Positions 1-64,000 of a stretch of 64,000 bases of DNA are shown here, piece after piece. A program made the position numbers and the translations under genes. The notes beneath the pieces are model-generated. The model searched no databases, was not told the DNA's origin, and saw only the letters and a list, made by a program, of their open reading frames with translations. The stretch lies in contig NZ_JAMXHT010000001.1 in assembly GCF_023955655.1 (NCBI RefSeq), forward strand, positions 124,001 to 188,000. The letters are read 5' to 3'. Position 1 is the stretch's first letter; every line of letters starts with the position of its first letter. Source of the DNA: Ralstonia soli (GTDB taxonomy: Bacteria; Pseudomonadota; Gammaproteobacteria; Burkholderiales; Burkholderiaceae).

Positions 1-202
1 GTTTCGTCCCGGCCGAGCCAATTTCTTTCAATTCTGCGCCTGGAGCATCGTTCCTCGGACTCCACCTCTGACCCACTGGTTTGCAGGCCTTTCCCGCTTA
101 ACTATTCTTCAGGGAAAGACCCGACTATCTCAATCGACGTTCGTTTTCGGGAAAGCTGTCCCACCAAAAACTTAGCCTATTCTTACAGATCTGCGCATCG
201 CG

Positions 203-1072
203 TTATGCCCCCCCGTCCGAATCGGTAGGCGTATCTTCGAAAGCGGTGTTCGAGCCGCGCTCGCGCCAGGAATTCAGGTCGGCGTTGCGTGCCTTTACCG
301 TGCGGTCCCAGTACTCATATGCATCGGTACCCAGCGGCAATCGAAGTGGCGGGGAATCGCTATCAGCAACAGCCAACATCAACTTGGCCGCCTTAGCTGG
401 ATCACCCGGCTGCCTCCCGGATCGACCGTATAGGCCACTCTGGATAGGCGCGATGACAGAACGATATGGCTCCAGCTGCTGCGCGGGACGCATGTTTGCA
501 TCACTAGCGAACTCCGTCCGGAAGTTTCCGGGCTCGATGAGGGTTACCCTAATACCCAAGGAAGCGACTTCATATGACAGTGCCTCGCTCCAGGCCTCAA
601 GCGCGAACTTGCTAGCGCAGTAGGCGCCGAACCCGGCGACCACTATGAGCCCGCCAATGCTCGTCAGATTAATCACGTGGCCATGCCCTTGCGCACGCAT
701 GTACGGCAAGACAGTCCGGGTAAGCTCGGCCGGTGCGAGGAAATTCACCTCCATCTGCTCGCGGAGCTGCTCAGGCGCGAACTCCTCAACTGCGCCGACT
801 GAGCCTCGGCCTGCGATGTTCGCAAGCACGTCTATCCGACCGAAGCGGTTGATCGCTTCGTCAATCGCACGCGCTCGTCCAGCAGGATCGGTGACGTCCA
901 ACTTAACGGGCAATGCTCGCTCTCCATGCTCGGCCGCCAGCGCCTCGAGGCGCTCGACACGTCGCGCGGCAAGTACGGCCCGATCCCCCCGCGCCAACGC
1001 TGCTTCCGCCAGCGCCTTGCCAAACCCTGAGGATGCCCCCGTAATAAACCAGACCTTGCCTTGATCTTTCAT
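203..1072 (-). CDS. SDR family NAD(P)-dependent oxidoreductase
   Basis: Classical short-chain dehydrogenase of 289 residues. The N-terminus carries the nucleotide-binding glycine motif TGASSGFG (residues 11-18), the NxAG equivalent NIAGRGS near residue 86, a catalytic Ser in INLTSIGG and the YCASK catalytic Tyr/Lys pair near residues 152-156. It is somewhat longer than the usual 250 residues because of a C-terminal extension. The start is backed by an AGGAGATTGAA stretch just upstream of the ATG. It is transcribed divergently from the LysR gene at 1214, which suggests that this regulator controls it. The family is clear from motifs; substrate and cofactor preference are unknown. Confidence 0.93.
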   Translation of the reverse strand: MKDQGKVWFITGASSGFGKALAEAALARGDRAVLAARRVERLEALAAEHGERALPVKLDVTDPAGRARAIDEAINRFGRIDVLANIAGRGSVGAVEEFAPEQLREQMEVNFLAPAELTRTVLPYMRAQGHGHVINLTSIGGLIVVAGFGAYCASKFALEAWSEALSYEVASLGIRVTLIEPGNFRTEFASDANMRPAQQLEPYRSVIAPIQSGLYGRSGRQPGDPAKAAKLMLAVADSDSPPLRLPLGTDAYEYWDRTVKARNADLNSWRERGSNTAFEDTPTDSDGGA

Positions 1073-1213
1073 TTCAATCTCCTGTCCGTAATGAAAAGTG
1101 TTGATTCCGTCGCAGGTTTGCGATGCTTTTCTTTGACAGGTAACACTGTAATCTACAAAGTAGGTTTTGATTAGCTGGTAGAATTTGAATGTTCCGATAA
1201 GCGGAGCTTCTTA

Positions 1214-2107
1214 ATGCCGAAACAGAACCTAAACGATTTGCAGACATTCATCGCTGTTGCACGGGAAGGCAGCTTCACTCGTGCAGCGGCACAATTGGGA
1301 GTTTCCCAATCGGCTCTCAGTCAGACGGTACGTGAGCTTGAATCCCGGCTAGGCATTCGATTGCTGAACAGGACGACGCGCAGCGTGTCGCCCACAGAAG
1401 CCGGGGAACGATTGCTTGCGACGGTCGCTCCCCGATTTGAAGAAATCGAAGCGGAGTTATTGGCATTAAGTGAACTGCGGGATAAGCCAGCCGGCATGAT
1501 CCGCATCACAGCGTCGGGTGATTCGGCCGATTCGATTCTTTTGCCAAAGTTGGTCCAAATTCTCCCAGACTATCCAGATCTGAAGATTGAAATTAATACT
1601 GACTATCGGCTGATTGATATTGTCGAGCACCGCTTTGATGCGGGCGTGCGCTTGGGCGACCAGGTTGCGAAGGACATGATTGCGGTGCGTATCGGGCCAG
1701 ACCTGCCAATGGCATTGGTTGCGTCACCCACATATTTTGAAAAGTACGGAGTACCGAAGAAGCCGGAAGATCTGACCGAACACAACTGCATCAATATTCG
1801 CCTTCCAACGCATGGAGGTTTATACGCTTGGGAGCTCAAAAAAGGGAAGCGCGAACTCAACTTGCGCATGGACGGCCAGTTGATTGTCTGTAGTATGCAG
1901 CAGCAGGTGTATGGGGCAATGCAAGGCTTGGGATTGGCCTTTACGCTCAAGGATCGCGTCCAACCACTTATCGATCAAGGGCATCTTCAGTCAGTTCTTG
2001 AAGACTGGTGTCCGACTTTTCCGGGCTACCATCTTTATTATCCAAGCCGCCGGCAATCTTCGCCTGCACTCGCGTTACTCATTGATATTCTGCGGTATAG
2101 GAAATAG
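1214..2107 (+). CDS. LysR family transcriptional regulator
   Basis: 297 residues, the normal LysR length. The N-terminal winged helix-turn-helix is visible at residues 5-65 (DLQTFIAVAREGSFTRAA, then AQLGVSQSALSQTVRELE). A LysR_substrate effector domain fills residues 90-295. It resembles the group that regulates divergent SDR or quinone oxidoreductase genes. It shares a 141-bp divergent intergenic region with the SDR at 1072, the usual arrangement for a LysR regulator and its target. The effector is not predictable. Confidence 0.95.
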   Translation: MPKQNLNDLQTFIAVAREGSFTRAAAQLGVSQSALSQTVRELESRLGIRLLNRTTRSVSPTEAGERLLATVAPRFEEIEAELLALSELRDKPAGMIRITASGDSADSILLPKLVQILPDYPDLKIEINTDYRLIDIVEHRFDAGVRLGDQVAKDMIAVRIGPDLPMALVASPTYFEKYGVPKKPEDLTEHNCINIRLPTHGGLYAWELKKGKRELNLRMDGQLIVCSMQQQVYGAMQGLGLAFTLKDRVQPLIDQGHLQSVLEDWCPTFPGYHLYYPSRRQSSPALALLIDILRYRK

Positions 2108-2549
2108 CAAGAGTATTCATCGGATTGTTACTGTGGCGAACTTTCGCTTTGGGTCGAGGTAGTGTGAAAATGCAAAATCGACCGGTTTTTCGGAATCGTT
2201 TTACCATTCCCCAAGGCAAGAAAATCGATTGTAGAGCGTTTCTGAAGGCCAAATGCTTTTGGAATTCATGAAATTTTGCGTTTTTACACAGCCTTATATG
2301 GACACCGCCCAGTTTGCCAAGTCGATCTTGTTGTGATGCCTTAACGAGGTATCGGCTGCAGTCTTATATCCGGCCTGCGATGCAAGCCGAAGCCTGCGGG
2401 CCCTGATGGAATTCGCCAGGAACGTCCTCATCTCGGCCACGCACTTTTAAGCGCAAGGCTGTGTTCAGGTTTGCGTTCCTGCGGTCCGACCTGTTTTGCC
2501 ATCACGTGGAAATCAACCTCAGCAACCTATTGGTACTGCAACGTTACCT
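2108..2549. other. Non-coding gap, probable IS debris
   Basis: No convincing gene. Around 2278-2292 the bases GCGTTTTTACACAGCC resemble the terminal inverted repeat style of IS4/IS5-type elements. A short minus-strand open stretch near 2310-2430 looks coding-like but I do not recognise it. It lies between an intact regulator and a truncated IS110, so it is best read as the edge of an insertion scar. Confidence 0.35.
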
Positions 2550-3263
2550 TTACTGCTGAGCTGCTACGGACCTCATACTGACGCAATGCTTATCGTACGT
2601 ACCGCTGTGCGCCAGAATGGCCCATGCCGTGCGCGCCATCTTATTGGCCAGGGCCACGGCCGCAACATTCGCTGGTCGTCGCTGCTGGATTGCCTTCTGC
2701 CAGGCAGTCGGCACTTTCGCGTGACACATTACCGAGCGCGCGCCATGGATCAGCAGTGTGCGCAGGTACGGATCACCTCGTCTGGAGATTGATCCGAGCC
2801 GGATCTTGCCGCCGGTGCCGGTTTGCCGGGGCACCAGCCCGAGAAACGAGGCAAATTCACGGCCAGACCTAAACGTCTTTGCATCACCAATCGTGGCGAT
2901 CAACGCAGTTGCAGTGAGCTTGCCGATACCAGGTACTTCAGCGATCGCGCGGCACGCAGCCTCCTGTCTGTGCCAGACGGTTATCTTCTTCTCAAGCGCG
3001 TCGATATCCTGCTCGATCGCGTCGATACGTCTCAACTGGTCCTGGAGACTGCTGGTCACGACCCCCGGCAGGGCGTCTTCGAGCTCCGCCATGCGTGCCC
3101 GGATCTCAGTGAGTCCGGCCACGCGTCCGGCGCGGAACGACACACCGAACTCGTAGAGGAGGCCTCGTATCTGGTTCACCTGCATGGTGCGGAACTTGAT
3201 CAGCTGCGAGCGCATCCGGTGAAGAGCGAGCATTGCCTGCTGATCTTCTGTCTTTGTCCGTCA
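2550..3263 (-). pseudogene. IS110 family transposase, 5'-truncated
   Basis: Only the C-terminal two thirds of an IS110 transposase remain. Translation begins in the linker (TKTEDQQAMLALHRMRSQL) and runs through the helix-hairpin-helix transposase_20 domain (VPGIGKLTATALIATIGDA, then ASFLGLVPRQTGTGGKIRLG and ISRRGDPYLRTLLIHGARS). The in-frame sequence extends upstream of the first ATG (3233) to a stop near 3261. The N-terminal RuvC-like DEDD domain is missing. The element is therefore inactive on its own. The 5' flank, where IS110 elements carry their guide-RNA region, is lost with it. Confidence 0.85.
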
Positions 3264-3334
3264 CGTCGCTCGGACGAGGTCTGCGTTTCTCCATCCAGAT
3301 CCGAGTAATGCAGATTCAAAAAGCGCATAACGCG

Positions 3335-3739
3335 CTAGGCGATGCGGATCTTCGAGGGAACTACGGCAATGCCATCAACCTCGATTCGCGCGCGCGGATC
3401 GAAGAGCTTCACTACGGGAATGAACGTGCTGGCCGGTGGGTTCTTGCCAACGATAAATTCGGCGCGCACACGCTTGAAGATCGGCAGAAGGCTCTCGTCG
3501 AAGTTCGGAACGTAGTAGGTAAAGCGGGCAACGGCGTCAAAATCTGCGCCGGCAGCTCGCAGTGTTCGTTCCAGGGCCCGAAACGTGTTCCGTACTTGGG
3601 TTTCGAAGTCGCCGTCGACGAAATTGTCCTTTTCGTCTGCAGAAACATGACCGCCCAGCACTAGGACGTCACCCGCCCCCTGAATTGCTTGCGAGATGCC
3701 GGGATAGGAGATTCCAGGCTGGTTGATTGCCGTAAGCAT
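3335..3739 (-). CDS. RidA family protein (copy 1)
   Basis: 134 residues, normal for the RidA/YjgF/UK114 family, whose best known members hydrolyse reactive enamines and imines to ketones. I chose the ATG at 3739 (MLTAINQPG) because the family fold starts there and AAGGGA lies about 10 nt upstream; the frame is open back to 3973 but that extension is not protein-like. The final strand reads FIPVVKLFDPRARIEVDG. The Arg that binds the carboxylate in canonical RidA (Arg105 in E. coli, in VARLP) aligns with Lys in VVKLF, so deaminase activity on amino-acid imines is uncertain. A near twin lies at 27032. Confidence 0.9.
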   Translation of the reverse strand: MLTAINQPGISYPGISQAIQGAGDVLVLGGHVSADEKDNFVDGDFETQVRNTFRALERTLRAAGADFDAVARFTYYVPNFDESLLPIFKRVRAEFIVGKNPPASTFIPVVKLFDPRARIEVDGIAVVPSKIRIA

Positions 3740-4092
3740 GGCTGATTCCCTTGATTGATGGAGAAAGTTGACTCGCTCTATCGGTGGTCGATCGAGCTTC
3801 TGTCCGGTCAGCGAATTGCATTCACTGTCGCGGAGCACGCAGGCTTTACGAACAAGCAGGACGTGACGAGAGCTTCGCGTGAGTGGATGCGGCGCTGTGA
3901 GGCGCACCAAACCAATTGACGACGCCCGCGCGCACGAAAGCTCTCGCTGCGCCTCTATGCTGTCTGACTTCAATGTACCAATTGGACGGAAATTTGTCCA
4001 GCGAGTATATTATAGTACTGATGGGTCTGTGGCCGGAGCTGAGATTCTCGTCACATAGAGCTGATCAATTAAACTGATGAATAGGATAGGAC
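3740..4092. other. Intergenic region upstream of lyase gene
   Basis: Apart from the promoter and operator at 3982-4030, I see no gene here. Positions 3740-3973 are only an open extension of the RidA frame. The region separates divergent RidA and lyase genes. Confidence 0.5.
3982..4030 (+). promoter_or_regulatory. Promoter with ACTGA-N4-TCTGT operator
   Basis: A -35-like TTGGAC (3982-3987) and a -10 TATATT (4006-4011) are 18 bp apart. A near-palindrome ACTGATGGGTCTGT (4017-4030) sits where transcription would start. The operator matches ACTGA-N4-TCAGT at 9 of 10 positions. A second small inverted repeat TGGAC-N8-GTCCA overlaps the -35. The downstream gene starts 63 bp further on. Confidence 0.6.
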
Positions 4093-4908
4093 ATGACAAA
4101 TGGCGCCAAACTAGCGTGGGAAACGTCGATCAGCGACGTCGAACAATCGAGTGTTTTTATTCGTGGGTATGACCTGGGAGAGTTGATCGGTCAACTTTCT
4201 TTCGCATCCGCTTCCTATTTGCTGATTCGAGGGCGGTTGCCAACGCCCGGCGAGTCCAAGATGATGGAGGCGGTCCTTTGTTCTGTTCTGGACTTTTCGT
4301 TGAAGAAGCCTGGTACCGTGGCGGCGCGCTATTGTGTTTCTGGCAATCCGTCGATGGTGGCTGGTTTGGCCACGGCAGTGCTATCTGCTGGCGAATATAC
4401 GCTTGCCCCTGACAGCGGCGGTGAGTTCATCCTGTCAAGCTTCGCTGCATACAAAAAGCAAGCTGAATCAATGACTCACGCGGCTGATGCTTTCGTGGCG
4501 GAACTCCGGGAGAAGGGGCAGAGAGTGCCCGGCTTTGGACATCCGAATTTCCGTTACACAGATCCCCGTGCCCAGAAGCTGAAAGCAATCGCGCAGCAGA
4601 ATGGAGTCTGGGGGGAGATGTGCGACTGGTATGAGGCCATTCATGCGTCCTTTATCAAGCAAGCGAACAAACCCGATCTCGTCATCAACGAAGTAGGGAT
4701 GCTTGCAGCAATTCTGGCGCAGATGCAGTTCACGCCCGCGGAGATGACTGGGCTAGCGCTCGTTTCGACGATGCCCGGGCTTATTGCGCACATCTCTGAG
4801 GAGCTCCGAGGGAAGATTCGCATTCGCGGCGTCGCAGATGCGGACGCGTCATACTCGCGCGAACGCAAGAACCTGAAAGAGGATCTGGACGTTGCGGGTT
4901 GGGGCTGA
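4093..4908 (+). CDS. Short citrate synthase / citryl-CoA lyase family protein
   Basis: 271 residues, well short of ordinary citrate synthase (about 370-430), matching the compact citryl-CoA-lyase-like branch of the family. The signature GFGHPNFRYTDPRAQKL (near residues 150-167) is the citrate synthase active-site segment with its catalytic His. A second conserved helix contains PDLVINEVGMLAA. Family members condense or cleave 3-hydroxy-3-carboxyl acyl-CoA compounds such as citryl- or citramalyl-CoA. Given the CoA-linked catabolic surroundings I infer a cleavage role, releasing acetyl- or propionyl-CoA, but direction and substrate are not proven. It stands alone behind its own operator-bearing promoter. 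Confidence 0.8.
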   Translation: MTNGAKLAWETSISDVEQSSVFIRGYDLGELIGQLSFASASYLLIRGRLPTPGESKMMEAVLCSVLDFSLKKPGTVAARYCVSGNPSMVAGLATAVLSAGEYTLAPDSGGEFILSSFAAYKKQAESMTHAADAFVAELREKGQRVPGFGHPNFRYTDPRAQKLKAIAQQNGVWGEMCDWYEAIHASFIKQANKPDLVINEVGMLAAILAQMQFTPAEMTGLALVSTMPGLIAHISEELRGKIRIRGVADADASYSRERKNLKEDLDVAGWG

Positions 4909-5178
4909 TTTCCATTTCATCGTACAGGCCCGCATCCTCAAGCGAGGGTTCGGGCCAGGGCAGCACCGCGACGCGAAGCAGCTCTAATCCACAACATCCC
5001 GCAAGGTTTGCACGCTTTTAGCTTAGCCAAACGATGAGTGGCAAATTTCACGACTGGGCTTTAGGGCGGCAGGATAAGCGCCCATGAACTCTTGGTTCAT
5101 GCATCTGCTTAGGGGCGAACCTTAATGCTCCGGGAGCGCTGCCATCTTCTAGCGCGCTCTCGGGGCATATCGTTAAGG

Positions 5179-6849
5179 TCACATATTGGGGTAGTTTGGC
5201 CCGCCTCCCCCTTCAGGAGTGACCCAAACGATGTTTTGTGTCGGATCTTTGATATCGCAGGTTTTGCAGTGCAAGCAATTCTGCGCGTTGATAACAAGCC
5301 GATCACTCCCGTCATCGTTTCTCGCGAATTCGTAGACGCCAGCAGGACAGTAGCGGCTCTCGGGACCTGCGTACGTTCTCAAGTTTACGTCTACTGGCAC
5401 CCCTGAGTCGCTCAGTGTTAGATGTGCCGGCTGGTTTTCCTCATGGTTCGTATTTGAAATAAAAACTGATGATAGCCGGTCGAATGTTAGCTTGCCATCA
5501 GGCTTTGGATAGTTGATTGGCTCACTCTGGGCGGCTGGTTTCAGCATCTCGTGATCCCAGTGTTTGTGGTGGAGCGTCCACGGTACGTTGCCGCCGAACA
5601 GTTTCTGCTCAATGCCTACCATCAGCGTGCCAAGGTATAGACCTTTGCTCATCCATTGCTTGAAGTTGCGCGCCTTGTACAGTTCGGTATGCAACCACGA
5701 AGCCTTGAACGATGCTGGGTAGGCGGTCAGCACGTCATTTTGGCGGCCGGCTTGCACTGCGTCGAATGCGGCGTCCGCTGCTAGCATGCCGGTCTTGATG
5801 GCAGCGTGTGTACCCTTGATGCGTGAGGCGTTCAGAAAGCCTGCATCGTCTCCTACCAACGCACCCCCCGGGAATGCGAGCTTAGGCAGTGAGAGTAGAC
5901 CACCTGCAGTAATTGCCCGCGCACCGTACGACAAGCGCTTGCCGCCCTCGAAGAACGTGCGGATCGCCGGGTGCGTCTTGTAGCGCTGAAACTCCTCGAA
6001 CGGTGACAAATACGGGTTCGAGTATCCGAGGCCAACGACAAACCCTACCATCACCTGGTTGTTGTCAATGTGGTAGAGGAACGAGCCGCCGTAGGTCTGT
6101 GTATCGAGCGGCCAGCCTGCGGTGTGGATTACGAGCCCGGACTTGTGTTTCGCCGGATCGATTTCCCACAGTTCCTTAATACCAATGCCGTATACCTGCG
6201 GATCCGACGATTCGCGCAACTTGAACTTGTCCTGCAGATGTCGGCCAAGATGGCCACGCGCGCCTTCGCAGAACAGCGTGTATTTTGCGTGCAACTCCAT
6301 TCCGAGTTGGAAGTTTTCTGTCGGCTTGCCGTCCTTGCCAATCCCCATATTGCCGGTGGCGACACCCTTCACCGAGCCATCGTCGTTATACAGCACTTCG
6401 GCTGCCGGAAAGCCTGGGAAAATCTCCACGCCAAGCGCTTCCGCCTGCTCACCCAACCAGCGCGTGAGATTCGCGAGGCTGATGACGTAGTTGCCGTGGT
6501 TCTTGAAGTTGTCTGGCAGTGCCCAGTTCGGTACGGCCCTCGCGTTGTCTTCTGACAAGAATAGGAAGCGATCTTCAGTAACTTCGACGTTAATCGGCGC
6601 CCCTTTTTCCTTCCAGTCGGGTATTAGTTCGGCGAGCCCACGAGGGTCCATCACCGCGCCTGACAGGATATGAGCACCGACTTCAGAGCCCTTCTCGAGA
6701 ACGCAAACGCTGACTTCGGAGTTCAACGATGCGGCACGTTGCTTGAGACGGATCGCCGCTGACAATCCGGCTGGACCACCACCGACGACTACAACGTCAT
6801 ACTCCATTGACTCTCTTACTTGAGTCTGGAAGCCGGTCTCAACTGCCAT
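5179..6849 (-). CDS. etfQO: Electron transfer flavoprotein-ubiquinone oxidoreductase
   Basis: 556 residues, the full length of ETF-QO, the inner-membrane-associated enzyme that passes electrons from reduced ETF to ubiquinone. The FAD dinucleotide fold VVVGGGPAGLSAAIRL is near residue 20, a GG-type ubiquinone domain lies in the middle (GGLLSLPKLAFPGGALVGDD), and a C-terminal [4Fe-4S] ferredoxin domain has Cys ligands in YCPAG, NCLHCKTCDIKDP. Start ATG 6849. It is the last gene of the minus-strand order etfB-etfA-etfQO, 92 bp after etfA. It gives every ETF-linked dehydrogenase in the region an exit to the respiratory chain. Confidence 0.96.
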   Translation of the reverse strand: MAVETGFQTQVRESMEYDVVVVGGGPAGLSAAIRLKQRAASLNSEVSVCVLEKGSEVGAHILSGAVMDPRGLAELIPDWKEKGAPINVEVTEDRFLFLSEDNARAVPNWALPDNFKNHGNYVISLANLTRWLGEQAEALGVEIFPGFPAAEVLYNDDGSVKGVATGNMGIGKDGKPTENFQLGMELHAKYTLFCEGARGHLGRHLQDKFKLRESSDPQVYGIGIKELWEIDPAKHKSGLVIHTAGWPLDTQTYGGSFLYHIDNNQVMVGFVVGLGYSNPYLSPFEEFQRYKTHPAIRTFFEGGKRLSYGARAITAGGLLSLPKLAFPGGALVGDDAGFLNASRIKGTHAAIKTGMLAADAAFDAVQAGRQNDVLTAYPASFKASWLHTELYKARNFKQWMSKGLYLGTLMVGIEQKLFGGNVPWTLHHKHWDHEMLKPAAQSEPINYPKPDGKLTFDRLSSVFISNTNHEENQPAHLTLSDSGVPVDVNLRTYAGPESRYCPAGVYEFARNDDGSDRLVINAQNCLHCKTCDIKDPTQNIVWVTPEGGGGPNYPNM

Positions 6850-6941
6850 AAATATACAACTCCGTCCGTGAATAAGATTTGTGAGGCGGCATTAAGATTG
6901 CACGCTGTAGCTAAATGCGCTTTTGATTTAAGGCGCTAAGC

Positions 6942-7877
6942 TTAATGCAGTGCCTTAACAAGTTCTGGTACAACCTCGAATAGGTCGCCCACGAGACCGT
7001 AGTCCGCCACACTAAAAATGGGTGCGTCAGCGTCTTTATTGATCGCTACGATGACGTGGGAGTCTTTCATGCCGGCGAGATGTTGAATCGCGCCCGAGAT
7101 GCCAATTGCGATGTAGAGGCGAGGCGCGACAATCTTTCCTGTCTGCCCAACCTGATAGATATTCGAGGCATAGCCGGCGTCGACCGCTGCTCGCGATGCA
7201 CCGACCGCTGCATTCAATGCATCGGCGAGAGGCGCAAGTACCGACTCGAAGTTCTCTTTGCTTCCGAGCCCGCGCCCACCTGCCACAATTACGTTAGCAG
7301 TCGTGAGCTCCGGGCGCTCGAGCTTGGCGGTCTCACGGGAGAGGAAGTGAGTAAGCTCCGAGGCGGGTGCCGCAGCAATTGTATCGAGAGCGGCGTTTCC
7401 ACCTTCCCTCGCTGCGGCATCGAAAGCGGTGGAGCGAACTGTGATGACTTTGATCGGGTCGAACGATTGGACAGTTGCGATAGCGTTGCCAGCATAGATC
7501 GGGCGCTGGAACGTATCCGCAGAATCGACGGCGATGATATCGCTGATTTGGGCGACGTCGAGCTTTGCTGCGATACGAGGCAAAGCATTTTTGCCATACG
7601 CCGTCGCAGGTGCAAGTACGTGGGTATAGCGGTCTGCGACGCCGAGTACGGTCAACTCAATATTTTCGGCTACGCCGTCCGCCAATTGTGGCGCGTCTGC
7701 TAGCAGAACCTTTGCTACGCCCGGGATCTTTACAGCGGCACTAGCCACTGACTGCGCATTGTGGCCAGCCACCAGAATGTGTACATCGCCACCGATTTTC
7801 TGCGCGGCGGTTAAGGTGTTAAATGTGGCCGGATTCAGCGTCGTGTTGTTGTGTTCAGCAATAACAAGAATCGTCAT
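6942..7877 (-). CDS. etfA: Electron transfer flavoprotein alpha subunit
   Basis: 311 residues. The C-terminal FAD-binding region carries the family signature: SRAAVDAGYASNIYQVGQTG, then IAIGISGAIQHLAGM and VAINKDADAPIF. The N-terminal domain packs against EtfB. It begins 21 bp after the etfB stop, so it is translated from the same message. Electrons from acyl-CoA or amine dehydrogenases enter FAD here and leave through ETF-QO. Confidence 0.96.
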   Translation of the reverse strand: MTILVIAEHNNTTLNPATFNTLTAAQKIGGDVHILVAGHNAQSVASAAVKIPGVAKVLLADAPQLADGVAENIELTVLGVADRYTHVLAPATAYGKNALPRIAAKLDVAQISDIIAVDSADTFQRPIYAGNAIATVQSFDPIKVITVRSTAFDAAAREGGNAALDTIAAAPASELTHFLSRETAKLERPELTTANVIVAGGRGLGSKENFESVLAPLADALNAAVGASRAAVDAGYASNIYQVGQTGKIVAPRLYIAIGISGAIQHLAGMKDSHVIVAINKDADAPIFSVADYGLVGDLFEVVPELVKALH

Positions 7878-7898
7878 TTCATCAGTCTCCGCAATTTC

Positions 7899-8648
7899 TC
7901 AAAGGACTTTGACTTCAGTCTTGAGTTTTGTCACGAGCGTTGCGACGTCGGACACTTTCTCCCCTGCCGAACGTTTCGGCGGCTCATTCACCTTGAGCGT
8001 CTTGAGGCGAGGCTTGACATCAACGTGCAATTCATCAGGTGTCGTAACTGCCAGTGGCTTTTTCTTCGCCTTCATGATGTTTGGCAGCGTAACGTAGCGA
8101 GGCTCGTTCAAGCGCAGGTCGGTCGTCACGAGCGCGGGGAGCGTCAACGCCAATGTTTCTGCGCCTCCATCGACTTCGCGTGAGACGGTCACTTTGCGAC
8201 CCTCGACAACCACTCTTGATGCAAAGGTCGCCTGTGGCATGCCAGCGAGAGCTGCAAGCATTTGGCCCGTCTGATTCGAGTCATCGTCGATGGCTTGCTT
8301 GCCGACAATGACGAGGTCTGGCTCCTCTTCTTGAACCAGTGCATGTAGAAGTTTCGCGACGGCCAGCGGTTGCAGTTCGTGTTGCGTTTCCACGAGGATG
8401 GCGCGGTCGGCGCCCATGGCGAGTGCGGTACGTAGCGTCTCCTGGCATTGGGAGACACCGCAGGACACGACAAGAACCTCGCCTGCCGATCCGGCTTCCT
8501 TCAAGCGCACCGCCTCCTCAACGGCGATCTCGTCAAAAGGATTCATAGACATCTTTACCGCTGCAATGTCCACGCCTGTGTTGTCTGACTTGACGCGAAC
8601 TGCGACGTTGTAGTCGACAACTCGTTTTACTGCTACCAGAACCTTCAT
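7899..8648 (-). CDS. etfB: Electron transfer flavoprotein beta subunit
   Basis: 249 residues from the ATG at 8648 ([19 protein letters not shown]), the normal EtfB length. The start is chosen because a strong GGAGGTCAGG Shine-Dalgarno precedes it directly and homology begins here; the frame is open up to 9257 but that extension is not protein-like. EtfB signatures include [17 protein letters not shown] and the AMP-binding [20 protein letters not shown]. It is the first gene of the etfB-etfA-etfQO operon, with an operator-bearing promoter 210 bp upstream. Confidence 0.96.
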
Positions 8649-8857
8649 CCTGACCTCCGATCCATCGATGATTGGGTGACCCGATGTCCACGTTTTGCTA
8701 TCAGCGGTGGGCGTTCGCTCGTCTGTGAACCAGCCGGTCGGGCCGCTCTTCACCTGTACGCCGACCAACCTTGGGTTGCTCGAAGTCCTCCGAAGCCCGC
8801 GCGCCACGTTGATGTTGGGTCCGTTGACTGCGCCAGAAAAACTGCTGATAATAAAAA

Positions 8858-8898
8858 ACTGACCACCTAGTATATATCGTGAAATTTGTGGCATGCAA
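8858..8898 (-). promoter_or_regulatory. Promoter of etfB operon with palindromic operator
   Basis: Reading the minus strand: -35 TTGCAT (8898-8893), 16-bp spacer, -10 TATATA (8876-8871), then the palindrome ACTAGGTGGTCAGT (8871-8858), which on the plus strand is ACTGACCACCTAGT. It matches ACTGA-N4-TCAGT at 8 of 10 positions and has the same -10/operator geometry as the sites at 4017 and 21628. The etfB start is 210 bp downstream. Confidence 0.6.
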
Positions 8899-9000
8899 GA
8901 AGGGGGCCGACTTGCAGCCACTTCACGCGGCGCTGTGTTTCCCGGCGTATGGGCTTGCGTGCCAAGCAAGGAAGTGTGCAGGGGGCAGAGGAGGAAACTT

Positions 9001-9039
9001 TTGACTTTGAGGCCAGTTGGTGCATACTGACCGGAGGGT
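9001..9039 (+). promoter_or_regulatory. Promoter of second ETF operon with operator half-palindrome
   Basis: -35 TTGACT (9001-9006), 16-bp spacer, -10 CATACT (9023-9028), overlapped by ACTGACCGGAGGGT (9026-9039). The left arm and spacer are perfect, the right arm is weak (7 of 10 arm positions overall). The downstream gene starts at 9225. The site lies 155 bp from the etfB-operon operator, so the divergent ETF operons may share a regulator. Confidence 0.5.
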
Positions 9040-9224
9040 CGAATTATTCTGCCTGGCGGTCGTAATTTTGTGCGCGTGACTCTTTCGCGGGGAAGGCGTG
9101 CGCGAAACATCGCACGGGCGACCGGGAAGGCAAGGGCAAACCCTAGCGTGTCGGAATGAAGTCGTGGCGTGGGGCGGCGGGTCGATGGCAGCGTGACGGG
9201 CGATCTATTCGGATGGAGAGATAA

Positions 9225-10016
9225 ATGCATATCGTAGTAACACTGAAGCAGGTCCACGACCCCAATACTCCAGCGGAGCGTTTGGTACTCGGCGTGGATG
9301 GTAAGTCGCTGACGGGTCCCGCTGGCATGAGTGATGTGGCGAACGGGTATGACGTCAACGCCGTTGAAGAGGCACTCAAGGTACGAGAGGCGGTCGGTGG
9401 ATCGGTTACCGTTTTGGGCGTCGGAGGCGAGACGCTAAAGGGACATCTTCGCCGTGCGATCGCGATGGGTGCCGACAAGGCGATTCACGTAGAAGGGACT
9501 GGCGGTATCGACTCGGACCCGACTCAGGTTGCCGCGCTTCTAGCCGCAGCTATTCGAACTCTGCAGCCGGTGGACCTCGTGCTTTGTGGGCGGCAATCAT
9601 CTGATACAGATAATGGGCAGGTCTTGTTCCGCCTCGCTGAGCAACTTGGGTTTAGCGCGTTGTCGCCTATCAAGCAGATGCTTGAAGTTACGGCGGCTTC
9701 AGTTTGTGTCGAGCGGCTGACTGATGACGGTATTCAGCGAGTTCGATCGGCCTTGCCTGTCTTGCTGGGTATTTCGAATGAAGCGAATAAGCCTCGCTCG
9801 CCCTCGCTCAAGGGGGTCATGAGTTCCAAAAAGGCTGAGATTCCAACGCTTACGCAGGCAGATCTCGGTGTTGAGTTGCCAGCGCCGAGTATGGCCCTTC
9901 GGCGAATCTATTTTCCGGAGGTTGGCGTCGGACGCGCTGAGATTGTTTCGGCTGTGGATGGGGCGGCATCTGGTCGGGCCCTTGCCGACCGGTTGCACGA
10001 GGAAGGAGTGATCTGA
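9225..10016 (+). CDS. Second ETF beta subunit (EtfB/FixA-like)
   Basis: 263 residues with the EtfB fold: [18 protein letters not shown] at the N-terminus, [16 protein letters not shown], the [11 protein letters not shown] segment, and the AMP-site motif [13 protein letters not shown]. It is clearly divergent from the general EtfB at 7899. Its stop overlaps the next start (TGATG), indicating translational coupling to the alpha-like subunit. The pair heads a four-gene operon with two FAD oxidoreductases, so it is probably a dedicated electron carrier for them, not a spare general ETF. Confidence 0.92.
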
Positions 10017-10999
10017 TGGCTGGCGTTCTGTTTTTTGGTTGCACTGCGAATGGCGCATTGCTCCCAGGCACACAAGAGGTCGCGGCGGCAGCGCTGCAAC
10101 TCGCGCAGACTTTGGGCACATCGGTGGCAGCCGCTATTCTCGGCAGCGACATCGAGAAAGCTGCATCTACGTTGGGCGAGATGGCTGGGACAGACGTCTA
10201 CTATGTGGATGACGTGCGACTCAAACCATATCTTGGCGACGCGTACATCGCTTCGGCACAGTCCATCATTGACGCAGCTTCGCCAGACTTTATCCTTTTC
10301 CAGCAGACCTCTGAAACCAACGAGTGGGTGCCGCGGCTAGCGGCGCGTTTGGACGCAGCACTGGTCACTTCGTGTAACAGTATTGTCGTCGGTGATGGCG
10401 GACCCATAGCGACGAAGCCGGTGAGCGGCGGAGCTGCAAATGCCGAGTATGTTTTTAACCGGCCGTTGCGCATGGCCATCCTCGCACCGGGTAGCTATGA
10501 GCCGTGCGAGCAGCAGGGCGGGGCGGGCACCCTTCATAGAATCGCCGCACCGGAAATCAATACTCGTGTCGAGGTATTGGAGGAGATTCCCGATCCGGTT
10601 GGTGCCGGTCCGCAGTTGAAGACTGCACGGGTTGTCGTGTCGGGTGGGCTCGGTATCGGCAGCAAGGAGAATTGGAAGCTGATCGATGACGCAGCGGCCG
10701 CGTTGGGTGCCGGGGTTGGCGGCAGCCGAGCCGTGGTGGAACTCGGCTGGATCCCACCTTCGAAGCAAGTTGGATTTAGCGGTGTAAAGATTCGGCCGGA
10801 AGTCTACTTCGCTGTTGGAATTTCGGGCGCGGTGCACCATCTCGCGGGCATCTCAGGCGCCAAAACTGTGGTCGCAATCAACAATGATCCAGAGGCGAAC
10901 ATCTACCGAGTAGCGCGGTTTGGTGTCGTCGGTGATGTGAAGGATGTTCTCCCCGCGTTTGTGGAGCGGGTGAAGGAACTGCGCTCCCAAAATGTTTAA
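10016..10999 (+). CDS. Second ETF alpha subunit (EtfA/FixB-like)
   Basis: 327 residues. The FAD-binding C-terminus reads GGSRAVVELGWIPPSKQVGF, then FAVGISGAVHHLAGISGAK and VAINNDPEANIYRVARFG, the EtfA pattern, but the QVGQTG loop of general EtfA is QVGFSG here. It overlaps the beta subunit by 1 nt and is followed after 2 nt by the FAD/[2Fe-2S] gene, so the operon is tight. Expected to bind FAD and exchange electrons between its partner dehydrogenase and ETF-QO. Confidence 0.92.
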   Translation: MAGVLFFGCTANGALLPGTQEVAAAALQLAQTLGTSVAAAILGSDIEKAASTLGEMAGTDVYYVDDVRLKPYLGDAYIASAQSIIDAASPDFILFQQTSETNEWVPRLAARLDAALVTSCNSIVVGDGGPIATKPVSGGAANAEYVFNRPLRMAILAPGSYEPCEQQGGAGTLHRIAAPEINTRVEVLEEIPDPVGAGPQLKTARVVVSGGLGIGSKENWKLIDDAAAALGAGVGGSRAVVELGWIPPSKQVGFSGVKIRPEVYFAVGISGAVHHLAGISGAKTVVAINNDPEANIYRVARFGVVGDVKDVLPAFVERVKELRSQNV

Positions 11000-11001
11000 G
11001 T

Positions 11002-12519
11002 GTGGCCATGGAAACGACATCTAAGCACGTGATTGTGGTGGGTGGGGGTGCTGCGGGTTGTGCTGCTGCTTTGGAAGCCGCCAGCGCCGGATTGCAGGTT
11101 ACCCTGATCGACGAACATCCCCAGGAAGTATCGGCCATGAGTCTTGACGCGCCGTACTTCTACGGTGCTCGACTCCCGTCGGTCCTGTCGGATCAGGGTC
11201 TTGTCGCAGAGCGGGTACTGGGTTCCAATGAGCCGCTAATGGAGTGCCTCGAGGCAGGTGTCGACATCGTCACCGGCACTGCCGTATGGGGTAGTTTCCG
11301 TCCTAGCAAAAACAATACGTATCAGAAAGGCAACCAGATCGGGCTTGCCGACGCTGAGCGCAGCTGGCTGCTTGACTACGACTACTTGGTTATCGCCCCT
11401 GGCTCGCGCGATCTTGTCTTGTCGTTTCCAGGTTGGAATCTGCCAGGCGTTCTGGGCGCCAATGGTGCGAGCGCCTTGCTTTCGCGCTATGAGGCACTTG
11501 GGGGCGGAAAGGTCGTAATCCTCGGTAGCGGTAACTTGGCCTTGCGAACGGCCCAGTTGGCGCTCTCAAAAGGCGTCTCTGTCGCCGCTATCGTTGAAGT
11601 TATGCCGGCGATACAGGGCGACGAACGGTTGGCCGAGGAACTCAAGAAAGCAGGCGTCGCTTTTTATCTTTCAACGGCTGTCCGTCGAGCTATCGGTGAA
11701 ACTGAGGTTAAAGGAATCGAACTCGTTGGCCTGGACGACTCGAGTCAACCGATCGACGGAAGCATCATTGATATCCCATGCGACACTATTTGCATGGCGT
11801 TCGCTGCGCTGCCGAACATTGAGTTTGCGTCAATCACCGGCTGCAAAACCGAGTTCAATCGCGCGCTTGGCGGTTGGGTGCCCGTTGTAAGCGCCAACAT
11901 GCAAACGAGTCTTCCGAACGTGTTCGTCGTGGGCGATGGGGCTGGATTGACGGAGAGTATGTTGCTCGATCCCGCCGACGCAGAAGCGCAGGGTCGCCGA
12001 GCTGCACAATACATCGCGGCGAGCGCCGGTGGCGATGGGGCTTTGCCGGTCGATGCAGAGCCACGGATCACGTCCTTCAGTGTGGCGGCTAACTATCCGC
12101 CAACCGAATGGCTAGAAGCATTTGTGCGTGTGCAAGGTTTAGACGTTACCGTGTGCCAGTGCGAAGAGGTCTCTCGTCGGGAATTGCTCGATGTCAGCCC
12201 CCCGGGCTACCTGAAGGCAGAAAACCGGATCCCATGTGGCGGTCTTGCGGGACTCTCTGACGTTGGGAAGTCGAGTCAAGACCTTGTGAAACGACTAACT
12301 CGAGTCGGGATGGGCCACTGCCAGGGCAAGCGTTGTCGCGATCAGTCGTCCATGCTGCTGGCGAAGGCAGCAGGCAAGGCTTTGGAAGATATCACTCCCG
12401 GATCCTATCGCTGCCCGGTGCGCCCCATCCCTCTGCAAGTCATTGCGGACTACAACGAGAGTGAAGAGATGCGCGCCGGCTGGTTGTACTGGCCTGCTCC
12501 GCCAATCGACCACGAATGA
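11002..12519 (+). CDS. FAD/NAD(P)-binding oxidoreductase with BFD-like [2Fe-2S] domain
   Basis: About 505 residues from GTG 11002, or 503 from ATG 11008. The N-terminal FAD fold is VIVVGGGAAGCAAALEAASA; a second Rossmann motif VVILGSGNLALRTAQLALS lies near residue 175; a later FVVGDGAGLTESMLLDP is the typical flavin-site segment. The C-terminal part has the paired cysteines CQCEEVSRREL and GHCQGKRCRDQ of a bacterioferritin-associated-ferredoxin-like [2Fe-2S] domain. This layout is that of the A subunit of opine or heterotetrameric sarcosine-type oxidases. It is inserted between an ETF pair and a DAO-family subunit, which suggests the four proteins act as one amine- or amino-acid-oxidising unit. 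Substrate unknown. Confidence 0.88.
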   Translation: MAMETTSKHVIVVGGGAAGCAAALEAASAGLQVTLIDEHPQEVSAMSLDAPYFYGARLPSVLSDQGLVAERVLGSNEPLMECLEAGVDIVTGTAVWGSFRPSKNNTYQKGNQIGLADAERSWLLDYDYLVIAPGSRDLVLSFPGWNLPGVLGANGASALLSRYEALGGGKVVILGSGNLALRTAQLALSKGVSVAAIVEVMPAIQGDERLAEELKKAGVAFYLSTAVRRAIGETEVKGIELVGLDDSSQPIDGSIIDIPCDTICMAFAALPNIEFASITGCKTEFNRALGGWVPVVSANMQTSLPNVFVVGDGAGLTESMLLDPADAEAQGRRAAQYIAASAGGDGALPVDAEPRITSFSVAANYPPTEWLEAFVRVQGLDVTVCQCEEVSRRELLDVSPPGYLKAENRIPCGGLAGLSDVGKSSQDLVKRLTRVGMGHCQGKRCRDQSSMLLAKAAGKALEDITPGSYRCPVRPIPLQVIADYNESEEMRAGWLYWPAPPIDHE

Positions 12520-12584
12520 TGCGAACGAAGTTCAGTTGGTCGGTGTAGTAAGGGACGGTGCGAATGAATATGCAGAGGAATTTC

Positions 12585-13742
12585 ATGGAAACCGCTGACG
12601 TAGCTGTTGTGGGGGCTGGGGTTGTCGGGTTGTCGACCGCATACTGGCTCGCAAAGGCCGGGGCGAAGGTCGTTGTATTGGACAAGGGTAAGGCTGCTTG
12701 GGAAGCGTCGGGTCGGGCCAGTGGGTATTTGAGCTTGCGTGGTGAAACCCCTATAGAAGCCCGTGTTGCTGCCGAAGCGGAGCGAATCTGGAATACCTTG
12801 GACGACGAACTCGGGTACGTGACCGAGTGGTGCCCTAAAGGCCGTCTGTGGGCAGCATTCCCGTATGAATGGGAAGACATGCAGGCAACATATGCGGCGT
12901 TCTGCAAGACGGATTTCCCGTTCCGGCTGATTGATGGAAAGGAAGCGCGAGAGTTGCTTCCCTATCTGAGCGAAACGGTCGTTGGAGGTATTCATACCAC
13001 TCATGGTGGCCATGCCAACCCGCAGCGCACGGCGCAGGCGTTTGCGTGGGCGGGGCGCGATCGTGGCGTGGTGATCATGGAGAATTCCCCCGTACTATCG
13101 ATCACGACATCGGGTGGTGCAATTACGGGTCTCAAGACGCCTGGCGGTGAAATTTCCACGCCGCGTATTGTGAACTGTGCGGGTCCACAGGCTGGCATGA
13201 TTGCGGAAATGATCGGCGGTTATGTGCCGGTCGCTGCGGCTAGGCTTGAAGCAATGGTTTCTGCGCCTTTGCCACCTATGTTCACTTTTGCAATGATTGG
13301 GAACGGCGTGTCGGTACGTCAGACTCATCGTGGAAATCTCCATTTCAACGGAGGTCCACATGAATGGATCGACGTTGACTTGACGTCGGAGCCGGAGAAG
13401 CCGACTACGCCAATCATTCGCAACGCTGCTAGACGAGTGGCTGAACTGCTGCCATCAGCAGCCAATGCTCCGCTTCTGCGCTGCTGGGGTGGTGTTATTG
13501 ATCTGACGCCCGATCATTCAATTGTCCTTGACAAGGTCGACGGGCCGGAAGGCATGTTTGTGGCGCTCACATCGGGTCACGGTTTTGGTTTGTCGCCGGC
13601 AATCGGAAAGGCCATGGCTGAGCTGACGCTGACAGGGGAAAGCAGCATCCCGATCAAAGAACTGGGTCTGTCGCGATTCGCGAAGCTGCCACGAGATTGG
13701 CGCAAGCAATTCAGGTGGGACGCAGGGAACTGCAATACCTGA
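12585..13742 (+). CDS. DAO-family FAD-dependent oxidoreductase
   Basis: 385 residues from ATG 12585, which is preceded by CAGAGGAATTTC; starts at 12558 (GTG), 12564 and 12570 are also in frame. The FAD motif is VAVVGAGVVGLSTAYWLAKA, followed by SGRASGYLSLRG and, at the C-terminus, CWGGVIDLTPDHSIVLDKV and ALTSGHGFGLSPAIGKAMAE, the pattern of glycine/sarcosine/opine oxidase B subunits. These enzymes oxidise the C-N bond of secondary or primary amines to imines. It is the last gene of the ETF2 operon and is followed by a strong terminator. Confidence 0.9.
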   Translation: METADVAVVGAGVVGLSTAYWLAKAGAKVVVLDKGKAAWEASGRASGYLSLRGETPIEARVAAEAERIWNTLDDELGYVTEWCPKGRLWAAFPYEWEDMQATYAAFCKTDFPFRLIDGKEARELLPYLSETVVGGIHTTHGGHANPQRTAQAFAWAGRDRGVVIMENSPVLSITTSGGAITGLKTPGGEISTPRIVNCAGPQAGMIAEMIGGYVPVAAARLEAMVSAPLPPMFTFAMIGNGVSVRQTHRGNLHFNGGPHEWIDVDLTSEPEKPTTPIIRNAARRVAELLPSAANAPLLRCWGGVIDLTPDHSIVLDKVDGPEGMFVALTSGHGFGLSPAIGKAMAELTLTGESSIPIKELGLSRFAKLPRDWRKQFRWDAGNCNT

Positions 13743-13759
13743 TGGTTAGTAAAAGCATC

Positions 13760-13789
13760 AACGGCCAAGCATCGGGTCTTGGCCGTTTT
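13760..13789 (+). terminator. Rho-independent terminator of ETF2 operon
   Basis: Perfect 10-bp stem AACGGCCAAG (13760-13769) and CTTGGCCGTT (13778-13787) with an 8-nt loop, running into TTTT. It sits 18 bp after the DAO gene stop. Confidence 0.85.
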
Positions 13790-14110
13790 GCGCCGTGCAC
13801 TAGCGGAAACCGGAATGCCGTCCTGGTGAGCGATGTCGCTTGACGGCCGGACCTTTTGCCAAGTGAAAGTCGGGGAGAGGCGGCCCCGAGGGCGATGCTG
13901 TCCCGTGCGTCATAACTTGCGGCTTGGGGCAATGAGCCATGCTTGGTCGTATGGGTAATGGCTTTTCGGGCCTGTATAATCGTCGAAGTACTGCAGATTC
14001 TCGCCTGGTGCGGCATTTCAGCCAGTCTCATGCGATTGTCGCCTGACGTGCGAGGCCCATTCGTCTTCCGACTTTACCCACTGCGTCCCCGCGCGGAGAT
14101 TCACTCGCCT
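13790..14110 (+). promoter_or_regulatory. Intergenic region with -10 TATAAT ahead of FadR-type gene
   Basis: A consensus TATAAT occurs at 13975-13980. No good -35 is visible 16-18 bp upstream. The hexamer argues that the long open frame starting at 13943 is not translated from its first codon. No other gene is seen in this stretch. Confidence 0.4.
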
Positions 14111-14920
14111 ATGTTAAGAGATGCAGCGCGGCTTCGCAGGCCGCAGGAAGAGATTGCTTCGCGTTCGCCGGAGCAGTACACCGTCCCTTGGCATTCAGCG
14201 ATGTTCGCGCCCATAGGGGCATTGTCGGGGGTGGCAGGCATCGTCGCACGGCTTCGAACTGCGATTGATCTGGGTTTCCTAGAAGATGGGGAATTGTTGC
14301 CGAAGGAGGCCGCACTAGCGGGCCAACTTCGGGTGAGTGCTTTTGCCTTGCGCGAGGCTCTGGCGGAACTGCGCGCAGAGGGATTGGTCGAGACGCGTCC
14401 GGGCCGAGGGGGGGGGACGCTAGTTCGCCGCCGCTCGACGGTTGTGCACCAGAATGCCCTGCGCTTGCTTTGCGATATGTCCTCAGTCTCGCTACGGGAC
14501 CTTGCTGACTGGCGCGGTATGTTGCTTTCGGAGTGTGCAGGGTTAGCTGCGCGTAGATCCTCAGCGGCAAACCGCCGCAGATTGTTCGAGTATGCCAAGA
14601 GCATTAGAGGAGCAAAAACACTGACCGATGCAAGCCGAGCGCATGCTAGGTTTGATGTCGAACTTGCCTCGGCCGCGCAGTCTGTGCGGTTGACTTCGGC
14701 TCTTCTGGAAATCTATGAGAAGTACGCGTGGCTCTTTGGGCTTGCGCATGAGGACGAAAAATACCGAACCGGGGCTCAGCGGACGCTACAACAGATAACA
14801 GAGTCGCTCGAAGCCCGTGACGAACAGCGAGCGACCTCACTTGCGAGGTCGCTCGCATCCGAAACGTTTGATTATCTTGTTCGTCTTCGCCTGCAAGCTA
14901 TAGCCGAGCAAGCGGTCTAG
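14111..14920 (+). CDS. GntR/FadR family (FCD domain) transcriptional regulator
   Basis: 269 residues from ATG 14111; ATG 14201 would give 239 residues, and the frame is open to 13943. The winged helix-turn-helix is clear (ELLPKEAALAGQLRVSAF, ALREALAELRAEGLVETRP, then GRGGGTLV), followed by an all-helical FCD ligand domain with acidic and His residues (AHARFDVELASAAQS). It lies directly after the ETF2/DAO operon and is followed 5 nt later by a Cache-domain protein, so the two probably form a regulatory pair for that operon. Start choice is uncertain because neither ATG has a strong ribosome binding site. Confidence 0.85.
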   Translation: MLRDAARLRRPQEEIASRSPEQYTVPWHSAMFAPIGALSGVAGIVARLRTAIDLGFLEDGELLPKEAALAGQLRVSAFALREALAELRAEGLVETRPGRGGGTLVRRRSTVVHQNALRLLCDMSSVSLRDLADWRGMLLSECAGLAARRSSAANRRRLFEYAKSIRGAKTLTDASRAHARFDVELASAAQSVRLTSALLEIYEKYAWLFGLAHEDEKYRTGAQRTLQQITESLEARDEQRATSLARSLASETFDYLVRLRLQAIAEQAV

Positions 14921-14925
14921 ATGAT

Positions 14926-15633
14926 ATGGCAACGAAAAACTCTGAACTGAAGAATACATGCGCGAGCATAGCTGGCCAAATTGGCCGATTGCTCGACGAG
15001 ACATTTTCGCAATTGGAGGCACTCGCCGCTAGCTATCGAGAGGACCTTGAACTGTTGTTAGAGACTGACGGGGTGATCGGGGCGAGGGATCTTCAGCCGG
15101 GTAAACAACGTATGGTCCGCGCGCTTGCCAATGCACATCCGATCGTCTCGAGCATGGGAGTCGTGATTGACACTGGTGTGACTAAAGCTTTGCCGCATTG
15201 GGTTGAGTGCATTGAACGTGGCGCCGATGGCGAAATCTATACGACAAAAAACGGCGTCATTCCATGGCGTGGCGCGTTCTACGATTATCTAAATGCCGAT
15301 TGGATGAGTCTGCCTCGAGAAGGTCATCGTCGAGTTGCCGTAGGGCCATATGTCGACCTTGATCGCTATCTGTTGACCTTGTCTTGTCCGATCCAGACAG
15401 AAGAACGGTTTCTTGGCGTAGTCGTAGGCGATTTTCTGCTCGATGACTTCGAGCGACTGCTTGCTCCGCTTTTAAGCAAAGTTGATGTCGACGGTGGCGT
15501 GTTCAACAGTGAACATCGCGTCTTGGTGTCCAACAGTGCTACTTTTCCGGTGGGGGAACTCGTCGCGACGGCGAGGTTAAAGGGGAAACGGTACCCGTGT
15601 GGTGACGTGGGTTGGTACGTTGGCATTGCCTAG
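14926..15633 (+). CDS. Soluble Cache (PDC-like) domain protein
   Basis: 235 residues without any membrane segment or signal peptide. Residues 60-220 look like a PDC/Cache ligand-binding domain (ALPHWVECIERGADGEIY, WRGAFYDYLNADWM, VAVGPYVDLDRYLLTLSCPI, GVVVGDFLLDDFERLLAPLL). The N-terminal 50 residues are helical. Cache domains normally sense small molecules outside the cell as part of chemoreceptors or kinases; a free-standing cytosolic one has no output domain. It starts 5 nt after the FadR-type stop, so it may act as the ligand sensor or partner of that repressor. Function inferred from context only. Confidence 0.8.
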   Translation: MATKNSELKNTCASIAGQIGRLLDETFSQLEALAASYREDLELLLETDGVIGARDLQPGKQRMVRALANAHPIVSSMGVVIDTGVTKALPHWVECIERGADGEIYTTKNGVIPWRGAFYDYLNADWMSLPREGHRRVAVGPYVDLDRYLLTLSCPIQTEERFLGVVVGDFLLDDFERLLAPLLSKVDVDGGVFNSEHRVLVSNSATFPVGELVATARLKGKRYPCGDVGWYVGIA

Positions 15634-15651
15634 AAGCAATGCTTGGCGAGA

Positions 15652-15681
15652 GAAATATGCGGGCGATTGCCCGCATATTTC
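15652..15681. terminator. Bidirectional terminator between convergent genes
   Basis: Perfect 13-bp inverted repeat GAAATATGCGGGC (15652-15664) and GCCCGCATATTTC (15669-15681) with loop GATT. A/T-rich arm ends let it work in both directions. It abuts the stop codon of the minus-strand SDR and lies 18 bp after the Cache gene. Confidence 0.85.
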
Positions 15682-16467
15682 TTACTGGATTGTCCAGCCA
15701 CCATCAACCACGAGAGAGTGACCATTCATGTAGCCCGAGTAGGGCGATGCCGCGAACATGATGGCATTGGAGATGTCGTCGGGTTGGCCTTTGCTTCCAG
15801 CAGGGACACGCTTTAGCGCATCAGGGTTGACGCCCACGCCGCGCATGGGGGGAGCGTCATCGGCAAGAATACGTGTCGAGTGCTTTCGCATTTCGGTTTG
15901 AATCATGCCGGGGCAGACTGCATTAACCTTGATGCCTTTCGCGGTCAAGTCACAAGCCATTTGGCGTGTAAGCCCGATCACACCGAATTTCGACGCGGTA
16001 TAAGCCAAACCATCCGCACCGCCGACGATGCCCCCGACAGAGGCAACGTTCACGATGGTGCCGGTACCCCGCGGCATCATATTTTTCAGGACCGCCCGAC
16101 TCATCAGGAACGTTCCCCTCAAATTGGTATTGAGGACCTTGTCCCACAGCGCAGCGGACGTCTCATTGACACCCGCGAATCCGTCAAAGATTGAAGCATT
16201 GTTGACCAACACGTCAATGCGACCGTATTTGGCCACGATTCTTGCGGTCACATCTTCAATCATGGCTTCGTTTTGCACGTCGGTTTTGACAAACTCCACC
16301 TTGAGATTTTCTTTTGCAAGAGAGGATACGACATCGTCACCCTCATCCTCGAGAAATCCAGCGATAATTACGCTCCCGCCTGCTCGAGCAAATGATTCCA
16401 CCGTTGCTCGGCCAATCCCGGTCTCGCCGCCGGTTACCACAATAATCTTGTCTTTGAAATCAAACAT
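15682..16467 (-). CDS. SDR family oxidoreductase
   Basis: 261 residues. The cofactor motif is VVTGGETGIG (residues 10-19), with NNAS at 90, Ser in VNVASVGG, and the catalytic YTASK near residue 155; the C-terminus (GYMNGHSLVVDGGWTIQ) has the usual D-G-G-W ending. An Asp after strand beta-3 (KTDV) is present. It is the second gene of a two-gene unit with the aldehyde dehydrogenase (74 bp gap). It is a paralogue of the SDR at 40938, with the same TGGETGIG and YDGFA/FDGFA segments. Confidence 0.94.
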   Translation of the reverse strand: MFDFKDKIIVVTGGETGIGRATVESFARAGGSVIIAGFLEDEGDDVVSSLAKENLKVEFVKTDVQNEAMIEDVTARIVAKYGRIDVLVNNASIFDGFAGVNETSAALWDKVLNTNLRGTFLMSRAVLKNMMPRGTGTIVNVASVGGIVGGADGLAYTASKFGVIGLTRQMACDLTAKGIKVNAVCPGMIQTEMRKHSTRILADDAPPMRGVGVNPDALKRVPAGSKGQPDDISNAIMFAASPYSGYMNGHSLVVDGGWTIQ

Positions 16468-16541
16468 TATTTACACCTTAAAGTCGAACGCGTTCAATTA
16501 CATGCCACGGAGATTTCACTCATGCGCGTGTTTGACCACGA

Positions 16542-17966
16542 TCAGCCGTGGCCGACGATGGATTTCACTTCGAGATACTCTGTCAGGCCATAAGCACCCG
16601 CTTCGCGACCGTTGCCAGATCGCTTGTAGCCACCAAACGGCGCGCGAACGTCAAAGTCCGGGCAGTTGACAAAAATAGATCCCGCACGCAGGCGTCGCGC
16701 AACCCGTCGGGCACGCTCGATGTTTCCAGACGAGACGTAACCTGCGAGGCCGTATTCGGTTGCGTTTGCAATCTCGACCGCCTGATCTTCGCTGTCGTAG
16801 GGAATCATCACCAGAACTGGGCCGAAGATTTCCTCGGAGGCGATCTCCATATCGGGAGACACGTCGGCAAAGATCGTCGGCTTGATGTAAAAGCCACGTT
16901 CGAGGCCTTCGGGGCGCCCGGGACCACCAGCGACAGCGCGCGCGCCGGCGGCAACGCCACCTGAAATGAGTCGCTGGATCTTTTCAAACTGGACGCGATT
17001 CGCAACCGGGCCCAACATCGTTTTCGGATCCGAAGGGTCGCCGACAGTGTGCTTGCGTGCCTCGTCCGCAGCAATTTCTACAGCTTGTTCGTATTGATGG
17101 CGCGCGATAAGCATCCGCGTTGGTGCGTCGCAAGTCTGCCCGCTGTTCCCAAACAGCGCGCGTACGCCGGAACGAATCGTGAAATCGAGATCGGCATCAT
17201 CAAAGATAATGTTTGCAGATTTGCCGCCGAGTTCTTGCGTGACTCGCTTTACGGTATCGGCAGCTGCTTTGGCAACAAGGATGCCTGCACGCGTAGAGCC
17301 AGTGAAGGACACCATATCAATCCCCGGGTGACGGGAGATCGCTTCACCAACCGTCGGTCCATCGCCGTTCACCAGATTGAATACACCAGCTGGAAGGCCG
17401 GCTTCCTCTAGGATTTCAGCAAAGATAGTCGCATCGAGCGGCGCAATCTCGCTGGGCTTCAATACGATAGTGCAGCCGGCCGCCAGAGCATAGAGCACCT
17501 TACATACAACCTGGTTAAGTGGCCAATTCCACGGCGTAATAAGCCCAACAACACCGATAGGTTCCTTTGTAATTCGAGTGGTGCCAACTTGTTCTTCGAA
17601 TTGATAGGTCCTCAGTATGTCGATGACGGTTTCGGTATGCAGTTCGCAAGACGCTACTTGCGCTTCGTTGGCGAAAGTGATCGGGCAGCCCATCTCACGC
17701 GAAATTAGGGATGCGATCTCTTGATGACGTCGCTGAAGGATTGGTAGAACGCGCTCAAAGAACGCAATCTTCTCCTCCGTCGAAGTTTGCGAATAGCTGG
17801 GAAAAGCTTGTTGAGCAGCCTTTACCGCACGATCCACATCGGCTTGCGTCCCCATCGAGATGAACGCAGTCGGTTCTTCCGTAGCTGGATTGATGACGGC
17901 TGCTGACCGCGGTTCGATAGGATCGACCCATTGACCCGCGATGTAAAACTTCAAGAACTTATCCAT
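16542..17966 (-). CDS. Aldehyde dehydrogenase family protein
   Basis: 474 residues, normal for the NAD(P)-dependent ALDH superfamily. Seen: the Asn-containing ITPWNWPLNQV, the Glu active-site segment QELGGKSANIIFDDAD, the catalytic Cys in GNSGQTCDAPTRM, and the C-terminal EIFGPVLVMIPYD. It oxidises an aldehyde to the acid, and would be a logical next step after the GMC alcohol oxidoreductase transcribed divergently from 18461. Start ATG 17966; the SDR follows after 74 bp in the same operon. Confidence 0.95.
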   Translation of the reverse strand: MDKFLKFYIAGQWVDPIEPRSAAVINPATEEPTAFISMGTQADVDRAVKAAQQAFPSYSQTSTEEKIAFFERVLPILQRRHQEIASLISREMGCPITFANEAQVASCELHTETVIDILRTYQFEEQVGTTRITKEPIGVVGLITPWNWPLNQVVCKVLYALAAGCTIVLKPSEIAPLDATIFAEILEEAGLPAGVFNLVNGDGPTVGEAISRHPGIDMVSFTGSTRAGILVAKAAADTVKRVTQELGGKSANIIFDDADLDFTIRSGVRALFGNSGQTCDAPTRMLIARHQYEQAVEIAADEARKHTVGDPSDPKTMLGPVANRVQFEKIQRLISGGVAAGARAVAGGPGRPEGLERGFYIKPTIFADVSPDMEIASEEIFGPVLVMIPYDSEDQAVEIANATEYGLAGYVSSGNIERARRVARRLRAGSIFVNCPDFDVRAPFGGYKRSGNGREAGAYGLTEYLEVKSIVGHG

Positions 17967-18390
17967 GGTTGTCTCGTGAACTATGGGAACTGGGAAAGAA
18001 GGCGCACGCTTCTCAATCTCAAAGCTGCGAGGCGCCAGGGAGGCCGAGAGCTGACGTCAAAGCGTGGCCAGCTTAGGAAGCATGCCGCTGTAATCTACGT
18101 CAGCAAATATTTGAAAGCAAGTATTATGAAGTGGATGCCCATCCAGTGGGCAAGGTCGCCCGGTGTCGGGTGCTCAAGAGCGAGGAACCCATCGTTGGCC
18201 TCAATGTACTCGATGGTCAGATTTTTGTCCGCATGATTCAGTTCCGCGGCGATGCCGTCGATGCGCGGGTGGCGTCACTTGGGGGGGGCGGACCCTGGCT
18301 AAGGGGCTTCCTATGGAACCCATATTGGGGAAACTACCTATGCTCGATGAGCCCCCTATGGGGCTCTGTTGGGATCTTTCGTTCAAAAAA
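17967..18390. other. Divergent intergenic region between ALDH and GMC genes
   Basis: No gene recognised. The open frame 18131-18460 is only an upstream extension of the GMC gene. A hairpin GAGCCCC-CTAT-GGGGCTC (18349-18366) lies 31 bp before the operator at 18397; it is not followed by a T-run. Confidence 0.4.
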
Positions 18391-18396
18391 AATAGT

Positions 18397-18410
18397 ACTG
18401 AGTAGTCAAT
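18397..18410 (+). promoter_or_regulatory. Palindromic operator upstream of GMC oxidoreductase
   Basis: ACTGAGTAGTCAAT matches ACTGA-N4-TCAGT at 9 of 10 arm positions and lies 51 bp before the GMC start. A degenerate second copy (ACCATTGGTCTAA) follows near 18418-18431. No clear -35/-10 pair is visible. The site is also within reach of the divergent ALDH operon. Confidence 0.5.
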
Positions 18411-18460
18411 TTTACAGTACCATTGGTCTAAACAATGTCCGTGTCGTTCTTGTTACGAAT

Positions 18461-20143
18461 ATGAAAGACTTCAAATTGAGCGACCAGATTTTCGACTACA
18501 TCGTCATCGGGGCTGGCTCTAGCGGGTGCGTGGTGGCCTCTCGGCTCTCGGAGGATCGTGACGCTACAGTGCTGCTCGTCGAGGCCGGTCCGGAAGACAA
18601 AAGCTGGACCATTGACATGCCCCTCGCAGTCGAAAGTCTCGTCTCTGGAAGGGAATTTAATTGGCAGTACGTCAGCGAGCCGGAGAAACATCTCGCTGGG
18701 CGGCAAGTCGACCATCCGCGGGGTAAGGTCCTAGGAGGATCGTCCTCAATTAACGGAATGGTGTACACGCGAGGCAACGCCCTTGATTACGATGGGTGGG
18801 CTGAGACCTATGGCTGCGCTGGGTGGGCCTACGCAGATGTTCTTCCCTATTTCAAGCGTTCGGAGACGTTTTGCGGAGAGGGGAATGACTATCGGGGGCG
18901 CTACGGTCCATTGCGAGTGACGCGACCGGATGTGGCTAAGGATCCGCTTCAGGCGGCTTTCATGGAGGCTGGAAAACAAGCCGGCTATCCAGCGACTGAT
19001 GACTCCAACGCATATCAGCATGAGGGCTTCCACCCGAGCGAATGCACGATCTTCGGCGGACGCCGGTGGAGTGCTGCGCGCGCGTACCTGTCGCCGGACG
19101 TGCGACGTCGCACGAATCTTGAGATTCGCACCGAGACCTTAGCGGAACAAATTGTCTTCGCGGGACGCAAAGCGACAGGCCTTCGAGTTCAAAAGAATGG
19201 CCAAAGCAGCCTTGTTGCCGCCCGCAAGGAGGTCATCCTTTGTGCGGGCTCAATTGGCTCGGCTCAACTTCTGCAACTCTCAGGCGTGGGACCTTCCGAT
19301 GTGTTGCGTGCTGCGAATGTCGACGTGGTGCATGAATTGCCAGGGGTTGGCGCGAACATGCAAGACCATCCGGATATCACGCTGCAGGTCGAATGCCGCC
19401 AACCGCTCGGTCTCGCCGCATTCACGAAGTTTCCGCGCAAGCATTTGGTGGGCGCGCAATGGTTTTTGACGAAGACTGGGGTCGCGGCGAGCAATCAGTT
19501 TGAAGCGGCCGCCTATATTCGGACCAAGGCAGGAGTTCGCTATCCCGATTTGAAGCTGGAGTTCTTGGGGCTGGCTTTCGCACCCGACACTTTTTCGCCA
19601 TACCCAGGCCACAGCTTTCAAATTCATATGACGTTGATGCGCGCCGAAAGCAGGGGGCGGCTTGCGATCAAGAGCAACAATGCCACCGACAAGCCGTGCC
19701 TCACATTCAACTATCTTGAGGCAGAGGCTGACCGCGAGAGCTTCAGAAATGCTCTGCGTCTAACGCGCGAGATCGTTGAGCAAGAAGCGTTTGATCCCTA
19801 TCGAGGGAAAGAACTGGCACCCGGCAAGGATGTTCAGACCGACGAACAAATTGATACGTGGGTCGCGTCTCGCGTTGGCACTGCCTACCATCCGTCTGGG
19901 ACATGTCGCATGGGTCCAGCAACTGATGAGGGGGCAGTGGTGGAGCCGAATCTAAAGGTCCGGGGGCTGGAGAACGTCAGAGTTGCTGACGCATCGGTTA
20001 TGCCCCTCATTGTGGCTGCAAATACAAATGCTCCGTGCATCATGATTGGGGAAGTGGCTTCGGATCTCATCCGTAATCGCAAGCTTCCTCCCGAGCCCCG
20101 ACCCCATTTCGTTGCGGAAAATTGGGAGACGTCGCAGCGGTAG
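18461..20143 (+). CDS. GMC family FAD-dependent oxidoreductase (choline dehydrogenase-like)
   Basis: 560 residues from ATG 18461, the usual GMC length; the frame is open upstream to 18131 but homology starts at FDYIVIGAGSSGCVVASRL. Family signatures follow in order: GMC-1 GKVLGGSSSINGMVYTRG, GMC-2 GSIGSAQLLQLSGVGP, and the C-terminal AYHPSGTCRMG with catalytic His, then ANTNAPCIMIGEVASD. The enzyme oxidises a primary alcohol to an aldehyde. Cytosolic or peripheral, no signal peptide. It is divergent from the aldehyde dehydrogenase and carries its own operator, so alcohol-to-acid oxidation is the likely local pathway. Confidence 0.92.
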   Translation: MKDFKLSDQIFDYIVIGAGSSGCVVASRLSEDRDATVLLVEAGPEDKSWTIDMPLAVESLVSGREFNWQYVSEPEKHLAGRQVDHPRGKVLGGSSSINGMVYTRGNALDYDGWAETYGCAGWAYADVLPYFKRSETFCGEGNDYRGRYGPLRVTRPDVAKDPLQAAFMEAGKQAGYPATDDSNAYQHEGFHPSECTIFGGRRWSAARAYLSPDVRRRTNLEIRTETLAEQIVFAGRKATGLRVQKNGQSSLVAARKEVILCAGSIGSAQLLQLSGVGPSDVLRAANVDVVHELPGVGANMQDHPDITLQVECRQPLGLAAFTKFPRKHLVGAQWFLTKTGVAASNQFEAAAYIRTKAGVRYPDLKLEFLGLAFAPDTFSPYPGHSFQIHMTLMRAESRGRLAIKSNNATDKPCLTFNYLEAEADRESFRNALRLTREIVEQEAFDPYRGKELAPGKDVQTDEQIDTWVASRVGTAYHPSGTCRMGPATDEGAVVEPNLKVRGLENVRVADASVMPLIVAANTNAPCIMIGEVASDLIRNRKLPPEPRPHFVAENWETSQR

Positions 20144-20337
20144 TGCGCTTTGCGCTGCACTAAGTCCGGTGTGTCCGCCGGGGTGGTCTAGGTGGAATGG
20201 AAAATATTGTCCAAGCGAGCCGCTCATCCTAAGGCTAAGAAAAGAGCCTTGACGCTGTCAGAGAACGCTCGGGGAAAAGATGTTCGGCGACAACCTTGCG
20301 GTGTCCCGATGGTAATCAACTGTACGAAGAGGTAGCG

Positions 20338-21504
20338 ATGAACTCAGAGGTGTCTGGCTCGGCAATTCCCAAGGTTATGCGTGCAGTGTTGCTAACCGGC
20401 TTTGGTGGTATCGAGAAGCTTCAGTTTAGAGCAGACGTTCCGGTGCCGCATCCGAATGCAGGAGAGGTGCTTATCAAGGTCGGTGCTTGCGGGATTAATA
20501 ATACTGACATCAACCTTCGCACGCAGTGGTATCACCGCGCAGCAAGCTCCAGCTTGACGGAAGAAGTCGGGCTGCGCGGTGTTCAGGGCATCACGGACAA
20601 GGCAGAAGAGGCGGCCGCCACATGGAAGCAGGAAGCGCTAGTCTTTCCGCGAGTCCAGGGTGCTGCAATTGCGGGTCGAATCGTGGCTGTTGGTGACGCC
20701 GTGATTGCGGGTCGTATCGGTGAGCGCGTTATCGTAGACCCACAGGTGCGCGACCGGTCTTTGCCAGAGAGAGCGCAGCTCGTTGCGTACATCGGCGGCG
20801 AACGGGACGGCGGATTTGCGGAGTACGTGGTTGTGCCCGCGGAGAACGCATACGCGGTCACATCGCACCTGACAGACGCTGAGCTGGCCACATTCCCGAC
20901 CTCGTACGACACCGCAGAGGAGATGTTGGAGAGAGCGCGGTTGTCGGAGGGTGAAACGGTCGTTGTTACCGGTGCTTCAGGCGGCGTTGGAACGGCTCTA
21001 GTTCAACTTGCATTGATTCGCAAGGCGCGAGTAATCGCCATTGCCGGTCAATCGAAGGAGGCTCGCGTCCGAGCGCTCGGTGTGCACGAGTTTGTTCCTC
21101 GCGAGTCGGAGAGCATCAAGGCTGCAGTTGAGGCTATTGTCGGCTCGCAAGGTGTCGACGTTGTCGCAGACGTCGTCGGAGGCCCAGCGTTTGGCGACTA
21201 TCTGAAAATTCTGCGTCGCGGAGGTCGATATACGACCGGTGGTGCGATTGGCGGACCGGTTCAGCCGATGGACCTTCGCGATTTGATCTACAAAGACATC
21301 GAAATGTACGGGATCACTTGCCCGACGCCGTCGACTTTCGCGCGAGTGATTTCACATGTTTCATCCGGGAAGTTGCGCCCCCTACTCGACAAAGTGTATC
21401 CGTTAGACGAACTTGCTCAAGCGCAAACGGATTTCGTCAAGCGAACGCATGTAGGCAAATTTGTCGTCGAACCGACACCTTCCGCGAGTGGTATCGCGAA
21501 ATGA
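20338..21504 (+). CDS. MDR-superfamily alcohol dehydrogenase / quinone oxidoreductase-like
   Basis: 388 residues from ATG 20338, preceded by GAAGAGGTAGCG; an in-frame start at 20296 is less likely. GroES-like N-terminal domain (VLIKVGACGINNTDINLRT) and a Rossmann domain with VVTGASGGVGTALVQLAL near residue 210. The cluster of structural-zinc cysteines is absent, as in the zinc-free quinone oxidoreductase branch. It has an unusual insert after the CGINNTD segment (residues 60-100). It follows the GMC gene by 194 bp; reductase or dehydrogenase substrate unknown. Confidence 0.88.
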   Translation: MNSEVSGSAIPKVMRAVLLTGFGGIEKLQFRADVPVPHPNAGEVLIKVGACGINNTDINLRTQWYHRAASSSLTEEVGLRGVQGITDKAEEAAATWKQEALVFPRVQGAAIAGRIVAVGDAVIAGRIGERVIVDPQVRDRSLPERAQLVAYIGGERDGGFAEYVVVPAENAYAVTSHLTDAELATFPTSYDTAEEMLERARLSEGETVVVTGASGGVGTALVQLALIRKARVIAIAGQSKEARVRALGVHEFVPRESESIKAAVEAIVGSQGVDVVADVVGGPAFGDYLKILRRGGRYTTGGAIGGPVQPMDLRDLIYKDIEMYGITCPTPSTFARVISHVSSGKLRPLLDKVYPLDELAQAQTDFVKRTHVGKFVVEPTPSASGIAK

Positions 21505-21594
21505 GAGGGCGCGTGCTGGCGAGACGTTTCACGATGTCGTTGTGACAACTCGCTACATTCGGGAATGTTCGCGTTCGATGGAGAGTTTTTCCTG

Positions 21595-21641
21595 TTGACC
21601 GAAGGTACCAACAAGTATATTTTGCATACTGATTGGTCAGT
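21595..21641 (+). promoter_or_regulatory. Promoter with perfect ACTGA-N4-TCAGT operator
   Basis: -35 TTGACC (21595-21600), -10 TATATT or TATTTT (21616-21623), then the perfect palindrome ACTGATTGGTCAGT (21628-21641). This is the best copy in the window. The nitronate-monooxygenase-like gene begins 97 bp downstream. Confidence 0.7.
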
Positions 21642-21737
21642 GTTTGCGAGCGTAACTCTGGGGAGTGATACATCGCCCCCAGAGCAGGATGGACGCGGAC
21701 AGTCGGGTCTGGGACTCAACCGAAGATAGGATGTGTG

Positions 21738-22850
21738 ATGAAGACTGAACTTGGTACCCAATTTGGGATTGATGTACCGATCTATGCGTTTTCCCACTGT
21801 CGTGATGTCGTCGCGGCGGTCACGAAAGCGGGCGGGCTGGGTGTCCTCGGTGCGGCGTGGATGACGCCGGACGAGTTGGCCATGTCGATTGATTGGATCG
21901 AAAAGCAGGTAGACGGCAAGCCCTTTGGCGTAGATCTCGTTTTTCCGGGTACGGGCGGCGACGAAAAATCGCCTGAGGAATATCTAAAACAAATCCCTGA
22001 AGGTCATCTGTCGTTCGTTAAGAAGCTCTTGGACGACGCCGGAGTTTCGGACATGTCCGAAGCGGATCGCAATGCGTACATGGCTGAATACGCCACCAAG
22101 ATGGCCATGACGAATAAGAAGAGCCAGGAACAGCTCGACGTGGTTCTTAGCAAGCCCGTCAGTTGTGTGGTGGGCGCCCTCGGGGTCACGCCGGACTGGG
22201 TGGTCAAGCAAGCTCACTCTCGCGGGATTAAGGTTGGCGCGCTGGTTGGGAGTGGTCGGCATGCAGCCAAGCAGAAAGATGCCGGAGTCGACTTCTTGGT
22301 CGCTCAAGGCACGGAGGCCGGTGGCAGTGTGGGCTCCATCGCATCGATGGTTTTGTGGCCACAAGTGGTCGAAGGCGCCCGCGGCTTGCCAGTACTTGCG
22401 GCGGGGGGTGTGACACGTGGTTCTCATATTCTTGCGGCATTGGCGTTGGGATGCCAAGGCGTTTGGATCGGCTCGCTGTGGCTCGGTACCGCCGAGAGCG
22501 ATCTGAACATGGAGATGCGTGAAAAGCTGTTCCGGTCGGAGTCGGAGGACGCCACGCTTAGCTTCGCAATGACGGGGAAACAGTGTCGCATTCTCAACAC
22601 GGATTACATGAAAGCATGGAATCGGCCTGATGCTCCTAAACCTTTGAAGTGGCCGATGCAGTCAATTCTGGGTGGCTACCCGTTCAAGCGAGCGGAGCGT
22701 TCACACAATATGGACTATTGGAGTTACTCGGTCGGTCAGGCTATTGGCGATATGAAGGGACACACAACGGTCAAAGGCGAGTTCGAGCGTCTCTTGAATG
22801 AGTATTTGGAATCTCTTGAGGCGCTGAACGCGCGGACCTCCTACGAGTAA
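21738..22850 (+). CDS. Nitronate monooxygenase / 2-nitropropane dioxygenase-like flavoprotein
   Basis: 370 residues from ATG 21738 (GTG 21735 also possible). TIM-barrel FMN protein: YAFSHCRDVVAAVTKAGGLG at the start, VGALVGSGRHAAKQKDAG, AQGTEAGGSVGSIASM and the phosphate-binding AAGGVTRGSHILAALALG, GVWIGSLWLGT. In well studied nitronate monooxygenases the catalytic His lies in EAGGH; here that position is Ser (EAGGS). The protein may therefore be a related flavin reductase or dehydrogenase instead. It has its own operator-bearing promoter and is followed 7 bp later by a nitroreductase, so the two are co-transcribed. Confidence 0.82.
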   Translation: MKTELGTQFGIDVPIYAFSHCRDVVAAVTKAGGLGVLGAAWMTPDELAMSIDWIEKQVDGKPFGVDLVFPGTGGDEKSPEEYLKQIPEGHLSFVKKLLDDAGVSDMSEADRNAYMAEYATKMAMTNKKSQEQLDVVLSKPVSCVVGALGVTPDWVVKQAHSRGIKVGALVGSGRHAAKQKDAGVDFLVAQGTEAGGSVGSIASMVLWPQVVEGARGLPVLAAGGVTRGSHILAALALGCQGVWIGSLWLGTAESDLNMEMREKLFRSESEDATLSFAMTGKQCRILNTDYMKAWNRPDAPKPLKWPMQSILGGYPFKRAERSHNMDYWSYSVGQAIGDMKGHTTVKGEFERLLNEYLESLEALNARTSYE

Positions 22851-22857
22851 GAAAGCC

Positions 22858-23577
22858 ATGGATGGCTGCTGCGCGACCGGTGCATCCTCGACCGAGGATC
22901 AAAGGCAATCTGCGATGCTCAAATTGCTTCTCGACGAACGTCGGTCGTGCAGAGCTTTCAAGTCCACCGTTTTGCCTCGTGCCACTATTTTGGATATCTT
23001 GGCGGCAGCGCAGAAAACGGCATCGGACTGCAATATACAGCCGTGGCGAATCCGGATCATTAGTGGTAATGCGCTAGACAGGCTTCGTCGTGCCATGTAT
23101 GAGCGCGCGCTCAGCGGAGCATCTCTAGTATCAGATGTACCACCAATCGCCAGCTATTTTGGTGTCTACCAAGATCGCCGGCGCGACTGTGGTTGGCAGC
23201 TGTACAGCGCTCTTGAGATAGCACGTGGGGATCGATTTGCTTCTGGGAAACAGGCGCTTGAAAATTTTCGCTTCTTCGGGGCTCCGCACTTAGCGCTGGT
23301 TACCACCCCCGCCTCGCTTGGTGTGCGTGGCGTGTTGGATTGCGGGGGGTATCTAACCACATTCATGCTTGCAGCTAGTGCTTTGGGTGTGGGTACCGTT
23401 CCGCAAGCGTCAATCGCGTATCGAGCCGACGTAATTCGCGAACAGCTTGGGATTCCTGCGGACGAGCACGTTGTGTATGGCGTGTCTTTTGGATGGCCAG
23501 ACGAGTCTCATCCGGTCAATAGCTACCGAACTTCACGTGCACCTCTCGAAGAAGTTGTCGATTTCATCGACGTGTAG
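22858..23577 (+). CDS. Nitroreductase family protein
   Basis: 239 residues; a shorter form from ATG 22915 would begin directly at MLKLLLDERRSCRAFK. The FMN-binding N-terminal motif RRSCRAFKSTVLPRA and the segment ASDCNIQPWRIRIISG are typical; later LAASALGVGTVPQASIA and FGWPDESHPVNSYRT complete the fold. Family members reduce nitro groups, quinones or enones with NAD(P)H. It follows the nitronate-monooxygenase-like gene by 7 bp, suggesting paired flavin chemistry on one substrate. Confidence 0.9.
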   Translation: MDGCCATGASSTEDQRQSAMLKLLLDERRSCRAFKSTVLPRATILDILAAAQKTASDCNIQPWRIRIISGNALDRLRRAMYERALSGASLVSDVPPIASYFGVYQDRRRDCGWQLYSALEIARGDRFASGKQALENFRFFGAPHLALVTTPASLGVRGVLDCGGYLTTFMLAASALGVGTVPQASIAYRADVIREQLGIPADEHVVYGVSFGWPDESHPVNSYRTSRAPLEEVVDFIDV

Positions 23578-23836
23578 ATCAAAACGTCTACTCGTCAACT
23601 TCAAAAATGGTACGTGCATATGGCCAGGTGTTCGAAGGATCCGCATCCGCAGTCGCGTCAGTATCGTAGCGCTTGAGATTGATATCGTACCCATGACATC
23701 CGAACCGTAGGCCATTTTGGTGACGGGCCTTAGGAATGGCGAATCGCCGGTGGACGTTGCGGGGTACTACGCAGGCGTGCAACGAAGTAGATCCAAGTGG
23801 TGCCAGCCCTGTTGGAGTTGGCGCTAGGAGGTTGAG

Positions 23837-24601
23837 ATGTCGTTGAATGTGACCATCCAAGGCTTTGTTGCGTCCGTGGCCATTAACCGTCCTGAGAAAC
23901 TGAATGCGCTCGACCTGGCAGCGTTCGCAGAGATTGGAAGACTAGCTGAAGAGCTCGATCGTGATGAGCGCGTGCGAGTTGTTGTCTTTCGAGGTACAGG
24001 CCATCAGGCATTCAGTGCCGGCGCTGATATTTCCGAGTTGGTCGACATTACGAACGACGAAGCTCGAGATCGGGCCAAGTGCCGGCAGGCAGCGCTACAG
24101 AAGCTCGAGGATATGTCGAAGCCCACAGTTGCTGTCATGAGCGGTTATGCGCTGGGCGGTGGCGTGGAACTAGCTCTGGCATGTACCTTCAGGATCGCAA
24201 CAGCTGACGTCAAAATTGCGTTTCCGGAGGTCAAGATCGGGCAACTGCCGGGGGCGGGGGGTACCCAACGGCTTCCACGGTTGATAGGACGTTCGCGAGC
24301 GCTCGATATGATGCTTACAGGGCGGATGATTGGAGCAGAGGAGGCGTTAGGTTTTGGCCTCCTCAACCGTGTGATTGACGATCCAAACTGCGACGCCGAT
24401 GCCTTCATTGGGCAGTTCACGTCACTGAGTCCGGTTGCACTAGCTGCTATTAAACGTGCAGTGCATTGGTCAGAGGGCCCACTCATGAAGGGGCTCGAGA
24501 TGGAAGTTGATCAGCTGTACGAACTAAACAAGAGTCTCGACGCAGAAGAAGGAAAGCGTGCCTTCCTTCAAAAGCGCCCTCCGGTGTTTGTGGGGCGCTA
24601 G
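23837..24601 (+). CDS. Enoyl-CoA hydratase/isomerase family protein
   Basis: 254 residues, normal for crotonases. It has NRPEKLNALD, the oxyanion-hole segment GHQAFSAGADISEL, and the active-site region FPEVKIGQLPGAGGTQRLPR with the first catalytic Glu in PEV. The position of the second Glu of classical hydratase (AMEMVLTG) reads ALDMMLTG, Asp in place of Glu. It probably hydrates an enoyl-CoA or performs a related crotonase reaction. 259 bp separate it from the nitroreductase; same strand. Confidence 0.93.
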   Translation: MSLNVTIQGFVASVAINRPEKLNALDLAAFAEIGRLAEELDRDERVRVVVFRGTGHQAFSAGADISELVDITNDEARDRAKCRQAALQKLEDMSKPTVAVMSGYALGGGVELALACTFRIATADVKIAFPEVKIGQLPGAGGTQRLPRLIGRSRALDMMLTGRMIGAEEALGFGLLNRVIDDPNCDADAFIGQFTSLSPVALAAIKRAVHWSEGPLMKGLEMEVDQLYELNKSLDAEEGKRAFLQKRPPVFVGR

Positions 24602-24664
24602 CTATCAGTCGATTCCACCGGATTGGAGCCTGAGTCGATTCAGCGGCGTTAGTGGCATAAATGA

Positions 24665-24684
24665 GATGGGGACGCTACCCCATC
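24665..24684 (+). terminator. Hairpin after enoyl-CoA hydratase, possible terminator
   Basis: GATGGGG (24665-24671), loop ACGCTA, CCCCATC (24678-24684). A 7-bp stem without a T-run, so termination is only possible. Confidence 0.35.
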
Positions 24685-24762
24685 GCTAGAGCCAACGCAG
24701 TTAGGTCATAAACGAATTTTCTGGTCGGCAATTGACGAGTGCGCCGAATTGAGGGGTATAGC

Positions 24763-26190
24763 ATGAAATCATCTGAATACATTCGGCATGACGCGCTGGG
24801 CTTGTCCGCGTTGCTTAAGGAGGGATCTGTTTCTCCAGAGGAGCTGATGAACTGTGCGATCGACGTTGCGATCAAAGTCGATCCCAAGATTCACGCTCTA
24901 TGCTACGAGGACTTTGATGGGGCCAAAGCGCAAGCGAGAGTAGCGAGATTGAAGGGGCCATTCAGCGCGGTTCCCTTTTTGTTGAAGGACTCCGCTCTTG
25001 CCTCGAAGCAATTCCCGACGAGCATTGGATCTAATCTGTTTCGCGATATCGCGTTCAAGTACGATTCGACCCTCGTCGAGCGATTCAATGAGGCAGGACT
25101 TATTTCTTTCGCTCGAACGACAGTGCCTGAACTTTGTATGGCGCCGACGACGGAGGCTGTTGCGAACGGACATCCTACGAAGAATCCTTGGGATCTAACG
25201 CGTTCATCTGGCGGATCGAGTGGCGGTGCGGCAGCGGCAGTGGCAGCTGGTATTGTTCCGATCGCGCACGGCAGTGACGGAGGCGGTTCCATCCGAATTC
25301 CGGCATCCTGCTGCGGCGTGTTTGGTTTGAAGCCCTCACGCGGCAGGATCCCGATGGGGCCATCGCGTGGTGAAGGCTGGGGCGGGCTCGCTGTTGAAGG
25401 GGTTTTGTCAAAAAGTGTTCGTGATACAGCTGCAGCCTTGGATGCCGTTGGCGGCTGTGAGGCGGGCGCTCCTTATGCTTCACCTTCCGCGCCGGCATCA
25501 TATCTGGACCTTCTGAGTCGTGATGTTGAGAGGCCGCTGCGCATTGCAAAATGGACCTCCGCATTTAACAACATTCCGGTTGCGCGGGAGTGCATCGAGG
25601 CCGTCGAGTATGCGGCGGGATTGCTCAAGCAAGCAGGCCATGAGGTGGTGGACACGCAGCTCCCGCACATCGACTATGACGAACTGGTCCATGCCCACAT
25701 TACGGTACTAATGGCGAACGCGTACTCGTCTATCGCAGGCATGGTGAAGGAGGGAGAGGGGAATTGGCAGGGGCGTGTTGAGCCGGCAATCCTTGATGCG
25801 TATAAGCGAGGTAGGGAGTTGGGTGCAGCTGAATATGTATCCGCGATAAATACTTTCCACAGCGTAGGCCGGCGGATGGCAAGAGGCATGAAGGATTTCG
25901 ACCTTGCCTTGACCCCTACGCTGACGCAACTCCCGGTGCAGTTGGGACAACTGTCGATGGCGACTGACTTTCTATCTTTCCGTCAAAAAGTTTCGAAGTA
26001 CACTGCCTTCTTGACGATCATCAATGCCTCAGGACAACCTTCGGCAAGTGTTCCATCCTACTGGACTAAGGGTGGTTTACCAGTTGGTGTTCAGCTTATT
26101 GGTCACTTCGGGCGGGAAGATCAGATTCTCGTTGCGGCAGCGCAAATGGAGTCGCTCGCTCCTTGGTCGGGTCGGGTGCCGGAACTTTGA
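24763..26190 (+). CDS. Amidase signature family hydrolase
   Basis: 475 residues from ATG 24763, preceded by GAGGGGTATAGC; GTG 24739 is also in frame. The amidase signature is intact: catalytic Lys in VPFLLKDS, the glycine/serine loop RSSGGSSGGAAAAVAAG, and SDGGGSIRIPASCCGVFG with the cis-Ser/nucleophile Ser region, then LKPSRGRIPMG. It hydrolyses a carboxamide to acid and ammonia or amine. Cytosolic. It is the last gene of the plus-strand run that starts at 18461. Confidence 0.93.
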   Translation: MKSSEYIRHDALGLSALLKEGSVSPEELMNCAIDVAIKVDPKIHALCYEDFDGAKAQARVARLKGPFSAVPFLLKDSALASKQFPTSIGSNLFRDIAFKYDSTLVERFNEAGLISFARTTVPELCMAPTTEAVANGHPTKNPWDLTRSSGGSSGGAAAAVAAGIVPIAHGSDGGGSIRIPASCCGVFGLKPSRGRIPMGPSRGEGWGGLAVEGVLSKSVRDTAAALDAVGGCEAGAPYASPSAPASYLDLLSRDVERPLRIAKWTSAFNNIPVARECIEAVEYAAGLLKQAGHEVVDTQLPHIDYDELVHAHITVLMANAYSSIAGMVKEGEGNWQGRVEPAILDAYKRGRELGAAEYVSAINTFHSVGRRMARGMKDFDLALTPTLTQLPVQLGQLSMATDFLSFRQKVSKYTAFLTIINASGQPSASVPSYWTKGGLPVGVQLIGHFGREDQILVAAAQMESLAPWSGRVPEL

Positions 26191-26311
26191 TGATGCCTCG
26201 CCAGGGCTCGCCAGTTATCCGAGACGACTCCAGCTGGGGAAACACCCCGATTTGTGGTGGAACGTGCGTTACGTGGACCGCGGAGTTGGACGTGCTGCGT
26301 GTCTGTGAGAA

Positions 26312-26620
26312 GTAATCCGCCGGCGCCAAGTCCAAGAGGATGTCGATCGCCCACGCGCAAGGCTCTCTGCGGATACTGCTTGTTTGCGCTCGCGCGGGAA
26401 ATACATATGGCCTCAAGGCCGTGCCGCACTGTAAAGAAAATCCAGTCACCGGTCTCCAACACTAGGGATCGGAGCACCGGCGCCGCGACACGCTGAATGG
26501 CGTAGCTCGGCTCAGCTGCCAGGCCCACCGCGTAGGCTTCCGGCCCGAGCCGGTACCGTCTCGTCGCCGGATCCTCAACGAGGGGATCCTGTCTTTCGTC
26601 AACAAGACCGCCGCGTGCTA
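26312..26620 (-). pseudogene. IclR family regulator, N-terminal/middle relic
   Basis: A minus-strand stretch encodes DPATRRYRLGPEAYAVG, AIQRVAAPVLRSLVLETGDW, TVRHGLEAICISR and VGDRHPLGLGAGGL, the linker and first half of an IclR effector domain. The DNA-binding winged helix upstream is no longer readable and the protein turns into unrelated residues right after GLGAGGL. The matching second half is at 29787 on the opposite strand. The open frame 26121-26882 hides this as an apparent 253-residue protein; it is not a functional gene. Confidence 0.75.
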
Positions 26621-27031
26621 CGGTGCTCGAGTAGGGATGACTGCCCGGGAATATGTGTCGCTCCTTCAAACCACGCTTGCATTGAAAACTACGGGCACAT
26701 CGGTACGCGCAAGCGAAGCGTGAAGGTGATCGGAGATTTGGGCAGGTAAACCGCGGAAGAAGGCTGATAGCGATAGCGCGCCCTTGTCTGCGCACGAAGT
26801 GCCAGGAAATGGACATATCGGGATTTTTTGTGTGTGAGGCATAACTTGTCGACAAGGAGCGTGTATGCCACGCTTGTGCCAAGGTTCGAAGTCACCAGGG
26901 CAAGTAGACGGTCGGTTACCGACCCGAGGTCCTCATGACAGCGCAGCGCACTCCCGTCGGAATTGCGCGTCCGTGGCCGGAGCGGCATGGCGTTCCACTC
27001 GCAATGTCTTTCATCAACTTGGGGATAAGCA
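26621..27031. other. Non-coding stretch before second RidA gene
   Basis: No gene recognised and no operator of the ACTGA type. Probably the remains of the IclR N-terminus and of the original RidA upstream region. Confidence 0.4.
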
Positions 27032-27436
27032 ATGCTTACCGCAATCAATCAGCCTGGGATGTCCTACCCCGGCATTTCTCAAGCGACTCAGGGTTCCGGC
27101 GACGTCCTGGTGTTGGGCGGCCACGTCTCATCAGACGAAAAAGACAATTTCGTCGACGGCGACTTCGAAACGCAGGTGCGAAACACGTTCCGAGCGCTCG
27201 AACGAACGCTGCGAGCTGCTGGCGTGGGCTTCGAAGCCGTCGCCCGCTTCACCTACTACGTCCCGGATTTTGAAGAGAACCTTCTGCCCATCTTCAAGCG
27301 GGTTCGGGCTGAGTTCATTACAGGTCAAAATCCGCCGGCGAGCACTTTCATCCCGGTCGTCAAGCTTTTCGATTCGCGGGCAAGGATCGAGGTCGATGGT
27401 ATTGCCGTAGCCCCCGGGAAGACTCGCATCGGCTAA
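27032..27436 (+). CDS. RidA family protein (copy 2)
   Basis: 134 residues, ATG 27032. By direct comparison it differs from the copy at 3335 at 17 of 134 positions (about 87 percent identical), with changes spread along the chain, so the copies are old enough to have diverged under constraint. It has the same Lys (VVKLF) at the position of the canonical RidA Arg105. It is followed 170 bp later by an esterase gene, unlike copy 1, which stands next to the lyase gene. Confidence 0.9.
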   Translation: MLTAINQPGMSYPGISQATQGSGDVLVLGGHVSSDEKDNFVDGDFETQVRNTFRALERTLRAAGVGFEAVARFTYYVPDFEENLLPIFKRVRAEFITGQNPPASTFIPVVKLFDSRARIEVDGIAVAPGKTRIG

Positions 27437-27605
27437 AAGTGGCGGCGTTGGATTTCGCCGTGAAAGAGCGCGAGGTGCAAGCCCCATGTTACGCCTGCAG
27501 CTCGTTAGGACGCGTAAAACGCGGCGCGGACGATGACCTATGCCCGCTCCCGCGCAACGCCACGCAAATCGTGGGCAGTATAGTGATATCAGAAGGAGGT
27601 CCGTC

Positions 27606-28559
27606 GTGCCGTCAAGACATCTCGTGGATCCAGAACTCAGTGCGCTTATTGAGGAAGAGGCCTCGTCCCCGATCGATCTTGGCACGCTGCCGCAGTCGCG
27701 GGCCGTTATGGCGGAAAGCATCGGCGTGTGGTTTCCCCCTCCGCCAGATGGGGTAGAAATCGTCGAGCGCATGATCCCTGGGCCGGCCGGTGCGCCGGAT
27801 GTGCGCGTGGTCATCACACGGGCGAAAGGGAGCGGCAATGGTGGCCCCGCTTTTCTTCACATCCACGGTGGTGGCTACGTCATGGGCTCGCCGGAGATCA
27901 ACCTTGCTATCGACGCGGCTTATGCGCTCGAATTGGGCGCGACTGTAGTGTCCGTGGGCTATCGTTTAGCACCAGAGACCCCGCATCCCGGACCGCTGGA
28001 GGACTGCTATGCCGCGCTGAGCTGGCTCAACGCCGAGGCAGAAGCGCTAGGCGCCGACCGAGGTCGGATCGTCGTCACCGGCGAGAGCGCCGGCGGCGGC
28101 CTTGCGGCGGCGTTGGTACTCCTCGCCCGCGACCGGGGCGAAATCTCCATCGCTTTCCAGCATCTGGTCTACCCGATGCTCGATGATCGCACGGCCGTGT
28201 GCGCAGAGCCGTCGCCTTATCTAGGTCAGTTCGTTTGGACACAAACGAACAACTTCTTCGGATGGACGTCACTGCTAGGCAGACCTCCGGGTGGCACGGA
28301 TGTGTCAGCTTACGCTGCAGCGGCGCGCGCAGACAATGTCGAGGGACTTCCGCCCACCTTCATCGCCTGCGGGGCGCTAGATCTTTTTCTACTGGAGAAC
28401 ATGGACTACGCACGCCGGCTGATGCTAGCGGGTGTGCCGACCGAGCTTCACATCTATCCGGGCGCCCCGCACGGGTTCGATCTGGTCGATACCGCTCAAG
28501 TCGCCCGAGCCTATATTCGCGATTCGATGTCCGCGCTGAAGCGGGCGGTGGGCGACTGA
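27606..28559 (+). CDS. Alpha/beta hydrolase, HSL-type esterase
   Basis: 317 residues from GTG 27606, chosen because AGAAGGAGGT lies 6-8 nt upstream and homology begins at HLVDPELSAL; the frame is open to 27540. Oxyanion motif LHIHGGGYVMGS, nucleophile elbow VVTGESAGGGLAAAL, acid CGALDLFLLEN and base GAPHGFDL make a complete Ser-Asp-His triad of the hormone-sensitive-lipase family. It hydrolyses a short ester or lactone. Cytosolic. GC content looks higher than in the neighbours. Confidence 0.93.
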   Translation: MPSRHLVDPELSALIEEEASSPIDLGTLPQSRAVMAESIGVWFPPPPDGVEIVERMIPGPAGAPDVRVVITRAKGSGNGGPAFLHIHGGGYVMGSPEINLAIDAAYALELGATVVSVGYRLAPETPHPGPLEDCYAALSWLNAEAEALGADRGRIVVTGESAGGGLAAALVLLARDRGEISIAFQHLVYPMLDDRTAVCAEPSPYLGQFVWTQTNNFFGWTSLLGRPPGGTDVSAYAAAARADNVEGLPPTFIACGALDLFLLENMDYARRLMLAGVPTELHIYPGAPHGFDLVDTAQVARAYIRDSMSALKRAVGD

Positions 28560-28655
28560 GCTAGCGCAAACGAGGCCAGCTTTCGCTCAACGCGCTCGGG
28601 CCTCAGCGTCAGCAACGCAGCCTTTGAGCGCTCTCCAACTCGTCTACCCAGGCAG

Positions 28656-28972
28656 TTACGCGTTAGCCGCCCTCACAACCTTCGTCGCCGTTTTGCGCGC
28701 GGTTGTTGTCTTGTTCGCGGCCAGCTTAGCGGCTTGAGCGAACATGTAACCGCTGGTCAAAATAGCCACGTAGCAATCGGCGATCTCCAGCGCGGAAATC
28801 GGACCTTGCTCGTTGTACCAACGATACAAAGAATTGCACATCCCCAAAAATCCCGCGACAGCGATATTCAGGGGGATGCACGGAACACGCCTTTCTTGAC
28901 GCCGTCCTTGTACACGCCATTTGATGACGGCATCGTACTCGCGCCGACGCTGGACGTGGAGCTTGAGCGGCC
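28656..28972 (-). pseudogene. TetR family regulator, C-terminal relic
   Basis: In two adjoining frames the minus strand gives REYDAV, GVYKDGVKKGVFRASP and then LNIAVAGFLGMCNSLYRW, YNEQGPISALEIADCYVAIL, which is the C-terminal domain of a TetR repressor. At least one frameshift lies near 28870. The sequence breaks off where the IS256 fragment begins (about 28960), so the DNA-binding N-terminus was cut away by that insertion or a deletion. It could be the relic of the regulator of the palindrome sites, but this is speculation. Confidence 0.65.
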
Positions 28973-29439
28973 GTGCAGACCTGCTTCGTGCATCTGATTC
29001 GCAACAGCTTGGAGTACGCGAGCTGGAAGGATCGTAAAGCCATCGCGCATGCCTGCGTCCGATCTACACAGCAGCAAGCGCTGAGGCGGCCCAACAGGCT
29101 CTGCACGCCTTTGCCGATGGGCCCTGGGGCGCCAAGTATCCGGCCATCGTGCAATCCTGGCAGCGCGCCTGGGAGCACGTCACGCCGTTCTTCGAGTTTG
29201 CACCGGAGATTCGACGGGTCATTTATACAACCAATGCGATCGAGAGCCTGAACATGCAGTTACGCAAGATCATCAAGACGCGCTGTCACTTCCCCAATGA
29301 CGAGGTCGCCATCAAGCTACTTTGGCTGGCACTGCGCAATGTGCTGGCCAAGTCCGTGCGGGCTGCCGTCGACTGGAAATCGGCCATGAACCAGTTTGCT
29401 ATCCTGTTCGGCGACCGCTTCACGATGGCGCGCGGGTAA
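28958..29439 (+). mobile_element. IS256 family transposase fragment
   Basis: The C-terminal third of a mutator-type transposase: VQTCFVHLIRNSLEYASWKD, frameshift near 29050, then GAKYPAIVQSWQRAWEHVTP, IRRVIYTTNAIESLNMQLRK and KLLWLALRNV. The region preceding VQTC, with most of the DDE catalytic core, is absent. Inactive. Confidence 0.85.
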
Positions 29440-29459
29440 CGATTTTTTAACCGCCTCGC

Positions 29460-29700
29460 CCACAAAAATGCGGACAGGTTCCATCCTGATGCAACTGCGT
29501 GCCTGGCTTGACGAACAGCGACGGCGTGTCCCCGAGGCATCGGCCAGCGCGCGGGCCATCGACTACAGCGTCAAGCGGTGGCGGGCGCTCGTGCGTTACC
29601 TCAATGACCCAGCGGTGCTGATCGACAACAACCACGTCGAGCGACAAATCCGTCCGGTGCCACAAATGACTTGCGACGCGATGTCGATCCCAGCTGTCAA
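29460..29700 (+). mobile_element. IS66 family transposase (TnpC) C-terminal fragment
   Basis: LRAWLDEQRRRVPEASASA, AIDYSVKRWRALVRYLNDPA and IDNNHVERQIRPV are the conserved end of IS66 TnpC with the final Glu of the DDE triad (NNHVE). It joins the IS256 piece upstream and the IclR piece downstream, marking a rearrangement point. Confidence 0.8.
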
Positions 29701-29786
29701 AAAAGTGATGCGCTGGACCACGACAAGTCACAGGAATAGATTTTCACATTACCTCAAGGGGTCGCATAGCCTTCTTCAACAGCGCT

Positions 29787-30164
29787 TTGGCGATCTTTGC
29801 CGCGATGTCCGATGAGGAGGTCGAATCGATCATGCGGGCCAATGCTGAACGCTACGGCGCCGTGTACACCAATATGTCGGCGACCACTGTGCGCAAGCAG
29901 GTCGCGGAGACGAGGGCGCGCGGCTACGCGTTCATCCCGGGAACATTGGCGCCGGGGTTTCGGGGCATTGCTGTGCCTTTGCTGCAGGAGGGCGGCAATC
30001 CGATTGCAGCCATCGTGCTGGTCTCCACGCCGGCGCGACTTAGCGATGCGCGTCGCGCGGCGCTGGGCGACCGGATGCAGAAACTCGGAAAGGAAGTGAT
30101 GAATAGTGCGCGCGTCTTGAGCGACGATTCGACGGATGAATCTCTCTTCCATCAGGCCGATTGA
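29787..30164 (+). pseudogene. IclR family regulator, C-terminal relic
   Basis: 125 codons from LAIFAAMSDEEVESIMRAN through ARGYAFIPGTLAPGFRGIAV to RMQKLGKEVMNSARVL: the second half of an IclR effector domain, ending at a normal stop. It starts exactly at the position where the minus-strand relic at 26312 ends (GLGAGGL then LAIFAAM), so both pieces probably come from a single gene split and inverted. No start codon or DNA-binding domain of its own. Confidence 0.75.
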
Positions 30165-30655
30165 AGTCACTTTCAAAAGGTCGCGAGTCGAATGACGCGT
30201 TAGCGATGAATTGACCGCGAGACGTCAATTGCGACATCGCCAAATGTGTCGGCGTGGCAGGGGCGTCCGCGCAAAGCCCCCAGGGTGATGCCCCAAAATT
30301 GCGCGGCAAGTTAGGGAAAGTACTGTAGGGGCTCGTCGTCGCCCGGCTGGATCGGTTCTCACCGTCATGCTTGCGCTGAGGGCCCAGAAAACTCTTGTAT
30401 AAAAACTTTTGCTCCCTTAAAGTTCACCTCATCGTACTTGACGTTCTTTTGATTTGACCAACGAGTACGTAATGTGCAGCGGGAGGGGCGGCCGCTGGGA
30501 GAACGGCTCTTGGTGACGGTGATTCGTCATTTGCATGGATGTGAGTTCGCGTTCTCGTCGCTGGTTTGCTCTTGTCGAGCCAGGCGTTGACAGGACGCAA
30601 CCGGCTTGCTGGGCCGGAGGTAGACCATCTTGGAACGAAAAGCGGGAGAAGGAGT
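30165..30655. other. Gap upstream of first APC permease
   Basis: No gene recognised. A weak operator-like copy on the minus strand, ACTCGTTGGTCAAA (30453-30466), keeps 6 of 10 arm positions. A TTGACG at 30438-30443 could be a -35. Confidence 0.35.
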
Positions 30656-32131
30656 GTGAGTACGTTGATCGACAGTAAAGAAGGGGCCGCGCTGCCGGAG
30701 TTCGCAACACCTTCCGGCGAGAATCGTCCCGCCACGCTTTCCGGGCAACTGGGGATGCTGGAAATCGTATTCACCGTGTTGGCGTATAACGCTCCACTAA
30801 CCGTTTTCACCGGCATGGGTGTCATGCTTACCCTCGGCAACGGGCTGGGCGCTCCAGTCACGTATCTGATCGCTGGGGCGCTCATTCTGATTTTCTCCGT
30901 GGGGTTTACTGCAATGTCTAAGCACGTACCCAATGCGGGTGCGTTCTATGCATACATTACCGCAGGGATCGGGCGACCTCTGGGACTTGGTAGCGCGCTG
31001 ATGGCGATGCTTGCCTATGGCTTTATGATGACTGGCGTCTATCTCTATGCCGGAATAGTCTACGCTTCGTTAGTGAAGCATCTGTTCAATGCAGAGCCGC
31101 TTCTTTGGTGGGGATATTCGCTCATTCTGCTTGCCGCAGTTGGAGTGTTTGGCTATTTGCGTATTACGTTTTCGGCGCGCGTTCTCACGCTCGCTCTCAT
31201 CTGCGAAGTGCTGATCGTATTCGTATGGCAGATCGCCGTGGCTGCGGCTAAGGGAGCAGCCGTAGTGTCGCCATCATGGCTGACTCCTAGCGCTGTTACA
31301 TCCGGTTCTGTAGGGCTCGCCCTGTTGTTTGGGGTGACCTGCTTCGCTGGGTTTGAGGCTACCGCCGTGTTCCGAGAGGAGGCTCGTGATCCGGAGGTGA
31401 CTGTTCCACGCGCGACGTATTGCGCGATCTTGGTCATGGCCATCCTGTTTAGCTCCGCATCATATTTTTTGATTTGCGCGTTCGGTCCTCAAACCGTCCT
31501 GGAGAGGGCTGCAGCGGACCCGTCGCAGATATCCCTCAACGCTATCGGCCTCTATCTGGGCAAGGCTGGTTTAGAAGCCGTCAATGCTTTGCTATGTTCG
31601 AGCGTTTTTGCCTGTTTGCTCGCCCTACACAACATCCTTTCTCGATACATCTATTGCTTGGGGCTCGACGGCACGTTTCCACGCACCTTGGCGACTGTAC
31701 ATGAACGCCATGGTTCGCCTCATCGTGCCTCAGTAGTGGTAACCGGCTTGATGTTGCTTATTTTGATCGGTGTGATAAAGAGCGGATTCGAGCCATTTGG
31801 TGCGTTTGCCATCCTCACCGGAGTTGGCGGGTATTGTTTGCTACTCCTACTGATTTTGACGTCATTGTCGGTGCTAGTGTTCTTTGTCCGCGATATGAAA
31901 GGTCAGAATCTTTGGAGAACAAGGGTTGCGCCTATAGTGAGTTTCTTTCTCCTTTCCTTTGTCGGTTGGCTGGCGACGAAGAATATGGAAGTTTTGACCG
32001 GAAATGTGCAGGTTGCTCAGGCTCTGATTTCTGTGGTTTTCGGAACGCTCTTGATTGGTGTCCTTTATGCGCGGTACTTGAAACGGGCGAGGCCGGAAAT
32101 CTATCGTGCTATCGGAAGGCAGGTGATTTGA
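30656..32131 (+). CDS. APC family amino acid/polyamine permease (copy 1)
   Basis: About 491 residues from GTG 30656 (GAGAAGGAG close upstream); the frame is open to 30566. Twelve or so hydrophobic helices: the first region has TLSGQLGMLEIVFTVLAYNA and PLTVFTG, typical of APC permease helix 1; later FGVTCFAGFEATAVFREEAR is the helix 6-7 consensus of the GabP/amino acid family, then NILSRYIYCLGLDG. An inner-membrane importer driven by H+ or Na+. It is followed 168 bp later by a carboxylesterase. A close paralogue lies at 46238. Substrate unknown. Confidence 0.9.
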   Translation: MSTLIDSKEGAALPEFATPSGENRPATLSGQLGMLEIVFTVLAYNAPLTVFTGMGVMLTLGNGLGAPVTYLIAGALILIFSVGFTAMSKHVPNAGAFYAYITAGIGRPLGLGSALMAMLAYGFMMTGVYLYAGIVYASLVKHLFNAEPLLWWGYSLILLAAVGVFGYLRITFSARVLTLALICEVLIVFVWQIAVAAAKGAAVVSPSWLTPSAVTSGSVGLALLFGVTCFAGFEATAVFREEARDPEVTVPRATYCAILVMAILFSSASYFLICAFGPQTVLERAAADPSQISLNAIGLYLGKAGLEAVNALLCSSVFACLLALHNILSRYIYCLGLDGTFPRTLATVHERHGSPHRASVVVTGLMLLILIGVIKSGFEPFGAFAILTGVGGYCLLLLLILTSLSVLVFFVRDMKGQNLWRTRVAPIVSFFLLSFVGWLATKNMEVLTGNVQVAQALISVVFGTLLIGVLYARYLKRARPEIYRAIGRQVI

Positions 32132-32200
32132 TGTGCCTCAGGCCATCGGTCGCATAACCCGGGCGGTCATTCGTAGTGCGCGTTTCTTAACTTCATGTTG

Positions 32201-32218
32201 GCCGTGGCCGTGGCCGTG
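32201..32218 (+). repeat. Short tandem repeat GCCGTG x3
   Basis: Three exact hexamers in the permease-esterase gap, flanked by partial copies. A slippage-type microrepeat without a visible role. Confidence 0.6.
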
Positions 32219-32299
32219 GTCGCGTCGTCGAACGTTAGCGATCGGGCGTGCGCCCGCGCGCCGGTCCAATGACTGATATTCATTTAAGGAATCGAGATC

Positions 32300-33892
32300 G
32301 TGAACATTGCAGTTGAGCAAGACAAAAAATATGGTGGGCACGCCGAGGACTCGTTTAGGGTCGTCGAGACGCAGTACGGCAAACTGCGCGGCCGCGTGAG
32401 CGAGGGGCTGGCATCCTTTCTAGGCGTTCGATACGGCGCCAACACTGCGGGAGCGAATCGTTTCATGCCGCCGCAGCCCGTCACGCCCTGGACCGGCATC
32501 CGCGATGCACTCGTGCTCGGCGATCACTGTGTGCAAACCAACCCCGACTTTCCGGTTTGGCTCAATCCCGGCCCGGCGAGCGAAGATTGCCTGACGTTGG
32601 ACGTCTTTTGCCCGGCGAGTACCACTGCGTCATCACAATTGCCGGTCATGGTGTGGCTCCATGGCGGTGGCTATTCGTTCGGCTCAGGCTATGCGCCTGC
32701 GTTCAATTGCGGCAATCTTGCCAAGGGTGGCAACGTTATTACGGTGGCGGTTAATCATCGTCTGCACGGGTTCGGCTATACCTACCTGGGCGACGACGAA
32801 CACTTCGGAACGTCGGGCAATGCAGGCCATCTTGACATCATCGAGGCGCTCAAGTGGGTGCAAGCCAACATCGAGCGCTTCGGCGGTGACGCGAGCAACG
32901 TCACCGTGTTCGGTCAATCGGGGGGGGGCGGCAAGATCACCATGCTCTGCGGTATGCCCGCTGCGCGAGGTCTGTTCCACAAGGCCATCCTTCAGAGCGG
33001 CTCGATAATGAAAATCCGAACCGCTCGTGAAGCGTCGATGCTGACCGATGCCGTTTTCGATACCCTGCAACTAAAACGAGGCGATATCCGAGCGCTGCAG
33101 GCCGTGCCGACCGACACACTTGTTCGGTGCTTCGACAAAGTTGCCGAGGAAACCAACACCAACTACACGCCGTACCTCGCGTTTGGCCCCACGGTGGACG
33201 GGCGAGTTATGCCTGAAATGGTCTGGCGCGACCAGGCTCCCGATTTCGCGCGCGACATTCCGTTTCTAATCGGCGTGAACTCCGACGAGGGGGCGACGTA
33301 CGTTGGACTCGACATGTATGGTCCATTGAAAGCGGATGTGGACATCGCAAGACTGTGCGCGAAAAGTCAATTGCAATGGAACTTCAGTGTCGAACAACTG
33401 GTTCCCCTGGTCCGAAAGTATCGCGAATTGATGCCCCATCTTTCCGACCCGGAGATGGCTGTGCGGGTCGCATCCGATGTCAGCTTTCGGAAGGGCGCCA
33501 CCATTCAGTCGGAGCTCCTCATTGCACGTCAGGGGGCGCCGGTCTACATGTATGAATGCGCGTGGAAGACGCCGTGCTTCCGGGGGAAATGGGCCGTCCA
33601 TGGGGTGGAATTGCCCTTCATCTTTGCCCTCGGCGAATACGGTACGGCGTGGGACGGAGAGGATACCGATGCGCTGCGCGCTGCGGCCGATCCTGACAAC
33701 AAGCGAGCCGTTGTCGGCCGCCTTATGTTCGACGCGTGGGTAAACTTTGCTCGAAGCGGAAATCCTTCGACGAAGGATTTGCCTTGGCCGACCTACGATT
33801 CCTCTTCGCGCACGACCGCGGTCTTCGGCCCGGAGTCGAAGACCGTCGATGATCCTCAACGAGAAGTTCGAGATCTCTTGCTGGGCTTGTGA
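32300..33892 (+). CDS. Type-B carboxylesterase (copy 1)
   Basis: 530 residues from GTG 32300, preceded by TTAAGGAATCGAGATC. Oxyanion segment MVWLHGGGYSFGSGYAP, nucleophile elbow TVFGQSGGGGKITML, and C-terminal His in AVHGVELPFIF give the Ser-Glu/Asp-His triad of the esterase_lipase family. The elbow has GQSGGGG in place of the commoner GESAGA. No signal peptide, so cytosolic. It follows the APC permease, suggesting import of an ester or carbamate-type compound followed by hydrolysis. A paralogue is at the right edge (62715). Confidence 0.92.
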   Translation: MNIAVEQDKKYGGHAEDSFRVVETQYGKLRGRVSEGLASFLGVRYGANTAGANRFMPPQPVTPWTGIRDALVLGDHCVQTNPDFPVWLNPGPASEDCLTLDVFCPASTTASSQLPVMVWLHGGGYSFGSGYAPAFNCGNLAKGGNVITVAVNHRLHGFGYTYLGDDEHFGTSGNAGHLDIIEALKWVQANIERFGGDASNVTVFGQSGGGGKITMLCGMPAARGLFHKAILQSGSIMKIRTAREASMLTDAVFDTLQLKRGDIRALQAVPTDTLVRCFDKVAEETNTNYTPYLAFGPTVDGRVMPEMVWRDQAPDFARDIPFLIGVNSDEGATYVGLDMYGPLKADVDIARLCAKSQLQWNFSVEQLVPLVRKYRELMPHLSDPEMAVRVASDVSFRKGATIQSELLIARQGAPVYMYECAWKTPCFRGKWAVHGVELPFIFALGEYGTAWDGEDTDALRAAADPDNKRAVVGRLMFDAWVNFARSGNPSTKDLPWPTYDSSSRTTAVFGPESKTVDDPQREVRDLLLGL

Positions 33893-34227
33893 GCGGGCCT
33901 CGGCATTCTCCACTCGCAACAAGGCTTGTTTGACCAGGGACCTGCTTTGGTCCTTGGCAGGCGAGCATGAGCCTCAAGCCGCCACCCTTGTCAACGCCGC
34001 ACTCGGCGTTGACGAAGCGCTCCCACCTAACTCGGGGTGATCGAGTGGACCGTACATCGCGAATTCGGCAAGAGAGAGAACACGGGCAAGCCGATAGGGA
34101 CCGGTCTCGTGGTGCATGGCGCAGGAATGGACAAGCGCGGGTTCGTAGCGATCGAGATCTTCGGATCCATGAAACTCGGCGAATACGAAGTCGGCCCCGA
34201 ACAATTTGCATCTTGCGCTGCCGGATA
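33893..34227. other. Unassigned stretch after carboxylesterase
   Basis: Several overlapping open frames on both strands, none recognised. Composition resembles the surrounding IS debris. Confidence 0.3.
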
Positions 34228-34446
34228 TCACGCCGCCACCGCGCTCAGTCGTTGCCAATCGATCAGGTTGGTCAAGCGCACCAACGGATGCTCCAGATTG
34301 GTCTGCTCGCCCAACGGTTGCCGGAACAACTCGCTGCTGGCCGCTACAGATGTCTTCGGGCCCGTCCAAATCTCGTCGGAATTCGCAGGATGACTGCACC
34401 AATCTGCACGTCTCCTGCAATTTCGACAACACGACTTCCGCTGCAA
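34228..34446 (-). mobile_element. IS5-type transposase N-terminal fragment
   Basis: The minus strand encodes [20 protein letters not shown] then [12 protein letters not shown], the start of an IS5/IS1182-type transposase (normally ...HPLVRLA-x-LIDW...). It ends in a stop within 20 residues of that motif, with the catalytic DDE domain missing. Confidence 0.6.
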
Positions 34447-34470
34447 AGCCTTGTGCTTTAAGGCTCTGTG

Positions 34471-34688
34471 GATTGTTCAGGACCGACTACGAAGCATCGA
34501 TTCGCGGGTACGCGACAGAAGAGGGCTTCGACTTGACGTTCTTTCTGGAATCCGCTGGCGGCGCCCTCATGTTGATCAGCCGCCGTCGCTTGAACGTAGA
34601 GCACCAGGTCGAGACGGTGGGAGAACAGCTGCGCGCGATGATGCCTGGGATCGAGGCCAACAAATTGGTCGGCAAAAGTCGGAACTGA
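34471..34688 (+). other. Unrecognised coding-like fragment
   Basis: An open plus-strand stretch ending [53 protein letters not shown] and a stop. It reads like a protein tail but has no start and I cannot name a family. Confidence 0.25.
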
Positions 34689-34770
34689 GAGCGCGTGGTC
34701 GACACCATAGCAACGAATCAGTGCCGCGCCGCCGCTCTGGATGTCACGGCGGTCGGCATTGATCTGCGAC

Positions 34771-35202
34771 TCAGGATGCGACGGCGCAGGCGAAAGACTT
34801 CGTCAGCGCCCAGTTCGAATGAACGATTCGCCATTTCTTATTGATCAGGCGGTATATCTCAGTCGAATTCCATGCTCTCAGCAACTTCTCACCGCCCGAC
34901 TCGTCTGCAACGAAGGTGTTGAGGTTGTAGCTCAGCACCGCTAGGTCACCAGCATCACTGACGATCACGTGCGGGTTGAGATACTCGCTCCGCACGATGT
35001 GCGGGTTGCTGTAGATCTTCGAAATGTGTGCCACGACCGTGGAGCGACCGACAAGCAACGTTTCTGTCACGGGGTCGAAATAGCTGATGTCCTCATGGTA
35101 GTTCTCAAGATAGCCGCTACTGTCGCCAGAACTCCATCGCTCATTGAGCGAGCGTTCCAGCGTCATGAGTGTGTCGCCGATCTGTTTCACGTCTACTGTC
35201 AT
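34771..35202 (-). CDS. NTF2-like / SnoaL-like (DUF4440-type) protein
   Basis: 143 residues, start ATG 35202 with AGGAGCCCAC upstream. The cone-shaped NTF2 fold is suggested by LERSLNERWSSGDSSGYLEN, YHEDISYFDP, VVAHISKIYSNPHIVRSEYL and the final YRLINKKWRIVHSNWALT. Members are small enzymes (isomerases, hydratases, hydrolases) or ligand-binding proteins. It is divergent from the ABC transporter operon, about 330 bp away, with the palindrome site at 35376 between them. Confidence 0.82.
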   Translation of the reverse strand: MTVDVKQIGDTLMTLERSLNERWSSGDSSGYLENYHEDISYFDPVTETLLVGRSTVVAHISKIYSNPHIVRSEYLNPHVIVSDAGDLAVLSYNLNTFVADESGGEKLLRAWNSTEIYRLINKKWRIVHSNWALTKSFACAVAS

Positions 35203-35349
35203 GTGGGCTCCTATTATTGCTTCCGCGAAAAAGGTTTCGGCCGGCAGGCATCGACATCGATGTGTGCCGGGCCTCCGACGTCAGTAAGCCGTCGCCCCCC
35301 AGTGTTGAGCGGCTACTCGTCGTTTCCTCGACGGCACTGATAAACAATT

Positions 35350-35389
35350 TTGACGCGCAGTGCTATCGAGCGCATACTGACTATACAGT
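35350..35389 (+). promoter_or_regulatory. Promoter of ABC transporter operon with palindromic operator
   Basis: -35 TTGACG (35350-35355), 17-bp spacer, -10 CATACT (35373-35378), overlapped by ACTGACTATACAGT (35376-35389), 9 of 10 arm positions of ACTGA-N4-TCAGT. The same CATACTGA overlap is seen at 9023. The transporter ATPase starts 142 bp downstream. Confidence 0.6.
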
Positions 35390-35530
35390 CTAATTTTAAT
35401 CCTTAGTGGTCGGATCGCAAGATACGGCGATCTACGCTAGTGCGCACACTTTTTGTTCACGGCCAGGCCTGTTGGCCCCTCTGATGCTGGCACGACGGCC
35501 ATCGCAAATGGAATGACGGAAAGGTCTGCA

Positions 35531-36331
35531 ATGAGTGATCTCTCAGAGCCCGCAGCCGCTCGCCAAACCACAGCGAGCACGAAATCACATCTGGTCAAGC
35601 TCGATCGCGTCGGGAAGGTATATGGCGATCATCGCGTCCTGCATGACATCAGTCTTGAGATTGCCGCTGGGGAAGTCGTCGCAATCATCGGCCCGAGTGG
35701 CTCGGGGAAGAGCACGCTGTTGCGATGTATCAACCAGCTCGAACCGCCTACGTCTGGGTCGGTGACGGTCGACGGCGTGCAAATTGTGGCCAGCACTCCC
35801 CCGAACACCGCAAAGCTCACGCACTTTCGCAGGTCATTGGGGATGGTCTTTCAGTCGTTCAATCTCTTCCCACATATGACCGTCCTCGAGAACGTGAGTC
35901 TCGCGCAACGTCGAGTGCTCGGTCGTTCCAACGAAGAGGCAAACGATCGATCAATCGAGTTGCTTACTCGGGTGGGGTTGGCCAACAAAGCTGGCCAATA
36001 CCCGGCTCGGTGCTCGGGCGGGCAGCAACAACGGATTGCAATCGCGCGCGCAATAGCCCTAGAACCGAAAATCATGCTGTTCGATGAGCCGACATCGGCG
36101 CTGGACCCCGAGGTAGGTCTGGAGGTACTTGCGGTGATGCGGGAACTGGCCGACGACGGTATGACCATGATGGTCGTGACACATGAAATGCGATTTGCAG
36201 AGAGCGTGTCCGATCGTATGGTCGTGATGGCTGATGGGGTCGTTTTGGAGGAGGGGCCCAGCGCGGACGTCATGGCGAACCCAAAGACGGAGCGCGTCCA
36301 GCGCTTCTTGTCGGCCGTAAGGGATCGATGA
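35531..36331 (+). CDS. Polar amino acid ABC transporter, ATP-binding protein
   Basis: 266 residues from ATG 35531, preceded by GGAAAGGTCTGCA; earlier in-frame starts at 35453 and 35513 exist. Walker A GPSGSGKST, Q-loop GMVFQSFNLFPHMTVLENV, signature CSGGQQQRIAIARA (Cys replaces the usual Leu), Walker B IMLFDEPTSALDPE and the H-loop VVTHEMRFAESVSD. This is the GlnQ/HisP subfamily. First gene of a five-gene plus-strand unit; its stop overlaps the permease start. Confidence 0.95.
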   Translation: MSDLSEPAAARQTTASTKSHLVKLDRVGKVYGDHRVLHDISLEIAAGEVVAIIGPSGSGKSTLLRCINQLEPPTSGSVTVDGVQIVASTPPNTAKLTHFRRSLGMVFQSFNLFPHMTVLENVSLAQRRVLGRSNEEANDRSIELLTRVGLANKAGQYPARCSGGQQQRIAIARAIALEPKIMLFDEPTSALDPEVGLEVLAVMRELADDGMTMMVVTHEMRFAESVSDRMVVMADGVVLEEGPSADVMANPKTERVQRFLSAVRDR

Positions 36332-36984
36332 TGTCAGCTCTAGTCGTGCAGATCTTCGGAGAGATCATGGCAGCGCTGCCGTGGACGATCGCGCTTACAG
36401 TCACGTCGTTCGTGATCGGTGCGTTACTGGCGATACCGCTATGCAGGCTTCGCATCGCCCGCAATCCACTGGTCAGACACGGCGCTGTGGCGCTCATCCT
36501 AACTTTCAGATCGATCCCGCCGATCGTTTGGCTCTTCATCATATTCTTTGGGCTCGGAAGCGATCTCGTTTCGCTTAGCCCGTTTGCTTCAGCAGTCATT
36601 GGACTCGGGCTCATCACGGCGGCGAATGTCGCTGAGATCTATCGGGGGGCCATCAAAGCGGTGCCTATCGGTCAGTTCGAAGCGGTGCGGGCGCTCGGGC
36701 TGCCGGCGCACTGGCAATACAGCGATGTATTTATTCCGCAGATATTTCGGCTTGTGCTCCCCACTCTGGCGAGTTACGTCATCGGCCTATTGAAGGATAC
36801 GGCTGTTGCATCGACTATCGGCGTGCATGACCTGGCGTTCTCGGCATATCGGGTATCGCAAGAAACGTTTCGCGGCATCGAGATCTACGTAATCTACGGG
36901 CTCGTGTATTTCCTAATCAGTGTGGTTATTGCGTATCTCACTCGAAGACTCGATCGGCGACTCAGAGAAAGGATTTCGCGGTGA
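36328..36984 (+). CDS. Polar amino acid ABC transporter, permease 1
   Basis: 218 residues, HisM/GlnP family. Several hydrophobic helices and the EAA-type coupling loop IKAVPIGQFEAVRALGLPAH. Start overlaps the ATPase stop by 4 nt. A second permease overlaps its end, so the channel is a heterodimer. Confidence 0.94.
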   Translation: MMSALVVQIFGEIMAALPWTIALTVTSFVIGALLAIPLCRLRIARNPLVRHGAVALILTFRSIPPIVWLFIIFFGLGSDLVSLSPFASAVIGLGLITAANVAEIYRGAIKAVPIGQFEAVRALGLPAHWQYSDVFIPQIFRLVLPTLASYVIGLLKDTAVASTIGVHDLAFSAYRVSQETFRGIEIYVIYGLVYFLISVVIAYLTRRLDRRLRERISR

Positions 36985-37640
36985 ACGCACTCGTCAGCTT
37001 GTGGGCGCAATGGTTGCCCAGTCTTTTGTCTGGATTGCTGACAAGCATGAAGGTGACCGCTTCCTGCATGGCGATTGGCATACCGCTGGGCTTGGTTTTT
37101 GCGCTGGGCGTGGGTGCGACCGGCAATGCCGTTCGTCATGTTACGGTGGTTCTCGTGGAGCTCGGGCGGGGCGCTCCCGCGCTCATTCTGCTGCAGTTCT
37201 TCTACTTTGGGCTGCCGACGCTGCACATCACGCTGTCATCGTTCGTATCGTCGGTATTGGCTCTGGCGTGGTGTACGGCCGCATACACCAGTGAAATCAT
37301 ACGCGCGGGCCTACTTTCGGTCCCCCACGGGCAACGCGAGGCCGCCTACACGATCGGACTGAAAGAGATTGACACGCTGCGATTGATCGTATTGCCACAG
37401 GCTTTCCGTGTTTCCTTGCCGCCCCTGCTGGGCTTCGCCTTGGTCATGCTGCAGGCGACTTCGCTGTGCTTCACGATAGCGCTTCCCGAACTGGTGACGC
37501 GGGCCAATCAAATCGGCACTAGGACGTTCCTGTATATGCCGGTCCTCACGTTGACGGCATTGCTGTATGCCTCCATCTGCGTACCGTCGACGTTGTTGGT
37601 GTCATCGTTGGAACGGAAGCTTTCAAGGCACGAGGCGTGA
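36981..37640 (+). CDS. Polar amino acid ABC transporter, permease 2
   Basis: 219 residues, GTG start at 36981 overlapping the previous stop (GTGA). HisQ/GlnP family: GAPALILLQFFYFGLPTLHI, the coupling loop LLSVPHGQREAAYTIGLKEI, and five predicted membrane helices. Partner of the preceding permease. Confidence 0.94.
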   Translation: MNALVSLWAQWLPSLLSGLLTSMKVTASCMAIGIPLGLVFALGVGATGNAVRHVTVVLVELGRGAPALILLQFFYFGLPTLHITLSSFVSSVLALAWCTAAYTSEIIRAGLLSVPHGQREAAYTIGLKEIDTLRLIVLPQAFRVSLPPLLGFALVMLQATSLCFTIALPELVTRANQIGTRTFLYMPVLTLTALLYASICVPSTLLVSSLERKLSRHEA

Positions 37641-37744
37641 GCAATACCGGCGCGAAGTTACACGGAGCCGGTATGGGGCTCAACACAAGGCACCTCGAAA
37701 CGATCATTCATTTCTTCACAACTCGCTCGACGGGAGATAGTCAG

Positions 37745-38581
37745 ATGAAGCTTGCACAAAACATTCTCTGTGGTACCGCTGCGATAGCACTGGGTGTGAC
37801 CGGCATCTGCAATGACGCATATGCGGACTGCAAACCCGCACACGAAATGAAGACACTGGTTCCCGGTACGTTGACGGTATCGACGATGATGCTTCCGCCG
37901 TACAACATTCCAGGTAAAGACGGCTCCATGTCCGGCGTCGAGGGCGACATCCTCAAGCGGATCGGCGACATGGAATGCTTGAAGATCCATGCTTTGCAGG
38001 TTGATACGGCGGCGGAGATCCAGTACGTCACGACCGGTAAAGCCGACATGAGCGCCGGAAACTGGTATGCCACCGCGGAGCGGGCGAAGGTCCTCGGTCT
38101 CACCGCTCCGGTGTATCTCGATCAGCCAGGCATCTTTTCCAAAGATGGTTTGACGAAATTCTCTCAACTGAAGGGTAGGACAGTTGGAACGGTCCAAGGC
38201 TACAACTGGGTCGGCGACCTGCAGACGATGTACGGCGACGATCTAAGGCTTTACCCGACACCAGTGGCACTCGAACAAGATCTTGCGACGGGGCGTGTGG
38301 ATTCCGGGGTGGATAGCCCAGGTGCTGGGCTACACGCGCAGAAGAAGGGCGGGTATCCCGGTATCAAGATCAAGGTCGCCGAGCCTGATCCGAAAATTCG
38401 TGCATCTGTCGAGCCAGCACAGATCGTATTTCTGCATTCGAAGAGCAGCGTTCAGCTCGGGGAGGCTCTCAATGCGGACATCGCTACGCTGCGCAAGTCT
38501 GGTGCGATCGCTCAAATTCTTAAATCGTACGGGCTGGATGCGCGCAGCGCCGACGTTGGGCCAGCGCGTCTAATCAATTGA
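37745..38581 (+). CDS. Periplasmic amino-acid-type substrate-binding protein
   Basis: 278 residues from ATG 37745 with GGGAGATAGTCAG upstream; an open frame extends to 37637. A Sec signal peptide covers roughly residues 1-27 (MKLAQNILCGTAAIALGVTG, cleavage near DAYA-DC). Type II periplasmic binding fold (SBP_bac_3): LTVSTMMLPPYNIPGKDGSM, ILKRIGDMECLKIHALQVDT, LKGRTVGTVQGYNWVGDL. It delivers the substrate to the two permeases. 104 bp separate it from the permease gene, a common arrangement that allows its extra expression. Confidence 0.93.
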   Translation: MKLAQNILCGTAAIALGVTGICNDAYADCKPAHEMKTLVPGTLTVSTMMLPPYNIPGKDGSMSGVEGDILKRIGDMECLKIHALQVDTAAEIQYVTTGKADMSAGNWYATAERAKVLGLTAPVYLDQPGIFSKDGLTKFSQLKGRTVGTVQGYNWVGDLQTMYGDDLRLYPTPVALEQDLATGRVDSGVDSPGAGLHAQKKGGYPGIKIKVAEPDPKIRASVEPAQIVFLHSKSSVQLGEALNADIATLRKSGAIAQILKSYGLDARSADVGPARLIN

Positions 38582-38768
38582 ACGAGAGTGGGGAGCATGG
38601 TCCGACAGGCCGCGGCGCGCCCAGTGGGCCAGGCGGCGAAGTCCACCCGGCTGTTTGGCCAGATGCCCCGTCTGTCACATCTTGGGTTCACCGAGGGCTG
38701 CCACCATGCCGCACGCCTGGCACCAGCACCGAAGCGAGTACCGATTTTCAACGGCAATGAGAGGTGAG

Positions 38769-39557
38769 ATGACTGTTGCGATCAAATTCATCAACCCGTT
38801 CGGTACCGATCAATACAACGGTTTGATCAGAGAGACGATGGCACCATATTTGCGAGATGGGACGGAGCTTGTCGTCGCGAATACGAGCAATTGCCCCGAA
38901 AACATTGACTACTACTACAACAAGCATCTAATCGAAGAAGCAATATTCGAAGAGGTGATCAAGGCGGAGCGGGAGCGATTCGACGCTGTCATTGTCGGGT
39001 GTTGCTATGACCCGGGGGTAAGGGTTGCCCGTGAGCTCGTGGACATACCGGTCATTGGACCGCTTGAAGCAGCGATGTATTTCGCACCGTACTTTGGCCA
39101 CGATTACGTCGTCGTCACCGACCACCACAAAGCCGTGCCATACCTCCGTGACCTTGTGCGGCTGTATGGCCAGCAGGCGAATTGTCTCGACGTTTCGTGT
39201 ATCAACTGGTTTGTCACTGAAATGATCAAAGATACCGACGGCGTTGCGAGGGATGCGATGAATGCAGCAGTGGCTGCGATGATGAACAAAGGTGCCGAGG
39301 CAGCCATCCTCGGCTGCACGATCATCTCTGCAAGCTATGAAAAATTGATCTTGCAAACTGGCGAGGAACGCAATCGCGCGGTACTGAATCCGAATACTTG
39401 CGCGCTAAAGATGGCTGAGTCGCTTGCCGATCTCAAGCGCCAAGGCATCTATCAGATCAGTCGCCGTGGCTACTACCAGCAGCTCCAGCAACATAATCCC
39501 ATCGAGTACGCAGCGGTGCGAAAACGGTTCGCGCACCGTGGACAAGGTGAAGTTTGA
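38769..39557 (+). CDS. Asp/Glu/hydantoin racemase family protein
   Basis: 262 residues from ATG 38769 with GAGGTGAG just upstream; the frame is open to 38655. The two catalytic cysteines of the family are both present: VIVGCCYDPGVRVARELV near residue 80 and AAILGCTIISASYEKL near residue 185, with IPVIGPLEAAMYFA between them. It would racemise an amino acid or hydantoin, or act as a decarboxylase-like relative. It follows the ABC importer, so uptake of a D- or L-amino-acid derivative and racemisation seem coupled. Confidence 0.88.
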   Translation: MTVAIKFINPFGTDQYNGLIRETMAPYLRDGTELVVANTSNCPENIDYYYNKHLIEEAIFEEVIKAERERFDAVIVGCCYDPGVRVARELVDIPVIGPLEAAMYFAPYFGHDYVVVTDHHKAVPYLRDLVRLYGQQANCLDVSCINWFVTEMIKDTDGVARDAMNAAVAAMMNKGAEAAILGCTIISASYEKLILQTGEERNRAVLNPNTCALKMAESLADLKRQGIYQISRRGYYQQLQQHNPIEYAAVRKRFAHRGQGEV

Positions 39558-39783
39558 CAACGATCGTCCCTTCCGATCGGCTGCTTGCTCGGCACTGCGT
39601 CAGCAAGCGGCCCCGCCCCGCTTTCCGCCGTGGCTGAGGGTAGACTGGCTTACCCGTTCTTGGTCAATTCGAAGCTATCGGCAATCACTTCAAATGCGTC
39701 GTTATCGAGAACCGACCCATTCAGAACAACGGTGACCCAATCCTCCTTGTTCGTAAGCGTGTCCCCAGCGCCGTGTCGACGAC
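39558..39783 (-). pseudogene. Possible MmcQ/YjbR-type protein, C-terminal relic
   Basis: The minus strand ends with TNKEDWVTVVLNGSVLDNDA and FEVIADSFELTKNG then a stop at 39650. This resembles the tail of MmcQ/YjbR-like (DUF419) DNA-binding fold proteins. The reading frame beyond it enters the IS66 relic, so only the last 35-40 residues remain. Confidence 0.4.
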
Positions 39784-40515
39784 GTGAAAAGAAGTTACCA
39801 GAGTGATTTCCACCAGAAAGTAGTGGGGACCAAAGTGGCGACAGAAGCGCCGAAGAGACGTTCACGCAGAGGCATCCCGAATCACCCCATTGAGTTAGGA
39901 CGACAACTGGCGAAGCTGGCGTGCGAGCCAGGCGTATCGGTGGCGCGTCTGGCCATGGAGCACGGGTGCCCCCGAACCTGTCTTCAACTCGTGCCGAGCA
40001 CTTCGTGCTGGTGAATATGGTCCGGTCGGTTTGCTGCCTGTGACAACGGAGGCCCCGGTGCAAGAGATGCAGCAGCCGGCACCGTCACCAGCTGCCACCG
40101 GAACTCCAGCAGGCGCCACTGAGATTAGCGTGGGCAAAACCCGCGTGCGCATTGGAGGCTTACCCGACAAAGCCACGTTACTGTTGGTACTGCGCATGCT
40201 GCGCAGTACGTCGGGATCGGCGATATGATTTGCTTACCCAGTCGGACGAAGATCTGGCTGGCCGCCGGCGTGACCGACATGCGCTCGGGCTGCAGCAGTC
40301 TGGCCACCAAGGGCCGGCCTGTATTGGTGCGATCCGTTTAGTGGCCACGTGTTCGTATTGCGAGGCAAGCGCGGCGATCTGGTCAAAGTGCGTGTTGATG
40401 AGGCGGCTTGAGCGTGGCCGGTTCGTGCGGCCACGTGCCGATGGTGGCGTGGTATGCCTGAGCCTGGCTCAAGCGGCATGCAGTCGATCATCGTGTCAGA
40501 AGATCGCATGCTAAA
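39784..40515 (+). mobile_element. IS66 family element relic (tnpA and tnpB)
   Basis: TnpA is visible as HPIELGRQLAKLACEPGVSV, ARLAMEHG, then after a frameshift EISVGKTRVRIGGLPDKATL. TnpB begins at ATG 40223 with SRTKIWLAAGVTDMRSG and continues in other frames as SGHVFVLRGKRGDLVKV and LERGRFVRPRADGGVV. At least three frameshifts; tnpC is absent. Inactive. A separate tnpC tail lies at 29460. Confidence 0.8.
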
Positions 40516-40937
40516 GCAAGGCGGCCATCACGCCACGCTTACGCACGCTGAGTTACCTGACACCATTCCTAATTTGGACCGTGCGTGCTGAACGTATGCG
40601 CGCCGCGGCGTTCCCTTGCTCCTGAGGATGGCATCGAGTGATGCCGCATCCAAAGTCGCGAGCATTGTGCCCGCTTTTCCGGATCCACCTTGGTGCGAGT
40701 TGTGGTGGTGAGTCGTGATATCGCGCACCCCCATTCAGAGGCGCGCTCCAAATCAAGTAGCGTCTCGCCCCCCGACCGCGCCTCTCCTCGACATGCTGAC
40801 GTCCATCGCGGCATATCCTAGTCGCGCTTTATTTTTGACTTGATGGTCTAATTTTTTTATTGTAGAGTACATGAACACATTGGCGAGACGGCGTCTTGTG
40901 ATCTGACGCGCAAGCTGTCGCTCCTGCGGAGAACGTT
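40516..40937. other. Non-coding stretch with SDR promoter candidate
   Basis: No recognised gene. Near the right end, TTGACT (40835-40840) and TATTGT (40858-40863) are 17 bp apart and enclose a poor operator-like ACTTGATGGTCTAA (40838-40851, 5 of 10 arm positions). Confidence 0.35.
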
Positions 40938-41729
40938 ATGGTTGATCTCAACGGTCGCGTGGCAGTGGTCACGGGCGGTGAAACGGGTATTGGGCTCGCA
41001 ATCGCTCGCACCCTGGCAATGTCGGGGGCCCAGACGGTCATCGGGGGGATCATCGAAGACAAGGGCAACGAGGCTGCAGAGACAATTCGGACTGCTGGCT
41101 GTGAAGCGGTATTCGTCAAGACCGATGTCAGCATCGAAGAGCAGGTTGAGTCGCTAGTTCGTGCCGCAGTTGATCGCTATGGCAAGCTCGACATCATGGT
41201 GAACAACGCAGGCGTCTATGACGGTTTTGCGGATTGTCTCGAGACGTCGCCCGCCCTGTGGGATCGAGTTATTGAGATCAACCTCAGGGGTGTGTACTTG
41301 GGGACGCGCGCAGCGCTCAAACGAATGGTTCCGCAGCGATCGGGCCGAATTATCAACACGTCCTCGGTTGGGGGCCTTCGTGGCTCTGCAGACGGCTGCT
41401 CCTATACAGCGTCCAAGTGGGGGGTCATTGGTTTGACCAAGCAGGTTGCATGTACCCACAGCCAATATGGCATCACCGTCAATGCAATCTGCCCCGGTGT
41501 GATTCAGACGAGCCTGCGTGAAACCTCCGCGATAAATCTTGGGGACGTGGCCCCAGACATGAACCGCGGTGTAGGCGATAGCCCCGACGCGTTCAAGGTA
41601 GTTGTTCCTGCGAAACGTCGCGGTTCTCCTCAGGAGGTAGCGGAGGTTGCAGCATTTCTCGCATCCGACGCGGCGAGCTATGTCTCAGGGCAAGCGATTG
41701 CAATTGACGGCGCTTGGACTGCGTTTTGA
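40938..41729 (+). CDS. SDR family oxidoreductase (paralogue of 15682)
   Basis: 263 residues. VVTGGETGIGLAIARTLAM cofactor motif, KTDVS, VNNAGVYDGFADCLETSPAL, Ser in INTSSVGG, catalytic YTASK and C-terminal SGQAIAIDGAWTAF. First gene of a plus-strand operon that continues with a deacetylase-like hydrolase 15 bp later. The resemblance to the SDR at 15682 (TGGETGIG, FDGFA, similar ending) indicates duplication within the region. Confidence 0.94.
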   Translation: MVDLNGRVAVVTGGETGIGLAIARTLAMSGAQTVIGGIIEDKGNEAAETIRTAGCEAVFVKTDVSIEEQVESLVRAAVDRYGKLDIMVNNAGVYDGFADCLETSPALWDRVIEINLRGVYLGTRAALKRMVPQRSGRIINTSSVGGLRGSADGCSYTASKWGVIGLTKQVACTHSQYGITVNAICPGVIQTSLRETSAINLGDVAPDMNRGVGDSPDAFKVVVPAKRRGSPQEVAEVAAFLASDAASYVSGQAIAIDGAWTAF

Positions 41730-41744
41730 CAAGGTTATTGAACA

Positions 41745-42578
41745 ATGACAACTGTATGTTTGACCTTCGACTTCGACGCGCTAGCAATTTGGTTTAGCAC
41801 GTTCAAGCAGACAACTCCCACGGCACTTTCTCGGGGCGAATACGGCGTCCGCGCAGGTATTCCACGCATCTTGGCAATGCTCGCGCGTCAGGGCGTGAAA
41901 GCAACGTTTTTTACTCCTGCACATACCGCGCGCAATTTTCCAGCCTCGCTTGAAGCAATTACAAGCGCGGGGCACGAGGTGGCTGCGCATGGTCTACTCC
42001 ACGAGAGCCCGGTAGGTCTTCCGATAGAAGAGGAGCGTGATCTCTTGTTTCGCAGCCTCGACGAACTTGAGGCAGTGACGGGCAAGCGGCCCCGCGGGTA
42101 TCGTTCGCCCGCTTGGGACCTTAGCGACAACAGTATCGCGCTTCTCGAAGAGGCGGGCCTTCAGTACGACAGCAGCATGATGGCCAATGACTTTCAACCG
42201 TATTTCGCTAGGACGGGCGACAAGATGACGGACGACAAGATCACGTTCGGCGTCAACAGTTCGGTCGTCGAATTTCCGGTCGCATGGGAGCTCGATGATT
42301 ACCCTTACTTCCATTGGTCTGCGCGCCCATACAACGCGGGTTTGCGTTCGACAGAAGATGTGTTCGGTTCGTGGAAAGGGGAGTTTGACACGGCATATGC
42401 GGAAAACGGGGTTTTTACTTTGACATGTCACCCCGAAATTATTGGACGGGGTCCGAGAGTGGCCATGCTTGAGCGCTTGATAGAACAGATGCGCGCTCGG
42501 GATGGGGTAGAGTTTTTAACGATGGAAGAAGCTGCAAAGAAATTTAAGGCAGCGTTCCAATCTGAAGAAATTGGTTAA
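41745..42578 (+). CDS. Polysaccharide deacetylase family (PuuE/HP0310-type) hydrolase
   Basis: 277 residues. NodB-fold motifs: TFDFDALAIW with the catalytic/metal Asp, AGHEVAAHGLLHESP with the metal His, GYRSPAWDLSDNSIALL, and LTCHPEIIGRGPRVAMLE. No signal peptide, so it is cytosolic and is unlikely to act on the cell wall; relatives hydrolyse cyclic amides such as allantoin or N-formyl groups. It is within an operon with SDR, MaoC and acyl-CoA ligase genes, which supports a catabolic amidohydrolase role. Substrate unknown. Confidence 0.88.
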   Translation: MTTVCLTFDFDALAIWFSTFKQTTPTALSRGEYGVRAGIPRILAMLARQGVKATFFTPAHTARNFPASLEAITSAGHEVAAHGLLHESPVGLPIEEERDLLFRSLDELEAVTGKRPRGYRSPAWDLSDNSIALLEEAGLQYDSSMMANDFQPYFARTGDKMTDDKITFGVNSSVVEFPVAWELDDYPYFHWSARPYNAGLRSTEDVFGSWKGEFDTAYAENGVFTLTCHPEIIGRGPRVAMLERLIEQMRARDGVEFLTMEEAAKKFKAAFQSEEIG

Positions 42579-42604
42579 CAAAATATAAGGTTAAGGAAAT
42601 AAAT

Positions 42605-43099
42605 ATGTCGACAGTGGAAATTCAGGTCGTTGATCAGATCGGCCCCAATGCAAAGTACTACGAAGAGCTGGAAGTCGGCACGGAGTGGGTGACTCCCCGC
42701 CGTACGATCGCCGAGGCCGATATCGTGCTGTTCACCGCTGTTACCGGTGACCAAAATCCGGTCCACACGGACGAGGAGTTCGCGAAGAACAGCATCTTTG
42801 GCGCACGTCTCTTGCATGGCCCCGCTGTGTTCGCAATTGCAACCGGGCTTGAGTTTCGCCTTGGCCTCAAAGAGGGTACCGCCATTGCCTTCCTGGGCAT
42901 GACGTGGGATATGCGAGGCCCCGTGAAGGCTGGCGACACGCTGCACGTGCGTGAGCGAGTGACCTCGAAACGCGAGACGAAAAAGGCCAGCGCCGGTATC
43001 GTGTATTTCCACGTTGCGGTTGAGAATCAACGTGGAGAAGTCGTTCAAGAGGGTGAGTGGAAGGTCATGATGAAGCGCAAGCCCGGTCTCGATTCTTGA
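42605..43099 (+). CDS. MaoC-like (R)-specific enoyl-CoA hydratase family protein
   Basis: 164 residues, single hot-dog domain. The hydratase-2 motif is complete: FTAVTGDQNPVHTDEEFA with catalytic Asp and His, then LLHGPAVFAIATGL. Hydrates trans-2-enoyl-CoA to the (R)-3-hydroxy form or a related reaction. 26 bp after the deacetylase-like gene and 29 bp before the ligase. Confidence 0.93.
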   Translation: MSTVEIQVVDQIGPNAKYYEELEVGTEWVTPRRTIAEADIVLFTAVTGDQNPVHTDEEFAKNSIFGARLLHGPAVFAIATGLEFRLGLKEGTAIAFLGMTWDMRGPVKAGDTLHVRERVTSKRETKKASAGIVYFHVAVENQRGEVVQEGEWKVMMKRKPGLDS

Positions 43100-43128
43100 T
43101 AAACGACGAATTTTGTGGTGTGCAGACC

Positions 43129-44649
43129 ATGAACAACAACATGCTAACGGCGGACATCGAAGCCTACGCCCTGAACAATCGTCAGCACGTCGCTCTTCGT
43201 AGCGGCGATTCAGTATTGACGTACGGGCAGCTTTTGGAGCAGGTCGATGAGCTTGCTAACCGCCTTAAGGATATTGGGATCGGGTCTAACAGCACCGTCG
43301 CATCGCTTTGCGAGAATCGGATTGAAGTGATCCTGCTCTACTATGCAATGAGCAGGATCGGTGGGACATTTATTTCGATCAACCCGAGTTTGACGGCTCC
43401 CGAGGTTGCTTACATCCTCGATCATGCGAGCGTAACGCTCCTGTTGCACGACGAGAAGATGCGAATGGCGGCAGAGGCCGCCGCAGCACAAGTGCCTACT
43501 GTCCGCAAAGCGATTTTTGAAGACCTAGGGAGCGTAGGCGGGATAGAGAGCAGCGAGAAATCCACCGTTGCCTCTACTGAGATCTTCCAGATTGCCTACA
43601 CATCGGGTTCAACGGGGAAGCCAAAAGCTGTTGCGTTTGACCAAGTGGCGGAAGTAGCTGGAAATCAATCGCTTATCGATCTATGGGGCATGACTCCGGA
43701 CGACGTAACGGTTGTTGCGTTGCCTCTCGGGTTTCTGTACGGCCTTTCGACCGCGTCCTCTATGACGCTTCAGGCCGGAGCCGAAGTCGTGCTGATGAGG
43801 CGATTTCACCCACGAGAAGTGCTGGAAGCATTTGTAAACCACAAGGCCACCGTGTTTCATGGTGTTCCGACGATGTTCGCCATGATGCTGGAATATGTCG
43901 AGCAGAATGACATGCACATCGACTTGTCATTCATGCGCCTATTGGTGTCGGCTGGTGCTCCGTTGACACGTGAGCTTCGCGATCGCTTTGAGGTCAAGTT
44001 CAATAAGAAAATCGACGACTACTACGGGCTGACAGAAGTTCGACCCGTCTTTGGGCGGTTTGCAGATGATCCTTCGCCGGTTCCGGATGGCGCGATCGGA
44101 AAGGCCGCACCAGGGGTGATCATCAAGATCGTTGATGCCGATGGCAGCGAGGTGAAGGACGGCGAGGTGGGCGAACTGCTTGTGCGCGCGCCATCGACGA
44201 CGCTTGGCTACTACAAAAATCCGGAGCTGACGGCGGCCACGTTCGAGAGCGGCTTGATGAGAACCGGTGACCTTGGCTATCGAGATGAGAACGGCTTCTA
44301 CTATCTCACCGGCCGAATCAAAGACATCATCATTCGCGGTGGTGCAAATATCGCGCCTGCGGAAGTCGAGGAAACCATTGCGACTCATCCAGACGTCAAG
44401 TCTGTGTCGGTTATTGGCGTGCCAGACGAGAAATTCGGCCAGGTTGTTGCCGCATATGTGGTTCCTCGTGACATCCATCATATCTCGAAAGAAGGGTTGG
44501 TCGAATACTGCAAGGTGAGGCTCGCCGATTTCAAAGTTCCTAGTCAGATTTACTGGTCAGACGATTTGCCGCTGGGCGTCACTGGGAAAGTTGACAAGAA
44601 GGCGCTTCTTGCGCGCTGGACCGAAGAGCGCGCATCGACGCATGCCTAA
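43129..44649 (+). CDS. AMP-dependent acyl-CoA synthetase/ligase
   Basis: 506 residues from ATG 43129; the open frame begins at 43057 inside the MaoC gene. ANL motifs: P-loop YTSGSTGKPKAVAFD, the A5 segment YYGLTEV, A7 TGDLGYRDENGFYYLTGR, A8 KDIIIRGGANIAPAEVEE and A10 Lys in GVTGKVDKKAL. It adenylates a carboxylic acid and forms the CoA thioester, feeding the MaoC hydratase and SDR of the same operon. Substrate not predictable. Confidence 0.94.
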   Translation: MNNNMLTADIEAYALNNRQHVALRSGDSVLTYGQLLEQVDELANRLKDIGIGSNSTVASLCENRIEVILLYYAMSRIGGTFISINPSLTAPEVAYILDHASVTLLLHDEKMRMAAEAAAAQVPTVRKAIFEDLGSVGGIESSEKSTVASTEIFQIAYTSGSTGKPKAVAFDQVAEVAGNQSLIDLWGMTPDDVTVVALPLGFLYGLSTASSMTLQAGAEVVLMRRFHPREVLEAFVNHKATVFHGVPTMFAMMLEYVEQNDMHIDLSFMRLLVSAGAPLTRELRDRFEVKFNKKIDDYYGLTEVRPVFGRFADDPSPVPDGAIGKAAPGVIIKIVDADGSEVKDGEVGELLVRAPSTTLGYYKNPELTAATFESGLMRTGDLGYRDENGFYYLTGRIKDIIIRGGANIAPAEVEETIATHPDVKSVSVIGVPDEKFGQVVAAYVVPRDIHHISKEGLVEYCKVRLADFKVPSQIYWSDDLPLGVTGKVDKKALLARWTEERASTHA

Positions 44650-44701
44650 TCTCGGCAAGCCGATTCGATGCCTTGAGTTGGCGGCAGAGATGGAAATTTT
44701 G

Positions 44702-44720
44702 GGCCTCACGATGTGAGGCC
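44702..44720 (+). other. Intercistronic hairpin
   Basis: GGCCTCAC (44702-44709), loop GAT, GTGAGGCC (44713-44720): perfect 8-bp stem, no T-run. It lies 33 bp before the tartrate dehydrogenase-like gene; possible mRNA processing or partial termination point. Confidence 0.5.
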
Positions 44721-44752
44721 GTAGATCAGTGGATTGATAGATAGTAGCGACC

Positions 44753-45832
44753 ATGAAGACGCACAAGATCGCGGTACTCGCAGGTGACGGTATCGGAAAA
44801 GAGGTGATGCCGGAGGGCCTCCGTGTTGTCACCGCCGCTGCGGAAAAGTACGATATCCAGCTAGAATTCGAAACGTTTGATTGGGCAAATTGCGATTACT
44901 TCGCCAAACATGGCGACATGATGCCGGCCGACTGGTTCGAGCAACTGCGCAATTTTGAAGCAATCTACTTCGGTGCCGTGGGCTGGCCTGAGATCGTCCC
45001 AGACCATGTTTCATTGTGGGGTTCGCTCCTCAAATTCCGGCGAGAGTTTGACCAGTACGTTAATTTGCGCCCGGTACGCCTTATGCCCGGTGTACCTTGT
45101 CCGCTTGCGGGGAAGAGTCCTAGCGATATCGACTTCTATGTCGTTCGCGAGAATACGGAGGGCGAGTATTCTTCCGTGGGGGGGCATATCTTCGCAGGTA
45201 CTGACCGCGAGGTCGTCCTTCAAGAGGCCGTGTTTTCGCGTCATGGCGTCGACAGGATCGTAAAGTTTGCATACGAACTCGCGAACAGCCGCCCGAAGAA
45301 GCATCTTACGTCTGCAACGAAGTCGAACGGTATTTCGATCTCCATGCCGTTCTGGGATGAGCGCGTCGCCGCCATTGGTGCATCCTATCCAGATGTAAAG
45401 TGGGACAAGTACCACATCGATATCCTCTGCGCGCGTTTTGTTCTCTCGCCAGAGCGCTTCGATGTTGTCGTCGCGTCTAATCTGTTTGGCGACATCCTTT
45501 CCGATCTTGGCCCAGCCTGTGCGGGCACGATTGGCATCGCACCGTCGGCGAACCTGAATCCGGAAAGAACGTTCCCATCACTGTTCGAGCCCGTGCACGG
45601 CTCAGCACCGGATATCTACGGGAAAAATATTGCCAACCCGCTCGGGATGATCTGGACAGGCGCAATGATGCTGGATTTTCTGGGTCGAGGAGAAGGGAAG
45701 TACCGTGCAGCGCACGACGCAATCTTGCGCGCCATCGAAGAATGTATCGCTGAGGGACCGCGCACACCGGACTTGGGTGGGAAAGCAAACACGGCAGAGG
45801 TAGGGGTGGATGTGAGTGCGCGAGTAAGGTAG
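44753..45832 (+). CDS. Tartrate / D-malate dehydrogenase (IMDH family)
   Basis: 359 residues. Isocitrate/isopropylmalate dehydrogenase fold: AVLAGDGIGKEVMPEGLRV, substrate loop LLKFRREFDQYVNLRPVRL, YVVRENTEGEYSSVGG, and metal/NAD segment VVASNLFGDILSDLGPA, FEPVHGSAPDIYGKNIANP. This combination is typical of tartrate/D-malate/3-methylmalate dehydrogenases. It oxidatively decarboxylates a 2-hydroxy diacid with NAD. Last enzyme of the 40938-45832 run; could recycle a hydroxy-acid product to pyruvate or a 2-oxoacid. Confidence 0.92.
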   Translation: MKTHKIAVLAGDGIGKEVMPEGLRVVTAAAEKYDIQLEFETFDWANCDYFAKHGDMMPADWFEQLRNFEAIYFGAVGWPEIVPDHVSLWGSLLKFRREFDQYVNLRPVRLMPGVPCPLAGKSPSDIDFYVVRENTEGEYSSVGGHIFAGTDREVVLQEAVFSRHGVDRIVKFAYELANSRPKKHLTSATKSNGISISMPFWDERVAAIGASYPDVKWDKYHIDILCARFVLSPERFDVVVASNLFGDILSDLGPACAGTIGIAPSANLNPERTFPSLFEPVHGSAPDIYGKNIANPLGMIWTGAMMLDFLGRGEGKYRAAHDAILRAIEECIAEGPRTPDLGGKANTAEVGVDVSARVR

Positions 45833-46237
45833 GCGTGAATGGGCACCCTCTCGCTACGAACGCATCATCCATTCTGATTGGCGCCCGGGACTTTCGCTGT
45901 GGAAACCTTGTCGACAAGCATCGCGGGCTCTGCGCACCCCTGGGCCCCCCGGCTTGAGAGACGCGCTCTCAAGGCTCGTTTTCGACAGCGAGAGAACAGC
46001 AACGGTAGGGGGACGGCGGCATAGGGAAACTACGGTGTCGCCGCAAAGCCTTGATGGTCTGGCTAGGACTGCTGAAAACTCGCTGTCTGGCGTAAACCGG
46101 TTGTATCAGAATGCCTGACTTACTAGAGTCAACGTACTTATTGGTATGAAAATGTAACCAATAAGTATAAATTGTGACGGGGCGACGAAGTTAGCGGACG
46201 GAGCTTGGCGCGATGTGCGGAGTAATGTGGGGCCGCG
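45833..46237. other. Gap upstream of second APC permease
   Basis: No gene seen. The notable structure is the inverted repeat at 46135-46167, listed separately. Confidence 0.4.
46135..46167 (+). promoter_or_regulatory. 33-bp inverted repeat, probable operator
   Basis: Perfect 11-bp arms TACTTATTGGT (46135-46145) and ACCAATAAGTA (46157-46167) around an 11-bp spacer, 70 bp before the permease frame. The spacing (22 bp between arm centres) fits a dimeric regulator on two helical turns. Each arm resembles a half of the ACTGATTGGTCAGT site but ends differently. Confidence 0.5.
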
Positions 46238-47830
46238 ATGAGTGGCACGCACTCCAGCATAAACATGCGGGACCAACCGAACCTCGTGCCAGTGGCTAGA
46301 GACGTCGTGCGAGCGGCCACTAATGCAGATCGAGGAGTTGTTGGAAGAATGGAAATGTTGAGTAACCGTGCAGACGGCGCCGCGGGCAGTCCTGAGCCAG
46401 AGGGCAAACTGAGTAGCGGGCGACCCGCTACGCTTTCCGGGCACTTGGGAACGTTCGACATTGTGTTTACCGTCTTGGCCTATAACGCGCCGCTGACGGT
46501 TGTCACAGGCTTTATTGGACTCCTGTTGTCGATGGGGAATGGATTGGGCACCCCGGTGACCTTTGTGGTTGCCGGCTGCCTTATGTTGTTGTTCTCAGTT
46601 GGCTTCACCACGATGTCGAAGTATGTGCGCAATGCCGGTGCGTTCTATGCGTATATCACCGCTGGACTCGGGCGTCCGATCGGATTTGGCAGCGCGCTAA
46701 TGGCGATGCTCGCTTATGGTTTCATGATGGTTGGCATCTACCTTTATGCCGGTGTGGTCTACACGTCGTTGGCTAAACATCTGTTCAATAGCACGGCGAT
46801 CGTCTGGTGGGTGTATTCGCTGATCCTGTGGGCGATCGTTTCTGTATTTGGATACCTACGCATCACCTTCTCGGCGAAGATTCTCACGTTGGCATTGATT
46901 TTTGAGGTGCTGCTCGTATTTGTCTGGGAGATAGCGATCGCTTTCAGTAAGGGGCCGTCTGGAATCTCGCCTGTTTGGCTGACTCCCAGCGCCGCCACGT
47001 CCGGTTCCGTCGGACTCAGTTTGCTTTTTGGTGTGACAAGTTTTGCGGGCTTCGAAGCGACGGCTGTTTTTCGTGAAGAGGCTCGTAACCCTGAAGTGAC
47101 CGTCCCGCGCGCCACATACAGTGCAGTCATCTTCCTGACGGTCCTGTTCGCGTCGGCCTCCTATTTCCTGATTTGTGGTTACGGACCAGAGGCCGCGATA
47201 GCCAAAGCTGGCGCAGATGCGTCAACTGTGGCAATTGATAGTATTGGTATGTTTTTGGGCAAGGCGGGTTTGGAGGCTGTCAACGTGCTGGTTTGTTCGA
47301 GCGTGTTCGCGTGTCTTCTCGCGTTGCATAATATTTTGTCGCGATACATCTACTGTCTCGGCATTGATGGTACGGCTCCCCGAGCATGGGCAGCGGTGCA
47401 TGAGCGCCATGGTTCACCGCATCGAGCATCGATGATAGTGACGGCCCTAATGCTGGTGATCATAGTCTGTGTGATAAAGAGCGGTGTGGAGCCATACGCC
47501 GGATATGGTGCACTGACCGGAGTTGGCGGGTACGCTCTTCTTCTTCTTTTGGTTCTCACTTCGCTGTCCGTATTGATGTTCTTCGTGCGGAAACCAACCG
47601 GCGCAAACTTCCTGAAATCCAAGGTTGCGCCGTTGATTAGCTTTGTTTTGTTGTCCCTGATTGGTTACTTGGCGTCCATCAATATGGACGTACTCACGGG
47701 TAACGTGAGGGTAGCGGAAATATTGCTGGCGTTCATCTTTGGTACGCTTGTCCTTGGGTGTCTATACGCGCGACGTCTAAAAGTAACCAAGCCAGACGTG
47801 TACGCTGCGATCGGTCGCCAGAAAATCTGA
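46238..47830 (+). CDS. APC family amino acid/polyamine permease (copy 2)
   Basis: 530 residues from ATG 46238; ATG 46349 is an alternative that would remove a 37-residue non-homologous extension. It aligns along its length with the permease at 30656: RPATLSGHLGTFDIVFTVLA, FGVTSFAGFEATAVFREEAR, NILSRYIYCLGIDG, with the same 12-helix pattern and the same C-terminal end (PDVYAAIGRQKI). The amino-terminal region differs. Inner-membrane importer; substrate probably similar but not necessarily identical. Confidence 0.9.
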   Translation: MSGTHSSINMRDQPNLVPVARDVVRAATNADRGVVGRMEMLSNRADGAAGSPEPEGKLSSGRPATLSGHLGTFDIVFTVLAYNAPLTVVTGFIGLLLSMGNGLGTPVTFVVAGCLMLLFSVGFTTMSKYVRNAGAFYAYITAGLGRPIGFGSALMAMLAYGFMMVGIYLYAGVVYTSLAKHLFNSTAIVWWVYSLILWAIVSVFGYLRITFSAKILTLALIFEVLLVFVWEIAIAFSKGPSGISPVWLTPSAATSGSVGLSLLFGVTSFAGFEATAVFREEARNPEVTVPRATYSAVIFLTVLFASASYFLICGYGPEAAIAKAGADASTVAIDSIGMFLGKAGLEAVNVLVCSSVFACLLALHNILSRYIYCLGIDGTAPRAWAAVHERHGSPHRASMIVTALMLVIIVCVIKSGVEPYAGYGALTGVGGYALLLLLVLTSLSVLMFFVRKPTGANFLKSKVAPLISFVLLSLIGYLASINMDVLTGNVRVAEILLAFIFGTLVLGCLYARRLKVTKPDVYAAIGRQKI

Positions 47831-48287
47831 GGAATGAACGATGAGGAATTGCTGCGGATTCTCAAAATGGATAACGCGTTGACCGAATAAATCCGTCATA
47901 AGTCGATCATATCCATGACGCTCGCCGGCGGCGCCCCTATTGTTATCTGCAGTCGCCATCTTCTGATTAGGATGGGAGCTGAGGAGACGGTTTTTCTTTC
48001 GCAGATTAGATAATGGTAAGTTGCGATGTCGGCGATAGCGGAGCATCGGCCGGCGTGAGTGTGATAAGAATGAGCGTGTGCTGCGATTGTCTGAAAACCG
48101 TGGAACCTGTTTGCCGATCACACTGTTTCCACTAAAAGACGGCTCCCTGCTTGTATGTGCCTACTGAGAGTCTGGTTGCTTAGGGTGGCAAGGATAAGCT
48201 GAGCGAAATACGTTCGTGTGAAGCTGGTCTCGTCACTCTTCAAAAGATTGTTTACGCAATTTTAAGTTGAGGCCGGTTAACTATGAG
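47831..48287. other. Gap with leader-like sequence before terminator
   Basis: No protein gene seen. The stretch ends in a strong rho-independent terminator, so a short untranslated transcript or leader RNA may end here. No known riboswitch consensus recognised. Confidence 0.3.
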
Positions 48288-48310
48288 AAGCCTTTTTGAA
48301 GGCTTTTTTT
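48288..48310 (+). terminator. Strong rho-independent terminator
   Basis: AAGCCTT (48288-48294), loop TTTG, AAGGCTT (48299-48305) followed by five more T. It is 450 bp after the permease stop and 83 bp before the chemoreceptor start. Confidence 0.85.
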
Positions 48311-48392
48311 ATTGGAGCAACACCGTCAATGTCGCCGTTCGAGACGATGCGGAACTTTGTCATTCCGCCGACAAAGAACGAAGCACAACAAA

Positions 48393-50408
48393 ATGGGGGG
48401 TATCGTGGGTTCCGGGAACGAAGGATTCTGGTCGTCGCGTAGGGCTGGGTTTCTGAACTTGTCGTCGTTGAGCTTGAGGGCGAGGCTGTTGGTGGTCACG
48501 GTTCTTACCGTCCTACTGGGCTTCTTGATTACGATATCGGCACTGACTTGGCAGTCAACGGAGGCTCAGAAGACTTCCGCGCTTATGTATGCTGAGCAAT
48601 TGGCCGATAGGAGTGCGGAAAACGTCGAAACTCACTTGGTGGCTGCGAGTCGCGCAGTGCATCAACTTGTAGACATGCTCGAGGCTGATCGCGCGCTTGG
48701 CGGGGCAAGACGTCACGTGGGTATCGACTTCATAAGACGCATCGTAGAGGCTAATCCAGGATATCTGGCAATGTGGACCGTCTGGGAGTCGAATGCTTTT
48801 GACGGCCGAGACGTTGAGTTTGTGCACACGGCAGGCACCGATGGGACGGGTCGATTCATTCCCACGTGGGCGAGATACACAGGAAGCGTAGCACTGGAAC
48901 CAGCGGTCTATTACGACGCGAGCACAGAGGAGGGCGATTGGTATCGTGAGCCTCAACGGACCGGTCACGATGTAATTACCGAACCGAAGACCTATGCGTT
49001 GCACGGGAAGAATATATTGCTGTCGAGCGTTGAGGTCCCGATGTACGAGAAGGGAAAGTTTCTCGGCGTGACGGGGGTCGACATCGACTTCGAGAAGATC
49101 CAGTCTGAACTGGCGCGCGTTCATCCCTTTGGCACTGGATTTCTGAGCCTAGTCTCGCAAGATGGAAAGGCAATCGCGGATGGACACGTTGGAGGAGCGA
49201 AAGCGTCGATCGGTACGGGTTTCGACGTAGAACAACTAGCCGCTGTTCGTGCGGGGAAGCGGCTTATTACGGAAACAACTCTCGATTCAGGGCAGAAGGC
49301 CATACGCATACTTGTTCCCGTTCCGGTTCCCCAAACGGGTAGCTCCTGGTCGCTTGTTGTAACCGTGCCGGAGCGGGAGGTCTTGGCAGGCGTTGTAAAA
49401 CAACGGTTGATGGCAGCAGCTCTGGGTGTGCTGAGCGTAGTAGCCGTATCGATGCTGCTGGGATTTTGCATCAACCGGACCGTGCTTCGTCCTATGGGCG
49501 GAGAGCCGCAGGCGGTACGAGCTATTGCGTCGCAAGTCTCGGCAGGTGATCTAACCGGCGCTGTTTCTCTGGCAGAAAACGACACGTCGAGCTTGATGGC
49601 GGCAATGGCGAGGATGCAGGACAGCTTACGCCGCATAGTAAGGACGGTCCGGGAGAACGCGGAGGGTATTGCTGTTGCCTCCACAGAAATTGCCGAGGGC
49701 AACCAAGATCTAAGTAATCGGACGTCTCAGCAGGCGGTTGCTATCGAGCAGGCAAGTGCGTCTATGGAAGAGTTTGCGGCGACGATTCAGGAGAACTCGT
49801 CCAACGCGCACGAAGCTAACTCTCTTGCGTCGGACGCAGCAGTTGTAGCAACGAAGGGGGGCGAGGCCGTGGGGCAGGTGGTCGTGACCATGCGTCGAAT
49901 TAGCGACAGCTCTAAACGAATCACTGACATTGTTGGCTTGATCGAATCAATTGCGTTTCAGACGAATATCTTGGCTCTCAACGCGGCTGTTGAGGCGGCT
50001 CGCGCAGGGGAGAATGGCAGAGGATTCGCAGTTGTTGCTACAGAAGTGCGAAGTTTGGCCCAGCGATCTGCGGTGGCATCGAAGGAAATCAGAGAACTCG
50101 TCGCAAGCAACCAGGATTTGGTGAGTCAAGGCACAGGTCTTGCGGATGATGCGGGCTCAACGATGACTGACGTAATGACAAAGATCTTGCAAGTCGCGTC
50201 AATTATCAGCGAGATTTCGATTGCCAGCGCTGAGCAAGAAAAGTCGGTTTCCCAACTTGGTACGGTCGTACGCGGGATTGATGACAACACGCAGAGAAAC
50301 GCCGCGCTTGTCGAGCAAAGCGCTGCGGCCACACAAGGTCTTCGGAATCAGGCTAACGAGCTTGTCAGGCTGGTGTCTACGTTCAAGATACCGGTCCAGG
50401 CAGCGTAG
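48393..50408 (+). CDS. Methyl-accepting chemotaxis protein with dCache sensor
   Basis: About 671 residues from ATG 48393; the open frame begins at 48312 directly behind a terminator. A first membrane helix ([20 protein letters not shown]), a periplasmic double-Cache domain of about 280 residues (with [44 protein letters not shown]), a second helix ([15 protein letters not shown]), HAMP, and the signalling hairpin [20 protein letters not shown] and [17 protein letters not shown]. The C-terminus lacks an NWETF-type CheR tether. Ligand unknown; dCache receptors often bind amino or organic acids. Confidence 0.94.
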
Positions 50409-50682
50409 CTGGCTTACAACGGCCGCATGGCGTCCACTGAGCGCCGACGGCGATCTATAGCAACTCACGCAGGGGGATGGCACGTGCTGGTCGATTTGTT
50501 AGCCAACATCCACTTCATGTGGCATCTCTTGTGCAGCCTAACGCTGTGCTGTTCATCCCAGCTCCGGCAGTTCGATATCGGACGTACTTTGTAACGCTCA
50601 CACGGGTTTGACGACTGCGCCCCTTCTTAGCGGCAAAGAGAGATTCCTGTTCGTCAATGTTTCATCGCTCAAGGAAAAATCC

Positions 50683-51996
50683 ATGCCGACCACACGCCAG
50701 TCTCACCTAAGCGAGTCGCGGAAGGTCAAAACCGGCGGCATTCGTCGGGCCTTCTTTGTCGGGCGATTGCGCTGGGGGATGTTGGCGCTCGTATTTGCAG
50801 CCACAGCGCTCAATTACATTGATCGCGCTGCGCTTGGGATACTTCAGCCCGTCTTAAGTTCCTCGATGGGTTGGACAGCGATGGACTATGCCAACATTAA
50901 CTTTTGGTTCCAGGCCGGCTACGCGGTCGGCTATCTGTTGCAGGGCACTTTGATCGACCGACTTGGTGTCAAACGCGTGTATTTCGCTGCGGTTTTGTGC
51001 TGGAGCGTCGCGACAGGTGCACACGCGCTGACAACTTCGGTGGCAGGTTTCACGCTTTGCCGGTTGGTACTCGGGCTGGCTGAAGGCGCAAACTATCCGT
51101 CAGGCGTCAAGGTGGCTCGGCTGTGGTTCCCTGCCGGAGAACGGGCAATCGCGACCGGGATCTTTAACGCTGGCACTCATGTGGGCGCCATCATCACGCC
51201 GCTCCTGTTGCCGGTGATTCTTCTGGTGCTGGGATGGCAAGCGGTATTCATCGTGATCGCGTTTTGCGGGTTGCTCTGGGCCGCTGTCTGGGCACGCCAC
51301 TATTTCGATCCGCAAAAGCATCCAACGATTAGTCAATTGGAGTTGACCTACATACAAGGCGGTTCGGAACCACCAGCTCCTCGAGTGTCGATCTATCAGA
51401 TTCTGGCGATGCGCGGAACATGGGCGTTCGCTATTGCATTCACCTTGACTGCACCAGTGTTCTGGTTTTATCTCTACTGGTTGCCGCCGTATCTTTATCA
51501 GCATTATTCTCTCGGCATAAGTGTGAATCAGATTGGCGTTCCTCTCATTGTTATCTACTGCGCTGCCGATGCAGGCAGTATTGGCGGTGGTTTCTTGTCG
51601 TCGTTCTTGATTACTCGCGGGATGCAACCCGTTCCCGCTCGTCTTGCCAGCATGTTCCTATGCGCGCTTGTGGCCGTCAGCATCGTCGCCGCCGATTCAG
51701 GCGACCTGTGGACGGCGGTGTTGGCAATTGCGTTTGGCATAGCGGCAGGCCAAGCGTGGATCTCCAACCTCTACTGCATTCTGATGGACTACACGCCCCG
51801 GCACATGGTGAGCACCGTATTTGGATTTGGCGGGATGTGCGCCGCGGTAGGCGGTATGTTCATGACACAGATTGTCGGCTATGAGCTCACGACTACGCAC
51901 AACAATTTCAGGCTCCTTTTTATGTGCATCCCTGCTCTCTATGCTGTCTCGCTGGTATGGCTACTATTGATGGCACCGAAACGCTCGGTCAACTGA
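50683..51996 (+). CDS. MFS transporter (anion:cation symporter type)
   Basis: 437 residues from ATG 50683, preceded by CAAGGAAAAATCC; the frame is open to 50608. Twelve predicted helices; helix 1 ends NYIDRAALGILQPVLS, the loop 2-3 motif is GTLIDRLGVKRVYFAAVL, and helix 5 region has GLAEGANYPSGVKVARLWFP, the ACS (hexuronate/phthalate/galactarate) subfamily pattern. Imports an organic acid with protons. Stands alone after the chemoreceptor, perhaps for the same ligand. Confidence 0.92.
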   Translation: MPTTRQSHLSESRKVKTGGIRRAFFVGRLRWGMLALVFAATALNYIDRAALGILQPVLSSSMGWTAMDYANINFWFQAGYAVGYLLQGTLIDRLGVKRVYFAAVLCWSVATGAHALTTSVAGFTLCRLVLGLAEGANYPSGVKVARLWFPAGERAIATGIFNAGTHVGAIITPLLLPVILLVLGWQAVFIVIAFCGLLWAAVWARHYFDPQKHPTISQLELTYIQGGSEPPAPRVSIYQILAMRGTWAFAIAFTLTAPVFWFYLYWLPPYLYQHYSLGISVNQIGVPLIVIYCAADAGSIGGGFLSSFLITRGMQPVPARLASMFLCALVAVSIVAADSGDLWTAVLAIAFGIAAGQAWISNLYCILMDYTPRHMVSTVFGFGGMCAAVGGMFMTQIVGYELTTTHNNFRLLFMCIPALYAVSLVWLLLMAPKRSVN

Positions 51997-52131
51997 GGAG
52001 TTCTAACGAATCTAAAGACAAACCTTTAATGTCCCATGTGATCAGCTGGAAGTCATTTCGCCCCGCACGTACGGCTTCGCCCATTGTCGAGGCTAGCATC
52101 AGTCAGCCGGCTTGGCGCACGGTTAAGAAAT

Positions 52132-53290
52132 CTAGGGTGGACGGCGCAAGAGGGTCGCTTGTTTCGCAATCATCGTGTCGCCAGTTGCACTCCCTCTATG
52201 TGCGTGGCAACGACGCCTGGCCAGCGCGATGAGGCCTTGGTTGTGACGCGCTTGCCTTGCTGGATCTTGCGCGTGTAGTAGGCGCGTGAGACGGGGCTCG
52301 CAAGGCTGCAAGAGAAGGAAGGTGCGTTTGAGCACCTTGTTGCCGCGCCGGATGGGAGTTCACCTCGGATGGACGAGCCCGAGCGTCGGGGGACTGGCGC
52401 GCAGCCAGCGTAGGCGGCCAGATGCGCGGCCGAAGCGAAGGCCTCGTGCGCGACTTCGGCCAGGAGTCCGGCGGCGGTCCTGATGCCGACTCGGAGCATG
52501 CTGGTCAGGAACAGGGAAAGAGGGTGGCACGTACCAGGCGCTCGGCTTCACTGGCGACCCCGTCGCGCTGCTGCAGCAACGCAGCGAACTGCTTGGCAAG
52601 GGACGGCATGACGACGGTCGCGGTCTGGGTGCCGGGCGCGACCACGGTCTGTTCGCCAAGCGCCTGAACGATCTCGGCGGCAAAGCGCTTGCCCATGCGC
52701 GGAGCAAGTTTGGTCTGGCGGTTGGCGAGTGTCTTCTTGCTGGTTGCGGCAAGTGCGGTCGGTGACGAGTAGCGCTCAAGCAGGTCGAGCACGGCGGGAT
52801 GGAATTTAGGTGAGTAGGCCGCGAATGCGGTTGCTGGTTTGGGTGACTTGGGCGGCCAGATCGTCGTCGAAGCCGCACAGCATGGTGAGTTCGGCAATCC
52901 GCTCGTCTGCCAGCCGCAGAGAGCGCAGGGTGTGCGGCATCGATCGGTCGGGCGGCTTCGGCAGTGATTGCCGCGTCGTGGGCGTCAGTCTTGGCTTCGC
53001 CGGCGTGCAGATCGGCAATGCGGCACATGACCAACCCTGGCAGATAGGCGACCAGGACACGCTCGTCGCAAGCGACGGCCACCGGCAGGGCACCGGCGGT
53101 GGCGGGTTGGTCGACGACGAACAGAAGCTGGCCGTGCGCCTTGGGTTCGTTGATCGGGGCACGTAGCTTGCTTCGTCATTGAGCAGCGCCTTGCTGTACA
53201 AGCGCTTGCCGCTGCGACCCAGCGCGACGGCGTGATGCTAGCCCTTGCCGACATTGACGCCGACAAAGACATCAATGAAATTGTGCTGAA
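52132..53290 (-). pseudogene. IS110 (IS116/IS902-type) transposase, frameshifted
   Basis: Nearly full length but broken into several frames on the minus strand. From the N-terminus: LGRSGKRLYSKALLNDEA, then LVAYLPGLVMCRIADLHAGE with AKTDAHDAAI (DEDD domain), RSLRLADERIAELTMLCGFD, LAPRMGKRFAAEIVQALGEQ, VGIRTAAGLLAEVAHEAFAS and RAYYTRKIQQGKR. At least four frame changes and an early stop near 53238. It is a different IS110 subgroup from the 3'-end piece at 2550. Confidence 0.85.
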
Positions 53291-54115
53291 GCGGTTCTTG
53301 CGTGAAGGCGAGACGCGGTGAAACACATTGGCCCGCAACCTTGGCGGCAAGTCCCGGCGCCCACGTTACGGACGGCCTCAGGAAATCCAGGCTAAGCCCC
53401 TATCAGCGATCACCAGCCCCCCACGAGGCCCGGTGACAAGCCCCCCCCCCAGATCATGGGCGACTTGGGGGCCGGAGTCATGCCAGGCCCGGCTGGCCAA
53501 AGCCCCGATTATTGGGGACGAAGATAGTAACGGGGGCTGCGGCAAATATTTCGGTCCCACTCGATGCACTACTGCTACCTGCCGGCATTGCGGTTGGACT
53601 TATGCGCCAACTTGCCTCGGTCGAGCGTAGAGAAGCGGGCAGTTCGACTGCTTTCCCCGCAATTTGACTGACGAGGATGTACCCGTGAGTGCCGCCGGAT
53701 CTTTAATCGCGCTTGCGTGGGTTCGCCCACATGTCCGTCCGTGCTGTCCGGTGACCTTCGACTCAAGTGGAGCCTAGCGGAGGATACTGATCGTTACCAA
53801 GTATCGATAAGAAGAACCACTACTCATGCGCAGCTCCTTTGAGGTTTGCCGGAAGGCATCCCTGGGTGAAGGATCCGCGCGGCGAAACGAGCCGGGGCAA
53901 GATTTAGGAGTGTCAAACAACACGCTGGGTCTGATGTAGGTCCAGGGAAAGCTCGTATTGGGTCGCAAATTCGGAACGAGCACTTGAAGTCGGAGCTAGC
54001 CGGTCGCGTACATTCCTGGTGCACGCAAGGGCTAGGAGCGAGGAAGATCATGGTGCACGGGCGGCGACAGCCGTGAATTGATCGGTTCGCTGCACCTAAG
54101 TCGGGCTTCACTGCT
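53291..54115. other. Non-coding stretch after IS110 relic
   Basis: No gene recognised. Contains homopolymer runs such as nine C at 53441-53449 and simple repeats, consistent with decayed sequence. Confidence 0.4.
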
Positions 54116-54250
54116 TCAGAATCGCCACTTCTGATTGAGCTTTCTGCGCTCAGCCCAGGTCTGATGTTTTACAACGGTGTTTGCTTCGAAGGCAGCCTCT
54201 TTTTCATCGCCGCCCATAACCTTGGCGGTGTGAATGTGCACTTCCTCAAG
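54116..54250 (-). pseudogene. Unrecognised protein tail
   Basis: The minus strand encodes SLEEVHIHTAKVMGGDEKEA and AFEANTVVKHQTWAERRKLN then QKWRF and a stop at 54116-54118. The residue mix is clearly protein-like and the upstream side is interrupted by a stop within 10 codons. I cannot assign a family; it is likely the remaining C-terminus of a lost catabolic gene. Confidence 0.35.
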
Positions 54251-54527
54251 CGAGCGACAAGCCGTTGTTGTCGTTCATGGGCGGCACTAGGGGAAACACG
54301 GGGGCGGCGCCATGCCTTGTCCAGAGCCAATCGGCGGACGTAGGACGCGTGTGGACCAAAAAAAAACTTGTGTCGAAATGTTTGTTGTCGTAGATTTTCG
54401 TAACAGAGGTATGGAACGTCGGACTGTTAAGTACGGCACATAGGTGCCCAATGCTTCATGGTGTTGTCGACAGGCCACTGCGTGGCGGTTGCAGCTAGGA
54501 TGGGCCGCTCAAAGTACAGCCAAAGCG
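54251..54527. other. Non-coding stretch upstream of envelope module
   Basis: No gene or known RNA recognised; includes an A8 run near 54358. Confidence 0.4.
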
Positions 54528-54590
54528 TTGCGCTGTTTTTTTTGGCCAATTTACATACTCACCGGTCAGTCTAAAAGCATACTGGTCAGA
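54528..54590 (+). promoter_or_regulatory. Promoter of envelope module with tandem operator
   Basis: -35-like TTGCGC (54528-54533) and -10 TACATA (54552-54557) with an 18-bp spacer. The palindrome ACTCACCGGTCAGT (54557-54570) matches ACTGA-N4-TCAGT at 9 of 10 positions, and a partial second copy ACTGGTCAGA follows at 54581-54590. DUF1329 starts at 54671. Confidence 0.6.
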
Positions 54591-54670
54591 TTGTTGATAA
54601 AGCGATTGTTGCGCGGTCCAGGGCTCGGCGACAAAGGTGATGGGTCGGTTCTTACAGAGGAGAGAAGGAC

Positions 54671-56053
54671 ATGAAGATGAGGAAATCGGTGTTGGCGCTC
54701 GCAGCGCTGGCGTTCTTTTCGGTCAACGCTTGGTCGGTGAGTGACGCTGACATTGCAAAGCTCGGGCAAGAGCTCACTGCTACCGGTGCGGAGAAGGCCG
54801 GTAGTAAGGACGGTCAGATCCCAGCGTTTGAGGGGCAGTCCAAGCCAGTTGGAAATTGGACCTTCGGAAAACCCCGAGGGGACTATTGGAAGCATAAGGA
54901 CGAAAAGCCGCTTTTCGTGATTGATGCGTCCAACGTCGACAAATACGCTGCCAAGTTGACACCTGGCCAGATTCAGCTGCTGAAGCAGGTGCCGGGTTAC
55001 ACGATGCCGGTCTATCCGACTCACCGCGAGTGTGGTGTACCCGACTTCGTCGCACAAAATACGAAGGCCGGCGCATTGAAGTCTGCAATCGCGAGCGACG
55101 GTTGGTCTTTGGATGAGGCTGTGTTGCCAAGCATCCCGTTCCCGGTACCGCAAAACGGTATCCAAGCAATGTGGAATTTCTTGGTTCACTATCAGGGCGC
55201 CGGTACCGCCTACCCGAATATCCTCACTTACCTTTCCCCGCGTACAGGGTCTACCCAATCTATCGAGTACCACTCGGAAGCTCTGGGATATTATCCTTGG
55301 GGCAGCAAAGGACAGCACAGTCCGAAAGAGGCGGGCCGGCTTACGTTCGGAAACTACTATGTCTATGCTAGCCCGGCGGCACTTGCTGGGCAGGGGACAA
55401 TCCAGCGCACCTACTTCGGTAAGGACGTCGATACGTTCTATTACTTCACGGGTCAGCGACGTGTTCGGCGCCTTCCCGCTTACTCGTACGACGCTCCAAT
55501 GATTGGATATGAGAACGAGTACACGATCGATTCAACCGCGATTCTCACCGGCAATCCGGATCGGTTTGATTGGAAGCTGGTAGGGAAGAAGGAGATTTAC
55601 ATCCCCTACAACGTCTACGCTATGCAAAACATGAACGCCAAGACGAGTGACGTTGCCGGACCTCATTTCGTAAATCCAGAATTCCGCCGATATGAACTGC
55701 ACCGGGTTTGGGAAGTGGTTGGAACGGTCAAGAGCGGCATGCGGCACTCCACTCCTAAAAAGGTTATTTACCTAGACGAGGATAGTTGGATCGCAGCCGT
55801 GGGTGATGACTACGATGCGCAAGGGAAGATCTGGAAAGCAAAAGAGAACGATATCACTCCTCAGTGGGAACTCGGCGCTTGCAATTATAATGGGTTTGTT
55901 CAAAACGATCTGATTAATGGGCGGTATATCATCGACTTGACGGTTATTGGATCTGGAAAAGACTTTAAGAATATCCAGGATCCAAAGGACGATCGACGCC
56001 TTACAGACAGCTTCTTTACCGGGGAAAGCCTGCAGGCAATTAGCGCACAGTGA
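54671..56053 (+). CDS. DUF1329 domain protein, exported
   Basis: 460 residues, ATG 54671 with GGAGAGAAGGAC upstream. Signal peptide about residues 1-22 (KSVLALAALAFFSVNAWSVS). The body matches DUF1329: LTPGQIQLLKQVPGYTMPVY, RTGSTQSIEYHSEALGYYPW, then RRVRRLPAYSYDAPMIG and the C-terminal WKAKENDITPQWELGACNYN. DUF1329 proteins have a LolA/LolB-like fold and usually accompany DUF1302 and MMPL genes near catabolic clusters for hydrophobic compounds. Periplasmic or outer-membrane associated; role unproven. First gene of a four-gene module with the palindrome site upstream. Confidence 0.93.
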   Translation: MKMRKSVLALAALAFFSVNAWSVSDADIAKLGQELTATGAEKAGSKDGQIPAFEGQSKPVGNWTFGKPRGDYWKHKDEKPLFVIDASNVDKYAAKLTPGQIQLLKQVPGYTMPVYPTHRECGVPDFVAQNTKAGALKSAIASDGWSLDEAVLPSIPFPVPQNGIQAMWNFLVHYQGAGTAYPNILTYLSPRTGSTQSIEYHSEALGYYPWGSKGQHSPKEAGRLTFGNYYVYASPAALAGQGTIQRTYFGKDVDTFYYFTGQRRVRRLPAYSYDAPMIGYENEYTIDSTAILTGNPDRFDWKLVGKKEIYIPYNVYAMQNMNAKTSDVAGPHFVNPEFRRYELHRVWEVVGTVKSGMRHSTPKKVIYLDEDSWIAAVGDDYDAQGKIWKAKENDITPQWELGACNYNGFVQNDLINGRYIIDLTVIGSGKDFKNIQDPKDDRRLTDSFFTGESLQAISAQ

Positions 56054-56068
56054 GTCGGTAAGCTATCT

Positions 56069-56111
56069 CCCCCTTTTTTGAAGAGCGATAAAGTTTTTCA
56101 AAAAAAGGGGG
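56069..56111 (+). other. Intercistronic hairpin between DUF1329 and DUF1302
   Basis: CCCCCTTTTTTGAA (56069-56082) pairs with TTCAAAAAAAGGGGG (56097-56111) with one bulged A and a 14-nt loop. Strong stem without a U-tract, 16 bp after the DUF1329 stop; likely transcript stabiliser or partial terminator. Confidence 0.6.
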
Positions 56112-56198
56112 CAAGATAAACCGCCGCGTGCGGGCGGACTTGATATGCGAGTCAGCGTTTATCGATTTAATAATAGAAATGCGGATGAGGAGAGCGTA

Positions 56199-58016
56199 AT
56201 GGAGAGGAAGTTATTGAGCTTGTTGGTGCCGGCTGTACTTTCTATTCTGGCTAGCGGGCAGGCGGAGGCATACTCATTTGAAACTGGAATGGGTGATTTG
56301 CAGGGTCAATGGAATACAAACGCGACCGGCGGGGTTTCGGTAAGGACGAAGAATCCAAGTTGTTCTCTGACTGGCGATCCAAACACTGGAAATTGCGGGG
56401 CTGCAGCGAATACGGCTCAATGGGCAAACGGCGACGACGGTGATCTTAATTACCGTAAGTTTCAGCCCACCAGTGCCTACATGAGTCTTACGTCGGAGCT
56501 GCTGCTGACGATGCCGTCTGAAGGATACAAGTTCATGGCACGCGGCACGGGGATGTATGACTTCGCGGCGGCGCACACGAACCGAACGCAGCTATCCCCA
56601 GATTCGTACGATCAGTTGGTACGCAACGCACAAATTTTGGACCTTTGGGCGCAGAAGGACTTTCACATCAGCGACCAGAGTGCGCATGTCCGTATCGGTA
56701 ACCAAGTCATCAACTGGGGCGAAAGCTACTTCGCGTCCGGCGGCATCAATGCTACCAACGGGCTAGACATTCAGAAGCTGCTCGTCCCCGGCACTCAACT
56801 CAAGCAAGCACTGTTGCCCGCGCCAATGGTCAGCTTTGCAACGGGCCTTCCCGCAGGATTTTCAACAGAAGCCTACTACCAATGGAAGTGGGTCGGGAAT
56901 CGGTATCCTCCGGTGGGAGGGTTCTGGTCCGCCTCGGATGTTTTCGGGCGTGGAGCTCAGCCAGCCTCAGTCAGCGGTAGCAATTTCAACGTGGGTGCGA
57001 TTGACGCCGGCACGATCGGCGGTGGTAATCACGTTAGCAACGGCACCCTTAACGCGATCAACACCAATCTAGTCAATGGTGCATATGCGGACCTTCCCAC
57101 CAATCCGGTCGGGGTCCCGTTCTTAAACACCTTGCCAAGAAGCCGCCCCCAGTACGGCGTGAAGCTTGGATATCGTCCGAGCTTCGTTGATGCGACGTTC
57201 GCGTTTTACTACGAGAACTATACGGATAAGACACCAGTTCTCACCAATCTGGCAAATGGCTCGGCGGAGTTTTCGTATTTGCAGAATCGCCAGCTCTTTG
57301 GTGTAAGTACAAACTTCTCGATCGGTGACTGGGCAATCGGTAGCGAGCTGTCGTATCGCCCACGTGATGCAGTTGCACTATCAGGTTGCTATGGTGTCGG
57401 TGGTCCCGCTGATGCCAACACAAACGGCGTAGCAGGAACGTGCAAAGCGTACACGGAGAAGAAGAAGTTTCAGTTCGATATCAACGGGCAGTTGAATCTG
57501 ACGAAATCCACCTATCCGATCCTGAAGTACCTGGGCGCGGATATGGCCGTTCTTACGACTGAGTTCACCGCAATTCATTATCCAGGTGTAAGCCCTGATT
57601 CGAAATTTTACAGTTCCGTCAATGGAACGCCGACTTACCAAATTCCAGCTGCTGGGTATGGTTCGTGGCTGACCAACAATTCGAATCTAGGCTATCCAAT
57701 TGCGACCGGTCAGGGAACAGCGCTTTCCACGGGGATGACGCTTGACTTTAACTGGACGTACGATGGTACGGTGATTCCGGGTTGGCAGGTGACGCCTGGT
57801 GTGACGTTCTCGGCCGCGCTGACTGGGTACACGCCGACTTTGTCCGCAAATTACGAGCGCGGAGCTAAATCCGTCAACCTGTATGTTCTGTTCAACCAAA
57901 ATCCGTCTGTTTGGCAGGCTGGCATGAACTACACGATGTTCTTCGGCGGTAACGCACTTTCTCAGCCTTACTCGGATCGAAATTTTATTGGGCTGTTTGT
58001 CACCAGGAACTGGTGA
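56199..58016 (+). CDS. DUF1302 family outer-membrane protein
   Basis: 605 residues from ATG 56199, preceded by GAGGAGAGCGTA; the frame is open to 56145. Signal peptide about 1-24 ending GQAEA. The rest is beta-rich with alternating aromatic residues and a C-terminal RNFIGLFVTRNW-like ending in aromatic Trp, typical of an outer-membrane barrel. DUF1302 segments seen: RIGNQVINWGESYFASGGIN, SYRPRDAVAL, and PGVTFSAALTGYTP. Probably the outer-membrane channel of the module. Confidence 0.92.
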   Translation: MERKLLSLLVPAVLSILASGQAEAYSFETGMGDLQGQWNTNATGGVSVRTKNPSCSLTGDPNTGNCGAAANTAQWANGDDGDLNYRKFQPTSAYMSLTSELLLTMPSEGYKFMARGTGMYDFAAAHTNRTQLSPDSYDQLVRNAQILDLWAQKDFHISDQSAHVRIGNQVINWGESYFASGGINATNGLDIQKLLVPGTQLKQALLPAPMVSFATGLPAGFSTEAYYQWKWVGNRYPPVGGFWSASDVFGRGAQPASVSGSNFNVGAIDAGTIGGGNHVSNGTLNAINTNLVNGAYADLPTNPVGVPFLNTLPRSRPQYGVKLGYRPSFVDATFAFYYENYTDKTPVLTNLANGSAEFSYLQNRQLFGVSTNFSIGDWAIGSELSYRPRDAVALSGCYGVGGPADANTNGVAGTCKAYTEKKKFQFDINGQLNLTKSTYPILKYLGADMAVLTTEFTAIHYPGVSPDSKFYSSVNGTPTYQIPAAGYGSWLTNNSNLGYPIATGQGTALSTGMTLDFNWTYDGTVIPGWQVTPGVTFSAALTGYTPTLSANYERGAKSVNLYVLFNQNPSVWQAGMNYTMFFGGNALSQPYSDRNFIGLFVTRNW

Positions 58017-58035
58017 GTAGTTTGAGGCTGATGGC

Positions 58036-58056
58036 GAGCCCTCAATTAGAGGGCTC
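58036..58056 (+). other. Intercistronic hairpin between DUF1302 and MMPL genes
   Basis: GAGCCCTC (58036-58043), loop AATTA, GAGGGCTC (58049-58056), the stem extendable with one bulge by GGC/GCC. It is 18 bp before the GTG start of the next gene and just upstream of its AGGAG. Confidence 0.65.
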
Positions 58057-58074
58057 CGCCTTAGGAGAACATAC

Positions 58075-60435
58075 GTGTTGAACCGACGAATTAAACGTAT
58101 TGAGGATTGGCTCTTCCGTAGTCGCGGGCCGGTCTTGTTGGTATTTTTGCTTTTTACTGCCTTTATGGCATTCTTTGCTGCACAGTTGAGAATGGATGCT
58201 GGCTTTGAGAAGCAAATTCCAGTTGGCCACGAATACGTGGAGACACTCAACAAATATCGCGCAAATCTTTTCTCAGCGAACCGGTTGACGGTAGTCCTGC
58301 GGGCGCGTCACGGTACGATTTGGACGAAGGATGCACTTTCGAGGCTCGCCGCTCTGACTCAGGCGGTGGTGTACTTGCCCAACGTGGACCGTCTTGGCGT
58401 GCAATCCCTGTGGACGCCAAATAGCTTCGTGAATGAAATCACGGAAGAGGGATTTCGCTCACAGCCATTGATTCCAGGAACAATCGTACCGGAGAGTTTA
58501 ACGGAACAAACTATTTCAAAGATTCAGCAGTCAACAGTTGAGGGTGGGTTTGTTGGCTCGTTAGTGTCTCGAGACGGGCAAGCGGCTATGATTACTGCCG
58601 AGCTTAGTGAGCTCGGTGCAGATGGTAAGAAGTTGGATTACATTGCGTTCAACCATCTTCTTGATACGTCGATTCGGAAGGCTTTCGAGAACGATGACTA
58701 TGAGGTTCAGATCATCGGCTTTGCGAAGCAGATTGGTGATATCGCCGATGGGGCGAAGTCAGTCCTAGTGTTTTGTGCTATTGCTCTGCTGCTGACTGCC
58801 TTTGCCGTTTATTGGTACTGTCATTCAATTCGCTTTACTATTCTGCCCATTGTTTGTTCGCTGACTTCGTTGGTATGGCAGTTTGGGTCGCTGAGGTTGT
58901 TAGGTTTCGGGCTTGATCCCTTGGGGGTCCTTGTCCCATTCCTGGTATTTGCGATTGGTGTCTCACATGGTGTTCAGCAGATCAACTACATCACTAGAGA
59001 ACTCGCGCATGGGAAAACGTCCATGCAAGCGGCACGCATCAGCTTCACCGGCTTGCTTATCCCTGGAACGTTAGCGCTTGTGACCGCGTTTGTGTCATTC
59101 GTCACGTTGCTATTGATCCCGATCCCGATGATTCGGGAACTGGCTATTACTGCCTCTCTTGGTGTTGGTTACAAGATTCTGACGAACCTCGTGATGCTGC
59201 CTCTTGCGGCATCGTACTTCCATTTCGATCAGAAATACGCTGATTCGATGATGAAGAAGCGCGAGCAGCGTTCTAATTGGCTAAGGGTGCTTTCCCGCGT
59301 CGCTGAGCCTCGTAACGCAGTTTTTGTCTTGCTAATCCTTGTGACCGTCTTTTCCGCGGCGGTTTGGGAGAGCCGAGATCGCGTGATCGGAACGCTTCAA
59401 CCGGGAGCCCCGGAACTTAGGTCCGAGTCTCGGTTCAATCGCGATGCTGTTTCGATCGCGAGCAATTTTGACATGGGTCTTGACTGGCTATCCGTGGTTG
59501 TCGAAGCGCCACCTAATTCGTGCGAAACCCCCGGTGTGGGGCAGTTCGACGATAAGTTGATCTATGCATTGCAGAGCGTGCCTGGCGTCGTGTCTATCGC
59601 CTCTTATCCGGGAATGCTTCGCTCATATAGTCAGGGGTACAACGAAGGCAATCCGAAGATGAATGTTGTGCCGATCGACTCTGGAAACTATGCAGGCCTT
59701 AGTGTTGAAATTGGGCGGGTGCGCGGTTACGTGAACCAGGATTGCAGCATGACCGCCGTGCACCTTTATCTTTCCGATCACAAAGCAACGACCATCAGTC
59801 GAGTGATCGACGCGGTCAAGCAGTTCCGTGATGGTCATCCGACCCCCGGCGTCCGCGTGCGCCTTGCCGCGGGCAACGCTGGAGTACTTGCTGCGATCGA
59901 CGATGAGGTTGCCAAGAGCGAGTTTCCGATGATGCTCTATGTGTATGCTGCGATCATTTTTCTCGTTTTTGTTGTGTATCGGGATCTGCGAGCGGTTGTG
60001 GCGTGTTGTCTTCCTCTCACGGTGGGGACATTCATTGGCTATTGGTTCATGAAGGAGTTCGAGATTGGTTTGACCGTCGCGACTCTCCCGGTGATGGTCT
60101 TGGCGGTAGGTATTGGCGTTGATTACGCTTTCTATATTTACAACCGTCTCCAATCTCATCTATCAGAAGGCGAGAACATCGTCGACGCGCTTGAGCACTC
60201 GATCCTGGAAGTTGGGATGGCGACAATTTTCACTGCAATCACGCTTGCAATTGGCGTAGCAACGTGGAGTTTCTCTAGCCTTAAGTTTCAGGCGGATATG
60301 GGGAAGCTGTTGGCTTTCATGTTTATTGTGAACCTTGTCATGGCGATGACCGCGTTGCCGGCTCTAGCGGTCGTTCTCGAGAAGGTCTTTCCTCGTCGCA
60401 AGCCGGTTCGTGCACCTAGCATCGCCGGTCATTAA
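58075..60435 (+). CDS. MMPL/RND superfamily exporter-like transporter
   Basis: 786 residues, GTG start at 58075 with TAGGAGAACATAC upstream. About 12 membrane helices in two repeats: helix 1 (GPVLLVFLLFTAFMAFFAAQ), a first periplasmic loop (residues 50-235), then the block FLVFAIGVSHGVQQINYI; the second half repeats with VLAVGIGVDYAFYIYNRLQS, the Asp/Tyr-containing motif of MMPL/RND proteins. Inner-membrane proton-driven transporter, lipid or hydrophobic-compound related in this superfamily. Third gene of the DUF1329-DUF1302-MMPL-YCF48 module. Confidence 0.92.
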   Translation: MLNRRIKRIEDWLFRSRGPVLLVFLLFTAFMAFFAAQLRMDAGFEKQIPVGHEYVETLNKYRANLFSANRLTVVLRARHGTIWTKDALSRLAALTQAVVYLPNVDRLGVQSLWTPNSFVNEITEEGFRSQPLIPGTIVPESLTEQTISKIQQSTVEGGFVGSLVSRDGQAAMITAELSELGADGKKLDYIAFNHLLDTSIRKAFENDDYEVQIIGFAKQIGDIADGAKSVLVFCAIALLLTAFAVYWYCHSIRFTILPIVCSLTSLVWQFGSLRLLGFGLDPLGVLVPFLVFAIGVSHGVQQINYITRELAHGKTSMQAARISFTGLLIPGTLALVTAFVSFVTLLLIPIPMIRELAITASLGVGYKILTNLVMLPLAASYFHFDQKYADSMMKKREQRSNWLRVLSRVAEPRNAVFVLLILVTVFSAAVWESRDRVIGTLQPGAPELRSESRFNRDAVSIASNFDMGLDWLSVVVEAPPNSCETPGVGQFDDKLIYALQSVPGVVSIASYPGMLRSYSQGYNEGNPKMNVVPIDSGNYAGLSVEIGRVRGYVNQDCSMTAVHLYLSDHKATTISRVIDAVKQFRDGHPTPGVRVRLAAGNAGVLAAIDDEVAKSEFPMMLYVYAAIIFLVFVVYRDLRAVVACCLPLTVGTFIGYWFMKEFEIGLTVATLPVMVLAVGIGVDYAFYIYNRLQSHLSEGENIVDALEHSILEVGMATIFTAITLAIGVATWSFSSLKFQADMGKLLAFMFIVNLVMAMTALPALAVVLEKVFPRRKPVRAPSIAGH

Positions 60436-60448
60436 TGGGAGACGTGAA

Positions 60449-61444
60449 ATGACCACTCGCGCGAAAGCTAATAGGTTCGTCACGGCGTTTTTCCTTCTTC
60501 TTGGTAGTGGCTTCGCACTTGCATCTGCAGGTGATGCGCGGCCAGTTTCAGGGACGGCAGCAGTCAGAATTCGTGCTGCCGAACCAAGCCCGTCCTTGGA
60601 TGCGACCCAGATTCTTGCATCTACCACCGCAGGGCAGCGAATTGTTGCAGTTGGTGATCACGGGGTTGTGATGCTGTCGGATGACAGTGGGCTATCGTTT
60701 CGGCAGGCTTCCTCCGTACCCGCTGACACTACGCTGACGTCTGTCTCCTTTGTAGACCGCGACCACGGTTGGGCAGTAGGACACGGAGGCGTAATCATTC
60801 AAACGTCCGACGGTGGCGAGCACTGGACTCTGCAACGGAAGGACGTGTCAGTTGATCAACCTCTTTTGGGGGTGTATTTCAAGGATCGCCAGAATGGGTG
60901 GGCTGTCGGGCTCTGGTCACTAATGTTGGAAACGAAAGATGGAGGCATGAATTGGTTACCTGTAAAGCCTCCGATCCCCCCCGGTGCCAAGAAGGCTGAT
61001 CGGAATTTCTTTTCGATCTTTGGCGACGGTAGGGATGGCATCTACATCTCTTGTGAACAGGGCCTAGTGCTGCGTTCCACAGACGGCGGTGCAGTGTGGT
61101 CGTATGTTGAGACTGGTTATCAGGGTTCGTTGTGGGCAGGACTCGCGTTACCGGATGGCACGTTGCTGGTCGGTGGGCTACGGGGGAATATTTACCGAAG
61201 CGACGATCATGGTGTTACTTGGACACATTCGGCAACGGACTTCACAACCTCGGTCACCGGATTTTCTGTCGACCACAAAGGTGCTGTTTTCGCTTCTGCA
61301 GTTGATGGCGTCGTGTTTGAGAGTGGCGATGATGGACGAACATTCCAAGGGCATCAAAGATCTGGTCGAGAGTCGCTCACTGCAGTGACGGCAACCTCTA
61401 GCGGAAAGGTCGTCTTGTTCTCGCAGTCGGGTCCTATTAAGTAG
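60449..61444 (+). CDS. YCF48/BNR-repeat beta-propeller protein, exported
   Basis: 331 residues from ATG 60449 (GGGAGACGTGAA upstream); open to 60410. Signal peptide about 1-27 (RFVTAFFLLLGSGFALASAG). Repeated blades: DRDHGWAVGHGGVIIQTSDG, DRQNGWAVGLWSLMLETKDG, LPDGTLLVGGLRGNIYRSDD. Such YCF48-like propellers accompany DUF1329/DUF1302/MMPL clusters; likely a periplasmic accessory or assembly factor. Starts 13 bp after the MMPL stop. Confidence 0.9.
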   Translation: MTTRAKANRFVTAFFLLLGSGFALASAGDARPVSGTAAVRIRAAEPSPSLDATQILASTTAGQRIVAVGDHGVVMLSDDSGLSFRQASSVPADTTLTSVSFVDRDHGWAVGHGGVIIQTSDGGEHWTLQRKDVSVDQPLLGVYFKDRQNGWAVGLWSLMLETKDGGMNWLPVKPPIPPGAKKADRNFFSIFGDGRDGIYISCEQGLVLRSTDGGAVWSYVETGYQGSLWAGLALPDGTLLVGGLRGNIYRSDDHGVTWTHSATDFTTSVTGFSVDHKGAVFASAVDGVVFESGDDGRTFQGHQRSGRESLTAVTATSSGKVVLFSQSGPIK

Positions 61445-61471
61445 TCTAGGAACGCCTCAATCTGAGAAAAG

Positions 61472-61500
61472 ATCTACGCGAGCATGTCTCGCGTAGATTT
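61472..61500 (+). terminator. Terminator of envelope module
   Basis: Perfect 11-bp stem ATCTACGCGAG (61472-61482) and CTCGCGTAGAT (61488-61498) with loop CATGT, then TTTCTTT. 28 bp after the YCF48 stop. Confidence 0.88.
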
Positions 61501-61815
61501 CTTTGTGGTCCCATGATTCCTCCGAGTAGGATGTGCGTACCAGGCTTAACGAACGAGGTATAAAGGGGCTCTTTGTCGGGCGTTGATGGATGGGTTCAGT
61601 TTCAAACATCCTCGCATCAGCCCCGATTGGGGCAACAGCGCTTATCGTTTTGACCTCGGTATGGTCATTATCCTAAGTGCGGCTGGTAGGGCCAGGTGGC
61701 GTCGCAGCCGTCGAACTCGACTACGAATCTGGCTGGCAAGATGCAGTTTAGTTGGGCCGCCTCGGCGGGGAAGTTGGTGTTCGCGTGGAGTTCCGCGGCC
61801 ACAAGAGCATCGCCG

Positions 61816-62440
61816 TCAAATCATCGGCTGCACTCGTCGCTGGACTCGGTCGAGCAAAGACCACGTTCCGGCAGCGAAACCGCTAGTGTCAGTTTGACCT
61901 GGACCAGATGTCAACGAGGCACGTGGAACAGTTGGGGTCAAAAGCAGCCAAGCTGGGAGAAGCGAGCTTTCGCGCGAGTGGGCCTGGATCCGCTCCATGA
62001 TGGCCACCTGGTCGTGTTGGGCGATCGGTGCGGCCTTCACTTCGCCGTTGCGTTTGACGATGCTAAACACCTCACCTTGCCTGCCGCTCCCCAACCCTGT
62101 TGCCGTGCCGAGCGCTGCCAAACGTGGTTTCGTCGCATTCCAGAGTGCCAGAGACCGCGCTTGCATGAACGCGCCGGCGTGATGACAACGACGAGCCTAG
62201 GCTTCGGGGAGGGGGGAGTGTGTTCGGCGATGCCGAGATGGCCATGGTGCTGCTCGACCACCTCACACATCACTGAAACCGTTAACGAGTCGTAGCGCTT
62301 CAAGACCGGCGTGGCGAAAGCTAGACCATCCCGTCGGAAAGGCTCAAAAGAGGCGGAAAACGAAGATCTATCCACACCGAAGTAACGCTTCACGTCGTTC
62401 GGTGTGGGGCAAATTTGGCGCGCCAACAGAAGGGTTCGTC
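61816..62440 (-). mobile_element. IS1595 (ISXO2-like) transposase relic
   Basis: Read on the minus strand over several frames: GTLECDETTFGSARHGNRVG and GRQGEVFSIVKRNGEVKAAP, the conserved start of the ISXO2-like DDE domain (ECDET-x-FG... then FGI-x-KRNG). An upstream stretch (VKRYFGVDRSSFSASF) may be the divergent N-terminus. Frameshifted and lacking the end of the DDE domain. Inactive. Confidence 0.65.
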
Positions 62441-62714
62441 TGTGACCTAATAACCACTGATCCAAGAGCCCGTGCACGGACAGACGAGATGTTGTTGACC
62501 AATGGAGCAGGGAGCTCTGGGGGGGGAGGGAAACCGTGTCTGGCAACGCGCTAGATGATCTTTACCGCCTGCGAGTGATTATTTCCGTCGTGAAAGAGAA
62601 CGAAATGTATGAAATAACTGTCAGAACTAGCCATTTCAATAAATATCGTTTGAATGAGAGGTACCCGAAATGGCTGGCACCTACGTAGGTGCCAGCATTC
62701 TCATCGCCTATGCC
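62441..62714. other. Gap before right-edge carboxylesterase
   Basis: No gene seen. Between 62661 and 62700 the sequence GGTACC...GGCTGGCACCTACGTAGGTGCCAGC contains the stem GCTGGCACCTA (62674-62684) / TAGGTGCCAGC (62687-62697), 3' of the minus-strand esterase and a plausible terminator. Confidence 0.5.
62674..62697 (-). terminator. Probable terminator of carboxylesterase gene
   Basis: Perfect 11-bp inverted repeat GCTGGCACCTA and TAGGTGCCAGC with a 2-bp centre, 18 bp beyond the esterase stop. No long T-run on the minus strand, so efficiency is unclear. Confidence 0.55.
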
Positions 62715-64000
62715 TTAAAGGCTCATGATGGCGTCTCGAACCTTTGCGTAAGGGTCTGAGACCACTTTCGATTTCGCGTCAAAAACCATTGTGGATCGCG
62801 TAGTGGAATCGTATGCGGGCCACGCCAAGGTCGGCGTGGAAGGATTGCCGCTTCTCGCGAAGTTTGTCCACGCATCGAACATGCGACGCCCGACAGCGAG
62901 TCGATCGTTGTTTGGGTCCGCCGACACGCGTAGGGCATCAGAATCCTTACCATCCCAAGCCGTGTCGTAATGTTGTACGTTGAAAACGAAAGGCAACTCA
63001 ACACCATGCAGGGCCCATTTCCCACGGAAACATGGCGTCTTCCAAGCACACTCATACATATGAACTGGTGCGCCCTTGCCGGCAAGAAGCAACTCAGACT
63101 GAGTCATCGCACCTTTCAAGAAGCCGATGTCAGTTGAAATTCGGACAAGTAGCTCTGGGTCGGAAAGTTTGGGCATTCGCCGCCGGTACTCTTTTACCAA
63201 CGGGAGAACCTGATCGGTGCTAACGTTGTAAAGTAAGTTAGATTTTGCGGCCATCTCCGCCATGGCTGCGTCGTCTTTTATTGGGTTGAACGCATCAAAT
63301 CCCATGAACGCTATAGTTTCATCAGAATCAATACCCATCAAAATTGGGACCTCGCGCGCAAAGGCTGGAGCGCTGCCACGCCAGATCATCTCAGGCATGG
63401 ATTTCCCGTCAGCTACAGGACCAAAAAGGATATATGGGCTGTAGTTTGTCTTCATTGCGAAGGCGACTTTGTCAAAGCATTTAAGGAGCGCCTGCGTGGG
63501 AACGGCCTGAAGTGCTTTGATATCGCCTCGTTTCAACTGAAGCTCGTCGAACACGGCATCAGTCGTAATTGAGGCCTCGTCTGCCTCGCGAACCTTCAGA
63601 ACAGAGCCGCTCTGGATAATGGCCTTATGGAACAGACCGCGGGCCTTCGGCATACCGAAAAGCGTACTGATCTTGCCGCCACCACCCGACTGGCCGAATA
63701 CGGTTACGTTAGACGGATCCCCCCCGAATTGCGAGATATTGTCTCGAACCCACTCAAGTGCTTGGATGATATCCAAATGGCCTGCGTTTCCGGAGGACGC
63801 GAATCGAGCATCATGCTGTGCACCCAGATAGGTGTAGCCGAAAATATTGAGCCGATGGTTGATACCTACGGTGACGACATTTCCAGTCTTGGCGATACTC
63901 CCGCAATTGTATACGTGCGAATAGCTCGATCCGAAGGTGTACCCGCCTCCATGCAACCATACCATCACAGGTAAGCGTGAAGACGCTGTTGCCTTCTCTG
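62715..64000 (-). CDS. Type-B carboxylesterase (copy 2), 5' end outside window
   Basis: The visible 428 codons run from the window edge (in frame through KATASSRLPVMVWLHGGGY) to a stop at 62715. The apparent start at 63968 is internal. Nucleophile elbow VFGQSGGGGKISTLFG and His segment ALHGVELPFVFNV match the paralogue at 32300 throughout (for example TPCFRGKWALHGVELPF versus TPCFRGKWAVHGVELPF). Probably about 530 residues when complete. Same predicted role: ester or carbamate hydrolysis in the cytosol. Confidence 0.9.
   Translation of the reverse strand, partial: EKATASSRLPVMVWLHGGGYTFGSSYSHVYNCGSIAKTGNVVTVGINHRLNIFGYTYLGAQHDARFASSGNAGHLDIIQALEWVRDNISQFGGDPSNVTVFGQSGGGGKISTLFGMPKARGLFHKAIIQSGSVLKVREADEASITTDAVFDELQLKRGDIKALQAVPTQALLKCFDKVAFAMKTNYSPYILFGPVADGKSMPEMIWRGSAPAFAREVPILMGIDSDETIAFMGFDAFNPIKDDAAMAEMAAKSNLLYNVSTDQVLPLVKEYRRRMPKLSDPELLVRISTDIGFLKGAMTQSELLLAGKGAPVHMYECAWKTPCFRGKWALHGVELPFVFNVQHYDTAWDGKDSDALRVSADPNNDRLAVGRRMFDAWTNFARSGNPSTPTLAWPAYDSTTRSTMVFDAKSKVVSDPYAKVRDAIMSL

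Follow-up and report, generated by a model that had tools for sequence, protein, structure and literature searches.

A candidate TetR regulon with an 18-bp operator in a catabolic island of Ralstonia soli

Introduction

In mycobacteria, the TetR repressor KstR2 governs a catabolic regulon and responds to a CoA ester as inducer. It is related in sequence (4w97 and 4w1u, E about 9e-15) to the TetR protein encoded in a large, apparently acquired gene island of Ralstonia soli, while its operator and pathway differ from those of the island. The second-best solved relative of the island protein, 3vpr (E 5e-23), is presumably PfmR (TTHB023) of Thermus thermophilus. For PfmR, CTGACCGATCGGTCAG is reported as the site selected in vitro, and two promoters have two sites each (PMC7022988). 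The half-site CTGACC/GGTCAG is common to CTGACCGATCGGTCAG and the island operator, whereas the half-sites are set differently in the 16-mer and the genes concerned are fatty-acid genes.

MbdR of Azoarcus sp. CIB belongs to the TetR family as well and acts in anaerobic 3-methylbenzoate degradation. Its operator, ATACN10GTAT, is reported to lie over elements of several promoters within a single catabolic cluster; release is brought about by 3-methylbenzoyl-CoA, the protein is autoregulated and the pathway proceeds via CoA esters (PMC4424350). The outer ATAC/GTAT arms resemble those of the island operator ATACTGACYGGTCAGTAT, in which the right arm is degenerate in single sites. In contrast, the inner ten bases, unspecified in the published notation, recur as TGACYGGTCA in the island, the pathway is another one and the two proteins are only remotely related in sequence (4uds, E 7.6e-9). 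MbdR was rejected as an orthologue, being at rank 15 among the 30 solved relatives listed and the island genes being of other kinds.

For the island, the sequence comparisons presented here point to a TetR regulon that is new but of a familiar type. In the open-licence literature no report fitting the gene combination was found, and the titles and passages retrieved with the operator letters contain none on this regulon.

Candidate operators and the genes they precede

Positions without a prefix refer to the window, that is the whole stretch of 64,000 nucleotides analysed. The initial annotation had described seven copies of a 14-bp palindrome, ACTGA-N4-TCAGT, all of which are present letter for letter: at 21628 without mismatch, at 4017, 18397, 35376 and 54557 with one mismatch each, at 8858 with two and at 9026 with three. 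All seven are intergenic according to a home-made gene caller. Longer, GTG-started versions of the reading frames would take in 18397 and 8858, but the called starts are 18461 (GMC) and 8648 (etfB); of the 249-residue etfB version, 248 residues are covered by the alignment with its relative in another genus (genome G120). An extended flank is indeed common to several sites, namely CATACTGA at 9026, 21628 and 35376 and CATACTCA at 54557. The 14-mer itself proved too short, as the operator appears to be the 18-bp imperfect palindrome ATACTGACYGGTCAGTAT of the ATAC-N10-GTAT type, which contains the -10-like element CATACT and is thus placed over a -10-like element as proposed.

The site at 4015..4032 (+ strand; 14-mer at 4017) precedes a citryl-CoA-lyase-like gene (4093..4908, + strand; PF00285; NF004869 348 bits, cut-off 212), with the divergent gene of a RidA/L-PSP-family protein on its other side (3335..3739, - strand; a second copy at 27032-27436). 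Counterparts of the lyase-like gene are preceded by sites in two stretches of other genomes (L067, L068); in L066 the preceding site is weaker (11.0 bits). On the - strand, 8856..8873 (TATACTAGGTGGTCAGTTT in the etfB sense) lies before etfB-etfA-etfQO (5179..8648, - strand); upstream of etfB in G120 (L081:596-620) the 18-bp core is identical and the flanks have diverged. The site at 9024..9041 (+ strand; CATACTGACCGGAGGGT) has a TTGACT -35 element 16 bp upstream and precedes a second etfB-etfA with genes for a FAD oxidoreductase and a DAO-type oxidase (9225..13742, + strand). For 8858 and 9026 the backing comes only from conservation or the CAT flank.

A further site lies at 18395..18412 (+ strand) before the GMC oxidoreductase gene (18461..20143, + strand), and the perfect 14-mer is part of 21626..21643 (+ strand) before a nitronate-monooxygenase-like gene (21738..22850, + strand). 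An amino-acid-type ABC importer operon (ATPase, two permeases and family-3 binding protein; 35531..38581, + strand) follows the site at 35374..35391 (+ strand; TTGACG -35 element 17 bp upstream); the importer has a site in G120 (26147, 13.9 bits) and weaker ones in L072 and L073. Downstream lie the core pathway genes (38769..44649, + strand), encoding an Asp/Glu/hydantoin-racemase-like protein, an SDR, a PuuE/polysaccharide-deacetylase-like protein, a MaoC hydratase and an AMP-forming CoA ligase; the matrix hits listed for the region include no separate site for SDR2 (40938) or for the amidase. The last site, 54555..54572 (+ strand), lies before an envelope module (DUF1329, DUF1302, MMPL and YCF48-like; 54671..61444, + strand), and no -35 element was found before it. 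Since counterparts of the GMC gene and of the envelope module were not seen in the compared stretches, the candidate sites at 18397 and 54557 rest on this one genome.

One operator does appear to link the units named in the initial annotation, while the regulon is not confined to the window and extends to its left. There, a perfect site at C1:117596 precedes a reductase operon. A weaker match, C1:119901 (16.8 bits and absent from the training set), is located 70 bp upstream of a thioesterase gene with tetR behind it, and is a candidate operator for the presumed repressor's own unit.

The etfBA-etfQO operon had been taken for the general one. A second ETF-QO is, however, encoded at C26:16391-18040 and is 69% identical to that of the window; 14 of 15 other genomes of the genus have one match each, 68-70% identical to the window protein, and the island copy of G120 is 85% identical to it. 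For these reasons the window ETF-QO looks like a dedicated extra copy, which suggests that the island may bring its own electron-transfer branch rather than tap the general one of the host.

Occurrence in other genomes

A matrix built from eight sites of the own genome was applied to ten stretches from other genomes, which had been selected because they encode a relative of the island TetR. At 16 bits or more it matched 13 places, compared to 0.30 in 20 shuffles (maximum 2), and at 14 bits or more 20 places, compared to 1.40 (maximum 5); column-permuted matrices gave a mean of 2.55 (maximum 8 of 60) versus 21 for the real matrix. The stretches are related, three being from Pseudomonas, and hence non-independent. 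Genes that align to the 164-kb region follow within 450 bp of 15 of the 20 places (in either site orientation); one place lies inside such a gene and four are near none. No site of 14 bits is present in L065, L070, L072 and L073.

The exact word CATACTGACYNNNSRGT occurs three times in this genome and five times in G120, in all cases in the islands, and five times in total, once per genome, in 148 other genomes of the family. The TetR protein was found in two of the 150 family genomes, this one and G120, which are the only ones with more than one exact CATACTGACYNNNSRGT. In 369 genomes sampled across the class, the word occurs once in each of 31 others and more than once in this genome alone. 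Since CATACTGACYNNNSRGT was written from sites including those of this genome (G000) and G120, the matches in these are partly built in, and the independent part of the evidence is the rarity elsewhere together with the matrix test. Among the nine genomes behind L065-L073, five (G150-G154) contain the exact word and four (G155-G158) do not. With one mismatch, whole-genome counts in several TetR-bearing genomes show no or hardly any excess over the reversed control (G150 9/10, G151 5/4, G154 5/7, G155 0/2, G156 1/5, G157 3/3). Likewise, in 14 loci ACTGAN4TCAGT matches 3 places within one mismatch, no more than two control words do (4 and 3); the sites of the relatives are revealed only by the matrix that includes the CAT flank.

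A sequence-only model, built from 30 sites that include some of G000 and G120, was run over six genomes. With E up to 10 it gave seven matches in this genome, six in the island and one at C26:117151, and missed 4015 and 18395 of the window; G120 had six matches (five in the island), three genus mates 1, 2 and 1, and G020 none. With rough E-values and 150 candidates per genome scored in a first look, this model is a weak check.

The putative repressor

The tetR gene (C1:120470-121156; PF00440 and PF17932) is located behind the thioesterase gene, 3.5 kb left of the window. It is the sole TetR_N match found in C1:38-304 kb (150 of 169 candidates scored in a first look), and 30 further matches are present elsewhere in the genome. 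Its solved relatives include 3dcf, 3vpr and KstR2, MbdR (4uds) being further off. The recognition stretch YTKSVVYYYF is identical in 11 of 12 TetR proteins and differs by one residue in the twelfth. A broken remnant of a second TetR gene (28662..28976, - strand) matches residues 123-227 with 63% identity, the match being devoid of the DNA-binding part.

With its gene beside the window and the same operator around its relatives, several times at matching promoters, this protein stands out as the likely reader, as proposed initially. The palindromes are very probably operators of this one repressor, which would control about nine transcription units of the island. A TetR dimer would bind the 18-bp imperfect palindrome ATACTGACYGGTCAGTAT, the left arm of which would double as promoter -10 (CATACT), and the bound protein would keep RNA polymerase off about nine units, among them its own thioesterase-tetR unit. 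It is probably released by a CoA thioester from the AMP-forming ligase of the island, as judged from the proteins related in sequence and from the presence of this ligase and of a thioesterase in the island; import, hydrolysis, CoA-ester breakdown and the dedicated ETF/ETF-QO branch would then be switched on together. In this way a little-studied TetR subfamily, the island protein and eleven relatives, gains a precise candidate operator, and the predicted regulon marks which genes of the island act together. This is the main clue to the substrate, for which PDB and NCBIfam searches yielded family names only.

Alternatively, the operator could be real and read by another regulator, such as the GntR/FCD (14201-14920) or LysR protein (1214-2107), both encoded in the window, or one of the 30 other TetR_N proteins, the neighbouring TetR being a passenger. 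We consider this improbable. Among the tblastn matches listed for the TetR-bearing stretches there is none for GntR and one of 27% for LysR, in G120, and of 150 family genomes only two combine the repeated exact operator with the TetR. As the stretches were selected by TetR, its presence there is no evidence against this alternative.

Architecture of the candidate operators

Among 32 aligned sites, the left ATAC arm has A in 28, T in 30, A in 32 and C in 32, and the right GTAT arm G in 26, T in 30, A in 5 and T in 21; the far end of the latter is degenerate in single sites and complete only in the symmetrised consensus. The column counts lean towards the matrix, since the aligned sites were selected by it: they are author-chosen matrix hits and weaker sites placed by position (L066 4424, L072 9652, L073 9601), in overlapping but different sets of 30, 32, 32 and 34 members. 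Left out were G120 27439 (inside a gene), 53014 and 75937, L072 3838 and 8233, C1:208471 and C1:188494, and C1:119901 was counted only in the 34-site set used for the -35 analysis.

A -35 element matching at least 5 of 6 positions is found 15-19 bp before the embedded -10 at 16 of 34 sites, compared to 2% of random positions; the rate across all ATACT words of the compared stretches, operator sites included, is 31/301. Of nine own sites three have a good -35, and 4017, 21628, 54557 and 8858 match 3 of 6 positions or fewer. The -10-like element within the site and these TTGAC-type -35 elements would also fit a mere conserved island promoter shape, CATACT...GGTC, with the palindrome as a by-product and no repressor involved. 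This is very unlikely: the conserved right arm and centre lie outside any -10, the sites before RidA and etfB have the mirrored form, sites devoid of a -35 still keep the palindrome, and the word is rare in other genomes.

Some operators may be paired. In a second-site search with the symmetrised matrix averaged over 32 sites, a peak is observed at +21 (z 8.2 versus other offsets, 4.0 versus column permutations) and a further one at +25 (5.3 and 2.8); shifts of 4, overlapping the site itself, reach 8.6 and 7.6 versus offsets and 2.7 and 2.1 versus column permutations. More than 4 bits at +21 are reached in 6 of 32 sites only, and between +14 and +31 seven of eight own sites show nothing above 4 bits, the envelope module having 6.0 at +24. 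A second site 21 or 25 bp downstream, i.e. two turns or slightly more, could place two dimers side by side. We offer only as a speculation that this is a mobile catabolic island for a nitrogen-containing substrate degraded via CoA esters, governed by one CoA-ester-sensing TetR on such paired operators, with its own ETF/ETF-QO link, and passed among Paraburkholderia and kin, pseudomonads and alphaproteobacteria. An open-licence literature search for TetR, dimer of dimers and acyl-CoA gave nothing beyond another family.

Clustering in the genome

The loose pattern alone shows nothing, since ACTGA-N4-TCAGT with up to 3 mismatches has 175 matches in the window versus 179.9 +/- 11.6 in shuffles. 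Genome-wide enrichment is likewise not seen, with 50 places versus 43 for the reversed control within one mismatch and 3 versus 3 for the exact pattern. The window holds 6 of the 50 places (0.56 expected, P = 2e-5) and C1:98948-178570, about 80 kb, holds 10 (0.70 expected, P = 1.7e-9), neither value being corrected for how motif and stretch were chosen. Intergenic are 6 of the 10 places in this cluster versus 5 of 40 elsewhere (Fisher P = 0.004). An equal site density inside coding regions, named in the initial annotation as an argument against the regulon, is seen outside the cluster, where 35 of 40 places are coding and represent plain background, but not inside it (4 of 10). That the motif is a chance pick by eye from 64 kb is exceedingly improbable. 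The genome shows no excess over the control, nor does the window when up to 3 mismatches are allowed, but held-out tests uncovered further sites both beyond the window and in other genomes.

Extended to CATACTGAN4TCAGT, the pattern has four places within one mismatch in 5.73 Mb, all in C1:117596-178570; at up to two mismatches there are 40 versus 28 in the reversed control, so that only the former are informative. Among 1024 gap-4 palindromes ACTGA ranks first for intergenic window places within one mismatch (5). When all gaps from 0 to 12 are considered, however, other 5-base palindromes, most of them GC-rich, score as high as 8, so that the window alone is indecisive for ACTGA. The sixth window place within one mismatch, 48542, lies inside a chemoreceptor gene, is devoid of the CAT flank and is absent from the copies listed in the initial annotation.

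Clustering of the palindrome around a tetR gene

The seven copies of the 14-bp palindrome ACTGA-N4-TCAGT reported by the initial annotation are all present where it had placed them, and all lie between called genes. By itself the loose pattern (up to three mismatches) is meaningless, with 175 places in the window against 179.9 ± 11.6 in shuffles. In the 5,726,971 bases of the R. soli genome, where counts were compared with a reversed-pattern control, the exact pattern occurs at 3 places versus 3 for the control, and with at most one mismatch at 50 versus 43. Ten of these 50 places, six inside the window and four to its left, fall within 98948-178570 of contig C1, on which the window spans 124001-188000; 0.70 are expected there (P = 1.7e-9, nominal for a chosen motif and stretch), and the four left-hand places, one of them intergenic, give P = 0.0075 when counted within the 100 kb flank alone. 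Six of the ten clustered places are intergenic, each 64 to 198 bp upstream of a gene start, as compared with 5/40 elsewhere (Fisher P = 0.004; coding status was assigned with a codon-score rule; a few of the "coding" places outside the cluster are situated right where an ORF begins). The CAT flank is absent from all four coding places in the cluster, and CATACTGAN4TCAGT with at most one mismatch is found at only four places genome-wide, all inside C1:117596-178570.

Two sites precede genes left of the window. The site CATACTGACTGGTCAGT (C1:117596) is located about 200 bp upstream of a Fer2/FAD reductase gene, which is followed by an M24-family gene. The site AGTATTGACTGGTCGGT (C1:119901; 16.8 bits on the matrix described below, outside its training set) lies 70 bp upstream of a 4HBT thioesterase gene (15987-16421 of stretch L018), followed by a TetR gene (L018:16470-17156). 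This TetR is the only TetR_N match listed between C1:38 kb and C1:304 kb, in a genome with at least 31 such matches (150 of 169 candidates scored).

Palindromes with at most one mismatch also lie less than 700 bp from two other TetR genes of R. soli (C12:601238 and C23:295585), at C12:600707 (L027:1498) and at C23:295120 (L032:1501), a place scored as coding; relatives of the island TetR may read similar sites. The third perfect palindrome of the genome, TATTACTGACCGGTCAGTTA, is found at C26:117152 (L021:7152-7165), 20 bp upstream of an efflux-pump-like operon with membrane-fusion and RND genes, as read from translation only. Three genus mates have model matches that score about as high and may represent the same site, so it is probably the operator of a different regulator. 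A site-like CGTACTCATTGGTCTGT (18.9 bits) at C1:208471 (L020:471, minus strand), some 30 kb past the last window site, has no clear gene behind it.

Sites in other TetR-bearing genomes

Among 150 family genomes the TetR is found at E ≤ 1e-30 in two, R. soli and G120, the latter a genome of another genus with two copies; none of the 13 other genomes of the R. soli genus in that draw has it at this threshold. A collection scan yielded 14 loci, nine (L065-L073; Paraburkholderia oxyphila, Pseudomonas, Mesorhizobium and metagenome bins) with a TetR of 48-73% identity and five at 28-35%, the latter without a site in a palindrome-pattern scan.

A 17-column matrix trained on eight R. soli sites only (seven in the window and C1:117596) was applied to the nine stretches together with an 80-kb region of G120. 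It finds 13 places at ≥16 bits, versus a shuffle mean of 0.30 (maximum 2, 20 shuffles), and 20 at ≥14 bits versus 1.40 (maximum 5); column-permuted matrices give a mean of 2.55 (maximum 8, 60 permutations) versus 21 for the real matrix. L065, L070, L072 and L073 contain no place at ≥14 bits; L072 and L073 show weak sites (9.7 and 9.2 bits) upstream of an ABC importer. Fifteen of the 20 places at ≥14 bits precede a gene aligning to the 164-kb region by no more than 450 bp, one lies within an aligned gene (G120 27439) and four have no aligned gene nearby. Site placement matches for the ABC importer (window 35373, G120 26147), for etfB (window 8855, G120 40601; 18-bp core identical, flanks different) and for the citryl-CoA-lyase-like gene (window 4014, L067, L068; a weaker site in L066).

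The exact pattern CATACTGACYNNNSRGT, composed after viewing sites of R. soli, G120 and Pseudomonas, occurs three times in R. soli and five times in G120, all within the islands, and five times in total in the 148 remaining family genomes, one apiece. In a class draw of 369 genomes R. soli has three and 31 others have one apiece; R. soli alone carries the TetR at E ≤ 1e-55 there, among the best candidates (at most seven) per genome. Five of the nine genomes behind L065-L073 contain the pattern: P. oxyphila with four places, three of them together at C308:71998-83447, a contig that by its coordinates would be that of L065; Pseudomonas G152 with three of four on one contig; Pseudomonas G153 with both on one contig; and G154 and G151 with one each. 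G155-G158 have no exact place, and with one mismatch allowed several TetR-bearing genomes are not above the reversed control.

Operator anatomy and proposed mechanism

Aligned in the promoter sense, 32 sites read ATACTGACYGGTCAGT, in which the A at position 3 and the C at position 4 never vary; made symmetrical, the consensus becomes ATACTGACCGGTCAGTAT. As the sites were picked by the matrix, column counts are biased towards it. CATACT occupies the expected -10 position: a TTGACA-type -35 (5 or 6 matches, spacing 15-19) precedes 16/34 sites, against 2% of random positions and 31/301 ATACT words, operator sites included. In R. soli 3/9 sites have a good -35 (C1:117596, window 9024 and 35374). 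Averaged over 32 sites, a second, weaker copy follows 21 or 25 bp downstream, which is not convincing in R. soli.

A TetR dimer would cover the -10 of each transcription unit and be released by a metabolite. The recognition stretch YTKSVVYYYF is identical in 11/12 TetRs, with one residue changed in the twelfth. Relatives with solved structures are, by sequence, 3dcf, 3vpr and KstR2, with MbdR further off. MbdR is described as repressing via ATACN10GTAT operators that lie across the -10, the -35 or the start of transcription, and as being released by 3-methylbenzoyl-CoA (PMC4424350); the site selected in vitro by TTHB023/PfmR is given as CTGACCGATCGGTCAG (PMC7022988). Because of these relatives and the island's ligase, MaoC hydratase, citryl-CoA-lyase-like enzyme and thioesterase, we infer a CoA thioester as the inducer. 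The proposal of one TetR-controlled catabolic regulon holds for the most part but can be improved, the operator being better drawn as an 18-bp imperfect palindrome. The predicted regulon is new in its details but familiar in type, with a TetR repressor governing a probable CoA-ester pathway. No description of it was found in searches of the open-licence literature.

Units behind the sites

Predicted operators precede the reductase and thioesterase-tetR units outside the window and, within it, the citryl-CoA-lyase-like gene, etfB-etfA-etfQO, a second etfBA with two FAD enzymes, a GMC oxidoreductase, a nitronate-monooxygenase-like gene, the ABC importer and the envelope module. The racemase-, SDR-, PuuE-like, MaoC and ligase genes after the importer possibly belong to its unit. 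Many of the same gene kinds surround the TetR in relatives; no GMC or envelope-module counterparts were seen in the compared TetR-bearing stretches.

The etfB-etfA-etfQO operon of the window had been taken for the general one, but its ETF-QO is not: the genome holds another at C26:16391-18040, and the hits in other genus genomes (one hit in 14/15) are 68-70% identical to the window copy, versus 85% for that of the G120 island. Window 2550-3233 and C1:122055-122618 carry transposase genes, and these, together with the TetR missing from 13 genus mates, would fit acquisition of the island.

A PuuE-like enzyme of the polysaccharide-deacetylase family (window 41745-42578) has a hydantoin/allantoin-racemase-like enzyme and also an amidase in its vicinity (family names), pointing to a putative pathway that starts by hydrolysing a cyclic amide, imide or ureide. 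A second, broken TetR copy (window 28662-28976, minus strand), whose matched part lacks the DNA-binding region, lies near a RidA copy (27032-27436, plus strand; the other at 3335-3739, minus strand), as though part of a sister cluster had stayed in place; G120, for comparison, has two TetR genes.
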